A program made the translations under genes and the position numbers. This document shows, piece after piece, positions 1 through 64,000 of a stretch of DNA of 64,000 nucleotides (position 1 is its first letter; every line of letters begins with the position of its first letter). The notes under the pieces were generated by a model. The model did no database searches and had not been told where the DNA came from. It saw only the letters and a program-made list of their open reading frames with translations. Where the stretch lies: the NCBI GenBank assembly GCA_963930775.1, contig OZ005696.1, forward strand, positions 5,766,001-5,830,000, read 5' to 3'. The DNA comes from Cliona cf. orientalis. Taxonomy: Eukaryota > Porifera > Demospongiae > Clionaida > Clionaidae.

Positions 1-332
1 GTAACAGTAGGACTTGGACACTTTGTGTAACGTCTCTGCAAAGGCAGAACCATTCCATAGACTCTAGCTAATAATTTAGTGTAGTGCACATTGGTCTGCA
101 CTGGGAGATTATATTTTTTTGTAATGCTTGCCCCTCTTTCAAGTATGCCGTGAAAAAGTTCCCTAAGGCAAATGGTCTTACTTTGTGTAACCAAATCATG
201 GAAGCTATAGATTCTAAAGTTTAGTTGTCAATTATTATAAAAGAAGTAACTAACATCCTATACTGGGAGATATGATTTGCATGATTCTGACACATTCAGT
301 GACTTCAATATTTGCTGTTTAAATAGGGCATA

Positions 333-2554
333 ATGCCAAAGGTTAAAAAGAACAGAAGACATCTGTTTGACAGGAGGAAAAATGACACCAGGAAAAAACC
401 AGCAAAGAAAGCATACCTCCACCTCCTATCCCATTGAACAATCCCACTACTGATCTACAACAGCCTAATGAGGGAGTACTGCAAAGGAATCACCCCAATT
501 CGATGCTTTCGTTGCTTTATGACCAAGTTAAGGGGCAGAATATTGACGAGTGGACCACCATCATCTCTGAAAGCTCACTGCAACTTTTCACTGTACTGAA
601 GGAAGCTAAGTGTCAGCCTAGGATAGAACGTTCTGTGACAATTTGTTCAGATCTCTCATGGCATGTTCATGTGTGTGGTCAGCGACTGAATCCTGCTGAC
701 TCAGAAGTATTTTCTGACCTATCGCAATGTGTCACTGATATACGCTCCCTGTTGTCTATACTGCAACAAGTTTCATCTGCTCTGATATGTGCCGGAAACC
801 CTGATCCTAGTTTTATAGATCTTATTGAACGTGAAGGGGGAAGCTTTAGAGGGGAGAATAAGGAGATTGTAGCAACACTTGATGACACATGCAATGTAAC
901 AGTGAGTGGATGCAGATATGAACGGACGATCAGAACGCGGGAGTGTGACCTCTTATATCGGCCTTGCAGTACTGGTGAAAAGCGAGTGAGATGCCAAGGA
1001 TGCAGTCGTTTCAGGGCACATTTACGAGTAAAAAGAAGCAGGCGTAACAACTCTGATCCCTCATCATCAACAGCAGACAACAACCATACAAGTTACAATT
1101 ATTTGAACAAGGACGAATTGGTGGAGCGATTGAAGAATGTACAGAAGTCTAGGAAGGTGATCAGAAGAAAGTATAAGAGATTGGCAAAGAAAGTGATTAA
1201 AAAGGAAGGAGTAAAGATCAGTGAAGAAGATGAAAGTGATATACAGATGTTGATAGACGAGGTTACACCAGAGATCAGAACGAACTACGGCCAAGATTCT
1301 CCACAGTATGTCCTTTGGCAGGAGCAGAAGAAGTACAACTCACTTCAGAACAAGCGTCAGATGCGTTGGCACCCACTTGTTATTCGGTTTGCACTAAATC
1401 TCTTCTATTCCTCCAGAGTAGCTTATCGAAATGATACAAGCTCTGGCTTTCTGGCTCTACCTTCAGAACGAACACTGAGGGACTACACTCATTGGTGTTC
1501 TGCTCACAGTGGTGTGCAGTTCGAGTATATTGAGCAAGCGAAGAAGGTCATGTCTCAGGAAGGTGTGAGTGAGAATGAGAGACAGTTTACACTACTGTTT
1601 GACGAGATGAAAGTGAAGGGTGGACTAGTGTTCCGAAAAAGCACAGGGCGACTTGTTGGATTCTGTGACCTTGGTCAAGCCAATCACGAGATTGATTGTC
1701 TCTTTTCATCTCCTTGTGAAGGCAGTGGTGGTGATCCAACTCCTCAGTTAGCTAAAAACATGCTAGCATTTATGATCAGGCCAATCTTCCGTCCATCGCT
1801 TGCTTTCATGATAGGTGCATTTCCCACTATTCAGTTGACAGGCTACAAGCTTTTTCCGATGGTCTGGAATGTCATTGAATGCCTTGAGCTCAGTGATCTA
1901 CCAGTTGTTGCAGTGACAGCAGATGGTGCTTCTCATAATCGGCATTTTTTTCACCTCTGCTGCTTGAGCGAAGATGGAAAAAATCACCCATTCCGTTCGT
2001 TACCAAGAACCCATTTGCAGAGAGAGATGTGTACTTTTTTTGTGATCCCCCACACCTGATCAAAACTGCGAGAAACTGTTTTATCAATTCATTTGCTCAC
2101 AAGATGTCTCGGGAGCTGAAGGTAGCTATACAGATTGCATGATAATTATTATTATTGTATGATTTTATACATTAATTTTAATACACAGAAAAATGGTCAC
2201 ACAATATCCTGGAAGCACATTGAAGCGTTGTATCTTTTGGAAGCAGACACAAAGACTCCAGGTGTTCGGCTATGCCATAAACTTAAGCGTGACCATGTAT
2301 GGCTAAACTCATATTCAAAGATGAAAGTTAACCTTGCAGCTCAAGTAAGTAAAATAAAAGGCTAGGCTATGGTCATGTATGCATCTCTCTGTCTCTTGGT
2401 TTCAAATTCATTGTTTATTTTTATTTAGGTGCTCAGTGAATCTGTAGCCAGTGCACTCCAGTTCATTATCAATGCAGTAATAATTGATATCGTACACATG
2501 TATCGTGTATTGATAGTGTTTATCAGGAGCTATCTAAACATTATGCCATGGTGA
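333..2554 (+). pseudogene. P-element/THAP9-type DNA transposase, decayed, multi-exon
   Basis: The reading frame is open from about 386 to 2059 and continues in another frame through 2121, then in exons 2189-2344 and 2429-2554. The RNase-H-like catalytic region of P-element/THAP9 transposases is recognisable: LLFDEMKVKGG near codon 385, GFCDLG near codon 410, VTADGASHNR near codon 493, then DPPHLIKTARN, ISWKHIEALY and SKMKVNLAAQ. A cysteine-rich stretch followed by a basic coiled coil (codons about 170-280) precedes it; I see no clear THAP zinc finger. Introns 2122-2188 and 2345-2428 have GT-AG ends and join conserved blocks in phase 0. Damage: a frame change in a T7 run at 2035-2041, another near 405-420 if the ATG at 333 is the true start, and a C-terminus that stops early. 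Family assignment is from motifs (known); loss of activity is inferred. Confidence 0.8.
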
Positions 2555-2561
2555 TAACAAG

Positions 2562-4000
2562 TTATGTTGCTTTCTCAGTACCAATATTTTTTAGTGTCTT
2601 ACGAGTACCACGCTCAAAACTTTTATGGAAGATAAAGTTACATCCTTGCACAAATGAGTGGGCTCTAACCGTGATCCATGTACGACATACTTCCTTGAGA
2701 AGTTCCATTTTGTGCTCATCAAGCTGACATCCTGGTATTGGTGCTATCAGTTCCCTCCAATGTTTAACTACGTTATCATCCAGATAGATGGCATCGATCA
2801 GAAGTTTGTTGATGTCTTCTCCTTGCAATGCCGAAAGATTTCTCACGTTGAGATGTTGTCTCGTTATTTTCTCCACCATCAAGAGCAGTTTGTACACCTA
2901 TAGTAATATAAAATATCATAATAGTTCAGATATTATTATTGGTAACTCATGTATAGTTACCTCAGGTTTCACATGGTAGAGACCTCCTCGATCAATTTGT
3001 TCGCTCCATGCTTTGGTGTAGTCTTCCACTGTATCATTACATAGAGGCTGATCTTCGCACTTCATTTCGCTCAAAATTTTCACAAAATAACGCCATTTAT
3101 TCTTCACTGCACTGCTCGCATTCCCTTTTCTGTACTTCTTCAACAGCTTCACTGCAACGTAGCCAGACATATATCGGACAACGTTCTCCTCTCTCTCTGA
3201 GATATTGATGTTGCTCTCGTCAGTGATTTTTGTAGTGGCTGCTTCTTTATGCTGTTTCGTTCAGCTATGAGATGATTAAAACTGCGATCCAGCAAAATCT
3301 GTAGACTCTGCCGACTATACATTTGCAGGCTAGAAGTTATGCTTGAGCTCTGTATGAAGACATTCAACATATCTTCACTCAAACGTAGCTTATGGAACAT
3401 TGACCACATTCTATCTGCTCCATTCACTGTTAACGGCCCTCCTTCTCCAGGTAAGCATGACTCCAGCATTGAAAATATCTCCACTGCAATCGTTGATTTC
3501 AACTCTTCCTTTGATTTAATAATGTGATCAAATATCTCTAAAAGGAATGTTCCTCGACTAGTGTGCGTAAGTACTGTGTCGTTCTTCATTTCTGCCAGTA
3601 CTTTGGCAAAGGTGGTTAAGTATTTCCTTTTTGCATTCATTTCCTAATAGATGAGTTTATAGGTATGTACACTTAATTTTGGACAATGTTACTCTTACAG
3701 ATAAAGCTGATAGATTCCTGGTGCTTTATACGGACCAAACTGTAAGTTACATGTAGCTATACAAAAGGATGGCATTCTACATGTAACATCAGATTTCTGG
3801 TACTGTACGAGAATCAACTGTAAGTTATATCAGCTTACCTTACAACTCTTTACTAAAATACATTGAGTAACATCATCATATTCATCATCACTGCTAGAAC
3901 TAGTGTAAATACTACTAGCCTCTGAGCAATTGTCGTCACTGGTGTTATCACTGTCGCTACTAGAAGAGCTAGCTTCGGATCTGTAGCCTCCAGTGGCCAT
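2562..4000 (-). pseudogene. Unnamed multi-exon gene, probably transposon-associated, one frameshift
   Basis: Exon 1 (4000-3839) begins with ATG and encodes about 54 Ser/Asp-rich residues (ATGGYRSEASSSSSDSD), ending at GTAAGC. Exon 2 (3643-2961) and exon 3 (2897-2562) follow, with AG acceptors and a GTAACT donor. Exon 2 reads MNAKRKYLTTFAKVLAEMKN and later RYMSGYVAVKLLKKYRKGN, but these blocks are in different frames; a one-base change near 3235-3245 is needed. Exon 3 ends with a VRAHSFVQGC/RGTRKTL region. The gene converges on the P-like transposase with 7 bp between stops. I recall similar uncharacterised repeated proteins in sponge and cnidarian genomes but cannot name the family. It could be a second transposon ORF or an independent element; function unknown. 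Confidence 0.6.
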
Positions 4001-4140
4001 TTCAGCTCAGCTGCATACCGGTGAAAAATTCGTAAAAGTCCCACGCTGAATTAGCGCACCTATATGGCATACATTGCGCATTGCGCGCGCGGTGACGTGA
4101 CGTCACTTCCTCGTAACGCGGATAGTGCACGTACAATAAT
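4001..4140 (-). promoter_or_regulatory. Candidate promoter with CRE palindrome
   Basis: About 100 bp upstream of the ATG at 4000 lies TGACGTCA (4098-4105), overlapped by TGACGTGA (4093-4100), in a CpG-rich patch (GCGCGCGCGG at 4084-4093). TGACGTCA is the classical CREB/ATF site. That it drives the minus-strand gene is inferred from position alone. Confidence 0.35.
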
Positions 4141-5113
4141 TGAACGTTTCCAGTCCATCTACCAGATATTATATTGTCCATGCTATATCTCTCTTCTCAT
4201 ATCGATCGCTTGCATCGTCTTTGAACGGCAGCCGTGAATGTGTTGATACTACACGTAAAATCGATACTGGAGCCGTTTCAACAGTATAATAAATTCGCGA
4301 AGGACTTGGATGTATTCTAGGCATCAGCCTCCACCTTAAGAGCAACTATGACGGAATAATAATCTTTCTAGCTCTTGCTAGGCCACGGTAAAGCCGCCAT
4401 GAGCTGTTCTCCCTGTAGACGCCAGATACTTCATCCGATTTTGATCGAACTTGGTATAGAGCTTCTTCGCCACGCCTTCTTGCCAGTAATATCATCCTTT
4501 TCTTCCTGTTTACTTTCCTTGGTGTGCAATGGCCATTGAAAGTTTCAGGTCCGTAAACGCTTCAGCGATGTCCGTATAATCCCGTAAAATACATCATAAA
4601 CTAGATGCCGATGATTGGCACGGGCGGTGCCGATATATGGCGGCTTACGCTACATCCCTCACACCTGTGGTATAACTATTACCTATACCTTTGCAAAAAA
4701 GGGCCCATGAGCGGTGCACATGTACATTGGCCCAGAGGCTAGACTGGGGCAGTGTGGATTTATTTATATTATGGTTGGTCACGGATAAAATCTGGCCAAT
4801 ATTGCTCCATGGCCACCCGAACAAGCCCTGGTAAGATATATGGCTGCATTACCTTCACTTGCCAGTATATATAGTTTGCAATGCGCATGTGTTCTATTAC
4901 TACTGGCAGACAGTGGTCAGTATAGCTGGGGGATGTTAGTAGTAGAGTTTATTTAGTACCCACTTAGCTTACACTTTTCACTTCTTTGTGCTGTCGTTTG
5001 TGGTAACTGCACCGCTAGCTCTGCAGCTGCTGTGCTTGTGTAAGCTATGCCAAAAATATGAATGTAAGCTTCCTTCATTTGCAAGAGCACTTATATCTGG
5101 CAAGGACTACACA
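4141..5113. other. Non-coding stretch with a dispersed repeat
   Basis: No ORF looks coding. 4795-5060 is a copy of a repeat found again at 8105-8310 (same direction) and 10960-11190 (opposite direction); shared landmarks are AGTTTGCAATGCGCATG, TACTACTGGCAGACAGTGG and TTTGTGGTAACTGCACC. The rest shows nothing I recognise. Confidence 0.5.
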
Positions 5114-5639
5114 TACCGTAAAGTCTGGTTAATAAGCACATGCACTTATCACTCTCGGTGGTAAGGAAACATGTGCCTATTAGACGATGTGCATGTGCTT
5201 AATAGAGAGTGAAGTTTTGGCCCCGTCCACTGTCAGCACGTTCGAGCACCCAATCATAAAGCCAGCAAGTTATGAATACAGTGATTCTTGGAATAAACTC
5301 CGTAATAGTTCATGGGTGCATGATCTGAAGCCATCACTGGAAGAAAACAGTGGAAAAATAGCCGACTTCTTTCGCGAGACCATAGAGTCCAAACCCGCCT
5401 CAGTGGAACATCACAGTGTTGAGTATAGCTGATCTTGTGCAGCTGGCTATCCGAAAATTGGGTTGGTAAATTAATTCTAGCCATGTAGAGCATGCTTGAT
5501 CGAAAGGTGAATATTACTAGTCTTTATTGGGCGCGTGCTGAGCTTATTAGACAATACTTAATAACAGGAAGGAAGCATGTGCTTATTAAAAAATGTATGC
5601 TTAATAAGCTTGTGCGCTTATTAACCAGACTTTATGGTA
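5114..5639. mobile_element. MITE with TACCGTA-type terminal inverted repeats
   Basis: The left end TACCGTAAAGTCTGGTTAAT and the right end ATTAACCAGACTTTATGGTA are inverted repeats flanked by TA-like sequence. Subterminal AATAAGCGCA/TGCGCTTATT motifs recur inside. The family is related to those at 26990-27421 and 43168-44177. The 81-codon ORF inside it (5187-5432) has no recognisable domain. Confidence 0.75.
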
Positions 5640-5765
5640 ATAATATTAGTATTATACAATGTACATATGCATCATAATGTCCAACCAATAAGTGGTGATA
5701 TCCAATCACACTGCTGACATTAAAAAGTTTGTCACATCATCAACAAATCACTACAATCCACACTG

Positions 5766-6920
5766 TGGGGGTGGGCCGACATTCAAGGTATCAGTGTCAC
5801 ACTTAGACTCGAAAGAGCACCCATGTAATTTATCCACGGCATCTTCATATTTCGAATAGTATAGCCACGGCTACTATTGTTTTCAACCTTAAATTTAAGA
5901 TCGAGAGCAAGGGCGGGCAGCCGTTGACAGCAGTCGTATAAAGTGGGCCTGGTTATGACCATTAGCAGTGCATGATCGCTCTTTTGTGCTGAAATGATAC
6001 TAACAGTCTCCAGAATTAAGATATTATCTCTGTACAGATGTAGCATGTACAAGGTTATGTGCTCCAACACAGCTCTGGGGTATTTTATGCCGAATTCATA
6101 GATGTATAGCTAGTGCACTAAGTACTCACCGATCACGTTACAAATCCCTCAATGTACATGTATAATAATATAGTGCATACCTTCAACATAGGTATTCTTC
6201 ACCTCTTCAGCCTGTTGGTAGAGGGAATATTGCTGTAGAACCTCGTTAATTTTTTTCCATGATGGGCAAGGATGATGGTGGGCATATGTATCCAAATAAG
6301 CCTCTTTTCGTCTAGCCCAACTCTGGTAGCTCTTCCTAATCTCCTCTAATGCAGATTTAGGTAGACCAAGGAACTCTCCAATATCAATGTGAAAAGCACC
6401 ACCCGGATCCCCTACTGATTGAAATAGCTCAGTAAGTCTGTCAGTGGTAAGAGTGAGATCTGCAAAGTCAAGTACCATGTTTATTCTAATAGCTATAGAA
6501 TTTAAGCTAAAAAATTATTTTTGTGCAATAATCTGGCAAATGTCTTTACAATCTACATTAAGATACATTATGAAAGTCATAGAATGCAAATTCTCTTGCG
6601 CTAATAAAATATTGCGTTCTATTAGCATAAACACGGTAAACAGTGAATTATACTAATGAATACATACAGTCACAACATTGCATAAAGTATCTGCAAATTT
6701 TGTGGTCATCAAATTTGAGTTAAATACTGACATGTACATAGCAGATCCAGGAAGCTAAAGGAGCTTGGTCACCACCCTAGGCCCCAAAGGTAATAATAGA
6801 CACTAAGTATCTACCTAGATTAGGCTCCCCCTTAAGATAAGAAAGCTTCACTCGCTAGCCTCGTTCAGTTTTGCAGCAATGATGTGTTTCAATGAAAAGG
6901 ATAGGGTCATTAACCCTCAT
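5766..6920. repeat. Segmental duplication, copy 1 (exon plus introns)
   Basis: Both intron flanks and the exon at 6181-6459 match 62410-63995 almost base for base over long runs, for example TATAGCTAGTGCACTAAGTA, CCTTCAACATAGGTATTCTT and GGAGCTTGGTCACCACCCTA. The left part (5766-6000) is also a decayed copy of the MITE at 12916-13451. The other copy carries a 0.48 kb insertion that is absent here. Confidence 0.85.
6181..6459 (-). CDS. Death-like exon, LTTDRL type
   Basis: 279 nt, 93 codons, phase 1-1 (acceptor TGCAG, donor GTATGC). The product begins DLTLTTDRLTELFQSV and contains LGLPKSALEEIRKSY, AYLDTYAHHHPCPSW and YQQAEEVKNTY, which follows the death-fold layout (LGL...L..I, then SW, then an alanine-rich last helix). 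It is nearly identical to the exon at 63237-63515. Confidence 0.7.
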
Positions 6921-9900
6921 CGCATGTGTGAGGGTTATGATAGTCGTTCTGTCTGTCTGTCTATCTGTTACCATGCTAGCTGCTATATACCTAGCTATAT
7001 ATCTAACAAGACAACTGGCTCATCACTGATCAGTGCACAGTGACAGGCTGACTTGGCTGGCATGATAGTCATTGATACAGCCAAGGAGGCTACTGAGAGG
7101 GAGAGCTGACTTGATGTAGGCACCGCCATGAGTGTGGAGTTTGGTTCAATACACCAGGGTTGTTGTTGCTTTGAGCCATTGAACCTTAAACAACACTGCT
7201 GTGCTATAACATTAGTCTCACCCACAGCCCTCATGCAGTCCTTTATCCTTTTCTACGTCCAACATTGAAAGTGGGTAAAGGGAAGCTACTACATGTATAA
7301 CATTGTATTGCCGCTGCCTGCTTGTGCAGCTAATGCCATGCAAAGTGCCAAGAGTTTGTGCTCTAGAGAGCTCTAGTTTTTACCCCGTGTGCATGCGCAA
7401 GGGGTAAACTAATTGGTCATGTCGTCGTTGTCGTTGTTGTTGTTAGCACAAAAATCGCCATATCTCAAGATACAGGCATCTAAGCGACTCTTAAGCATAA
7501 CGAATCAATCGAATTCGGCGAAAAACTGGCTTCAGTATGCATCAAATCAAGGGATACGGTCCATGAGCGTCACAAATAGTGCCTGTATGTTGGCCACCGT
7601 AGCCACACATATCGGCAGTGCCCATCAATGCATGATGCATGCCCATTGTGCTTTCTGCTCATGCGCACAGCTAACACGCATATGACTGGTAAAGATCGTC
7701 GATGTTCTAAATAATGCTCGTGAATCACTATGTAAGATAGCTATACTATTATCACATATAGGTACACTGAAGTTCATGTCTTCCTAGTCTGGGCTAGGTC
7801 TGGGTGCAGAGAGTGCTGTTTCATGTGTCACTGGGACAACTAAGCAGCATAATTTCCATTAATATTTCTCTCAAGTTCACAAAATTAAAGCCATGTACCG
7901 AAAGTAAATCAATAGATTACGTAATGTACGTGTGGGGTATGTGCTCTACAGAGCTCTAGTTTTATGTGATTACTTTACTAAGCTCCAGATCCAGAATCTT
8001 CCACTAACTTGTACACAAGATTTACATTAACTACCCACACATGCGTGCAACGATAAAGCAATTAGTCTGTCTATGCATTATGACTATGCATGCTCGAACT
8101 CAGCATGGCTCCATGGCTGCCCAAACTGCTCCTAGTATAGTTTGCAATGCGCATGCGTTCTGCATGCGTTCTAATACTACTGGCAGACAGTGGTCAGTAG
8201 CTAGGGGATGTTAGTAGTAGTAGTTTATTCAGCACCCACTTAGCTTACAACTTCACTGCTCTTATGCTGTGGTTTGTGGTAACTGCACCTCTCAGTGATC
8301 TCTGCAGCTGAACAAACCTGTGTACTTGTACATGTGTGCTTGTGTGCAAGTAAGCCATTGCTGTTGCCTTCCCTTGCGAGTATACACTAGTCTTATAATT
8401 ACATATATTTGACTGTACTGCACATGGATATATATATATATATATATAATGTCCGACCAACTGTTGGTGATGTCCAATCAAACTAGGATATGGTCTGACA
8501 TTTGTCAGATCATCAACAAAAAGTTATAATCCACACTTCTAGGTTCGCATTTGACTGAGTAAGTACATGTAGGAACATTAGTGTGGATTCTGCTGAAAAC
8601 ACTTTGTTTGCCTGTTTTGGCGTCATTTGCTGATGGTAAGCTTCTTGATTTTTCCCCAAGCGGCACTCAATATTCTATTTATATGTACCGGTATACACAT
8701 ACGCTCTATGCGGTGTGCTCGGTGCATGCGCGAGTTTTAGTGAAAGCCCGGCCCACTGAGTGAAGCGTGTGTCTTGAGCTCACAGTGTTCAAAGTCTTTC
8801 TGGCGGCAAAGTCAGTGTCGTTCTCTACTGTATATTATATAGTACTATATAGTCTATGCCTCTACTTACTCACGCCTGCTCAACCCAAAGGTTGACTACA
8901 TAATGAGCAAGTTTCATTGTCGATCATTACCAATTTCACAAAGAACCTGATTGCTTTATCCCTTGCTGTGCATGCGCACGCAGAGTATCAATCACATTAA
9001 TACTTAGGCTCAGTGCACTTGTGCTGAGCATTTTGCACCATAGTGTTATACTCACTTGATGTCAGCACCGTAGTGCAAAGTTCCATAAAACAGCCACCAT
9101 GGTTGTTACTGCTATTAGCTTGATCCTCAAACAATACCGCTATGCTAGCTATAACATTGTATTGTCATTGCCTGCTTGTTCAACTAATGTCATATGAAAA
9201 CACCCTTGGCTTGGTTCTGCTGCTTATTTATTGATCATCTATCTTGAAATTCAATCCTGAAAATTGAGTCTATTGTGTTCGTCATCAAGAGGTGTCGTTC
9301 CAAATTAATATAAACTGCCCTCGAATAAGAGCCGCCCTTGATTAGTAGCCGCACTCCAGCAAGGCTGAAATTAATAGTAGCCGCAGCTACTATTCGAATA
9401 AATACAGTATCATAGAGTCGGTAGACTCTATAAGTAGGGATGGCACGGATACTCCATATATGTAATACATTATAAATATCCAAATATCTCAAAACTGGTA
9501 ATTTTGTGAGCTTTCTAAGTGTCAAAATCAGAATCTACAGCAAATTATCTATCTAATAAGACCAAGATCATCCATCAACTCAATTGTATATGCCAGAACC
9601 AGATGTTCAAAAAATAGCCATTTGTCAATGTTTCTTTCTTTCTTTCTGTTTTCCTGGGCTAACTCGAGACTACTATGACCGCTCACCTTAGTTCGAGCAT
9701 AAATCCACTCCATTTTGGAGCGTGCACGTCTGTGGCACGCTCGTTTTGTGTTATCAGGATAGAGATTTAATTGTGGGTGTGTACAACGCGTTTTACGAGT
9801 GGGTGTGTCCGATTAGCCATTTTGTCATTTAATGCGCATGCTCATACGGTGTTGCCATGGTGAAGTCATGTGACCGATGTAAGTAGCGCGCATGCGCCAG

Positions 9901-12900
9901 GACCTTGCTCGATCGAGCGCTCAGTGAAGTGTTAATATGGTGGCTACTTACCAACAGTAAGCTTACTGGCCTGTAAAATATGCTCCCGAAATAGAAGGCT
10001 TTTGTCGCTACTTGGTTCTAAACAGCCTTCTTTCAAGAGTGCCGGTCAGCCACCTTCAGGATCGAGATAACGAGGGGCGTGGCTTCATTCGTAGGTCAAT
10101 CTAGACGCTGGTTACCTGAGCTGTCTCGAGAACCCCACTGATGCATGATGCAAAAGAAGACGTCCTAACTAGCTATCAAAAGACTGCCTGGCATTTGCAC
10201 TTACAGGAGAATTCAAGTTTGAACACACGGTGTGTTTGGGGCCCAGTGTACTATAGCAAAGGCTAAGATCACACAAACATGCTGAATCAGTAGTGTACTT
10301 GCTTCCCTATAAGATTATTATTAAATATTGTATTATTGTTGGAGCACAGTTGGATGTAGCTAGGTCCAGAAAAAATTTTGAAGTTGTAGCTAGTTCCATG
10401 CATTAAATTTTAAATATTAAACAATGAATAGGCAAACTGGTCACCATGGTACATGCCTCTGTCCCCACGAGATTAGTCAGCTAGGTGACATTGATAAAAA
10501 TTAGTGACAATCATGAACTATCAGGCCCTGAGGGCACTAAAAAAAGAACAATAACAAGTATAAAAAACAATTGAATAAAATTGAAGGACGAAGTAGGGAT
10601 GGCAATGCCAAAAAATACACAAACAAGATTTGTAGGGATAACGTATCACATCCACTATACATCCCTACGCTTGCTTTTTGAGTAGCTGTGCACACACATA
10701 TTTATATATTTATATATGGGGCACATGCATGCAGGAATGGAAAATCAATACTGTATACCCATGGATCAATTAGCGATACTTTACATACTGAATCAGAAGT
10801 GTATGATATAAATTATCGAGAAAAGCAAGCGCAGGGATGTATAGTGGATGTGATACGTTATCCCTACAAATCTTGTTTGTGTATTTTTTGGCACTGCCAT
10901 CCCTACTTCGTCCTTCAATTTTATTCAATTGTTTTTTATACTTTATAAGTATACAGTTTAGTTCAGCTGCGGAGATCACTGAGAGGTGCAGTTACCACAA
11001 ACGATGGCATAAGAGCAGTGACAGTTGTAAGCTAAGTGGGTGCTAAATAAACTACTACTACTACGTACCATCCCCCAGCTACTGACCACCACTATTAGAG
11101 ATGCATGTGCACTGCAAACTATACTGGCAAGCGATGGTAAGGCAGCCTAATGTCTGAACAGGAGCAGTTCGGGCAGCCTTAGAGCCATGTTGGTTGGATT
11201 TTAGCCGATGACCAACCACACTGATATATTCATTAACATGCATTACATGACCGCAAAACACCTTTGCATTACAGAAATGGAATAACTTACGCCAATGCAG
11301 TAAAGGTCGCCATATTATCGTCTAACTGGGGCGAGCCTGAGCGAGCCCCACACTAAGCAGTACACCGAGAAAACCGCTGTACTTATGTATGTATGTTTGT
11401 ATGTAGCGATACGTCAAACACGTGCCCACTAGCTCACAATGCATGCGCAAATTATCACGGTAAAGATCAATATCGTCAACGTTTGCTGCGCTTAACTCTA
11501 AATATAGTTCACCAAAAGATGCTGCTTGCATCCATTCGAGTAGACTGCTAGAAAACAAGAAAAGGTAAGGCATCAGTACAAGTATCTACAGCAAATTGAA
11601 GGCTAGGCCTATAATCTGGGTGCAAGGACTACGTTATAATCTAATTTCAGTAGCTAGCTAGCTGTACAATTCTGTAGCCACATACACGTAGTATAGTCAA
11701 AGTAGCCTCAGTGGCAAAACTCCAGACTTACTTGGGATGAATCATGCATGGTACGCAATTGTTATTTGTACTCCTCATCCATATAGTGACAATAGACAGA
11801 ATCAGTTGAGCAATCGATAGCTGCTTGTACTGTATGTACTATGGATCGAAGATAGTAGAGGGGGCATCCCAATCCTCCCCCTCTACTATTAAAGTCTCTT
11901 TTATAGCGAAGGCTTGCCCCCTCGATGATTTACATCACCCTAGTGGGTAGTAATATTATTAGAATAAAACTTCACCAGTGAGAGCAGGTAACAAAATTTA
12001 TCTATACAGTAATATCCCTATCAGATTTGACACCAACAAGCATTACTGAAAATCAATTATAATAGACTTACCTCTAGGAGGCAGGAATGTCCTTGCCTGC
12101 TCTACAGCAGTCATCTCATCTTCTTTGTACAGCTGTGAGGTGAGGTGTTCCCAGGAAGACTCAGGATAATAATTGACATACATATCACTGCAGGCATGTG
12201 TCTGCTCTCTTTCACTGGAATGGCTACTATAAATCTCATCAAAGTACATGTACACTCTGGTCTGTTGTTCATAGCCATGATATATTATCTCGAGCACAAT
12301 CTCCCACAACTGTCTCCTGTCCTCTGTGACCTTCTCCATCACATCAGTCACATTCTCCACTGTTAATGAAGGGTCTACATGAAGATTAAAGATTAGATGT
12401 TCAAACCCAATAAAGCCTCCACCCACTCCTTCAACTTCAGCTGTTTGTTAGATTCATTAACACTCCCAATTCAGGCATTCTATAGATAAGTTGAAATCGA
12501 CATGGGTTTTTGTTGATTGCAAACTATAAATTTATATAATTAAGGCTAATTACCGTAAGCCTCGTAAGGCAGGTGTTGTAAATAGGCGATTGAGAAGTGA
12601 AGGGATCGAAGAGAAAAAATTTCAGGACCAAACTGGGATTTGAACCAAGGACCTTCTGAACTCTAGTCAGATACTCTTACCAACTGATGCTTGCATTTAC
12701 AAAACACAATCAGAAGTGTGTCTCTATGGCTACCATCATTTGTACTATATGGCACTACAATTCCGACCAACTGTGTGCCTTTTCAACTTGTGGCAGAGAG
12801 CATCTTTTGTGCCCTCAGGGAAGACACGACTACATAAGAAAAATGTCACTCTGAAAACATTTTCATTGAAAAAGTAGTACACTAAACAGCCGTTAAGCAA

Positions 12901-15900
12901 GCAGTCCAAAACATATACCGTACCCTCGCGAAAGAGGGCCCATGGGCAGTGCACCTTACATCTGGCCAAGATTGGGGGATGGGCCGATATTCGAGGTATC
13001 AGTATCGCATTTAGTCGCGAAAGAGCGCCCAGGTAAGTTACCCACGCTATCTTCATAATTTGAATAGTAGCAGCACCTACTATTGATTTCAGCCTTATTC
13101 AAGCACGCTTACCAATCCAGAGCAAGGGAGGCCACGATACTTCACCATGTGTCGTTGACTGCAGCCGTATTAAGTGGGCGTGGTTACGATCGCTAGCCGT
13201 GCACGATCATTCATTTGTGCTGAAACGTGGCGTAGAGCTAGTTAGGCTTAGTATTACGGCTGTTTAGCAGGTTACTTATCGATTTTACATAGATTATTCG
13301 AGGTTCAGTCCTCATAAACCGGCCATTTGAGCTACGATTTTTACACATGGGCGCATATTCGAGTAAACACTAGACCTTAGCAGGAAATTGAGCCCAAAGT
13401 GGGGGGTGGGCCGATATTCCGTAGTGGGCCCTCTTTCGCGAGGGTACGGTACAACCATGGATAATATAATAATATTATCCATGGTACAACCGTTGCAGAT
13501 CCAGGAAGTACATCCGGTGGCACATTCCAGAGCTGCAAATTTTTGCCGTTTTTATCTATTTTTTCATACCTGTCCTATCTAGGTCATCCTTCACTTCTAG
13601 GACTCCAAACAAAGACCAGAAGATAGAGTAACTCTTCTACTTTCTTCTCGTTCAAGTCCCATAACCCGGAGACATTCATGAGCTCCGCAGCGACCGCTCT
13701 TGTGTTGCTCTACAATATTATTATAAGACTAGAACAAAGTTTTTCTAGCGATTCCAGAGTTACACGGCATCAAAAATCGGAAAATTTCAGTACAACCGCG
13801 TGGTATTCTCCACGTCTTCTCGAAGTTTTGTCGAGTGTCTGATGATTTATCCAGTAAATGCCAAGGAGGGGAGTGCTCTCCAAGTTTCTAGGCAGCAGAC
13901 ATCATCATTCAAATGGTTAGTTTCTATAATTATTCAAACTTTCAAGAACAAATCTGGATGGAATTGTTTGGTATAGTCCAGCGTGTGTGAGGCTAGCCTC
14001 GAACCCAGGCTCACTTGGGATTCAAGGCTAGTGTGAGGCAAGTACCTAACTTTTGTATCAGGTAAATAATGAAGTCCAGGGATGAGCCTTACCAGCTGAA
14101 ATGGCTAAAGAGTTTTAATGTACCTGTGCCATAATCAGCCGACATCGAAGCTGAAAAGCACAAGTTCACATCCATGGAGGTTAAATATGCTAGCACTTGT
14201 CCCACCTGTCTCACTCTCTCTCCCTCTTTTTCTTTTACTCTCACGTACACAATCTCTTAGGTGATAATCAGCTATCGATGAGTATGAGATGGTGAGAGGG
14301 GGGAGTACTGGAGCTCGACCACCAAAGAGAAGGTGCTGCCTAGGCCTCCTCAGACTTAGCTTTTGTTTTGAAGCTATCTTCTGAGATGCTGAGAGAACTA
14401 GCTACTCGATCTAGGTCCTTGCACCTTCGCTGTGGCTACTTGAGCACTTTCTCTATCAACTGTAGTTGTCAATGTGTGATGATGGCATAGGAGACTGATT
14501 GTAAAAGCTTTAACAACCTTCTGCAAACCTTCAAGAAGGCCTTTGATGGCTGCACAATATCTTTGTACCACCTAGAAAGTTTTGTCATTGATTTATACGT
14601 ATTTTATTCAATGTTTCTATGGTGAATTAACAAAATTTTATACTATTTTTAACAGCGTGTAACTTTGGAACCGCTCAATGGAAAAACTTCGTTTCAGTCT
14701 TATATTGTAGAGCAACACAAGAGCTATAGAATGGTACTTGAATCATGGGAATCCATCCTAGGGAACCAAAACGTGCCACTTTTTACGTGAGGTACTTTTT
14801 GTGAGCGCTTGAGAGTAGCATGCACAAAAGCGGTCGCCGCGGAGCGCATGAATGTCTCCGGGTTATGGGACTTGAACGAGCAGAAAGTAGAAGAGTTCCT
14901 CTGTCTTTTGGTCTTTGTTTGGAGTCCTAGAAGTGAATGATGGCCTAGATAGAACAGGTAAGAAAAATAGATAAAAAACGGCAAAAATTGCATGCACTGG
15001 AACGTGCCACCGGATGCACTTCCTGGATCTGCAACAATTGGACCGCTTGCTTAACGGCTGTAAAGGACTACGGTATAGCGGGAAACTTTCGAGGGAGAAA
15101 ACTTTCACGAATTTCGCGATTTTTCCGCCATCTGCGAAAGTTTTCTCCACGAAATTTTACGCATGCCGCACCCATTATGCAACCAATTTTAACATTCCGC
15201 GAAAGTTTTCTCCGTGAAATGCTCCTTTCCTACCGACCCACGAAAGTTTTCTCCCTCGAAAATTTCCCGCTATATGGCATTTATGAGGGCTACAGTCCAA
15301 ATACTCAAGATATCATTGATAAAAACATTCATATCACTGTAGAACCGCACCAAGACTGTTTATGCCAATATTATGCTTCTGCCCCAAATGAATACTAATT
15401 CATCCATTTATGATTGTGGCCATATTCTATTTAAAGGATGCCAACAAATTGGAGGCAATTTTTGAAGTAGCATGATCACACAACGATTATAGTAACCCAC
15501 CATTTTGTTGAAGGAATGGCCTTGCTTCCTTTACTGCTTCCATTTCACTCTCAACATACAACATTAGGACAAGATGCTGCCATGAAGATTCAGGTTTGAT
15601 GTCGACATAGACATGAGCTAAGGCATATGTTTTCTCTTCAGCAGTTGAGTATTTTAGGTAGACTTCATCAAGATAAGAGGATGGAGTGACATAGTCCCAC
15701 CTCAACACCCGCTCCCACACCTCCCTTCTCCTTCCCTCGTCTGATGTCACTTTCCCCATTACTCCAACTAAATTCTCCACTGTCAGAGTGGGATCTGAAA
15801 ACACAGTTTGTCACAATACAACGTATACATAATACTTAGATCATAGCTGTAACAAATACTGCAATTTGATTGGTTACTGACAAGTATCTATATCTCATAG

Positions 15901-18900
15901 TGACCTACAAGCTCCTCATAGTCACCTGCAAGATTTTCATAGTCACCTACAAGTTTTGCCCTCTGGCTCTTATATAGCAATACAAAACTATATGATCTAA
16001 ACTTGTTAGACACTGTTTAGTCGGTTTCTATGTGATTTAGAAGACCTCAGGGCTCTCATAGAACCCTAGCTTCGCTTGGGATTCTAGATGAAGTCCTTCG
16101 GTCTTCTAAATCACATAGAAACCTCCTAAACAGTGTCTAACTATTATTTAGACATCAAGGACAAGGGTCAATAGGAGGTAACTAAGTAGCTTAGTTACTT
16201 GTAGGTTTTACTTAGTTACTTGTAAATTTTGTCCAATGTATTATGAGAGCTCCAAGGCAAATAGCTGTACTACTATAGCAACAGTTGTAAAACTCTAAAT
16301 TATAACTTAGCTCACCTTGGCCAATGGGGTCCACAGTATTTAGCATCCCTCTGTTCCCTTAGTAACACCCTTGCTATGCTCGGGTGTCACAGCTCGGGGC
16401 CATCGGGATACTAAATCCCATAGATCCAATCCAATTACCGGAAAGTGGAAGTAAAATTCTAATTACATGTATTGCTATGATTATTCATCTTCCCCGCGTA
16501 CAGTGTATGAAGGAAAGAATAATTTACATGTTGATAGTGCCAACTCCATAAATAAATTATAATTAAAGTATAATATTATACAATGCAGTTCTTATATGGG
16601 CATATACGGCAATTGGTCAGGAGTAGCAGATTAGTGTTGAGATTAAGCAATTAATCTGGCCATAAAAATAGCTTAATCAGGATCAGGTATCATAAATTAG
16701 GGGCATAACTAATGGTTAAAGACTCATATATTTTCTGTCGTTTGAACACAGTGAATTAGAAGGAAAATATTCTCTTATCGTTTCTGTGTATGCATGCATG
16801 CATTGTGTCTGAGAGATAATTGTTTGTTGTCACAGTGGAGACGCTAGGTTGTGTGTTTATGTTGCATGCATGGACCGTTTGGCTCAGCTGGTGGGTATTT
16901 AAAGTGGATGCTTTGAGTAGTAGTCACTCTCTCGGCGACTCCTATTCGCAGTGCAGAGTAGTTTTTGTTGGCGACTTCATTTCACAGTGCATCAAGCAGC
17001 TTCGTTTTCATTGGCTAAGTTCATCCTATTCTCTAATCCCGACGATGACCGCTCCAGGTAATCAAGCTTCTGGTTCCGGTGCTGCTGCTCCAGTTCTATC
17101 TGCTGGCCAGATCTCCCAGGTGCTTACTTAAGTGAAGGATTGCCTGCGTGATGAAATGCAGTCATTGAAGAGAGAGCTGTCTCAAGAGAGGGAAGCAGCA
17201 GATGATAGGCTCGTGAAAAGGATGAGGATGGAGAAAGGCCCTACTTTCAAAAATGAAAAGCAATTCCAATTCAATGCTACCATCATGGATAAGATGGAGG
17301 AGGCAACTGCAGCATTGCAACAGATTCCACCGGCAGTGGAAAAGGCCAAGACAAGCCTAGAGGAAGGTATGACTTCTCTTAAAACTAGGCAGAAGCATAT
17401 TAGAATTGCTGATAGGTCAGAGTATGGTTGGGCTGCAGTGGAGGAATATGTAGAGGATGAGTTGGCAGATGGGGAGGACGACGAGAAGAGAATCCAGAGA
17501 GCAGATTTTAGGGCTGGGAAAAATCTTAAGTCTGTCAAGGGAGCTAAAAATAAGAAAGGGCCTGGCCTTCAGTCTGGCAAAAAACCTCAGCATGCTAATG
17601 CCCAGGCTGGAAGAGGGCCTTCGACCAATGGGACCATTGCGCAGCTAATAGCTGCATTATTGCCTACAATCGATAAGATGTCGGGATCCTCTAGTGGCAT
17701 CCAAGCAGGCAGAAGCCTGCAGCAGCTTGGCCCTTGTTTTATGTGTGGAAAACATGGTCATTTACGTAAGTAAGTCTTGCCTTGTTGCTTGGCACAGCAA
17801 ACAAATGAACATACTGATATTTACTAATTATTGTTAATTATTGTCTGTAATAATAATTAATGTTTTCATTTGCTCATGTTATTTTACCTGTACATGTGGT
17901 GTTGAGCCATGGAGGCATGTTTCTCCTTGAATTGTAGATATTTCTGATGTATGGGATGCTGTTTTGTCTTGCTGTTGGGATGTGTGTGGTGAGGATGGAA
18001 GTAAGGGGTCCTCAGGCAGCGGTTTAGTGGAGCATTACCTTGAGAATGATCAAGCGGATGATACTTGCCCCAAAGATCAGCCCTTGTCAGTGAAGGGAAG
18101 ATTGCGGGAGCGTTCCACTTTTTGGGAACAGGATCTAGAGGCCTCTCAATTTGTGCTGGACATAATCACCAGTGGTTACAAGCTGCCTTTCATTACATGT
18201 CCGCAGCCTATGATTGCAAAGAATCATCGCTCAACAGTTAAGCATGCTAAGTTTGTTGAAGAATCCATTGGTGATTTAGTTCATTCACATTGTGCACGGG
18301 AATCGATGTCCTGTCCAATAGTGTACAGTCCACTCCATGTGGTTGAAAATGCAAAGGGGAAGCTTAGGCTGGTAATTGACCTCCGTTATGTCAACCAGTT
18401 TCTGATACAGTGCAAGTTTAAGTATGAGGGCCTTGATCTCATTTCCTCCTTATTTAGGCAAGGTGATTTTGTTTTTTCCTTTGACCTCGGGTCTGGCTAC
18501 CACCATGTGGACATTCATGAGGATTCACAGCCTTACCTCCGTTTTTCCTGGGGTGAGGGCGTCAGGAAGAAATTTAATCTTTTCTGTGTACTCCCTTTTG
18601 GCTTATCTACTGCTTGCTATGTGTTTACCAAACTCCTTAGGCCTTTAGTTAAGCGTTGGAGATCAATGGGGCTATGTGCAATTGTGTACAGAGATGACGG
18701 TATCTGTGCATCTGCCTCTGAATCTGAGGCTGAGAAAGCCAAAGACATTGTGGTGTCAGATCTTGATAGGGCTGGTTTTGTGCTAAATATCATGAGTCAC
18801 AGCTCAGCCCAGTCCAGGTTATTGATTGGCTTGGATTTACCTTAGATTTAAGAGAGGGCTGTTTTAGTGTCCCACAACTCAAAATTGATCGGCTTAAGTC

Positions 18901-21900
18901 CGCCATAGCACATGTTTATATGTTGCATGCAATTACTGCCCGTATCTTAGCAAGTATTGCGGGTCAAATTATTTCAATGAGTCTGGCTATTGGGCCAATA
19001 GTTCGCCTATGGACTAGGGCACTTTATGGGATCATCAATCAGCGGATTTTTTGGTCAGATAGGCTTGCTCTCTCTACTGAAGCCTGGGATGAGCTTAATT
19101 TTTGGCAGCATAACATTGTTCAGCTTAATGGGCGTGCTATTTGGTTCTCTCCTAGTGTAACTAGGGTTGCTTGTTCTGATGCTAGCGGCACAGGTTGCGG
19201 TGGATATGTGGTCGAGCTAGGACCAGAGGTGTCTCACGGCTAGTGGTCAGTTGACCAGGCTACTTGCAGCTCTACATGGCTAGAGCTTGGGACGGTGGAT
19301 CATATTCTACACTCCTTTGCTCCTAAGCTCAAGGGTCACACTGTCAAATGGCTGTCTGATAATCAGAATGTTGTCCAGATTGAGCAAAGCTTGGAGTCCT
19401 TTACGTTTTCATAGCAAATTTTGTGTGCCTAATGCCAAGGCTGTGGACATTTTCACAGTTGTTGGCTGGTGCCTCCTTTATATCTAGTTGGGCATGCTCT
19501 ATTGCATGCTGAGGCTTGCAAAGCAAGGGGAGCTTTAGTTGTGCCCCTTTGGAAGTCGGCAGCATTCTGGCCTCTCCTCTGTCCTGATGGGCGTCATTTG
19601 GCTCCATTTGTTCATGCCTGGCAATCGTTCCCAGTGTTTGATGGTATATTTCTACCTGGCCGAAGTGGTAGCTACATTGGAGACTCACTAGCTGTTGACT
19701 CGTTGGTGCTAGCTTGTTACTTTGATTTTGCTGTACCTGTTAGATCATTTAATGCTGGCTTTTGTCTGTATAATGCCACTGGCTATTGTAATGAATGTGC
19801 CCTGTTCTGGCCACTATGAATATATTATATATTTTTATGTAGCAATGGACTAATGATAGTTGCATGGACTTCGGTCTATTGAGTGTTTCTCTGTGGAAGG
19901 TGGACTTGTGGGTCCTGTGTATGTGGAATAGGACTTGTAAATCTGGATGGGGTGTTCCTATGCATGGAAAGTGGACTTGTGGATCCTACCTACATGCATG
20001 TCCCTATGTAGGTATAGTGTGGATTTATGGGTCCTACACATGTGTCCCTATGTGGATTGTGGACTTGTGTTCCTGTATGTGTGTTCCTATATATGTGGAA
20101 TGCGGACTTGTGGATCCTGTGTGTTGTTCCTATGAGGAATGTGGACTTGTGGGTCCTATATGTGTGTTCCTATGAGGAATGCGGACTTGTGGGTCCTGAT
20201 GTGTGTTCCTATGAGGAATATGGACTTGTGGGTCCAGTATATGTGTTCCTATGTGGAATGTGGACTTGTGGGTCCAGTGTATGTGCTCCTATGTGGGGTG
20301 GGACTTGTGGGTCCTATGAGTGTTCCTCTGTACAATGTGGAGCATGACTTAATATGGGTTGTTGTATTTGCCCTCGTACACATGAATTGCTCATTCATGT
20401 ATTCCTTATTATACGCAAATCATATTCACGTTCAGATGTATTCTCAGCGGGAGTATGGTCAGATCTCTCTTCTATCGAGGATCCGGAGCTCCAACAGCTT
20501 GCACAATCTCTGCCTAGCCTAGTGCTCCAAGGTAAAGCGGTGTCTACTGTGAAAAAGTATTCTGGTGCCTACAATCGATGGAGGAGATGGGCTAGCACAA
20601 AACCAGAGATAAAGTCAACTCTACCGCCACTACCCCTTCATATTTGCTTATACCTTAGTTTTTTAGCGCAAACAGCCAAGACTAGTGCACCTATTGTTGA
20701 AGCCGTGAACGCTTTGTCATGGGTAAACCAGATTGCAACAGTGGAGGATACCACGTCCCACCCATTGGTTATTCAGGTCCTGGCTGGTATCAAAAGAAAG
20801 TTGGCATGTCCTACGGTAAAGAAAGAGCCTATTACGCCTGAGATTCTGTCAATGCTGGTGTCCAAATTTGGCCAGCAGGATGCATCACTGTCTGACATTC
20901 GCACTTTATGTGCCAGTCTGCTTGGTTTTGCAGTATTTTTTCGATTCGATGAATTAGCTAAACTCTATGAATCGGATATCATTGTGCGTAAAGAGCATAT
21001 CGAGATATTTATCGAGTCTAGTAAGACTGACCAACTCAGAGATGGTGCCTGGGTAGTGATTGCACGTACTGATTCACCACTATGCCCAGTTGCTATGTTG
21101 GAACACTATATGCGCATGGTTAATGTTACTGGTGCTTGTGAGAAATACCTATTCAGAGCAATAGTGAACACAAAGAATGGCCAGAGGCTAAGGGAGTCAG
21201 GTGGTGTCAGTTACACCAGAATGAGGGAATTGGTCCTCGAAAAGCTGTCTGCAATAGGCTTAGATCCTAAAAGACTAGGTCTGCACAGCCTACGCTCTGG
21301 AGGAGCCTCTGCAGCTGCAAATGCAGGAGTGCCTGACCGGATGTTCAAACGGCATGGCAGGTGGCGCAGTGAGAATGCCAAAGATGGTTATGTAAAAGAT
21401 TCACTGAAAGATCGGCTATCAGTATCTCAACATTTGGGCCTGTGACCAAGACACTTTCTTTGCGTCTCTGTCGCCCGATACCCAATTGTAATTGATCGTG
21501 AACATGTTGGTGAGTGGTTGCATGGGGTGCCATGCATGTAGTGGGATTAGATGAGAGATATATTTTCTGTCGTTTGAACGCAGTGAATTAGAAGGAAAAT
21601 ATTCTCTTATCGTTTCTGTGTATGCATGCATGCATTGTGTCTGGGAGATAATTACCCCACGCGCATGCGCAAGGGGTAAAGTAATCGGTTGTGTCGTTGT
21701 CGTCGTTGTTGTTGTTGTTGTCGTCGTGAGCACAAAAATCGCCATATTTCGAGATGTAGGCATCTAAGCGACTCGTAAGCACAAGGAATCAATCGAATTC
21801 GGCGAAAAAGTAGCTTCAGTATGCTTCAAATCAATGGATACGGTCCACGGGCGTCACAAATCGTGCTTTTTTGTTGGCTAACGTAGCCACGCCTATCGAC

Positions 21901-24900
21901 AATGCCTACTCAATGCATAATGCATGCCCATTGTGTTTTTTTGCTCATGCGCACAACTCAGTAGCCAAGAATATGACTGGTAAAGATCGTCGACATTAAT
22001 AATGTGAAATCTATAGTCCATCCGCATCCGCTGACGGAGCTGAAATCTGCAGGCCCTATGCATGGCTATACTATTACAACAAATTAAAAGTATCAGTTCA
22101 TATCTCCTAGTAGTCTTGATCTGGTGCAGAGAGAGTACTTTTTGTCACCGGGACCTCTGGTAGCTACATACAATTAAGCAGCACTTCCACTAATTTTCTG
22201 AAGCCCACAAACATAGCCATGCATACAAAAGCAATTCTATAGATTACACAATGTGCGCGCGGGGTATGTGCTCTACAGAGCTCTAGTTGTTTGTTGTCAC
22301 AGTGGAGACGCTAGGTTGTGTGTTTATGTTGCATGCATGGACCGTTTGGCTCAGCTGGTGGGTATTTAAAGTGGATGCTTTGAGTAGTAGTCACTCTCTC
22401 GGCGACTCCTATTCGCAGTGCAGAGTAGTTTTTCCCAGGTATGTACATGGATGCTATTATATCAGTGCATTGACTGCCCCATATCTGTTTGTTTGAGTAT
22501 CACATGCAGCCCTAATTGTAACTTACTGACGGAACAGAGCTGAGCAGAGATCGGACTAGATCTACACTCTAATGGACAGAACTCACCCCGCTTTTTGTTA
22601 CCAGGGATGTTGTAATTCTTTTTCTTTCCAGTCCTCTCTCACAGTTTTTCCCTAATCAAAGGTTTTTTTATGTGTAAGAGGTTTTTTCCCATGGGTATAG
22701 TTGGCCGCATACCCTAAAACTGTGTACAGTCTGGTACACAATTATGTTTTCATTGGCCCATCCCTGCTTATTCCAGCTAGTCATTTTATGTAGCTGTTTG
22801 TATGTGATAGTGTGTTGATGTGGTTGTTGTGTTGTTGTGTTGTGTGGCGGACTTTTTCTGCACTCTCTGTTGCCCGATACCTAATTATAACTGATTGTGA
22901 ACATGTTGGTGAGTGGTTGCATGGGGTGACATGCATGTCATGGGATTAGATGAGAGCTGCTCTTGACCAAAACAAATGCCAGTTCCATTGGTAGCAAAGC
23001 ATTATTTCCCTTTCATCCATTGACCCGGGGTACTTAGGCATTTACCACATCCTTCTCAGGTTGTCTAAGGACTGGGACACCCATTCAGACTCATGATTTT
23101 AAGCTGTATCTTTGCTTGTTTAGTGTCTAGAAGACAACATGATATGGACAAGAAAGTTGCACCATAATGTAGAGCAACCATTTCTCTAACCGCAAACTAA
23201 TTTATAGCCACGCCCACTAATTAGTTACCTCCTGGTGACGTCATGAGTAATGGCTATTCTGAAGATAAAATCGCCAAAGGCGGCGGTGAAGATCAGCCTG
23301 GACGACTGTTTCTCCAGGCCTTAGATAATATCCATATGCCTAACTAATAAATATCACGGGGGCAAGTCGATCTGTCATACTACTAAGCTAGAATACCATG
23401 AAGTGTGATAAATGTACCGATCTCGGAGGGCTATTTACCTGAATATCTCCCGTCCCGTTGAACAGCTCTTCTTGCCCCCGGGTAGTATGGCTTAAAATCG
23501 ACGTTATTCGCTTTGTGCAACGGAGATATCTTCGTAGCTAAGCGTCTTCATCGCCGCCTCAGCAACCTTCAGCCTTTATACAGCTACTCTATGGCCATGA
23601 TCGTGATCATGTGACTAAATGTATTGCTAGGTATATCGCGCACGTGATCCCGCTCGCGCGTGTGCGTACCCAGTCCTTAGACTACCTGAGTTTGGAGGGG
23701 ATCAATAATAGTTAGATACTGTTTAGAAGGTTTCTACGAGACCAAAGGGCCATAAATAGAATCCCGAGCAAACCCAAACACATAACCCACCAATTTGTTC
23801 TTGAAGGAATGGCTTTGCTTCCTTTGCTGCTGCCATTTCACTCTCGTCATACAAGGTTTGGACAAGATGCTGCCATGAAGAGTCAGGTCTGCTGTTGACA
23901 TAGACATAAGCTAAGGCATGCGTCTTCTCTTCAGCCATTGAGTAGACTTCATCAAAATACGAGGATGACGTAACGTACCCATAGCCCGACTTCAACACCC
24001 TCTCCCACACCTTCCTTCTCCTTTCCTTGTCTGATGTCACTTTCTCCATTACTCCAACTAAACTCTCCACTGTCAGAGTGGGATCTGAAAACATACTAGA
24101 TTATCACATCATCACTACAGTAACTACAGGAAAAGCACTTTGCAATGAACACATGTACATATAGCTTGTCACACACTATGACACCAAGTTACTCTTTATG
24201 ACATGTAAATAAAATGGTAGGCAAAAAACTGAACATATTTATCAACCCTCGATGCATGCGTTGTAGGGTATAGTAATCGTTTTGTCTGTGTGTCCATCTA
24301 TCTATTACAACGAAATATGCTGCCTATACCTCTTTTTATGAAGAAAGGATGGTGTCATAGCATTTTTAAAGGTTTTTGTCGTGTGGCTTTCGCCAAGAGC
24401 ATATAAAGGAGGGGGAGGGAGAGTATGGAACCTTGTATAGGCGGTGTGTAATAGGTATTTGTAGAGTTCATGACGTTTGTAATGATATTCATGTTTGGCG
24501 GTCACCCTGGAATGTCGCGATGTGACACTAACGCTACCGCATGCGTGCGGACGTTGGCACTGCTAACGCTTGCCGCACTGGCTTCTCACAGGCACAATAT
24601 CAATGTGTGCTATTAGCTATCGTGATCGGTGATGGCGTCCAGTCCAAGACATTTGCCAAGGCTACAGTGCTACACAGCAAAAGAGTAGATTTTTTTCTAA
24701 CATTGCATGCACAATTATTATTACTTACAATGAATAGAAATATCACTTTTGTATGTCTACTTCTACACAGTATTACCATACATAGCTAACACGAGCGACT
24801 GTCGGATCGTCTAGTGAGGCGGTGACTGTCAGCCCCACAAAAAAACTTCGGAGCATTAAAAAGGCAAACAGACGTCTTGATCATCCCCAATTTTACAGCT

Positions 24901-27900
24901 TGACTGCTTGATCTCACTTTGATCCCGGTCGTGGGTGTCAGTACAGCAGGTATATATGTGACCACCCCTTGAAAAGGCTTTTGGGCTGCCTATTATTAAC
25001 CCTCGGCGCATGCGCGAGGGTTACGGTAGTTGGTTTGTGTGTCTGTCTGTCTGTTACCACGCTAGCTGCTACGTACCTCGTTTGCGAGTCCATATTTGCG
25101 GTGTTGTAAGGTTCCTTATGGCATTCCAAAGCCATGATTTATGTGGATTTCTCCGAAAACGCCTTGTTCGCCAGTTTTGGCATCATTTGCCGATTCTAAG
25201 CTTCTTAACTTTGCCCGAGCTAGCGATAGCATGATTTAACGTATAAATAGGTTGCGCGCTATATACGGTATGTACGTCTATTATTATTAACCCTCAGCGC
25301 ATGCGCGGTTGCATCAATCCCGCCGCTCAGTCCACTGGTGAGCTTTTGACGATTGCGGGATGACAGTGGCGTCTTTTCAACTCTAAAGCTTAGCTGCTAA
25401 GCCTTAGAGTTGAAAAGAAGCCACTATCATCCCACGCTAAGCTGTCTGTATGGTACCCTTTGACTCTCTGGCTTGTATGCATGCATGGCATTTAATACAG
25501 TGCTTGAACCCAACTGTGAGTTGCGATAATAATATAATAAGTTGGACATGCAATATTGCACAGTGTACTTCAGTCTTGTGCCAAGGCTTTGCATCATAGT
25601 CCTTCAAGTTAAGATGTAGCTAGCTAAGCCCCCAAGAATTGGAGGTTAGGCTACAGTGAGGGAAGTTGAGTTGATCTCGACACCAGTGTGGAGTTCGATA
25701 CAACACACTAGGGTTGTTGCTGCTATGACGTATGAGCTGTTGCACCTTGAATAACACTGCTGCGCAAGTATAACATTAGCCTCATCCCTATCTCGCCCCA
25801 GCCCCAGTCCTTTAGCTACCACCTTTTCTGCATGCAACTGTTGAAGCATTTAGCTAATGCCATGCAGCGCGCCGAGGGTTTTGTGCTTGAGAGAGCTCTA
25901 GTTACTATCTTACCTCGCTTCGACACCTTAGAAGCGAAGCGCTCAACGTGTTCAACGCTAACAACTCTGTTCTCGCTGCCTTCTCGTTCTTAGATCGCCA
26001 GTGGGCGTGATCAATAAAAATGTCACTATTGTACACATGCGTTGGGTACTACGTCATCAACGCGGGCTCCGACCCTTCTCGAGCAGTCGGCGGGAACGTT
26101 TGCTTCTGGATTGGGCGTTTCCTGCAAAAAATTCGCAGTTCCACATATACACTAGGATTATTAATGCATAAGGATGCATTGAGCACAATATTGACTCTTA
26201 ACTAACATTATCATGCAAGATTTGTGCCTAACATAAATAGACCATATTTTAGGCTATTTCGGTCAATATCTCAGTGACTCTTTGTAGTTAAGACTTCTTA
26301 TTTGGCACAAAGATGTATCTAGTTGGTATCTATCTTCATCTCAAATCTGGATTATAAACTATAATCCAGTCCCGTGAAATGTGCCTAACATAAAAATTGG
26401 AAATTTTCGGCTATTCCACTGCATATGTAGATAGTCCATCCATTGACCTAACCGGGTATCAAATCAAATCTAGATACATGTAAGATTAACCACAAAACAC
26501 TGTAAAAATCATACAGTGGTAAAAATCTACTCTCTTGCTGTGTAGCACTGTATGCTTGCTACGGGAGCTTTTGTCGTCCAATTTGAGTGAGACACCCCAG
26601 CTAAGATCTCCTAGAGGCCTATCTACATGTAGGTGTTTAGTTAGCGAAGGCCAGCCTGATGGTACCAGCGTGTTAGGAAAAAGACCTTGGACTGGTGATC
26701 ATGCTACTGATTCTACTCAAGCAAACAATCTAAAGTGTGCTTTGACATCTGTGCCACCACTGAAAGAGCCACCCAAACATTCAGAGAGTCTGTAAACTTT
26801 ACCAGCAATAAAGACAGGGGGTCAAATTCACTGATCATTGTTATTCCCAAGCTGATTCATTGTGTCAGTGGTATTGGAGAAATGGCATGTGTCAGGCTGG
26901 TTGTGAAAAGTACAGGAAACCACTGCATTCAGGTTTGTTCTCTTGGGAGGGGGGGGGGAGGGGGGAAGGGGGGATGACTACATGTATAATACCGTAAACT
27001 GTGGTTATTAAGCGCACATTATTTATTATGTGCATGCTCTCTTCTTGTCATAAGCTATTGCTTATTAAGCGCATGCGCTTAATAGGCGTGGCGTTCTATG
27101 AACCTGACCTTGACCGGCTGGAAAGTATGTGGAGTCCAGATACCTTTGGAGAAATGATGGCCACGAATAACACTGTCATGCAAGAAGATCGAATTTCAGA
27201 CAAATCGCCAGCACTCGTCATCTTGAGTGGCAGCTGTAAACGCTAAAGCACTCGATCGATCGAGCGCTTGTGCTAGCACTAGCGAGCCTCGCATCCATCA
27301 CGTGCCCAAACATCTGTGGGCATGGTTATGTGCCATACAAGCGCATATCCTTTATTAAGCGCATACTGTCGTTCTGTTTTCCACTGTAAGCGCATGCGCT
27401 TATTAATCAGAGTATACGGTATATGAGTACAATCTAATGATGATCATGTGTGCATGGAGCAGCCTGGATGCATGTATGTGTGCATACATGTACATACTGT
27501 ACACATATGCTGGTGGTTAAATTGATATTACGTATTCTAGGTTCTCATTCACGAAGGCACTGTACATTCCGCTGATGATATTTTCTCCTTGGGTTAAATG
27601 CTCACAGACAACAAGATAAAATTGTCCCAGCATAAGTGAACAGGAGTACACTCAATTTAGCCATACTTTACAATAGACCAAAAATGTGTGGTGATTACTG
27701 AAGAGGCTTTTAAAACATACAAATGTCATGAACATCATGAACAGCTATTATACGCAGCATATAATATATGTACACAGTTCAATACTCTCCCTCCCACTCC
27801 TTTATATACTCTTGATAACCCTGACATAATATGATTCCCCCCCCCCCCCCCCATATAATTACATCCCGAGTCCCAATTCCAAAAAAAGAATTCGGCCGAC

Positions 27901-30900
27901 CGATGAGTAATTAATGACGAAAGTAATGATGAAATGATGACGAAATTCATGATGAAACCTATAACGTAATTGCTGTGAAGACTGTTTCAAAATGTTTAGC
28001 ACGCATGAAAGCTTGTTGGGGCCCACAATCTGAACCTAGCGTAAAAGATATCGTGGACTATCGATGAGATATGGCGATTCTCTCAGTTCGCTTTCTTTGG
28101 CGAGCTAGCACTCGGGGGGGGATTTCCCTATTCAGTCTGGCACATGGCAGGTAGAGGTCACGTCCGGGTCAACCGGCTCGAGCCGCGCGCCCCAATATAC
28201 GTGTATACAGAGCATGCGCAGTTTGTTGATGTGTTCTAGTTCGAATTATGGCGGTGTACAGGTAGCGAGGGACTCGGGATGTAGTCTAAATTGTTCATTA
28301 TATCCCCAGTAGCGATTTATTTTTCTGTGGTTATGAGGTAATTGTGGTGTAACCTATGGTGAAATTATGATGATATTATGATGCAACCTATGAGGTAATT
28401 ATGAAATCCAGGGACTCTCTGGAGCCTTCCTGGTACTTGAAAATCAGTAAAATTAATATGTAGGTAGAGTATCTTATGTGTGTATCCAGCGAATACATTA
28501 CGAGCTGAGCGCTACTTCCTCTGAGAAGTACCGTTGGTTGAACTTCACGTGCTTTCTTGGCATACGTAATGCCGTGGATAAATAAAGCTAGCCTTGCGTT
28601 ATATAATATTATAGCACGCATCATTGTCACAAGGGGCTGGCCCGCGCGAGACTGCAGCAGCACGACCAAACTGAAGTTCGGAAGGAATACTGTGCTGTCG
28701 GGTTTGTCTCTGTGACTGAAGCATTGAAACTTGTCGTTATCAAGGTTGAGAGTCGATGGAAATATAGATATATGTAAATACGTTCACAATTTAACACATA
28801 ACCCACCAATTTGTTGTTGAAGGAATGGCTTTGCTTCTTTTGCTGCTGCCATTTCACTCTCACCATACAAGATTTGGACAAGGTGCTGCCATGAAGAGTC
28901 AGGTCTGCTGTTGACATAGATATCAGCTAAGGCATACATCTTCTCTTTAGCCATTAAGTACTTTGGGTAGACTTCGTCAAGATAAGAGGATGGAGTAATG
29001 TATGTGTAGCCCGACTTCAATACCCTCTCCCACACCTTCCTTCTCCTTCCCTCATCTGATGTCACTTTCTCCATTACTCCAACTAAACTCTCCACTGTCA
29101 GAGTGGGATCTGAAAACATGTAGATTATTACATCATCACTACTATGGGGAAAGTACATATTTGTATTGAACACATGTATAAAAAATATAATAGTGTGTCA
29201 CACAGTATGACATAAAGTTACATGTACTCTTAATGACATGTAAATAAGATAGCATGCATAAAACTGAAGATACATGTACATGTATATGTATTTACCGTAC
29301 CCTCGCAAAAGAGGGCCCACTACGAATGTCGGTCCACCCCCCACTTTGGGCTTAATTTCCTGCTAAGGTCTAGTGTTTACTCGAATATGCGCCCATGTGT
29401 AGCTGCCCTTGAAAACGCAGCTCAAATGGCTGGTTTATGAGGAGTGAACTTAGAATAGTCTATGTAAGATTGATAAGTAACGTGCTAAACAGCCGTAAAA
29501 CTAAGTCTAGCTAGCTTTATGCCACGTTTCAGCACAAATAAATGGCTAGCGATCGTAGCCACGCCCACTTAATACGGCTGCAGTCAATGATACACAGTGA
29601 AGTATTGCGGCCGCCCTTGCTCTGGATTGGTAACTGTGCTTGAATAAGGCTGAAATCAATAATAGACGCTGCTACTATTCAAATTATGAAAATAGTGTGG
29701 GTGACTTACCTGGGCGCTCCTTCGTGTATAAACGCAATACTGATACCTCGAATATGGGCCCATCCCCCAATCTTGGCCCAATGTAAGATGCACCGCTCAT
29801 GGGCCCTCTTTTGCGAGGGTACGATATTAACCCATGGTGCATGCGCTGTAGGGTATAGTAATCGTTCTGTCTGTGTGTCTGTCTGTCTATTACTACGAAA
29901 TTAGCTGCCTATACCTCTTTTTACATTGAAAGGAAAGTGTCTTAGCGTTCTTTATGGTGTTTCTATCATGTGGCTTTGGCTAAAAATGCTTCAATAGTTC
30001 TAGAGTCATCAACTTTCCTGGTCACCGCCGCCTTCCTTGCTCCCTGGCAAGCTTTCGATGGATAAAGAGGCTTCTTTTCAATTTGAAGGGTATGTACATG
30101 TGCATGGTTAGCAATAGATCTAACAAGACAACTGGTTCATCACTGATCATAGCACACTGATAGATAAGCTTCTTGGCTTTCTGAGCATGCTACAAACTGC
30201 TGACATGACACTGCTGTATGAAAAACGTGATACTGATGCATAGTACACAATCACGTGCAATGCGGTTACCCTGACTCCAGGTTTTCAAGTAATACGCAAA
30301 AATGTGCTTGGATCCATGTGAGTAACTATATGGGACATGCAATACTGCTCACTACAATTGGGCTGAGGGTTTTGCACCATTAGTGCTTCATTGCATTTGC
30401 ACTGATGACCTCAAGCTACCCATTCGGCTATAACAATATTATTATACATGTACATTTACATGATAGTGTTTTAATAAGGGACCCTGGAATGACCTTACTG
30501 AAAATATATTCCCCCCTTCCCCCACCCAAAAATAATACCACCGAAGTGCCATCAATAACTGCAGGCTTCCAACATTGACTCTAACTTTGGGTCTACAAAG
30601 TATGCTGAAGAGGTCTACTTTGGGAGGGGAGGACATAAACATCCCCTGATCAGGGTACCATATAAAAGACCAATCCAAGCACCTTTCGAGTATTTAATTA
30701 TTAACCACAACCAATTAACTAATTAGGCGTGGCAACCGGGGGGGGGGGCGTAATCGCGGGATTCAATATGGGACATGCAATACTGCTCACTACAATTGGG
30801 TCGAGTATTTTGCACTATAGTACTTCATTGCATTTGCACTGATGAGCTCAAGCTACCGCTTCCGATGAATGAGGTATAATAAGTCTTCCAACATTGGCTC

Positions 30901-33900
30901 TAATCTTTGGGTCTAAAGTGTGTTGAAGAGGTCTACTTTGGGAGGGGAGAACATAAACATCCCCTGACTCAAGAGACATTAGTGCTTTAGCATAACACTG
31001 ACATGTGATTCCCCCCTCCCCCAACTAATAAATAATCCTGCACGAAACACACAAGTCGATTTCCTTACAAACTGCAATGCCATGCTATTAATTCTTGAAG
31101 GATGACCATATTCAATGCAATAATATGGAACATAGATACATTATGTTCAAAATTTAACACGTAACCCACCAATTTGTTGTTGAAGGAATGGCTTTGCTTC
31201 CTTTGCTGCTGCCATTTCACTCTCATCATACAAGATTTGGACAAGATGCTGCCATGAAGATTCAGGTCTGATGTTGACATAGATATCAGCTAAGGCATAA
31301 GTCTTCTCTTCAGCCGTTGAGTATTTTAGGTACACTTCGTCAAGATAAGAGGATGGTAAAGTAACGTACATGTAGCTGTAGCCCGACTTCAACACCCCTT
31401 CCCACACCTCCCTTCTTCTTCCCTCGTCTGATGTCACTTTCTCCATTACTCCAACTAACCTCTCCACTGTCAGAGTGGGATCTGAAAACATGTGATTATT
31501 ATATTATCGCTATTAGGGGGAAAGCATTTGTATTGAACACATTTATAAAAATTAATTACATATATAAGATAGTGTGTCACACAATATGACATAAAATTAC
31601 TCTTAATGACATGTAAATAAAATGGCATGCATAAACTTGAATATACATGTATTTATTAACTCTTGGTGCATGCGCTGTAGGGTATAGTAATCGTTCTGTC
31701 TGTGTGTCTGTCAGTCTATTACCACAAAATCTGCTGCCTATACCTCTTTTTACATTGAAAGGAAAGTGTTATAGGGTTTTTTTTATCATGTTTCAAGGTT
31801 TTTATAGTGGCTTTGCTTCATTCAATAGTTTTAGAGTCATCAACTTTCCTGGTCACTGCCGCCTTTCTTGCTCCCTGGCAAGCTTTCGATGGATAAAGAG
31901 GCTTCTTTTCAACTTGAAGGGTATGTACATTGTACATGTGCATAGTTAGCAATAGATCTAACAAGACAACTGGTTCATTACTGATCGTAGCACACTGGAA
32001 GATAAGCTTCTTGGCTTTCTGAGCATGCTACAAACTGCTGACATGACACTGCTGTATGAAAAACGTGATACTGATGCATAGTACACAATCACGTGCAATG
32101 CGGTTACCCTGACTCCAAGTTTTCAAGTAATACGCAAAAATGTGCTTGGATCCATGTGAGTAACTATAATATGGGACATGCAATACTGCTCACTACAATT
32201 GGGCTGAGGGTTTTGCACTATTAGTGCTTCATTGCATTTGCACTGATGACCTCAAGCTATCCTTTCGGCTATAACAATATTATTATACATGTACATTTAC
32301 ATGATAGTGTTTTAATAAGGGACCCTGAAATGACCTTACTGAAAATATATTCCCCCTTCCCCCACCCAAAAATAATACCACCGGAAGTGCCATCAATAAC
32401 TGCAGGCTTCCAACATTGACTCTAACTTTGGGTCTACAAAGTATGCTGAAGAGGTCTACTTTGGGAGGGGAGGACATAAACATCCCCTGATCAGGATACC
32501 ATATGAAAGACCAATCCAAGCACCTTTCCAGTATTTAATTATTAACCACAACCAATTAACTAATTAGGCGTGGCAGCGCCATTCAGCCACGCCCTCCAAA
32601 ACGCTAAATCGAGCTATCCGGAATTTAAGCAGCCACTTTTACCGAACCTTAGCTATACAAACGGAGGCCTACTATGATGATCTAACATACCAGCGGACGG
32701 ATTGTCGAAAAACCCTTCTGCTACGATTTTAGTCGCAAAAAAATAGAGTTTGGGGGGATCCACGGCACGATGTTTCACATGTAGCTCCGAACTGAAAGCA
32801 GCCATCGACAATCCGTCCGATAGATCGTCAACATCGATCATAAGCTTTGGTTTTCGATCATTAGTGCTGCGAAAACATGAGCGCAACAATTCCGGACGGC
32901 ATTTGCTCAATGAAGTGAGCTCAAAACTGCTGCTGTGCGGCTTTTTGCCGTGGCTTGTTCAAGGATGGTATGATAGTGACGTCACAGTACAGCTAGCCAC
33001 TAATTGGCTCGCAGACGGGCGCGCACCAACGATAATCAGACATGCCTTAACTGCACTGAGTGATTCCCCCCAAACAGATAATCTGGTATGAAACTACGTA
33101 AGTCGATTTCCTTTAAAACTGCATTGTCATGCTATTAATTCTTAGAGGACAACCATGTTCAATGCAATAATATGGAAACATACATGTACATGTAGATACC
33201 GTATGGCCGGAAATTTTTAAGGGAGTCAATTTTAGCAGTTTTCACAGGGGGCATGGCCATCGTGGTGAATGCCGCAGCTGGATCAATCTAACAGCTGGTT
33301 TACTTCACACTACTTCATTGTTGTTGAGCTGCTTCTACACAAATACCTCTAGCTCGATCATATGCGACTCTCGTACCATTTCTCGATCTCCACTAAGTTC
33401 AAATACATGTACGATCGATTGATCGCTTGCTGGTTTTTCACAACTTTTTCTCCTAATGAAATTTGAGCTGCAATGTGAATGCAGCAAGAAGCAAAACCTA
33501 ACGGATATTGTGGGTGGAGCAACTCCGGAACGTCCATCCACGAAAAATAGATAGCGAAATCTTTAAAGATGGGCCTCCATGAAAATTGGGTCCCTCACAA
33601 ATTTCCGGCCATACGATATATGTAAACATGTTCACAGTAATACATAACCCACCAACTTGTTGTTGAAGGAATGGCTTTGCTTCCTTTGCTGCTGCCAGTT
33701 CACTCTCATCATACAAGATTCGGACAAGATGCTGCCATGAAGATCCTGGTCTGATGTTGACATAGACATCAGCTAAGGCATGAGTCTTCTCTTCAGCCAT
33801 TGAGTATTTTAGGTAGACTTCATCAAGATAAGAGGGTAGAGTAGCGTCCATGTAGTCCAACTTCAACACCCTCTCCCACACCTTCCTTCTCCTTCCCTTG

Positions 33901-36900
33901 TCTGATGTCACTTTCTCCATTACTCCAACTAAACTCTCCACTGTCAGAGTGGGATCTGAAAACATGTAGATTATTATATCATCTACTAGGGGGAAAGCAT
34001 CCGTATTGAACACATGTATAAATTTATCACACAATATGACATAAAGTTACTCTTAATGACATGTATAGATAACATGGCATGCAGAAAACTGAGCATACAA
34101 TATCAGGTACATGTATTTATTAATCCTCAGTCCTGTCTTTACATTGTATAACGAAATCTGCTGCCTATACCTCTTATACGTCGAAAGGAAGGTGTCATTG
34201 GGTTTTATGGTGTTTTCAAGGTTTTTATCTTGTGATTTTTGCTTCATTCCAGAAATCTGTTGTAATCAAGTTCGCTGGTAAATGTCACCTTCCTTGCTCC
34301 CTGGAAAGCTATCAACGGACAAAGATGCTCTTTTTTTAACTCAAAGAGTATGTACATGTACATGTGTATGGTTAGCTATAGATCACTGGTTCATCACTGA
34401 TCGTAGCACACTGGCAGATAAGTTTCTTGGCCTTCTGAGCATGCTACAAGCTGCTGACACGACACTGCTGTATCACAAATGTGATACTGCTGCATAGTAC
34501 GCAATCACATGCAATGTGGTTATATACCATGACTCCATTTTTTAAAATAATATGCATACAAAATTGATGCGCTTGGATCCATGTGAGCAACTTGTAGTAA
34601 TAATATGGGACATGCAATACTACTCGCTACACTTGGGCCGAAGATTTTGCACTATAGTGCTTCATTGCATTTGCACTGAATCGTGTGATGACCTCGAGCT
34701 ACCCCTTCCGAGGAATGAGGCTATAATATACATGTACATGTACATTTACATGTACATGATAGTGCTTTAATTAAAAGAAGGGGCCCTGGAATATCCTTAC
34801 TGAAAACAATTCCCCCCTTGCCCCACCCAAAAATAACGCCAACGGAAGTGACATCAATAACTGCAGGCTTCCAACATTGACTCTAATCTTTGGTGTGTTG
34901 AAGAGGTCTACTTTGGAAGGGGAGGACATAGACATCCCCTGACTCAAGAGACATTAGTGCTTTAGCATAACACTGACATGTGATTCCCCCCTCCCCCCAA
35001 TAATAAAATTAATACAATATAATCCTAAATAAGGCCAGACCAATTTAATTTGTTGTTGCTCGGATACTGTGAGGTACAAATTGGACCGAGCGATCGAAAA
35101 AAAAAAGAAAAAAAAGCAATCAATTGGGGTGTGGTTGTAGACCACAATCTAATTAAGACAGACTAATATGACTATCTAAGACCAGGGAATCAAGATAGAA
35201 TACAAAAACCACTCAACTGTACATAAGCTCCACCCAACTTAATTAATTTTTTTTTCTTTTGTTTGCCAAAAAATTGGAGCGAGCGAATCCGTGCAACAAC
35301 TTATTTAATTGGTCTGGCCTAAGTTGATATCCTTACAAACTGCAATGTCATGCTATTAATTATTAAAGGACAACCATATAGCAACGCAATATTATGGAAA
35401 CACAGATACATGTAAATATGTTCACAGTTTAACACATAACCCACCAATTGGTTGTTGAAAGAATGGCTTTGCTTCCTTTGCTGCTGCCAGTTCACTCTCG
35501 TCATACAAGGTTGGGACAAGATGCTGCCATGAAGACTCAGGTCTGCTGTTGACATAGATATCAGCTAAGGCATGTGTCTTCTCTTCAGCTGTTGAGTATT
35601 TTAGGTAGACTTCGTCAAGATAAGAGGATGGAGTAACGTCCGAGTAGTCCAACTTGAACACCCTCTCCCACACCTTCCTTCTCCTTCCCTCATCTGATGT
35701 TACTTTCTCCATTACTCCAACTAAACTCTCCACTGTCAGAGTGGGATCTGAAAACGTGATTATTATATTATCGCTACTAGGGGGAAAGCATTTGTATTGA
35801 ACACATGTACATGTATAAAACTAGTGTCATGCAGGGCCTGTTTGGGGCGAGCCTGAGCTGAGCCTCTGAAAATCTCTGTCAGTAGCTGCAACTTGAAAAC
35901 TTTAAATTATAAAGTCATAGCCGCACAAATAGCTATCTTGAAGACCACTAATACAGATCCAAGCAGGCCATGCAGGCTCAATGACAGACAGTCTCATAGT
36001 GCTTGTGCCAACAGAATAATTTTTAGCTGCCTCTGTTGTCAGAGTCGGTGAGCAGCACGTCTATCTTTATCACGTTCTTAGGTGGTGCTTGCGCTGTTGA
36101 GCTGACGATGAGCTCTGTCTCGCTCTCTCCTCCTTGGAGCCTTAGCTACTTCTGTACGGCGCCATACGGTAGCTTGCTCGATCATACAAGTAGAAGCAGC
36201 AGATTGAGTGTTAGTAGAACTCATACTAAAACAGTAGCAAAGAACAACTATAGTCGTAATAAAGTGGCCAAAAAAGTGGCGAAATTCACTGAAATAATTC
36301 AATGTGTCAAAAAAACACGTGACTATGCTGACACAAATGTTTTCATGCGGCCTTTTGAAATATACCGCGCAGCGCTGTACAATGTCTATGGCGGTTCGCG
36401 CGTGACGGACGTACCATACATATAAAATAATAATAAACATAATAATAATATATGGATTGCGAGCGTTTGTCTCGTCTATGTGGGGCTCGCTCAGGCTCGC
36501 CCCAATTATATGTATAATACTAGAGCTCTGTAGAGCACATACCCCGCGTGCTCTGTAGCCACTGTAGGGTAGTACTGCAACACTCTGATCTGCGGCATAG
36601 CTGTTTTATGACCTGACGACCCTTTCCAACACTGAGCTTGAGCATGCGCAGTCGCATCAGTATGCTAAACGAGTGGGTGTGGTCGATAAACCACAGGCAT
36701 GTTGAACAGAAAATGAACGATTTGTAGCACTAGTAAGCCTTATTGAGCAATTTGAAGCCCGTACAAACCAGTTTTTCACTGATATCTACCGATTGGTTGT
36801 GCTTACAGCACGCACAGATGCCTAGAACTCAAGATTTGGTGATTTTCGTGCCGACGACGACAACGACGACAGACGGACAAACCGATTGCTTTATCCCTTG

Positions 36901-39900
36901 CGCATGCGCACGGGGTAATTATAGTGTGTCACACAGTATGACATAAAATTACTCTTAATGACTTGTAAATAAGATGGCATGCATAAAACTGAACATACAT
37001 GTATTTATTAACCCTCAGTGCATGCGTCGTAAGATATAGTAATCGTTCTGTCTGTGTGTCTATCCGTCCATTATAAAATGGGGTGGGATCCCCTGATAAT
37101 AGTGCTTTAGCACAACACTGACATGTGATTCCCCCCCCCCCCCCCCCCCCAGCTACACATCTATAGTAAGTGTAAGACTTCATGTGATAACCCTGTACTG
37201 CTCAAATAGAAGCTGGCTTGGAATAAAAGCCACTCCTATTAACTTTAGAAGCTGGGGGAGGAGTGCACAGGAACAAGAGTCAATACAATATGCCAGGTCT
37301 TAAATAAATGTCAGAGTGGGCATGGTTTTACACTCATTATAAAGGGGTGTGGCCAGCCATCCACGAGGTAGAGCTGAGTGAGTGCCCATGTATTTCAGCT
37401 GCCTGTAGGTTTTTTTTTTCTTTCAATACAAGTATGCTTGATGTCACAATCATGGAATAATGTGTCTAATGTGCATGAGTTACTCACAGTATCAAAGCTT
37501 ACATACTCAGAGAAATCTAAACAGTATCATCTCCCTAACTGTCAATCATTTAGCACAGTGTGCATGCCAGCTGCAACTTTGAACTTATTAGTATTACTTT
37601 GTAGACCACACCCCTCGATGCAGGTCAATAGCAGCTGCTCGAATTCGCCACTGCAATGGCGACGTTCTCATTCTGTTGAATCTACCACCAGGCTATGATA
37701 AAAAACAGATCTCGTCTCTCGCTTCGCTTGAGGCTCGGTGGCCTGTTGAGCAGGCCTCTCAAAACGTGTGGCACTTCGCACCATTCGTTCGAGGATGCAT
37801 CTCTATGGCCACCTGTGCACTCTTATTTGTGCACATGGCACTGCAATTCTGATCAATTGTGGGCATTTTGAACTTGTAGAAGAGCGCATCTTTTATGCCC
37901 TCCAGGTTAGGATACGGACTATATCAAGAAAAATGATCATCTGATAAATATTTTATAAATTTCTGAGCTACGGGGATGGCTGGAGTATATATACCTCAAA
38001 TGTCGGCCCACCATCCACCCTCCTCCCCTCGTTTCATCCTGGCAAATGTAAAATGCACTGCCCATGGTCTTTTTTTACGAGGTTCATGGTACATTTATGC
38101 GACATATAGTATAGCCTATTAGGGCATAAAATGCTTGTGGATCACATACATGTATCAGCATACCTTGCAGTGGTTCAGCATAGCTCCTGATTTGTTGTGC
38201 CTTGTCAACCTCATTTGCACAATAAAGAGCCCAAATCACCATCCTCCATGATAGAGTGTGCCATGACTCCTCCACCACTGCTCTCAGCCGGGCCTCATCA
38301 GATTCATACTCGTCATGAATTTTGTTCAGATTGATTTGTGGATATAAACCGGAATAAGGGTACAAAATTTCATTAAGCACTTTGCTCAGCCTCCTCCAGT
38401 TAACTCCAGCCACTGCTTTGAGCACCTCTTCCACTGAGAGAGGCAGGGCTACAAAGACAGTAAGAAATCAACAGCAACAAGCGATGGACACTACTACTAG
38501 CTATGCCAATTCATATATGGGTGATTCAGAATCCATTAGCCTTCACATCTTTTATACAGTAGAAGTAATTAATCTTTTTGGGACAGGGTCTGGGGACGAG
38601 CACAACCAAGAAAATGCTCACCAGTCCCCAGACCCTTTCCCCTTCTTTTGGGGCGAGATCTGGGGACGAGACTAGCTGTACTGACGCCCGTGCAGTGGCG
38701 GATCCAGGATTTCCAGAAGGAGGGTTGTGATATACTGCTGCACGAAGCTTGCTCGAATTTTTAGAAGCCACGCCCACTTTCGTTCGTTTTTAAGACAAAC
38801 TACCATCTACCAGTCCAATCGATCTGTTTCCAACTAATATCTTCTAAAGCATTCTAAGGTGAGCCATAGCAGCAGTTTTCTTAGTTCTGTAGCCAGAAAT
38901 GGGGGTTCCATTTACCCAACATCAGTATACTTCTTAGTGCTAGGTGTAGCCAAAAGGGGGGTTCCTGTGCACCCCTGGATCCGCCACTGCCGTGACTGGG
39001 CATTGTGATCCCACTCACCACTGTATGCTATAAAAATTAAACAGTAAACTATAAATTTATCACAAAATCAACGGCAATTTCTGGCATCAGTCAAGCCATC
39101 AAGCTACTATATCTTTAGTGAAAACAGATCTAGAATATTCCAGCAAGAATCAAGTAATCAAGGCCCCAAAATGGACCCAATCAAATTTTGATCCCGGTCG
39201 CGGGTGTCAGTACAGTAGGTATAGTAGTGACCACTCCTTACTAGAGACATGCAACACCATACCCATCCCCCTCTCCCCGCAAAATAACACGAGGAGTCCA
39301 CAACAAAAGGAATCTCGTACACCTTGCTTAGAAATCTGCAAATATCCACAGAAACCAATCAAGAAATCATTAGAAATCATCCAGTGGAATCGCTCGCGGT
39401 TACAGTGTCATAGTGTCATATGATCCCCCCTAAAGTTGTCCCCCCCCCCCCTGACACTGCAGTGAATGGTTTCACAAAGACTGACAGTGTATCACGAGTT
39501 ATAAAATGATGAATGTTTGGCTATTTTGTGCTGTCAGTTAGAAATTTTCATGCAATTTTATTGCCGTTCAGGACCCTGTACACAATACTTTTCTTATTTT
39601 TAGTCAAATAACGTTAACATTGTAAATCATGCACTTAGTATTATCAGGTGTATCCAATGAATCATAGTATATATATAAGCTTACTAAACTTTAGAAATCT
39701 GTAGTTAAAAATTCAAATAGCAAGAAATTGTCGAAATCAAACAGAAATTGAATACCAGGAAGAAATCTTGTCTGAAATCGGAAATCAACCATATGCATCA
39801 CTAGAAATCAAGCTGAAATCAGGATATTTGTGTTTGAAATCTCGTACGCTAAAATGAATCGTTGCAGATCCCTCGAAACAACATGAACCCTGATAACGAT

Positions 39901-40260
39901 TGACAGCCACATCCCCATGCAGAAAACCCTTTTCAGAGTGCACTATAATTTGAATGGCTTCGTATAAATAGGATGGGGCAGGAATGAGGATGAGGATGGA
40001 CAGAGGGTTATGCCATACCTGCACATAACTTATGTGCAGGTACATGTATGTAAATTATAAGTCAATAAGGTCTGTTCAACGAAGATAGTGTACACTAGAC
40101 ACTAGCCTCGTCCGTGGGGACGAGGCTAAGCCATGTAAGCACACCCACCAAATACTTCTCTCTCATAATTTGATAGAACTAGCGTGAACTGTATATGATC
40201 ATAGCTCTAAATATGGTATGACTGACCTTTGCTGATAGCTTGATCATCTGCCATTATCAT
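6181..40260 (-). CDS. Candidate giant gene built of repeated death-like exons (gene model)
   Basis: Exons in transcript order: 40260-40227 (ATG; MIMADDQAISK), 39027-39019 (9 nt), 38448-38164, 35747-35445, 33955-33653, 31481-31170, 29109-28807, 24084-23791, 15794-15501, 12374-12072 and 6459-6181. All are on the minus strand, have AG acceptors and GT donors, and every internal exon begins after one codon base and ends after one (phase 1-1), so any subset joins in frame. Each large exon encodes 93-104 residues with a helical pattern ending in SW..L...LY....A..., like helices 5-6 of the death fold. No stop exon is found; the 3' end may lie left of the window. Whether all exons belong to one transcript or several genes is not provable here. 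By analogy to the 53.7-63.5 kb gene, a signalling or immune adaptor role is inferred. Confidence 0.5.
6909..7376. mobile_element. Non-autonomous element, AACCCTC-hairpin family
   Basis: It begins with the palindromic TTAACCCTCATCGCATGTGTGAGGG, followed by a GTCTGTCTGTCT run, and ends GAGAGCTCTAG. A longer relative is at 24999-25902, and 5'-end fragments occur at 24243, 29829, 31660, 34120 and 37008. It abuts the next element. The class is uncertain (see findings). Confidence 0.55.
7380..7961. mobile_element. Non-autonomous element, TACCCC-hairpin family, copy 1
   Basis: The left end TACCCCGTGTGCATGCGCAA forms a hairpin with GGGGTAAA. The right end is GGGGTATGTGCTCTACAGAG followed by CTCTAG. 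Other copies are at 21654-22286 and, inverted, 36519-36918. It is AT-rich inside and has no coding potential. Confidence 0.7.
7962..10552. other. Intronic/intergenic sequence with repeats, no gene
   Basis: 8105-8310 is a copy of the repeat at 4795-5060. A (TA)n tract sits at about 8428-8448. 9305-9411 is a fragment of the family at 59625-59964 (TACTATTCGAATAAATACAG). Short ORFs here have no recognisable domain or codon bias. Confidence 0.5.
10553..10950. repeat. Fold-back element with about 120-bp inverted arms
   Basis: The arm 10557-10678 (AATTGAATAAAATTGAAGGA ... CATCCCTACGCTTGC) is repeated in reverse complement at 10826-10946 with few mismatches, separated by about 150 bp. This would fold into a long hairpin and is MITE-like. 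Apparent ORFs across it are shadows of the repeat. Confidence 0.8.
10951..12071. other. Non-coding stretch
   Basis: 10960-11190 is an inverted copy of the repeat at 4795-5060. About 11325-11352 resembles the GGGGCGAGCC terminus of the MITE at 35841-36506. Nothing else is recognised. Confidence 0.45.
12072..12374 (-). CDS. Death-like exon, DPTLTVE family, divergent member
   Basis: 303 nt, 101 codons, phase 1-1 (acceptor CATGTAG, donor GTAAGTC). It starts DPSLTVENVTDVMEKVTEDR and ends SSWEHLTSQLYKEDE ... FLPPRG. It is the most diverged of the seven family members and the one with the best consensus donor, and lies outside the tandem array. Confidence 0.65.
12633..12691 (-). repeat. tRNA-derived SINE remnant
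   Basis: On the minus strand GCATCAGTTGGTAAGAG resembles a tRNA A box/D arm and GGTTCAAATCCCAG a B box/T arm, with an anticodon-like stem TCTGA/TCAGA between. There is no proper acceptor stem. It is followed by TTTTTTCTCTTC, as is the copy at 60747-60816, which points to a SINE and not a functional tRNA. Confidence 0.55.
12916..13451. mobile_element. MITE, TACCGTACCCTCGCGAAAGA termini
   Basis: The left end TACCGTACCCTCGCGAAAGA and the right end TCTTTCGCGAGGGTACGGTA are perfect inverted repeats ending in TA. A second full copy in the opposite direction is at 29293-29826; decayed copies are at 5766-6000 and 62410-63060. Its left flank, 12700-12900, is a partial copy of the repeat at 37428-37960. 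Confidence 0.85.
13454..13485. repeat. Perfect 32-bp palindrome
   Basis: ACCATGGATAATAT, a short AATA spacer, then ATATTATCCATGGT. It lies between the right end of the preceding MITE and the left arm of the next element. Confidence 0.9.
13488..15043. mobile_element. Long inverted-repeat (fold-back) element
   Basis: The left arm 13488-13735 (CGTTGCAGATCCAGGAAGTA ... GTGTTGCTCTACAATAT) matches the reverse complement of 14700-15043 (ATATTGTAGAGCAACACAAG ... CTTCCTGGATCTGCAA). The right arm carries an extra block at about 14715-14800. The middle 1 kb has no transposase-like ORF, so it is non-autonomous. Confidence 0.75.
15069..15279. mobile_element. Short MITE related to the TACCGTA set
   Basis: The ends TACGGTATAGCGGGAAACTT and AAATTTCCCGCTATATGGCA are imperfect inverted repeats. 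Inside, GAAAGTTTTCTCC recurs several times in both directions. Confidence 0.65.
15501..15794 (-). CDS. Death-like exon, DPTLTVE family
   Basis: 294 nt, 98 codons, phase 1-1 (donor GTGGGT). It begins DPTLTVENLVGVMGKVTSDE and has YLDEVYLKYSTAEEKTYALA and SSWQHLVLMLYVESE. It is shorter than the 101-codon members in the loop after WERVL and at the C-terminus. Confidence 0.7.
16007..16143. repeat. Hairpin-forming inverted repeat in a dispersed repeat
   Basis: The arms AGACACTGTTTAGTCGGTTT and AAACCTCCTAAACAGTGTCT enclose a loop. It is part of a repeat spanning about 15830-16300 that is related to 42870-43165 (shared TAGAGACCT/CACCCTTGCT-like segments). Confidence 0.65.
16726..16966 (+). repeat. 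Ngaro split repeat A1
   Basis: It begins ATATATTTTCTGTCGTTTGA and ends CAGAGTAGTTTTT. It matches A2 over its full 241 bp apart from the MITE inserted in A2. Confidence 0.88.
17046..17770 (+). pseudogene. Ngaro gag-like ORF with in-frame stop
   Basis: From the ATG at 17046 the frame runs 28 codons to a TAA at 17129-17131, then continues to 17773. The product is charged and helical, rich in Glu/Lys, and ends with a zinc-knuckle-like CFMCGKHGHL whose last cysteine is missing. A donor GTAAGT at 17770 and an acceptor at 17938 could splice it in frame to the RT ORF (putative 169-bp intron). The role would be nucleocapsid-like binding of element RNA (family knowledge). Confidence 0.65.
17939..19819 (+). 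pseudogene. Ngaro reverse transcriptase and RNase H, broken
   Basis: The frame is open through 18845. The RT part shows GKLRLVIDLRYVNQ, FSFDLGSGYHHVDIH, LPFGLSTACYVFTK and the catalytic box YRDDG (the YxDD type of DIRS-group RTs). A frame change near 18800-18815 is needed to reach the next ORF (18920-19243), which carries the RNase H motif CSDASGTGCGGYV. That frame stops at 19241. The following ORF (19469-19819) has the DIRS-group post-RNase-H block ALVVPLWKSAAFWPLL. It is a decayed polyprotein. Confidence 0.82.
19864..20347 (+). repeat. Minisatellite, about 40-bp unit, within the retrotransposon
   Basis: About 11 variable copies of a unit containing GTGGACTTGTGGGTCC followed by TGTGTGTTCCTATG. 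The five copies at 20100-20300 are most regular. It sits between the RNase H and recombinase ORFs. All three frames are open through it, but this reflects the repeat composition and not a gene. Confidence 0.85.
20354..21445 (+). CDS. Tyrosine recombinase of the Ngaro-like element
   Basis: 363 codons, intact. The N-terminal part (from about residue 55, VSTVKKYSGAYNRWRRWAST) is the core-binding, SAM-like domain. The catalytic residues of the family are visible: Arg in FRFDELAKL (about residue 196), H311 and R314 in GLHSLRSGG, H334/W337 in HGRWR and nucleophile Y346 in DGYVKDS. The enzyme would integrate a circular DNA intermediate. The start is chosen at the first ATG after the minisatellite; the first 40 or so residues may be non-native. 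Confidence 0.88.
   Translation: MGCCICPRTHELLIHVFLIIRKSYSRSDVFSAGVWSDLSSIEDPELQQLAQSLPSLVLQGKAVSTVKKYSGAYNRWRRWASTKPEIKSTLPPLPLHICLYLSFLAQTAKTSAPIVEAVNALSWVNQIATVEDTTSHPLVIQVLAGIKRKLACPTVKKEPITPEILSMLVSKFGQQDASLSDIRTLCASLLGFAVFFRFDELAKLYESDIIVRKEHIEIFIESSKTDQLRDGAWVVIARTDSPLCPVAMLEHYMRMVNVTGACEKYLFRAIVNTKNGQRLRESGGVSYTRMRELVLEKLSAIGLDPKRLGLHSLRSGGASAAANAGVPDRMFKRHGRWRSENAKDGYVKDSLKDRLSVSQHLGL
21449..21557 (+). repeat. Ngaro split repeat B1
   Basis: It matches B2 (22849-22956): both contain GAACATGTTGGTGAGTGGTT and end GGGATTAGATGAGAG. It directly abuts A2. Confidence 0.88.
21558..22433 (+). repeat. Ngaro split repeat A2 (interrupted)
   Basis: 21558-21653 and 22287-22433 together equal A1. 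The break falls at GAGATAATT/GTTTGTTGTCAC, where the MITE is inserted. The stretch 22434-22848 between A2 and B2 is unique and non-coding. Confidence 0.88.
21654..22286 (+). mobile_element. TACCCC-hairpin element inserted in Ngaro A2
   Basis: It starts ACCCCACGCGCATGCGCAAG, ends GTGCTCTACAGAGCTCTAG, and is homologous to 7380-7961. Comparison with A1 gives the exact empty site: ...ATAATT/GTTTG... . A TT is present at both junctions, so a 2-bp duplication or insertion without duplication fits. Confidence 0.85.
22849..22956 (+). repeat. Ngaro split repeat B2 (element right end)
   Basis: A copy of B1 with scattered substitutions, ending TGGGATTAGATGAGAG at 22956. Non-homologous sequence follows. 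Confidence 0.85.
23055..23690. mobile_element. MITE, CTCAGGT-GTCTAAGGACTGGG termini
   Basis: The left CTCAGGTTGTCTAAGGACTG and right CAGTCCTTAGACTACCTGAG ends are inverted repeats. The interior is non-coding. Confidence 0.75.
23791..24084 (-). CDS. Death-like exon, DPTLTVE family
   Basis: 294 nt, 98 codons, phase 1-1. It starts DPTLTVESLVGVMEKVTSDK. Compared with other members it lacks about four residues after YFDEVYS (no LKYS). SSWQHLVQTLYDESE and AKPFLQEQ are conserved. The donor is GTGGGT. Confidence 0.7.
24999..25902. mobile_element. Non-autonomous element, AACCCTC-hairpin family, long copy
   Basis: The start AACCCTCGGCGCATGCGCGA pairs with GGGTTA, followed by a GTCTGTCTGTCTG run; the end is GAGAGAGCTCTAG. 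A second start-like motif at 25297 suggests nesting. A near-perfect hairpin, 25356-25435 (GATGACAGTGGCGTCTTTTC paired with GAAAAGAAGCCACTATCATC), lies inside. Confidence 0.55.
25903..26989. other. Non-coding stretch, possible degraded ORF
   Basis: 26535-26795 is open for 86 codons without a recognisable domain. 26940-26975 is a G-rich low-complexity run. A short tandem motif TGTGCCTAACATAAA occurs at about 26222 and 26382. I cannot assign a gene. Confidence 0.35.
26990..27421. mobile_element. MITE, TACCGTA termini
   Basis: The left TACCGTAAACTGTGGTTATT and right GCTTATTAATCAGAGTATAC-GGTA ends are imperfect inverted repeats. GCGCATGCGCTTAATA motifs recur inside, as in the copies at 5114 and 43168. 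Confidence 0.7.
27422..28806. other. Non-coding stretch with element fragment
   Basis: A poly-C run lies at about 27837-27852. 28296-28640 is related to the left half of the MITE at 50611-51900 (CCCCAGTAGC-ATTTATTTT, then AATAAAGCTAGCCTTG and ATAGCACGCATCAT). No gene is seen. Confidence 0.5.
28807..29109 (-). CDS. Death-like exon, DPTLTVE family, array unit 1
   Basis: 303 nt, 101 codons, phase 1-1. It has DPTLTVESLVGVMEKVTSDE, then WERVLKSGYTYITPSSYLDE and SSWQHLVQILYGESE. It differs from its neighbours at a few residues (PKYLMAKEKMYALA). Confidence 0.72.
29293..29826. mobile_element. MITE, TACCGTACCCTCGC family, second copy
   Basis: The ends TACCGTACCCTCGCAAAAGA and TCTTTTGCGAGGGTACGATA are inverted repeats. 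The interior matches 12916-13451 in reverse orientation (TTTGGGCTTAATTTCCTGCT and others). Confidence 0.85.
31170..31481 (-). CDS. Death-like exon, DPTLTVE family, array unit 2
   Basis: 312 nt, 104 codons, phase 1-1, the longest member: three extra residues in the loop SGYSYMYVTLPSSYLDE. Otherwise DPTLTVERLVGVMEKVTSDE and SSWQHLVQILYDESE. The length variation is in whole codons, so the frame is preserved. Confidence 0.72.
33197..33618. mobile_element. MITE, TACCGTATGGCCGGAAATTT termini
   Basis: The left TACCGTATGGCCGGAAATTT and right AAATTTCCGGCCATACGATA ends are inverted repeats. It is inserted in the intron between array units 2 and 3. Confidence 0.82.
33653..33955 (-). CDS. Death-like exon, DPTLTVE family, array unit 3
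   Basis: 303 nt, 101 codons, phase 1-1. It has VTSDKGRRRKVWERVLKLDY, YLDEVYLKYSMAEEKTHALA and SSWQHLVRILYDESE. Confidence 0.72.
35445..35747 (-). CDS. Death-like exon, DPTLTVE family, array unit 4
   Basis: 303 nt, 101 codons, phase 1-1. It reads WERVFKLDYSDVTPSSYLDE and SSWQHLVPTLYDESELAAAK. First of the seven family members in transcript order. Confidence 0.72.
35841..36506. mobile_element. MITE, TTGGGGCGAGCCTGAGC termini
   Basis: The left end TTGGGGCGAGCCTGAGCTGA and the right end CTCGCTCAGGCTCGCCCCAA are inverted repeats. A 129-codon ORF inside (36036-36425) is overlapped by one on the other strand and has no domain; I treat both as chance. Confidence 0.78.
36519..36918 (-). mobile_element. 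TACCCC-hairpin element, inverted copy
   Basis: It begins CTAGAGCTCTGTAGAGCACA and ends TTGCGCATGCGCACGGGGTA, the reverse complement of the ends at 7380-7961. With the MITE before it, it splits array unit 4. Confidence 0.75.
37428..37960. repeat. Dispersed repeat, about 0.53 kb (copy 1)
   Basis: It matches 59085-59590 and 60500-61190: GCTTGATGTCACAATCATGG, GACCACACCCCTC, CGAATCTACCACCA-like blocks, and GGCCTGTTGAGCAGGCCTCT. A partial copy occurs at 12700-12870. Class unknown; no ORF is conserved among the copies. Confidence 0.7.
38164..38448 (-). CDS. Divergent death-like exon
   Basis: 285 nt, 95 codons, phase 1-1 (acceptor TTTGTAG, donor GTATGC). It starts ALPLSVEEVLKAVAGVNWRR and continues LNKIHDEYESDEARLRAVVE, LSWRMVIWALYCANEVDKAQ. 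The opening (x-L-x-L-S/T-V-E) parallels the DPTLTVE exons, and NW/SW positions fit a death fold. It is the first large exon after the start exon. Confidence 0.62.
38570..38680. repeat. Short inverted repeat around TCTGGGGACGAG
   Basis: GGGTCTGGGGACGAG at about 38587 is inverted as CAGTCCCCAGACCC at about 38622, and repeated directly as ATCTGGGGACGAGAC at about 38658. A related pair GCCTCGTC/GACGAGGC occurs near 40105. Confidence 0.5.
38693..38989. mobile_element. MITE, CAGTGGCGGATCCAG termini
   Basis: The left end CAGTGGCGGATCCAGGAT and the right end CTGGATCCGCCACTG are inverted repeats. CAGTGGCGGATCC is a terminus I recall from many animal hAT-like and related non-autonomous elements; only a 5-bp flank match (CCGTG) is visible. 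Confidence 0.78.
39019..39027 (-). CDS. Candidate 9-nt microexon
   Basis: On the minus strand CATACAGTG lies between a TTTTTATAG acceptor and a GTGAGT donor. It would add three codons (AYSG across the joins) in phase 1-1, matching the start exon and the 38.4 kb exon. Confidence 0.4.
39028..40226. other. First-intron sequence without recognisable features
   Basis: A poly-C run lies at about 39441-39451, and the sequence is AT-rich with many GAAATC motifs at 39690-39840. ORFs on either strand are short and unconvincing. Confidence 0.4.
40227..40260 (-). CDS. Start exon of the death-exon gene
   Basis: ATG at 40260 (a second ATG six bases on has context ATAATGG), encoding MIMADDQAISK, then donor GTCAGT in phase 1. 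Short start exons in phase 1 fit the exons downstream. No signal peptide, so the product is presumed cytoplasmic. Confidence 0.5.
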
Positions 40261-40442
40261 GCTTTGTGTTCGGTATTCGCAACTCGGGATCCGCCCATCA
40301 TAAAAAGCTGTGCTTCTAATTATGCGCATCCTACGGCCAAGAGAAATTTTTAAATGTCCACACGTGTTTTCGATTTTCAGGAAACATCAAGCAAGTACAA
40401 GTGCTATTGAGCTAACCAGCAGTGCTGCAGTAGTAAGTCATT
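40261..40442. promoter_or_regulatory. Bidirectional promoter interval
   Basis: Only 182 bp separate the start codons of the minus-strand death-exon gene and the plus-strand DDX19-like gene. The interval lacks repeats, unlike its surroundings, and must hold both 5' UTRs and core promoters. No clear TATA box is seen for either. Confidence 0.55.
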
Positions 40443-42852
40443 ATGTCTGAGGAAGACTGGGGCCAGATGCTCGAGGAGCAGGAAAAACAGCAGCAAGAGC
40501 AGCAGCTCAGCAGCAAGGTATTAAAACAAAAAATTATGGTAATCACGTTAAAATTTTATGTGCCAGTACTACAAATCACAGTTTCCTATTGCCATGCTCA
40601 CACGTACTTGTCAATGCAGCTGCAGAGCTCCCTCCATGTGAAGGACTCGCCTGCTCCAGCTGCTGAACCCAGTGACAGTGCTCAACCAGGTAATAATAGC
40701 AGCACACATGATCTATTTATAGTGACAGTGCTCGACCAGCACACTGTAGCATCCTGCATACTCTATAGTACTGAACTTAAAGTGAAACTAATTTGACACA
40801 TTGCGAAGACAAAGTCACCCCTCACCAGAATGTGATATATAGGGTACCTTATCTCTCTTCCCTTTGTTTAGATAAAGAGACAGAGAGAGCTGAGGCCTCA
40901 CTGCTGACCAAGATCCTGAGGACCAAACTGGTGGAGAACACTCACTACGTTGAGGTTCAGAGGAAGGACCCTAACTCACCACTGTACTCTGTCAAGAGCT
41001 TTGAAGAGCTACACCTGTGAGCCAAGAGCCATGAGCAAACATACACACTCACCTCATCGCGCTCACTTTCACACATAATCATACCCACTAGTACATGTAG
41101 TACCCTCCATTCATATACACTCACACCAGTCTTTCCATCTCTCTCTCTCTATCTCTCCATCTTCTCTCTCTCTCTTGCTTGCACTCGCTCATACACACAT
41201 ACACTCCAGTCGTCCAGAGCTACTGAAGGGAGTGTATGGGATGGGGTTCAACCGTCCCAGTAAGATACAGGAGAAGGCTCTGCCATTGCTACTGGCTGAC
41301 CCTCCTTCAAATCTCATCGCCCAATCTCAAAGTGGTACAGGAAAGACTGCTGCCTTTGTTCTGGCTATGCTCTCTAGAGTTGACCCTGCTAAAAAGCACC
41401 CTCAAGTGAGAGCTGTCTCCCTCTCTCTATCTCCCTCCCTACACACACCACTATTTAACACCTTTACTTTCAATTATCAGGTGATATGCCTTTCTCCAAC
41501 CTTTGACCTTGCCAAGCAGACTGGTAGTGTGTTGGAGCAGATGTCCAAGTTTGCTCCTGAGATCCGTATGGCCTATGCCCTCAGGGGAGAGAGAGGTACA
41601 TGGGTAGTTCTAGTGAATTGTGGTCTCGAAACCAGACCGCTCCCACTGCAGCGTTTAGTTCTTTCAGGATAAACACGCGGAGGGAGGGTCTGGGAGACTG
41701 CCTATACCGTTTTGGATCCCGATTATGCAAGATGTACGTGACATCACGCATTGGGGTCCGCCCATACGTTGTCAAGAGCCAGCCAGTAACGCTCTTTTTT
41801 GCTGTTAAACAAACTAAAAAACTTCTCTACGATCAAATTAGCCTTTGAAAGGTATCCAGAGGTACTAAATTCAAAGAGAAAAGTCAATCTGGTGGTTCAA
41901 GATTTCAAACGTGTGACGTCACTCTCGTTCTGCAATCTGATTGGCCCGCCAAGATCTGTGTGCGCAGATACAAAATGGTATAGGCAGTCTCTCAGGCCCT
42001 CCCTCCGCGTGTTTATCCTGAAAGAACTAAACGCTGGGGTGGGAGTGGTCTGGTTTCGAGACTAAGTGAATTATCATTCTATTATCTGGACGTGTACAAT
42101 TCTACACTATTTAGATGACCACAACCATTCTAACTGGCAGGAAAGAGTGTAACCCTACTCTCTTTCCTGCCTGAAAATAGTAGGCAAGGTCCAAGTGTAC
42201 CCCCACACTAATGTTTGCCTATGCCTGCCTCCAGTGTATAGAGGCACACTTTTTCCTGCTAGTTAGAATGGGCATGGTCGTCTTAATAGTATAATTTTAT
42301 CGACACCCCTATTATCTTACGTTTATTATCATTACAGTTGAGAACCGTGTCCTGCGTCCTGAGCAGATCGTCATGGGAACCTCTGGCACTGTCCTCGACT
42401 GGATCATGAAAAAGAAGGTCAGCCATTACTCTGCCAGGCAATGGGAGATTTCATACCCTCTCAGTATCCATACTGATGTATATATCTTGTAGCCCGGGTT
42501 TCATCCAGTTATGGAGAATCACAACTACCCTCCCCCCTCCCCCGGAGATGAAACAAAGAGAAATAAGCATCTCATATTTTGTTTCTGCTTCATAAATATA
42601 CCTGGTACACTATAGGCAGCACCAAGAATTTCTATTAAATGCCTCCTTGTTCTTGATTCAATATATTTCCTTAGAAAAAAAGCATCCTGTTACGTGCATT
42701 TCCTCAGGTGGTACATTCCCACTGCTCTGAGTTATTGTTTTGCTTCCATTGTTTCAGGTCATTGATCCGTCTAAGATTACGTTCGTTCTTGATGAGGCGG
42801 ATGTGATGATCGATCAGCAAGGACAGCAAGACCAGACTATCAGGATACAAAA
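40443..42852 (+). CDS. DDX19: DDX19/Dbp5-like DEAD-box RNA helicase, N-terminal half only
   Basis: Exons: 40443-40517, 40620-40689, 40872-41016, 41210-41405, 41481-41595, 42338-42417, 42758-42852, all with GT-AG ends and matching phases. The product starts MSEEDWGQMLEEQEKQQQEQ, then has the DDX19 signature RKDPNSPLYSVKSFEELHL, Q-motif GFNRPSKIQEKALP, Walker A SQSGTGKTAAF, motif Ib-type MGTSGTVLDW and DEAD box VLDEADVMI, ending at GQQDQTIRIQ. The family acts at the nuclear pore in mRNA export as an RNA-dependent ATPase. The last exon ends at a GTAATC donor in phase 2, but I cannot find exons for the second RecA domain (SAT and HRIGRTGR motifs) up to 44.8 kb. Two MITEs sit in the 742-bp intron between exons 5 and 6. 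Confidence 0.9.
41620..42064. mobile_element. hAT-type MITE with 8-bp target duplication
   Basis: AGTGAATT at 41612-41619 is repeated at 42065-42072. The ends share inverted repeats of about 90 bp (GGTCTCGAAACCAGACC ... and its complement), including AGGATAAACACGCGGAGGGA. An 8-bp duplication is typical of hAT transposons. It lies within a DDX19 intron. Confidence 0.88.
42106..42290. mobile_element. Palindromic MITE
   Basis: The arms ACTATTTAGATGACCACAAC ... GGCAGGAAA and TTTCCTGCTAG ... GGTCGTCTTAATAGT are inverted over about 45 bp. It is 185 bp long and in the same DDX19 intron. Confidence 0.8.
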
Positions 42853-42869
42853 GTAATCATACACTATAT

Positions 42870-43165
42870 TAGAATATAGTTGTAACAAATACTGTGATCT
42901 GATCGGACACTCAGAGGTCTCTATTTCTCATGGAGACCTAAAGGTTTTCATAGAGACCTACATGTTATGTTTCATGACCTACAAGTATAGCCAGGGGCAA
43001 TGAAGATGCACAGTGACTGTCATATTAAATAATAGTTAGAGACCTCATCCAATGGTCTCTACGCTTTCAAGAGACCTTAGTAACACCCTCACTTTCACTC
43101 AGGATGCTACAGCCCAAGGCCTTCAGGTCTCTTAAAAGGCGTAGAGACCTTGGGCTCAGTCTCTA
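42870..43165. repeat. Dispersed repeat related to 15830-16300
   Basis: TAACAAATACTG, GGTCTCTA and CTTAGTAACACCCT segments match the other copy. Inverted GAGACC/GGTCTC blocks could fold. Confidence 0.5.
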
Positions 43166-43167
43166 AC

Positions 43168-44177
43168 TACCGTATTTTCCCGCTATTAAGCGCATGCGCT
43201 TATATCTCCACAGGAAGAAAACCTGCGCCTAATAACAAAGTGCGCCTAATAGCGAGATGCGCCTAACAAAGAATAGCTGCATCCAAGGACGCATGCGCGT
43301 TCGCGTTATCATTTAGGGGCGTGGGCAATCGATCGGTCGCACAATCATTCGTGTTGCTGCATTCTGCCCAGGTCGAAATGGCTCTCATAGCTCAAAGAAC
43401 CTGAGAATCGATAGTAGCAATCGTGATTTCGAGGAACTTGAATAGGCTGGAACTTTGGGTTAGCAAGAAAACATGCAGATATCGAGGTCAAGGGTCATAT
43501 GCACTTATACGCAAAATGCGCCTAACAACGAGTACTTAGGTCAGGAAAAGTGCACGTGCTTAATAAGGAATATTATCGTATATTGAACTTTGACCCGTAA
43601 TACAAACATATGGAAACGCGTGGGTGGAAATACGTATGATAATTTCCCATATCAGTCGTGTTCGTCACGTGCAAAATCCGTATCAGTCGTGTTCGTCACA
43701 TGATCGCCATATATACAGTGTAGAAACGTTGAACAATGGTTGAACGTTGAGCGCCAGAGAAGAAAGTGAGTTGCTGCTATCAGTCATTTTTGTTGCCCGA
43801 GTTAGATAAATGAGCCACGGTGCCGCTGCCCTTACCTTACTTAGCTATACGCCTTAGTCTTCGGTGCCTGAAATTACGGCGGCCATCGCCAAAACTTAAA
43901 GTAATCCCTTCTTAGCTTTACCGCTCGAACTACTAAAGCTCCAGTACAGAAAAGGCTTCTTAAATATACGATAAATACCTTATTGCCATAGTAGAACGAC
44001 GATACCTCGGAAATACCACTCATTCATTGCCTTTTGCATTGTTACTCGTGCTTCGCACTCGTAACAATACGCGGCAATGAACTCGTGATATTTCCCGGTA
44101 TCGTCGTTCTACTATGGCAATAAGTATATATTATACGCTTATAAGCGAGATGCGCCTAATAACGAGAAAATACGGTA
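43168..44177. mobile_element. TACCGTA-terminus element with a nested palindrome
   Basis: The left end TACCGTATTTTCCCGCTATT and the right end AATAACGAGAAAATACGGTA are inverted repeats. Inside, 43977-44128 is a palindrome (TACCTTATTGCCATAGTAGA paired with TCTACTATGGCAATAAGTA) with a GTTACTCGTGCTTCGCACTC hairpin at its centre, probably a separate insertion. Confidence 0.75.
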
Positions 44178-44821
44178 TTATTTAATATGATAGTGGAACC
44201 TGTCACTTATTGGCCACACATAAGTGGCTGTACAGTGGACCCCTCTATTCCAGACACCCTTGGGACAACTTAAATTGTCCTGATTAAAAGGAGGTGTCCT
44301 CATTTCAGGGGTAGTTTTGTACACTGTTCTATGTAACTGGAACCATGCATGATGTCCTGATTAAAGGAGATGTCCTCAATTCAGAGGTGTCAGAGGGTTT
44401 TCACTGTGGTGACTGCTTTGCAGAGGTGTATAATGCATAAAATTTTGCTACTTTATGCATTACACACCATCACAGTTGAGTCCTCAAACAGAACCAATGT
44501 TCAAATATACATGCATACGTACATCCTGAAAGTCGGTATGATTGATTGCCTTGTGCTTAGCTACCTTTTAGGTTCATTTGCTTACAGTTCATTCCTGTCT
44601 GTGTTGGGCTCACCCCAATTGTAATAATTATTATGTCCATGACCCCCCTTTCATAACATTCATCAAGTTTGATGCCCTTCATTAATGTTATAGCCATCTC
44701 AGATATCTATACAGGCTTCACTTTTGATTTGTATACATGTGTATCCATGCAATGTTCATACACCTTTGTTGATACACATGCACACATACATGTAGTGCTA
44801 TGAGATTCCTATGGTCTCAAT
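44178..44821. other. Non-coding stretch
   Basis: GGGACAACTTAAATTGTCC and the GTCCTGATTAAA-GGAG(G/A)TGTCCTCA pair (44276 and 44351) look like remnants of another MITE. No helicase or Groucho exon is recognised here. Confidence 0.45.
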
Positions 44822-44970
44822 GTGGAGATGCATAATGATAGCGTGCAGTTCGCTGGTGGTGACCTGTTTAGCTCTCTCCACCGCTGCAGCCACCTGCTGT
44901 TGGTGCTCCTGGGACAGAAATGGTATCACCTGAGCACAGATCGCATTCAGACGCTTTGCTATCTCCATGT
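44822..44970 (-). CDS. Groucho/TLE Q-domain exon, inverted relative to the gene
   Basis: The minus strand encodes [20 protein letters not shown] followed by [20 protein letters not shown], which is the second half of the Groucho/TLE glutamine-rich tetramerisation (Q) domain. All other Groucho exons downstream are on the plus strand. The reading frame has a stop just 5' of the block and no good donor at its 3' end, as expected if the exon was cut by a rearrangement. The first half of the Q domain is not found. Confidence 0.85.
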
Positions 44971-45194
44971 GTACTCCTCACTTACCTGCTGGGTGAGCCA
45001 ATTCCACATGGTAATGGTCATTATGGTAGAAAGTGTTTGTGTGTGACGTGCATGCACGGTCAGTATATTAATAATATTATTGTTATCTCCATTTCATTTG
45101 CTCAGTATGCCAAGTTCATTGCACGTAGAGTAATTTTGACTTTTGAGTCTGTAATTCTACTGATACAGCCAATTCATTTGTATCCCACCTCCAG

Positions 45195-49968
<4,774 letters not shown>

Positions 49969-50610
49969 TTTTCAGTAAGTTTAAAAGAGAAGCATACATT
50001 AATTTTACTTCATGATAATATTATTATCTTAGCAATAGTGATGTTAGATTAATTCTGTGAGACATCTTTTTTCAATAATAATTATCATGACATTGTTCAT
50101 AAGCATGCATCCCAGAGGTATTGTACTAACTCCATCTTATGTATGCAGGTCTCATCATTATTGCTCTGTGAAGTCACTACCAACCCCACCATATGTCACT
50201 ATTAATGTTTCTGTTCTATTATAGTGTTTGTATGTATAATAATGTTGTCCTATGCAACTCAAGTTTGTGTCCACAGTGTATGTAGCTAATCTTTTATAGT
50301 ATACCGGTAATTATTCTAATGGACATCACAACACCACAAACACACTCGTACACACGCTATTAAAATTTATGAATCCTTTATTCAACCTCTTATATTGTAG
50401 GACCTATTAATGCTCTTAATATTATGCTTTCTTTTCTGTACTAACAAAGATTATTAAATTTTGTTGATTTTGCTACCAGTGTCATTAGTATTAATTCAAG
50501 AGAAGTGTATACTACAGATTGGAGGTGTGCATGCATTTGGGTTGTACGTGCACCATGGTACGTACATAGCTTGATTACATGTTGTCAATAATATAATACA
50601 TCATATCGAT
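49969..50610. other. Groucho 3' flank
   Basis: AT-rich sequence with several AATAAT/ATTAAA variants; ATTAAA near 50360 and 50453 could serve as poly(A) signals. Nothing else is seen. Confidence 0.35.
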
Positions 50611-51900
50611 CCCCAGTAGCAATTTATTTTTTGCGATTACGTCATTATGATGTAACCTATGTCGTCATAATGAGAGCCTATACAGAAGTCCTCTGAGACC
50701 TGAAAATCCACAGAATCATACAGATTATAACTTACAATGTTATACATATCCAATGAATAAAATAAAAGCTTCATGAGTGCTACGTACTTTCTCAGACAAA
50801 ATTTAATAATAATAATATTATTATTATATTGCTGGCTGAACTTAAATTCACTTATTAATTTTTATTGGCTGATGTAATCCTGTGGATTAATAAAGCTAGC
50901 CTTGAGCTGTAATTATATTATAGCACGCATCATGCCATGACCGATATGAAGTTATGAAGCTGTACTAGCTGTCGAATTCTTCTCCTGTGATTGAAATCGA
51001 GAGTCAGTTGTGGACTCCATCTCGATCTGCAATTGAGGCGCCGGCATCGATGTGTATACAACCTTTTACCACATGCACCATTAGAACTATGCAGTTACTG
51101 GGGATGTGGTCAAGTTTTATAATATTAACAAGCAATAATATTGCAATAATAATTATCATTATAATTCAGTGCTACTGCGTGCTATCTATATATGTCCATG
51201 GGATTACGTCAGCGTAGAGAACGCGTAAAGTTTGGCCGTCGCTGCTCGTCCGAGAAGGCAACACGCTGCTTGTGATTGAAATCGAGAGTCAGTTGTGGAC
51301 TCCATCTCGATCTGCAATTGAGGCGCCGGCATCGATGTGTATACAACCTTTTACCACATGCACCATTAGAACTATGCAGTTACTGGGAATGTGGTCAAGT
51401 TTTATAATATTAACAAGCAATAATATTGCAATCATTATAATTCAGTGCTACTGCGTGCTATCTATATATGTCCATGGGATTACGTCAGCGTAGAGAACGC
51501 GTAAAGTTTGGCCGTCGCTGCTCGTCCGAGAAGGCAACACGCTGCTTGTAAGGTATTCGCTGGATACACGCGCAAGATACTCTACATATTTCACTAAATT
51601 TCAAGTCCCAGAAGGGCTCCATCGAGGCCCTGAATTTTCTCATAATTACCTCATAGATACACTAGATAAAAATTCAGATTTCATGCATGTAGGAAATGTG
51701 TAGAATAGGGCAAAATTTTCTACACATTTCATTTATTTTACAAAAACTCTGCCCTATCCTCTGCCAAATACGTGTAGGAAAGCTCATGTTTTGGTAAGCA
51801 TGACATAAACGAAATCTTACTTTTGGTTCAGTGATCGATTACACCATAGGTTTCATCATAATTACCTAATAACCGCAAAAAAGTAATTTGTTACTGAGTG
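50611..51900. mobile_element. MITE with long terminal inverted repeats and internal duplication
   Basis: The left arm CCAGTAGCAATTTATTTTTT ... TGATGTAACCTAT matches the reverse complement of 51846-51900. A related left half occurs at 28296-28640. It contains the tandem duplication listed next. Confidence 0.72.
50986..51546. repeat. 285-bp tandem duplication, near identical
   Basis: Copy 1 is 50986-51270 and copy 2 is 51271-51546. I see one substitution (GGGGATGTGG versus GGGAATGTGG) and a 9-bp deletion in copy 2. Both contain the same ORF start (MIEIESQLWTPSRSAIEAPA), which has no domain and is probably not a gene. Confidence 0.9.
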
Positions 51901-53404
51901 CATAATAATAAATTTATTATTATGGTTTCATATATACAGCGTCTCTATTACTCAGGGCCCAGGGGAATATATACACATTGATGTTACAATTTGAAACATC
52001 ATCCCAGGGGCTCCCTATATACATTAGCCAAATAATATTTACCACGCCATTAAAGTTTGCTGCTGTACCCTTCACTTCGGCTATATATGTAAAAGTCCTA
52101 GACTGATCAAGTACCTTGTGGGTACTAACATTAATTTGATATTTCTGCCACAATAAGAGAAAATTAAATTTTGAGTGGTCACACCATGAGCTCGCTTCGC
52201 TTGCTCACTCCTTTATCCCTGTGCTACTATTGTGCATGTGTGGTCGACGACTTTTACCTACTATTTGTGCGCATGCGCAGATATCAAGCTAGCGCACGTG
52301 CACATCCTGCCTAATCATGTGACTTTGTCAATCAGCTAGCTAAAGAATTCGTTACTTGTCTTGTAGCTTCGCTCGCAAGGGATCCCAAGAGAAGACGCTT
52401 AGAATAGAATTGCCTCCCTCTGGAAAACACCTAGTATGGGCAACATATATAGACTCCAGAATGTCACCCTTTTGCATTCTCCAGGCCGCCATATGTAAAT
52501 GTACAGTTCAATCTAATTCTGCCCTGCCATTTTTTTTGAAGCAGCTCACTTTAGTTGCTGCTGGGCCATAGCCAGCCGTGTCTGTGGGCTGTCTGTTGTA
52601 TCACCCCAAGTCCAGCAACGCCGAGAAAAAACTTTTAGCTCGGGGTCGAATCGCTTCTGGTTACCTCCCGCTCGTACGCACGCACGCACGCACAGACAAC
52701 TGTAATCTTAGTATATTGATATATTATTATTATTATGGATCGAAACTGCTATGGAGTACAGAGTTAATGGTTCCCACACCCATAACATCTGTGCAATCAA
52801 GCCTTAAAATTCAGCCAAGGATATTGCTATAATACCAAAATCCGACAATCCGGGACACTAGGCCAAGTTCCAGGATAGTTGATAACTACGCTTTATGCAT
52901 GATATTGAAGGGTGGGGAGTTAATTATAACACATTTGAATTCACCTATGCCGTACTCATTTTAATTATTCGAACATTCTAATAGCCGAAATGGCAGGTTT
53001 AAGTAATTTTTATTTCATTAAACATCCTGATTTCTCACCCATTCTAATCAATCAAATGGCCACATGGTGATCTACGTATACATGGCAGGATCTTGAGATA
53101 ACTCAGAGTTCAAATACCACTAGCTTTTAGAGACTTCCACATTCATTAAAGAGTGTGGCTACCACATTTCAGACAGTGTCTGACGATCATCATTGTGATC
53201 GCTGTCAGAGAGCTCAGTGATACTAGAGCTAATGATGATATTAGTTGGACATCGACTTCTGCTTCTTCGTTGCTAATGCTTTCTCTATTCTGGATCTACA
53301 CTCGAAGTAGCCATTAGCCAAATTTACTTACTTTTCTATTTAATATCGAATGACGACAAAAAATATTATTTTTGGCTGTTCAGATAATTACAGCGAGTAT
53401 GGTA
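51901..53404. other. Intergenic stretch, no convincing gene
   Basis: A short CACG tandem lies at 52679-52692. On the minus strand 53310-53155 there is a roughly 50-codon open stretch ending SELSDSDHNDDRQ-like, similar in composition to the start exon at 3839-4000; it may be a transposon remnant. Confidence 0.35.
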
Positions 53405-53595
53405 TACCGTAGATCGGGAAATTTTTACCGTTAAAAATTTTTCGCCAGTTGCTTAGGTGGCGAAAATTAAACGCGCGAAATATTTGAGTAATGTATGACG
53501 ACCTATACCAAGTTCAGCCTGGCGGCGAAAATTAGACTACATGAAAAATTTACAAGTGAAATATTTTACTGGCGAAAATATCCCGATCTACGGTA
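53405..53595. mobile_element. MITE, TACCGTAGATCGGGAAATTT termini
   Basis: The left TACCGTAGATCGGGAAATTT and right ATATCCCGATCTACGGTA ends are inverted repeats over a 191-bp element with GCGAAAATT motifs in both directions. It lies 92 bp beyond the stop codon of the next gene. Confidence 0.85.
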
Positions 53596-53687
53596 ATATC
53601 TCATCATGCTGTATCATGAGCATTATCATAATAGTACACAAGTGAATCAGGAAAAAAAAATAGTGTTCTTAAATTCAATTCAGTACC

Positions 53688-53998
53688 TTATCGCAATGCT
53701 TCTTGAATCTCTTTTGCTAGTGTTTGTTGACCACAGTCATCCAGTAGTTCAATGAGTGTGTTCCATGAACAAGGTTTCACTCCATTCCCCTTCACCCAGT
53801 GCTGGAACATGGCCTGGCAACATGCTTCAGGATCACCACGGTGCTTGGAGTCAATGACGTCCAGCTGCGATCCAGCCTCATCAAAGTCCAAGAGAATTCC
53901 TAAGTCTCGCCAGTTGGGTGCCAATCTCTTGATGATTCGAATCCTCTTCCCTCTGGCTGCTCTCAATACTGATAGCTTGGCTAGCGTTGGTGTACCAT
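53688..53998 (-). CDS. Terminal Death-domain exon
   Basis: 311 nt with stop; phase-1 acceptor. The product has NWRDLGILLDFDEAGSQLDV, then RGDPEACCQAMFQHWVKG, and CSWNTLIELLDDCGQQTLAK. This is a canonical Death domain: W..LG..L, I/V-D...., a W between helices 4 and 5, W..L...L, and a terminal A..I. Death domains bind other Death domains to assemble signalling complexes. Confidence 0.85.
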
Positions 53999-56900
53999 CT
54001 AAAGAATAAAGAACCAATTCAATTTAAGCAGCCGCAATAGAGGTAAATAAAAACATACCTAATACAGATGAACAGGAGGGAGCACGTATGCTTGCAACTT
54101 CTTGATCACTATGACTTTGAGTTGTAGTACCTATTAATAGTTTCATGAACAGTGTTTTTGTGCCCCAAACTCATAGGCTACAACTGTCCCTGAATCTCCG
54201 GGACGGTCCCGGATTTTTAGCAACTGTCCCACGTCCCGGAAGGCTCTACTACAATTGTATTATTGGTCCCGAAGAGGTCCAGACACTAGCATAAACACTG
54301 TAGTAGTAGTGCAACTAGTCACTTACTTGTGGTAAAATGAACAAGCTGCTTGTGGTAGTGCCTTACAAACTTTGGTTTTTGCAGTAGCAACACTATAAGA
54401 GGTCTGCTAGGCTTGCAAATTCATGCTCTAGAAAGTATATTCTGGCCATTGCTGTCAAGAAATTCAATCGTATTTGGTGTGGTACGGGTGGAGTTTTAAT
54501 TAATGATGGGCGTGTCTAGTGGGTGTGGTCTATGTCCCTGGAGCTGTTCAGGAAAAGTTGGAGCCTATGCAAACTACATCTTCTTTCTTCGAAGCACCAG
54601 CCAACACACCAAGCAGAAAGAGAGAATCACCCAGAACTCACCCTAACTTCCAGTTTACTATTGATTCAGGCTCCATTGGAGAGGAGGATTGAACATGCAG
54701 TAGTGCAGCACTGGGACTCTAAAGTGCTCTAAAACAGGCGCCCTTTGAGAGCTGCATGGTTTTTTGGTTCTAGTCAGAGGTGCCTCTGAGCATTTCTATG
54801 CAGCACCTACTTTATGGATATCACCGTACGCAATACTGTTGATCGAATTAGCTACTATGCTAGTTGTTTTGATGTCAAAGTTTATCCACTACATAACTGC
54901 ATCGATGTCCTTCTAGGAATTAGAACTAACCAGGCTGGAGTACCAGCAACTCAAGCATGACTCAAAGATCAGAGTGAAGCCTTCCATGAATAGCGAAACA
55001 AGTATTACCATATTGCTTCTAATTTAGTGGACATCTTTAATTATCCGGACACCATTTCAAATTATATTTTACCTCTAATTACACCGGACAGTCAATGAAG
55101 TTTGAATTTTTGTTGCTCTAATTATCCGGACATCGTTGTTCTAATGCGGACAGCTCGCATGGTACTGCTCAGGCAAAATTTGCAATGAACAGCTGCTTCT
55201 TTGGTGGTACTGAAGGAGGTGAGTTGTTCTCTTTCCCACCATGAACAGGGAGCTCCAGGTACCGTCTCATTTTCTCGATTTCTGCAGCTGCTTGATCGCA
55301 CGTCCATTTGACCGAATGCGCATGCGTGAAAGCGTGTTCTAATTCATCGGACACTTCGAATGCCAGCTATTTTCGTGTGCTCTAATTATAGCGGACATTG
55401 GCCAAAATAATTATTTTTCTGGTGTCCGTTAAATTAGAGGTAACACGGTAATATTGTTATTCTTCATGCTAACAAAGGTCACTGTCACCAACTAGTACTG
55501 GCGAATGATTACACTTGACAATGTGCTCTTGGAAAACTTTGAGAAACATTCCAATAGTTTGCAGCTCTTAGGTACTGGCCTAACTTAGACACCTGCTTAC
55601 AAACAATATATTAATATACGACTGAGTGGACACTCAAATGCTGACTTTGAATATATTATTTGAACTATTTCATGTGACTAATATTAATATATAATCTTAA
55701 TTTAATTTAGTTCTACTACACCTCTGTTGGTGTGTCACATAATAATTATAATAATTAGGTTTCTCAGGCTTTTCCAGCTAAGAAATGATGCGGGCAGGCG
55801 GCTTTTTATTTAGCTTTTTATTTTTTTGGGCGTGGTCCATCATTAATCACACCCATTTACCACCGATCTCATGCAAAAAAAGTTTGAAAAGTAACTGGTC
55901 TTAGTTAATCTATAGTGTCTTGTAGCTTAGCCATCAAAGAATCAGTTTTGAGAAGTCAGATGTCTGCCAGAGAGTGGCAAGGCTGATGCTCAAACACAGA
56001 AAACTGATGCGGGCGGGCCTGAGAAACTAATTTTTTTTTGCCTGGCCTTATATACAGACTGAGAACAGACAAGTGGAAAGGTAAATGTTCCCGTTCGAGA
56101 GAGACCAGCATGCACCCTGAATCCTGCTCATGGTTAATAATCCAAGGATATAATGCTGGATCTGTATTCATGTACACATGCAGAAGCAAGGACACAAGTA
56201 ATGGTAGCTAATCAACGTGCGAGCGTGGTCGAGTTGCCTAAAGTTAAGTGTTGATGAAAAGCCAATAATTAACATTTGGCTGCTATAGAAGAAGAGGATG
56301 ATCTAGTTGAAAGATCGATTAAATTATATACATAGTAGCCATAAACATGGTAAGCCTATAAGAGTGACGATCAAGGTGGTTCCAATAGCGGATGGCAGAA
56401 GCAACATCATACATATGCTAACAGCAAGAGTATAAGGCTAATAACTCTCCAAAGTTTGACTACAAACCGAAAAAAGTCCGTTATGCGTGCACACACGGGT
56501 GTTGAATATACACAGGGGCAATGACATCAGGTCTATACATATACGTATGGCAGGCCTGAAGGCCTCCCACAAATGAAATTTACCTTTCCACTTGCCTGTA
56601 TACATATACAGTATACATACTAGCCTCGTACCCAGGCCCTTGAAGGGGAGGAGAAAGGGCCTGGTACACACTGCGTGCGCATGCGCGGGAATCTCAATAG
56701 CGACCGGTCACATTACCATATTATATTAGTGATCGTGTGTTGGTTCTGCACAACGTACAGTTCTATGGATGATAAATGGAGAGTATACGGTAGGGTAGTA
56801 TCTGATTACCCCACATTTTTCTGGGGCCCCCAGCGCATGCACATACAATGTGTACCAGGCCCTTTCTTCTCCTCCTCCTCTTGAAGGGCCTGGGTACAAG

Positions 56901-59900
56901 GCTACATACATACATGCCATTAAAATTTACCTTTAGTATCCCTTCCTAGCCAGATCTGGTGCTGCTCAGTGAGATCACTACATACTGATGCAGGATGAAG
57001 GGTACATGTCAAAAGCCCACTACTTGAAACAGTAGCAGGGTGTAGGTCGCTAGGGAGATGCTTTGTGCAAGGAAAAGCTACGGCTGGGATTGAATTGTTG
57101 TAGTTCAGTTTGTGTGAAGTCTTCTGTATTGTAGAAAGAATCGTCTCACGAATGCTTGGACAAAGCTTTTCACGAATCTGTTGAGCTTTAGCAATGTCCA
57201 TATCGTCAGGAAAGTCGATGCTCACATGAAAGAATGTGGTTAATGAATCGGTTATCGTAATAGCTCCAGGATCATCTCCTGGAAGCCTAAACTGGACTTG
57301 GTCGCGTGAAACTTGGACCGGGCGATTATTTTCTGTCATAAGCTCCCATTTGGCTTCAGTGATGAGAGAAGCAAGGAGGCAACAGTAGACTCCAAGCTTA
57401 GGACCATTTGGACCAAAGTAGAAGAGAAGTGTTGCAGTAATTGATGAACTAACCGAGTGAGGTAAGGGACGAGGCACATGTACTCGGAGAAGACAGGGGA
57501 CGATGTATTTTCCTTCTCCAACTTCAGCAATCACACGTAGATACTTCAAAACCAAGACCAGCTGCTGTTGCATGAATAAGCCTGGCACGTAATGGGAGTT
57601 AAACTGTGAAAGAAGGTCAAGTGTGACAATGCCGTAAGCTTTAAATTCCTGAAATTCCTTGATATCCATAGAAATAGATCGCTTGTGCTCTGGTTTGGAT
57701 TGCATACACAGGCTAAACTCAACAAGCTCAGTGATCTTATCAAGGATGGTTTGGGCATCAATGAATACCACGTCTGGAAGAACTTCATAGTGGAAGATAA
57801 GCTTGAGACCGTGGAGGTACTTCAGGGCTGCTTCAAAAGATTCCTTTGTGAAATGATAAGCAGCTGCTTCTCTAAAGCATTCATCTTTGCTCAGAATCGC
57901 TTTATGCTGATACTTTGCCAGTCGTAAAAAGGCATTTTCCAAAGCAAAGTACTGAAGGGGAATCCTTTGTTGTGGTAGCTTATGTAATTCCTTTATCATC
58001 TTCTGCCGCACATACCCTATCATCTCACGATCGATATCTTCTGGTGTTTTGACATTAACACCAAAGAGAAGCTCTTCATTTGAATGCGCATAGTAGAGAA
58101 CACTTTGCTTCAAGTCAGGAGGAATGATTTCTTGAAGTTTTTGATTCTTTTCTTCTCTGCTTTCATCCAGGCATTGCTCCTCACAATCTTTGTGAGTTCC
58201 GATGAACACAAGCTTCGGGCATGTGTCTCGGCTACAAGTTGACTGAAGAACCCTCATGCAGTGACGGAAGGTCTGAAGATGTGTATAAGGAGATGGGAAT
58301 GGCTCTCCTACTGGCTTTCCATTGCTGTAATAGTCTACCATGGGGTAGCTATCCAGCCTTTCATTCAATTTCACTGTGAGTACACCGAATGTCGTATTCT
58401 TCACAAAGAGGGGTAGCACTTCATGGAACATTGGTTGTCCCCCTGAGTCCTTCATGTCAATTAGATCTTTGTCAATGAGATTTTCTGATCGCTTTGGCAC
58501 CAACTGCATCCGACGAAGCAGTTCTCTCTCGAAACCACTGGGACGGGACTGAGGTGACTCTTGCTTCTTTTCTGGGATGAAATCTGGATCTTTCTGATTG
58601 GTAGTGTGTGATTCAACCTCCTCCTTAGACGATACTTGAGTACTAGCTGGAACAATTTTTGGTATTTCTCCACGTTGCCTGGACTGAATTGTAGGGAAAG
58701 AAGTTGTTGGTTGCTGTGATTGTATCAACTTCGCTGTTGTGCTGAGCATGTCAGAATACTGGTCATCTTGGATTCGAATGAAATAAACTCCCTCCACCCC
58801 TACCTTGCATTGAGCTATAGTTCTCACTGTTCGTTTAGCGCATGCCGTGCTCTGTCGTACAGATGGAGGGTCTTCCCGAAGGAAAGCATGAAGAGTGTGG
58901 GTCTTTCCTGACCCACCAGGACCCAGGAAAAAGACACTACCATTTCGAATCATCAGTGTTCCTCCCTTCATGGCAATGTCAAAGTTGTGCTGTGTTTTTT
59001 CAGCCACTGCAAAACATTAGCATAATAGTTTTAATTGAGATTCATGAGATAGTGTATGGACATGCAGATATTTAGCTACAATAAAAAAGTATGATTGATA
59101 TCACAATTATGGGATGCATGAGCTAATAACAGTACATGCTCAGAGAAACTCTAAATAGCATCATCTCCCTAGCTGCATATCAAGATTTCCTGTTAGTACA
59201 GTGCACACACGCAGATGAAAGCAACACAAACTTTGAACCAGGTCCTATTATTGCATAGGCCACGCCCCTCACTGCAGACCAATAAAAACTGTGCAATAGC
59301 GACATTCTTGCTCTGCTCAAACGTTGAGTCTACCACCAAACTATCAACAGGCATGACGAAGAACACACCTTGCCTCTGGCTTTGTTCAAGGCTCATTGGT
59401 CTGCTGAGCAGGCCTCTTAAACTGTGCAGCGATTCGTGCCGTTCATTCAAAACTACGTCCCAATGGTTACCCTTATTTGACACGTGCACATATGCATGGC
59501 ACTACGTTTATGAGCCTTTTGAAATCGTGGCAGAGTGCAACTATTGTGCCATTAAGGACAACAGGGACTACTATAAGAAAGATGATCGTCTGAAAAATTC
59601 TTCATCCACAGTAGAATTATAGTATACCGTATTTATTTGAATACTAACCTTGGTTACTATTAGTTTCAGCCTTGCTGGAATGTAGCTGCTAATCAAGGGT
59701 GGTTATTATTAATTTTGAAGCAATACTTCTTGGCGATATCGACATAATAGGCCCATTTTATTAACTGATTTTCGAGAAATAAGCAGTAGAACCTGGCCAG
59801 GCAGCAGCAGGGATGTTTTCTGCTATGTTTTTGCCTCGAACTAACGATCATGAGTGGCTTGCAATCATGGCCACACCCATTTAATTGTGCTCGAACATGC

Positions 59901-62900
59901 ATGCGGCTACTATTCGAGGGCGGCTACTAATCTGGGTGCAGCTTCTATTGGAATAAATACAGTAACAATTTTTATAAACTTCAATGATGATAATTGTCAT
60001 AGATATTCTAAAATTAATTTTGGTTGCTGATTACCGTATTCGCTCGATCAGACGCCGCGCTACTATTTATTTCATCACCCGAGTTTGTGCAGTGTTTACT
60101 CGAGAGCAACGACTATTCTAGAGCGATGTTTATTAATACCAGTAGCTGCCAGAGAGGCAATCCTTAGAGAAATGGTCGATTGATACCACTGACCTAGGAG
60201 ATTCTGGCCCCTTTGCTGATGTTAGAACTTGTTCTAGAAGACTGCTAAGCACTTATCGTGTGCCTGCCATTGAGAATAAGTCGAGAGGCATGTCCATGTC
60301 CTGCCTGCTTCTCGAATATTAGGTGTAGCGCAGCTACTATTCGAGAGCAGCAACTATTTCATTCATCACTTCCAGAGGTGTGGCGACTACTTGAGAGCGG
60401 TGACTAATCAAGAGCAGCGTCTGATCGAGTGAATTTGGTACTTGGTATGATAATGCTTCAGCTAGATACATCAAATTCCTTTTCTTGTAACAATTATTAT
60501 TCAGCATAAAACAAGTATGTTTGATGTCACAATCATGGGATAATGCGACTGAACACTACTAACAGCATGATAGTTCTTAGCTTAACAAGGATGGGCACAC
60601 ACACTCTCACTTGTCTGTGTTGATAGCAGCCAAACTGTACTAGAGCATCACAGACCCCTGTGTTGATAGCAGCCGAACTGTACTAGAGCACCACAGGCAT
60701 GCATCACCCCATCTACATCCTAAAGCTAGCTGGAAGAGAAAAAATCCGGGCAGCCACCGGGAATCGAACCCAGGGCCACTGACTTAAGCCGCCAGTACAA
60801 TCGAGTGCCAGTGTGCATGTGCAGATGAAAGCAGCACCAACTTTGAACCTATGCTAATTATGGTGTAGACCACCCCACTCACTGCAGGCCAAGAGCAGCT
60901 GCTCAAACTCACTGTGTAATGGTGACATTCCCACTCCGCTCGAATGTCGAATCTACCACCAGACCATGACAAAGAGCAGACATCGCCTCTCACTTTGCTC
61001 GGTGACCTGCCGAGCAGGTCTGTCAAAACGCGCAGCACTTGCGCCGCTCGCTCAAGCTCAAGCAGCCTCGCTTGTGCACACGGCACAACAATTCTGACCA
61101 ATTGCGAGTCTTCTTAACTTGTAGGAGAGCGCATCTTTTATGCCCTCCAGGTTAGGACACAGACTATAAGAAAATTGTCGCTCTGAAAAATATTTTATTG
61201 TATAATAAGTAGCTACGATGTATGTGAAAATCTTTGCCAGATCAAAATTTACCAAGCCCACCTAGCTACCAGAAAAATTTGGTGGAAAAAATTTCATCAA
61301 TGAGGTAAAGGTCGCCATAATATCCTCTATGCAATCTTTAACAAAAAACTTAGTGTGATAAAGTTTTTGCCAATGAGAGCAGGTCCCATAATTGACAAAA
61401 ATTTCTATGTACATGTATATATACTTGGGGACCATTTACATTAACTTACCATAGAGTCTGATGCGGGTTTTTAAGTGCATCCACCGACTGCAAGAAACTA
61501 TGGGCTTAAAATTTAATTCTAGAGGCGCTTAATCGTCAATACTAAGTTGGCCACATCCCACATATACAATCATCGATGTGCAGAGTTTGCGTGCATATGG
61601 AGAAAAACCTGTCTAGAAACGCCAGGAAAAAGAATGGAGCTGCTTAATACAGATAAGCCGCTCATTGAAGCTCTAGGCTGTCTAAATGGCTAGTGCGCCT
61701 ATTTCTTAGTAGTCAAATGAGGGAGAAAGTATGCACTTATTTAATATTACGTGCTTACTTCCTAGGTATGCTTAAAAAACCTGTGCCTACGATATTTCTA
61801 CCGTAAATTTGGCACCTCTTATTATTCAACACCCATTTGCGAATAATTATTATGGAAAATTGTCTCCAATTTTAAGCATACATGTAGGCCGTACATGGTA
61901 GATTCTCAACAGGGAGATCGAAACTCCCGCTGTAAAGGCTTTGTATCGGTCTCCCTCCCCAGATGTTTGGGTTGCTGGTTGCTTGCAACCCCCACGATTT
62001 AGGTTCTATATGAAACACTGGCCATTATTTCATTAAGAAGATTTATCCTAACGATAACAATTCCAAGTGTACTTGCTCGTATGGGATAAAATACTTCACT
62101 TTTAAATTATCCCTTTATAAACTAGTCACAAACTTCAACTACGCTTATATCCTACTACTAGTACTATGTTGTTGCTAAATAATATATACACCATAATGCA
62201 CTTCCTAGAGACAAACAGTGCAATGAACAATAAACATGTTGGTAGCAACAAAAGTGCGTTATTCGTTGTCTCGCGAGACTAATGGAACGTATGGCAGGAA
62301 GGGTAGAGGGAGATCCCGATTCGAAGCAATGGGAGGAGTCGTCGATCAATCGATCGATCATAAGTCAACACAGTAGCCACCATACATGCATACCTAGGTA
62401 AGCTTACTGCTAGGCCATGGCTACTATTGTTTTCAACCTTATATTCAAGATCGAGAGCTGCAGCATGCTATACTGGCTCCGTGCTGGAATGGCTCGCGAG
62501 AACTTAGAAAACTTTCGACAAGTGAAAAAGAAAAAAAACAAAGTATAAAGTGAGATTTGAACCCGCTACATTCTGTTCCACACACAATAGCCCCAACCAC
62601 TACACCACCGCTGTTGCCGCTGCTGCCAATCATTATTTCCCCCCTATCATAGACAAACCCTAGAGACTAACCCTGCTAACCATTGACAACCCATCCCCAA
62701 CCCCCCTCCCAGCCCCTCCCATCCATATAGCGCATAGACAAACCCTACAGACTAACCCTGCTAACCATTGGCAATCCCCCCCCCCCCCAGCCCCTCCCGT
62801 CCAACCCTGCTATCCATTGGCAACCCAGCCCCTCCCATCCATACCGCGTATATACGTATACATTGTTGCACTTGCCTCCCTATGGCCATTCCAGCACGTC

Positions 62901-63515
62901 GCACGGAGCCATCGTGGCACGGAGCCATTGTGGCACGCTACAAGAGCAAGGGCAGCCAGCTATCAGGCTGATACTTCACCATGTGCTGTTGATAGCAGTC
63001 GTATAAGTGGGCCTGGTTATGACCGCTAGCCGCGCATGATTGTTCTTTTATGCTGAAATGATATACTAACTAAGATATTGTCATCTCTGTACAGATATAG
63101 CATGTACAAGGGTGTGTGGTCTACACAGCTCTGGGGTATTCTATGCCAAATTCATAGTAGATGTATAGCTAGTGCACTAAGTACTCGCTGATCACGTTAC
63201 ACATCTCTCAGTGTACATGTATAATACAGCGCATACCTTCAACATAGGTATTCTTCACCTCCTCAGCCTGTTGATAAAGGAAACATCGCTGTAGAGCCTC
63301 GCTAATTTTTTTCCATGATGCGCAAGGATGATGGTGGGCATATGTATCCAGATAAGCCTCTTCTCGTTTAGCCCAACTCTGGTAGCTCTTCTTAATCTCC
63401 TCTAATGCAGATTTAGGTAGACCAAGCAGCTGTCCAATATCAATGCGAAAAATGCCACCTCGATCCTCTACTGATTGAAACAGCTTAGTGAGTCTATCAG
63501 TGGTAAGAGTGAGAT
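53688..63515 (-). CDS. Death-like / Roc-COR-like NTPase / Death-domain gene (model, 5' end outside)
   Basis: Exons in transcript order: 63515-63237 (death-like), 59006-56931 (NTPase, 692 codons), 53998-53688 (Death domain, stop TAA). Each junction is phase 1 with AG/GT ends (NTPase exon: acceptor TTTTGCAG, donor GTAAAT). The combined protein would be a death-like module, a P-loop GTPase/COR-like core and a C-terminal Death domain, the kind of architecture used by oligomerising innate-immunity or cell-death switches. More 5' exons probably lie right of the window. Small exons in the 4-kb MITE-filled intron cannot be excluded. Function is inferred from domains only. Confidence 0.65.
54504..55005 (+). 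CDS. Possible partial plus-strand gene (two exons), low confidence
   Basis: 54504-54690 is open for about 62 codons (PANTPSRKRESPRTHPNFQF, then stop after SIGEED). A second open block at about 54918-55005 is coiled-coil-like (ELELTRLEYQQLKHDSKI) and ends at the MITE at 55006. An acceptor-like TTGATTCAG at about 54669 allows another reading (APLERRIEHAVVQHWDSK). The composition looks coding, but I recognise no family. It lies in an intron of the minus-strand gene, in the opposite direction. Confidence 0.3.
55006..55450. mobile_element. MITE, TACCATATT/TACCGTGTT termini
   Basis: The left TACCATATTGCTTCTAATTT and right AAATTAGAGGTAACACGGTA ends are inverted repeats. TCTAATTATCCGGACA-like motifs are repeated inside in both directions. 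Confidence 0.72.
55759..56027. mobile_element. MITE, GTTTCTCAGGC termini
   Basis: GTTTCTCAGGC at the left and GCCTGAGAAAC at the right, with GATGCGGGC inside both ends. 269 bp, non-coding. Confidence 0.65.
56621..56904. mobile_element. MITE, TAGCCTCGTACCCAGGCCCT termini
   Basis: The left end TAGCCTCGTACCCAGGCCCT and the right end AGGGCCTGGGTACAAGGCTA are inverted repeats. It lies 26 bp past the NTPase exon donor. Confidence 0.82.
56931..59006 (-). CDS. Roc/COR-like P-loop NTPase exon (692 codons)
   Basis: A single 2076-nt phase 1-1 exon. Counting from VAEKTQHNFD as residue 1: Walker A/G1 GPGGSGKT (29-36), a variable Ser/Gln-rich linker (95-165), G3-like DMKDSGGQPMF (DSGGQ 187-191), G4-like FIGTHKD (270-274), and then a helical, COR-like winged-helix region (QYFALENAFLRLAKYQHKAI and LKYLHGLKLIFHYEVLPDVV), ending DLTEQHQIWLGRDTKG. 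Roc GTPases sit in front of COR domains in ROCO proteins (LRRK2, DAPK1). There is no LRR or kinase in the window. The GTP specificity is inferred; T-H-K-D is close to the N/TKxD motif. No stop or frameshift. Confidence 0.75.
59085..59600. repeat. Dispersed repeat, about 0.53 kb (copy 2)
   Basis: Homologous to 37428-37960 and 60500-61190, in the same orientation. The ORFs in it are shared shadows of the repeat. Confidence 0.7.
59625..59964. mobile_element. MITE, TACCGTATTTATT termini
   Basis: The left TACCGTATTTATTTGAATAC and right CTATTGGAATAAATACAGTA ends are inverted repeats. CGGCTACTATTCGAG-type motifs are shared with 9305-9411. Confidence 0.78.
60032..60440. mobile_element. MITE, TACCGTATTCGCTCGATCAG termini
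   Basis: The left TACCGTATTCGCTCGATCAG and right CTGATCGAGTGAATTTGGTA ends are inverted repeats. The interior has GCTACTATTCGAGAGCAGC motifs. Confidence 0.82.
60500..61190. repeat. Dispersed repeat (copy 3), split by a SINE
   Basis: It matches the two other copies, but about 60575-60820 is extra sequence that ends with the tRNA-like segment at 60747-60816. Confidence 0.68.
60747..60816 (-). repeat. tRNA-derived SINE
   Basis: On the minus strand CTGGCGGCTTAAGTCAG folds as an anticodon arm with CTT (Lys-like) in the loop, followed by CCTGGGTTCGATTCCCGG (a good T arm/B box). The D arm is degenerate and the acceptor stem absent. The TTTTTTCTCTTC tail is shared with the copy at 12.6 kb. Confidence 0.6.
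61191..62409. other. Intron sequence, no gene recognised
   Basis: TACCGTAAATTTGGCACCTC at about 61800 resembles a lone MITE end. Nothing else is assigned. Confidence 0.4.
62460..62943. mobile_element. Inserted element with SINE-like core
   Basis: It is absent from copy 1 of the duplication, where GATCGAGAG runs straight into CAAGGGC. The ends TACTGGCTCCGTGCTGGAAT and CCATTCCAGCACGTCGCACG are inverted repeats. Inside, two tandem copies of an ACAAACCCTA-AGACTAACCCTGCTAACC segment occur at 62653 and 62738. A tRNA-like block on the minus strand (62550-62615) has an A box (TGGTGTAGTGGTTGG) and a B box (GGGTTCAAATCTC). Confidence 0.72.
63237..63515 (-). CDS. Death-like exon, LTTDRL type (second gene)
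   Basis: 279 nt, 93 codons, phase 1-1. It reads DLTLTTDRLTKLFQSVEDRG, LLGLPKSALEEIKKSYQSWA, AYLDTYAHHHPCASWKKISE and YQQAEEVKNTYVEG. It has the same length and splice sites as 6181-6459 with conservative changes, so both copies look maintained. Confidence 0.72.
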
Positions 63516-64000
63516 CTGCAAAAACAAGTACCATGTTTATTCTAATAGAATGCAAGCTAAAAACATTATTATCTTAACTTTTGTGCGATATTCTGGTAAA
63601 TGTCTTTACAATCTACATTAAGATACATTGTGGAAGTCATAGAACGCAAATTCTCTTGCATTCATAAGATATTGCGTTCTGTTAGCACAAACACGGTAAA
63701 CAGTGAATCACACTGTTCATTGATGAATACATAGTCACAACATTATAATTATTATACAAGCTCTCAAAGTGTCAGCAAATTTTGTGGTCACCAAATTTGA
63801 ATTAATACTTCATGTACACAGCAGATCCAGGAAACTAAAGGAGCTTGGTCACCACCCTAGGCCCCAAAGTTAACAATAGATACTTGGCTATAGACAACTA
63901 GATTAGGCTCCCCTTAAGACAAGAAAGCTTCACTTGCCAGCCTCGTTCATGTGCAGCAATGATGTATTTCAATGAAAGGGATGGGGTCACTAACCCTCAG

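Follow-up and report, generated by a model that had tools for sequence, protein, structure and literature searches.

The window analysed here is a 64,000-nucleotide stretch of chromosome 8 (C8) of the sponge Cliona cf. orientalis (C8 5766001–5830000). It contains the front part of a long modular gene, which we refer to as gene A, together with part of a neighbouring paralogue, gene B. Gene A lies on the minus strand and spans chromosome 8 from 5806260 down to 5756794. As read from the sequence, its order is a start exon, a first death-like exon (E2), six near-identical array modules, a diverged module (E9), a further death-like exon (E10), a long exon encoding Roc-COR and a Death exon (Table 1). 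The nine large exons in the window are flanked by AG and GT, have one open frame each and are in phase 1 at both ends, and their lengths of 279–312 nt are all multiples of 3, exons of 98, 101 and 104 codons being 294, 303 and 312 nt long. These borders, frames and whole-codon length changes are those described in an earlier, sequence-only reading of this DNA, and the microexon of that reading is the start exon, which ends in phase 1 and is conserved in gene B. The view that these are parts of one modular gene, built of symmetric exons encoding helical modules of about 95 residues, is likewise supported, although the extent then given to the gene (6181..40260) holds for its front only, the Roc-COR exon and the C-terminal Death exon beyond 6181 having been missed. 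Gene A runs about 15 kb beyond 6181, to the stop codon in an intact Death exon. As the six array exons are one duplicated family, 86–92% identical in DNA, the nine exons do not attest the phase independently of one another. The Roc-COR exon of gene A ends at a GT, with A as the split base.

Table 1. Exons of genes A and B. Positions are those of the window unless preceded by C8.
Feature	Position	Strand	Basis or remark
Gene A start exon, ATG..., 34 nt, ends in phase 1 (AAG/GT)	40227..40260	-	sequence and gene B copy
Gene A E2, first death-like exon, phase 1-1	38164..38448	-	80% identical in gene B
Gene A array module 1, phase 1-1	35445..35747	-	borders and open frame
Gene A array module 2, phase 1-1; structure predicted	33653..33955	-	borders and open frame
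Gene A array module 3, phase 1-1	31170..31481	-	borders and open frame
Gene A array module 4, phase 1-1	28807..29109	-	borders and open frame
Gene A array module 5, phase 1-1	23791..24084	-	borders and open frame
Gene A array module 6, phase 1-1	15501..15794	-	borders and open frame
Gene A E9, diverged module, phase 1-1	12072..12374	-	92% DNA identity to gene B E9
Gene A E10, death-like exon preceding Roc-COR exon, phase 1-1	6181..6459	-	borders and open frame
Gene A Roc-COR exon, outside window	C8:5759234-5761324	-	about 11 kb past window position 6181
Gene A intact terminal Death exon with stop, outside window	stop at C8:5756794	-	search of flanks
Gene B E10	63237..63515	-	sequence
Gene B Roc-COR (ROCO) GTPase exon, phase 1-1	56931..59006	-	94% identical to gene A copy
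Gene B terminal Death exon, starts in phase 1, ends TAA	53688..53998	-	Pfam Death E 1.6e-7

Several other features lie within or beside gene A. The intron between the modules at 23.8 kb and 15.5 kb holds a plus-strand retroelement (16820–21445), which we take to be DIRS-like, with a reverse transcriptase at 17931–18842 (Pfam RVT_1, E 6e-15) and an ORF at 20348–21445 that has no Pfam match. A DNA-transposon ORF with a TNP-like RNase H domain (Pfam PF21787, E 1.3e-15) is situated between E10 and the Roc-COR exon (386–2059, plus strand), and there are minus-strand ORFs near it at 2562–3643. Head to head with gene A is a plus-strand DEAD-box helicase gene (40443–42000; Pfam DEAD, E 7.5e-14), presumably DDX19-like, whose first ATG is about 180 bases from the gene A start exon. 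A WD40 gene with weak Pfam WD40 matches, which we assume to be Groucho/TLE-like, is found at 45500–48400 on the plus strand, with a long CT-type simple repeat at 46.8–47.1 kb. Outside the window, gene A has two successive terminal Death exons (C8:5757107–5755190). The first is intact and just 54% like that of gene B; the second, about 17 kb past 6181, is 95% like that of gene B over its second two thirds and is broken by frame changes or stops. The pair may be a sign of turnover in the Death domain at the C terminus.

Gene B is situated upstream of gene A on the same strand, partly inside the window, and has the same order of exons: start exon, E2, nine modules, E9, E10, the Roc-COR exon and a Death exon with a stop codon. 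The copy of the start exon is found upstream of gene B at C8:5860107, where 31 of 36 bases are identical and the second ATG is the in-frame one. The Roc-COR exon of gene B starts AG/TG and ends G/GT and its Death exon starts AG/AT, and from these border bases the Roc-COR and Death joints there are also in phase 1. The terminal Death exon of gene B scores above the Pfam Death cut-off (31.8 bits vs 22.6).

An AlphaFold2 model of array module 2 has six helices (pLDDT 87). In a fold search with this model, the top-ranking solved structures are death domains, for example those of FADD, RIPK1 and TNFR1. By its predicted structure, the array module is a death fold, that is, a six-helix bundle, which bears out the death-fold reading made earlier from sequence pattern. 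The search against Pfam proposed at that time, however, did not return Death for the array modules, which gave sub-threshold noise only. When Pfam Death was compared with alignment A4, 2 of the 25 members matched (best E 0.0056), and none of the array modules searched did so. Because the Pfam Death cut-off is missed, what we claim for the modules is the fold and a profile kinship to Death, and not Pfam membership. A PDB sequence search with the module alignments gave one irrelevant match from one alignment and nothing from the other. Alignment A2 consisted of 70 of the best 120 listed homologues and 4 window modules, and alignment A3 of 25 Death sequences, namely 24 of 28 Death stretches (L001, L033, L034 and L040 omitted) and the terminal Death exon of gene B.

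The long exon of gene B has a predicted structure that, in a fold search, resembles the Roc-COR of LRRK2, the best-known ROCO protein, with the COR domain directly after Roc. The key residues of GxxGxGK[TS], DxxGQ and THKD, which we take to be the Roc GTPase motifs G1, G3 and G4, are kept in all 50 aligned Roc-COR sequences (alignment A6 used 49 of the best 120 listed homologues). On the basis of this predicted fold, genes A and B belong to the ROCO (Roc-COR) family and are putative GTPases. The fold search was required since a PDB sequence search with the Roc-COR alignment was uninformative, yielding just two kinesin-8 and two FtsE sequences (E 0.018–0.63). Given the Roc-COR fold, the Pfam 'Microtub_bd' and 'Kinesin' matches of this exon were taken as P-loop noise.

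The phase of the module exons is conserved well beyond this locus. Among 20 distant module copies on 9 contigs, which are 36–58% identical to the module at 33.7 kb, a phase-1 AG acceptor is present at the exact site in 20/20, and a phase-1 GT donor follows the match end by one to three codons in 20/20. The chance of finding AG at one fixed site in all of them is about 1e-24 if independence is assumed, but the copies are paralogues and hence not independent. Modules can be gained or lost by unequal exchange with the reading frame intact, as each of them occupies a 1-1 exon. Two neighbouring pairs in gene B, Ba2/Ba3 and Ba7/Ba8, are 97% identical over 1,211 bp and 98% identical over 1,334 bp respectively, and the matching stretch extends on one side into the intron, by as much as about 0.9 kb. 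Judged by these sequence identities, array exons grow by copying together with flanking intron, and have done so recently in gene B. A third gene (array C, at C8:7.64 Mb) has seven 270-nt modules, 542–580 bp apart, that are 95% identical to each other and 66% identical to the modules of A and B. The array C modules form one clade in the module tree (support 100) and, being a single clade diverged from A and B, represent an independent expansion to seven modules. The tree supports Ba2/Ba3 at 96–97%, and Ba6-8 at 92–94% in the smaller tree and 45–56% in the larger one; on the age of the arrays relative to the A/B duplication, support is low at most deep nodes.

Differences in module length are found chiefly in the loop that links helix 2 to helix 3 (H2-H3). 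In a 74-sequence alignment this loop is 2–33 residues long (standard deviation 5.8, with no other segment above 1.2) and has an entropy of 2.35 bits vs 1.0–1.7 elsewhere; in a 22-sequence alignment it ranges from 3 to 24 residues (standard deviation 4.7, helix 2 being next at 1.9), and the entropy is 2.16 bits vs 0.7–2.0. Within the arrays, variable columns make up 13/13 of the loop vs 33/90 outside it in array A (p 1e-5), 11/13 vs 36/90 in array B (p 0.003) and 3/4 vs 19/86 in array C (p 0.04). The pN/pS of the loop is 0.85–1.09, but pS is raised there too, and we therefore limit our claim to concentrated variation and do not adopt positive selection as its cause. A further module subfamily with a long H2-H3 loop (L065) is located at C8:8594216–8594506; 1.9 kb separate it from the Roc-COR exon downstream of it (C8:8590271–8592352).

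The genome searched comprised 216,785,154 bases in 149 contigs; for the published odCliOrie1.1 assembly of Cliona cf. orientalis, PMC12639293 reports the slightly larger figures of 217.17 Mb and 307 scaffolds. E10 is present in at least 126 copies at E<=1e-10 (chromosome 8 alone has 86), a lower bound that corresponds to 126 of 150 listed among 479 candidates, and at least 64 copies of the Roc-COR exon were scored among 554 candidates. E10 is found within 20 kb upstream on the same strand of 64/64 scored Roc-COR exons (median 1.9 kb), and for 2/64 the nearest same-strand E10 lies downstream. Modules are tied to E10 in a similar manner. Of 172 scored module matches, 171 are followed on the same strand by an E10 no more than 60 kb away, and 152 by one no more than 10 kb away, vs 6% of random chromosome-8 positions. 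In 169/172 the nearest E10 of any kind is on the same strand and downstream, and thus, among these scored matches, we see no sign of modules in other gene kinds. What the data show is duplication within genes and of genes, and the exon shuffling proposed earlier goes further than this. Matches of the E2 type number 90 at E<=0.001, with a same-strand E10 downstream within 60 kb in 80 and none in 10. Pfam Death matches, for their part, were scored at no fewer than 150 places in the genome, out of 1292 candidates, with clusters for example on C6, C10, C18 and C3.

The number of scored modules per E10 (n=126) is none in 24 cases, one in 76, two in 5, three in 11, four in 7, seven in 2 and ten in 1, genes A, B and C having seven, ten and seven respectively. 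These counts are lower bounds, as they come from two pooled searches in which 150 of 296 and 150 of 708 candidates were scored; a split match (C11:2995563 / 2995444) was counted once, and a match with internal stops (C8:2723157) was included. Matches in public assemblies comprise 144 proteins for the modules and 630 for the Roc-COR exon. Contigs of equal length, for example 1,243,260 and 864,704 bases, occur among the best 120 matches listed for each, and so the modules and the Roc-COR core travel together in public assemblies, although some of the contigs may be from the same species.

We propose that gene A encodes a multivalent, GTP-controlled death-fold scaffold in which module copy number and the variable loop tune assembly, and we consider this reading probable, with immunity, allorecognition or cell death as the likeliest setting. 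The mechanism is drawn by analogy with the behaviour of ROCO switches and of death-fold assemblies, from which we infer, for the gene A protein, a GTP-controlled dimer exposing a string of death folds. The protein would be a cytoplasmic switch whose putative Roc-COR dimer would, in the off state, keep the death-fold domains apart. A trigger that alters the nucleotide state would then free these domains to seed a death-fold assembly, in which the terminal Death domain would recruit a partner or be recruited by one. The number of modules (1 to 10) would tune the avidity of assembly, and the variable H2-H3 loop would prevent cross-nucleation among paralogous assemblies, or would alter the ligand. 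By default all modules would be constitutively included, with skipping of single modules possible. Death domains usually occur as one or two per protein. In a natural gene that supplies one GTPase with a row of seven to ten death-fold modules, multivalent nucleation would be built into the product, and assembly could be dialled up or down through the number of modules. As Cliona cf. orientalis is a bioeroding demosponge with dinoflagellate endosymbionts (PMC12639293), symbiont policing by this family is a testable question.

It is possible, though unlikely, that splicing of the array is combinatorial or mutually exclusive, such that cells include differing subsets of the modules and thereby produce a receptor repertoire, a scheme that has been put forward for the brown algal LRR-ROCO genes. 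All array exons are interchangeable in frame, and brown algal ROCO genes with in-phase repeat exons have splice variants (PMC11378527). The array donors in genes A and B (15/15) read TG/GTGGGT whereas those of both E9 exons are GTAAGT, so that the array donors look suboptimal and might favour skipping. However, the donors of E2 and E10 (GTATGC, GTATAC) and of the start exon (GTCAGT) are not perfect either, and those of the independent array C are GTAAGT in 6/7 modules and GTAAGC in one, which leaves the donor argument weak. Moreover, 76 of the 126 E10-marked genes have one scored module, and on this account the array looks like a duplicated constitutive exon. A more far-reaching version, which we regard as distinctly unlikely, is that a splice-variable or somatically variable death-fold repertoire on a GTPase core would supply individual- or cell-specific codes for symbionts, pathogens or non-self tissue, and would be an independent animal counterpart of the brown algal LRR-ROCO system.

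The same 76 single-module genes would fit a copy-number drift by unequal crossing-over that has little functional meaning, one module being sufficient and arrays transient, as would the weak constraint on the modules overall (pN/pS 0.69–0.82) and the near-identical recent copies in gene B. We consider this unlikely, since 15/15 array exons of genes A and B have kept an open, in-frame reading. With neutral drift from one copy, counting substitutions only, 15/15 would stay stop-free with probabilities of 8e-4, 1e-5 and 2e-7 at 0.03, 0.05 and 0.07 substitutions per site respectively. Seven-module arrays, furthermore, arose at least twice. That the exons are separate small genes or a pseudogene array is extremely improbable, notwithstanding the broken terminal Death copy and the intronic retroelement of gene A, as the frames are open with phase-1 borders in 20/20 distant modules, the exon order is identical in two paralogues and the start exon is conserved.

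For the multivalent GTP-controlled scaffold that we favour, the brown algal LRR-ROCO family is the closest match in working plan, and the placozoan ROCO set with CARD and death domains is the closest in domain content. DAPK1 and MASL1/MFHAS1 are ROCO proteins linked to cell death or inflammation, of which DAPK1 combines a kinase and ankyrin repeats with a death domain at its C terminus, and we know of no N-terminal death-fold array in either of them. Judged by titles and the beginnings of abstracts, the literature searched contains no description of death-fold exon arrays on ROCO genes, and an array of death-fold exons on a ROCO GTPase gene is an architecture without a match in the searches made. 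Placozoan ROCO proteins with CARD or death domains (PMC4104024) also join Roc-COR to the death fold in an early-branching animal, but they come from at least 17 genes, and a tandem death-exon array goes unmentioned in the available text of that paper, whereas in the sponge E10 exons number at least 126 and scored modules reach ten. The sponge Death-TRADD-N and NLR expansions are, likewise, large families with death-like domains, and Amphimedon proteins have 1–3 N-terminal death-like copies (PMC8195603, PMC12909245). Their core, however, is TRADD-N or NACHT and not Roc-COR, and arrays of up to ten are undescribed in the parts of those two papers available to us.

The brown algal LRR-ROCO genes (PMC11378527) resemble the sponge family in having a ROCO GTPase whose N-terminal repeats are each encoded by a separate symmetric exon, in the gain and loss of exons in frame, in the expansion of the family and in a proposed immune role; the same source, as available, names MASL1 among ROCO proteins and Dscam of arthropods as a known splicing repertoire. 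The algal repeat is a 23-residue LRR on 72-bp phase-2 exons, whereas the sponge repeat, as read from genomic sequence, is a death-fold domain on phase-1 exons of 93–104 codons. In each system the tandem repeat exons have one symmetric phase, which is phase 1 in the sponge and phase 2 in the brown algae. The comparison suggests that the two repeat-exon systems arose independently, and that ROCO genes of two distant lineages independently placed N-terminal repeats on symmetric, duplicable exons. With at least 126 E10 exons in one sponge, the present family joins ROCO proteins to the expansion of death signalling in an early-branching animal.
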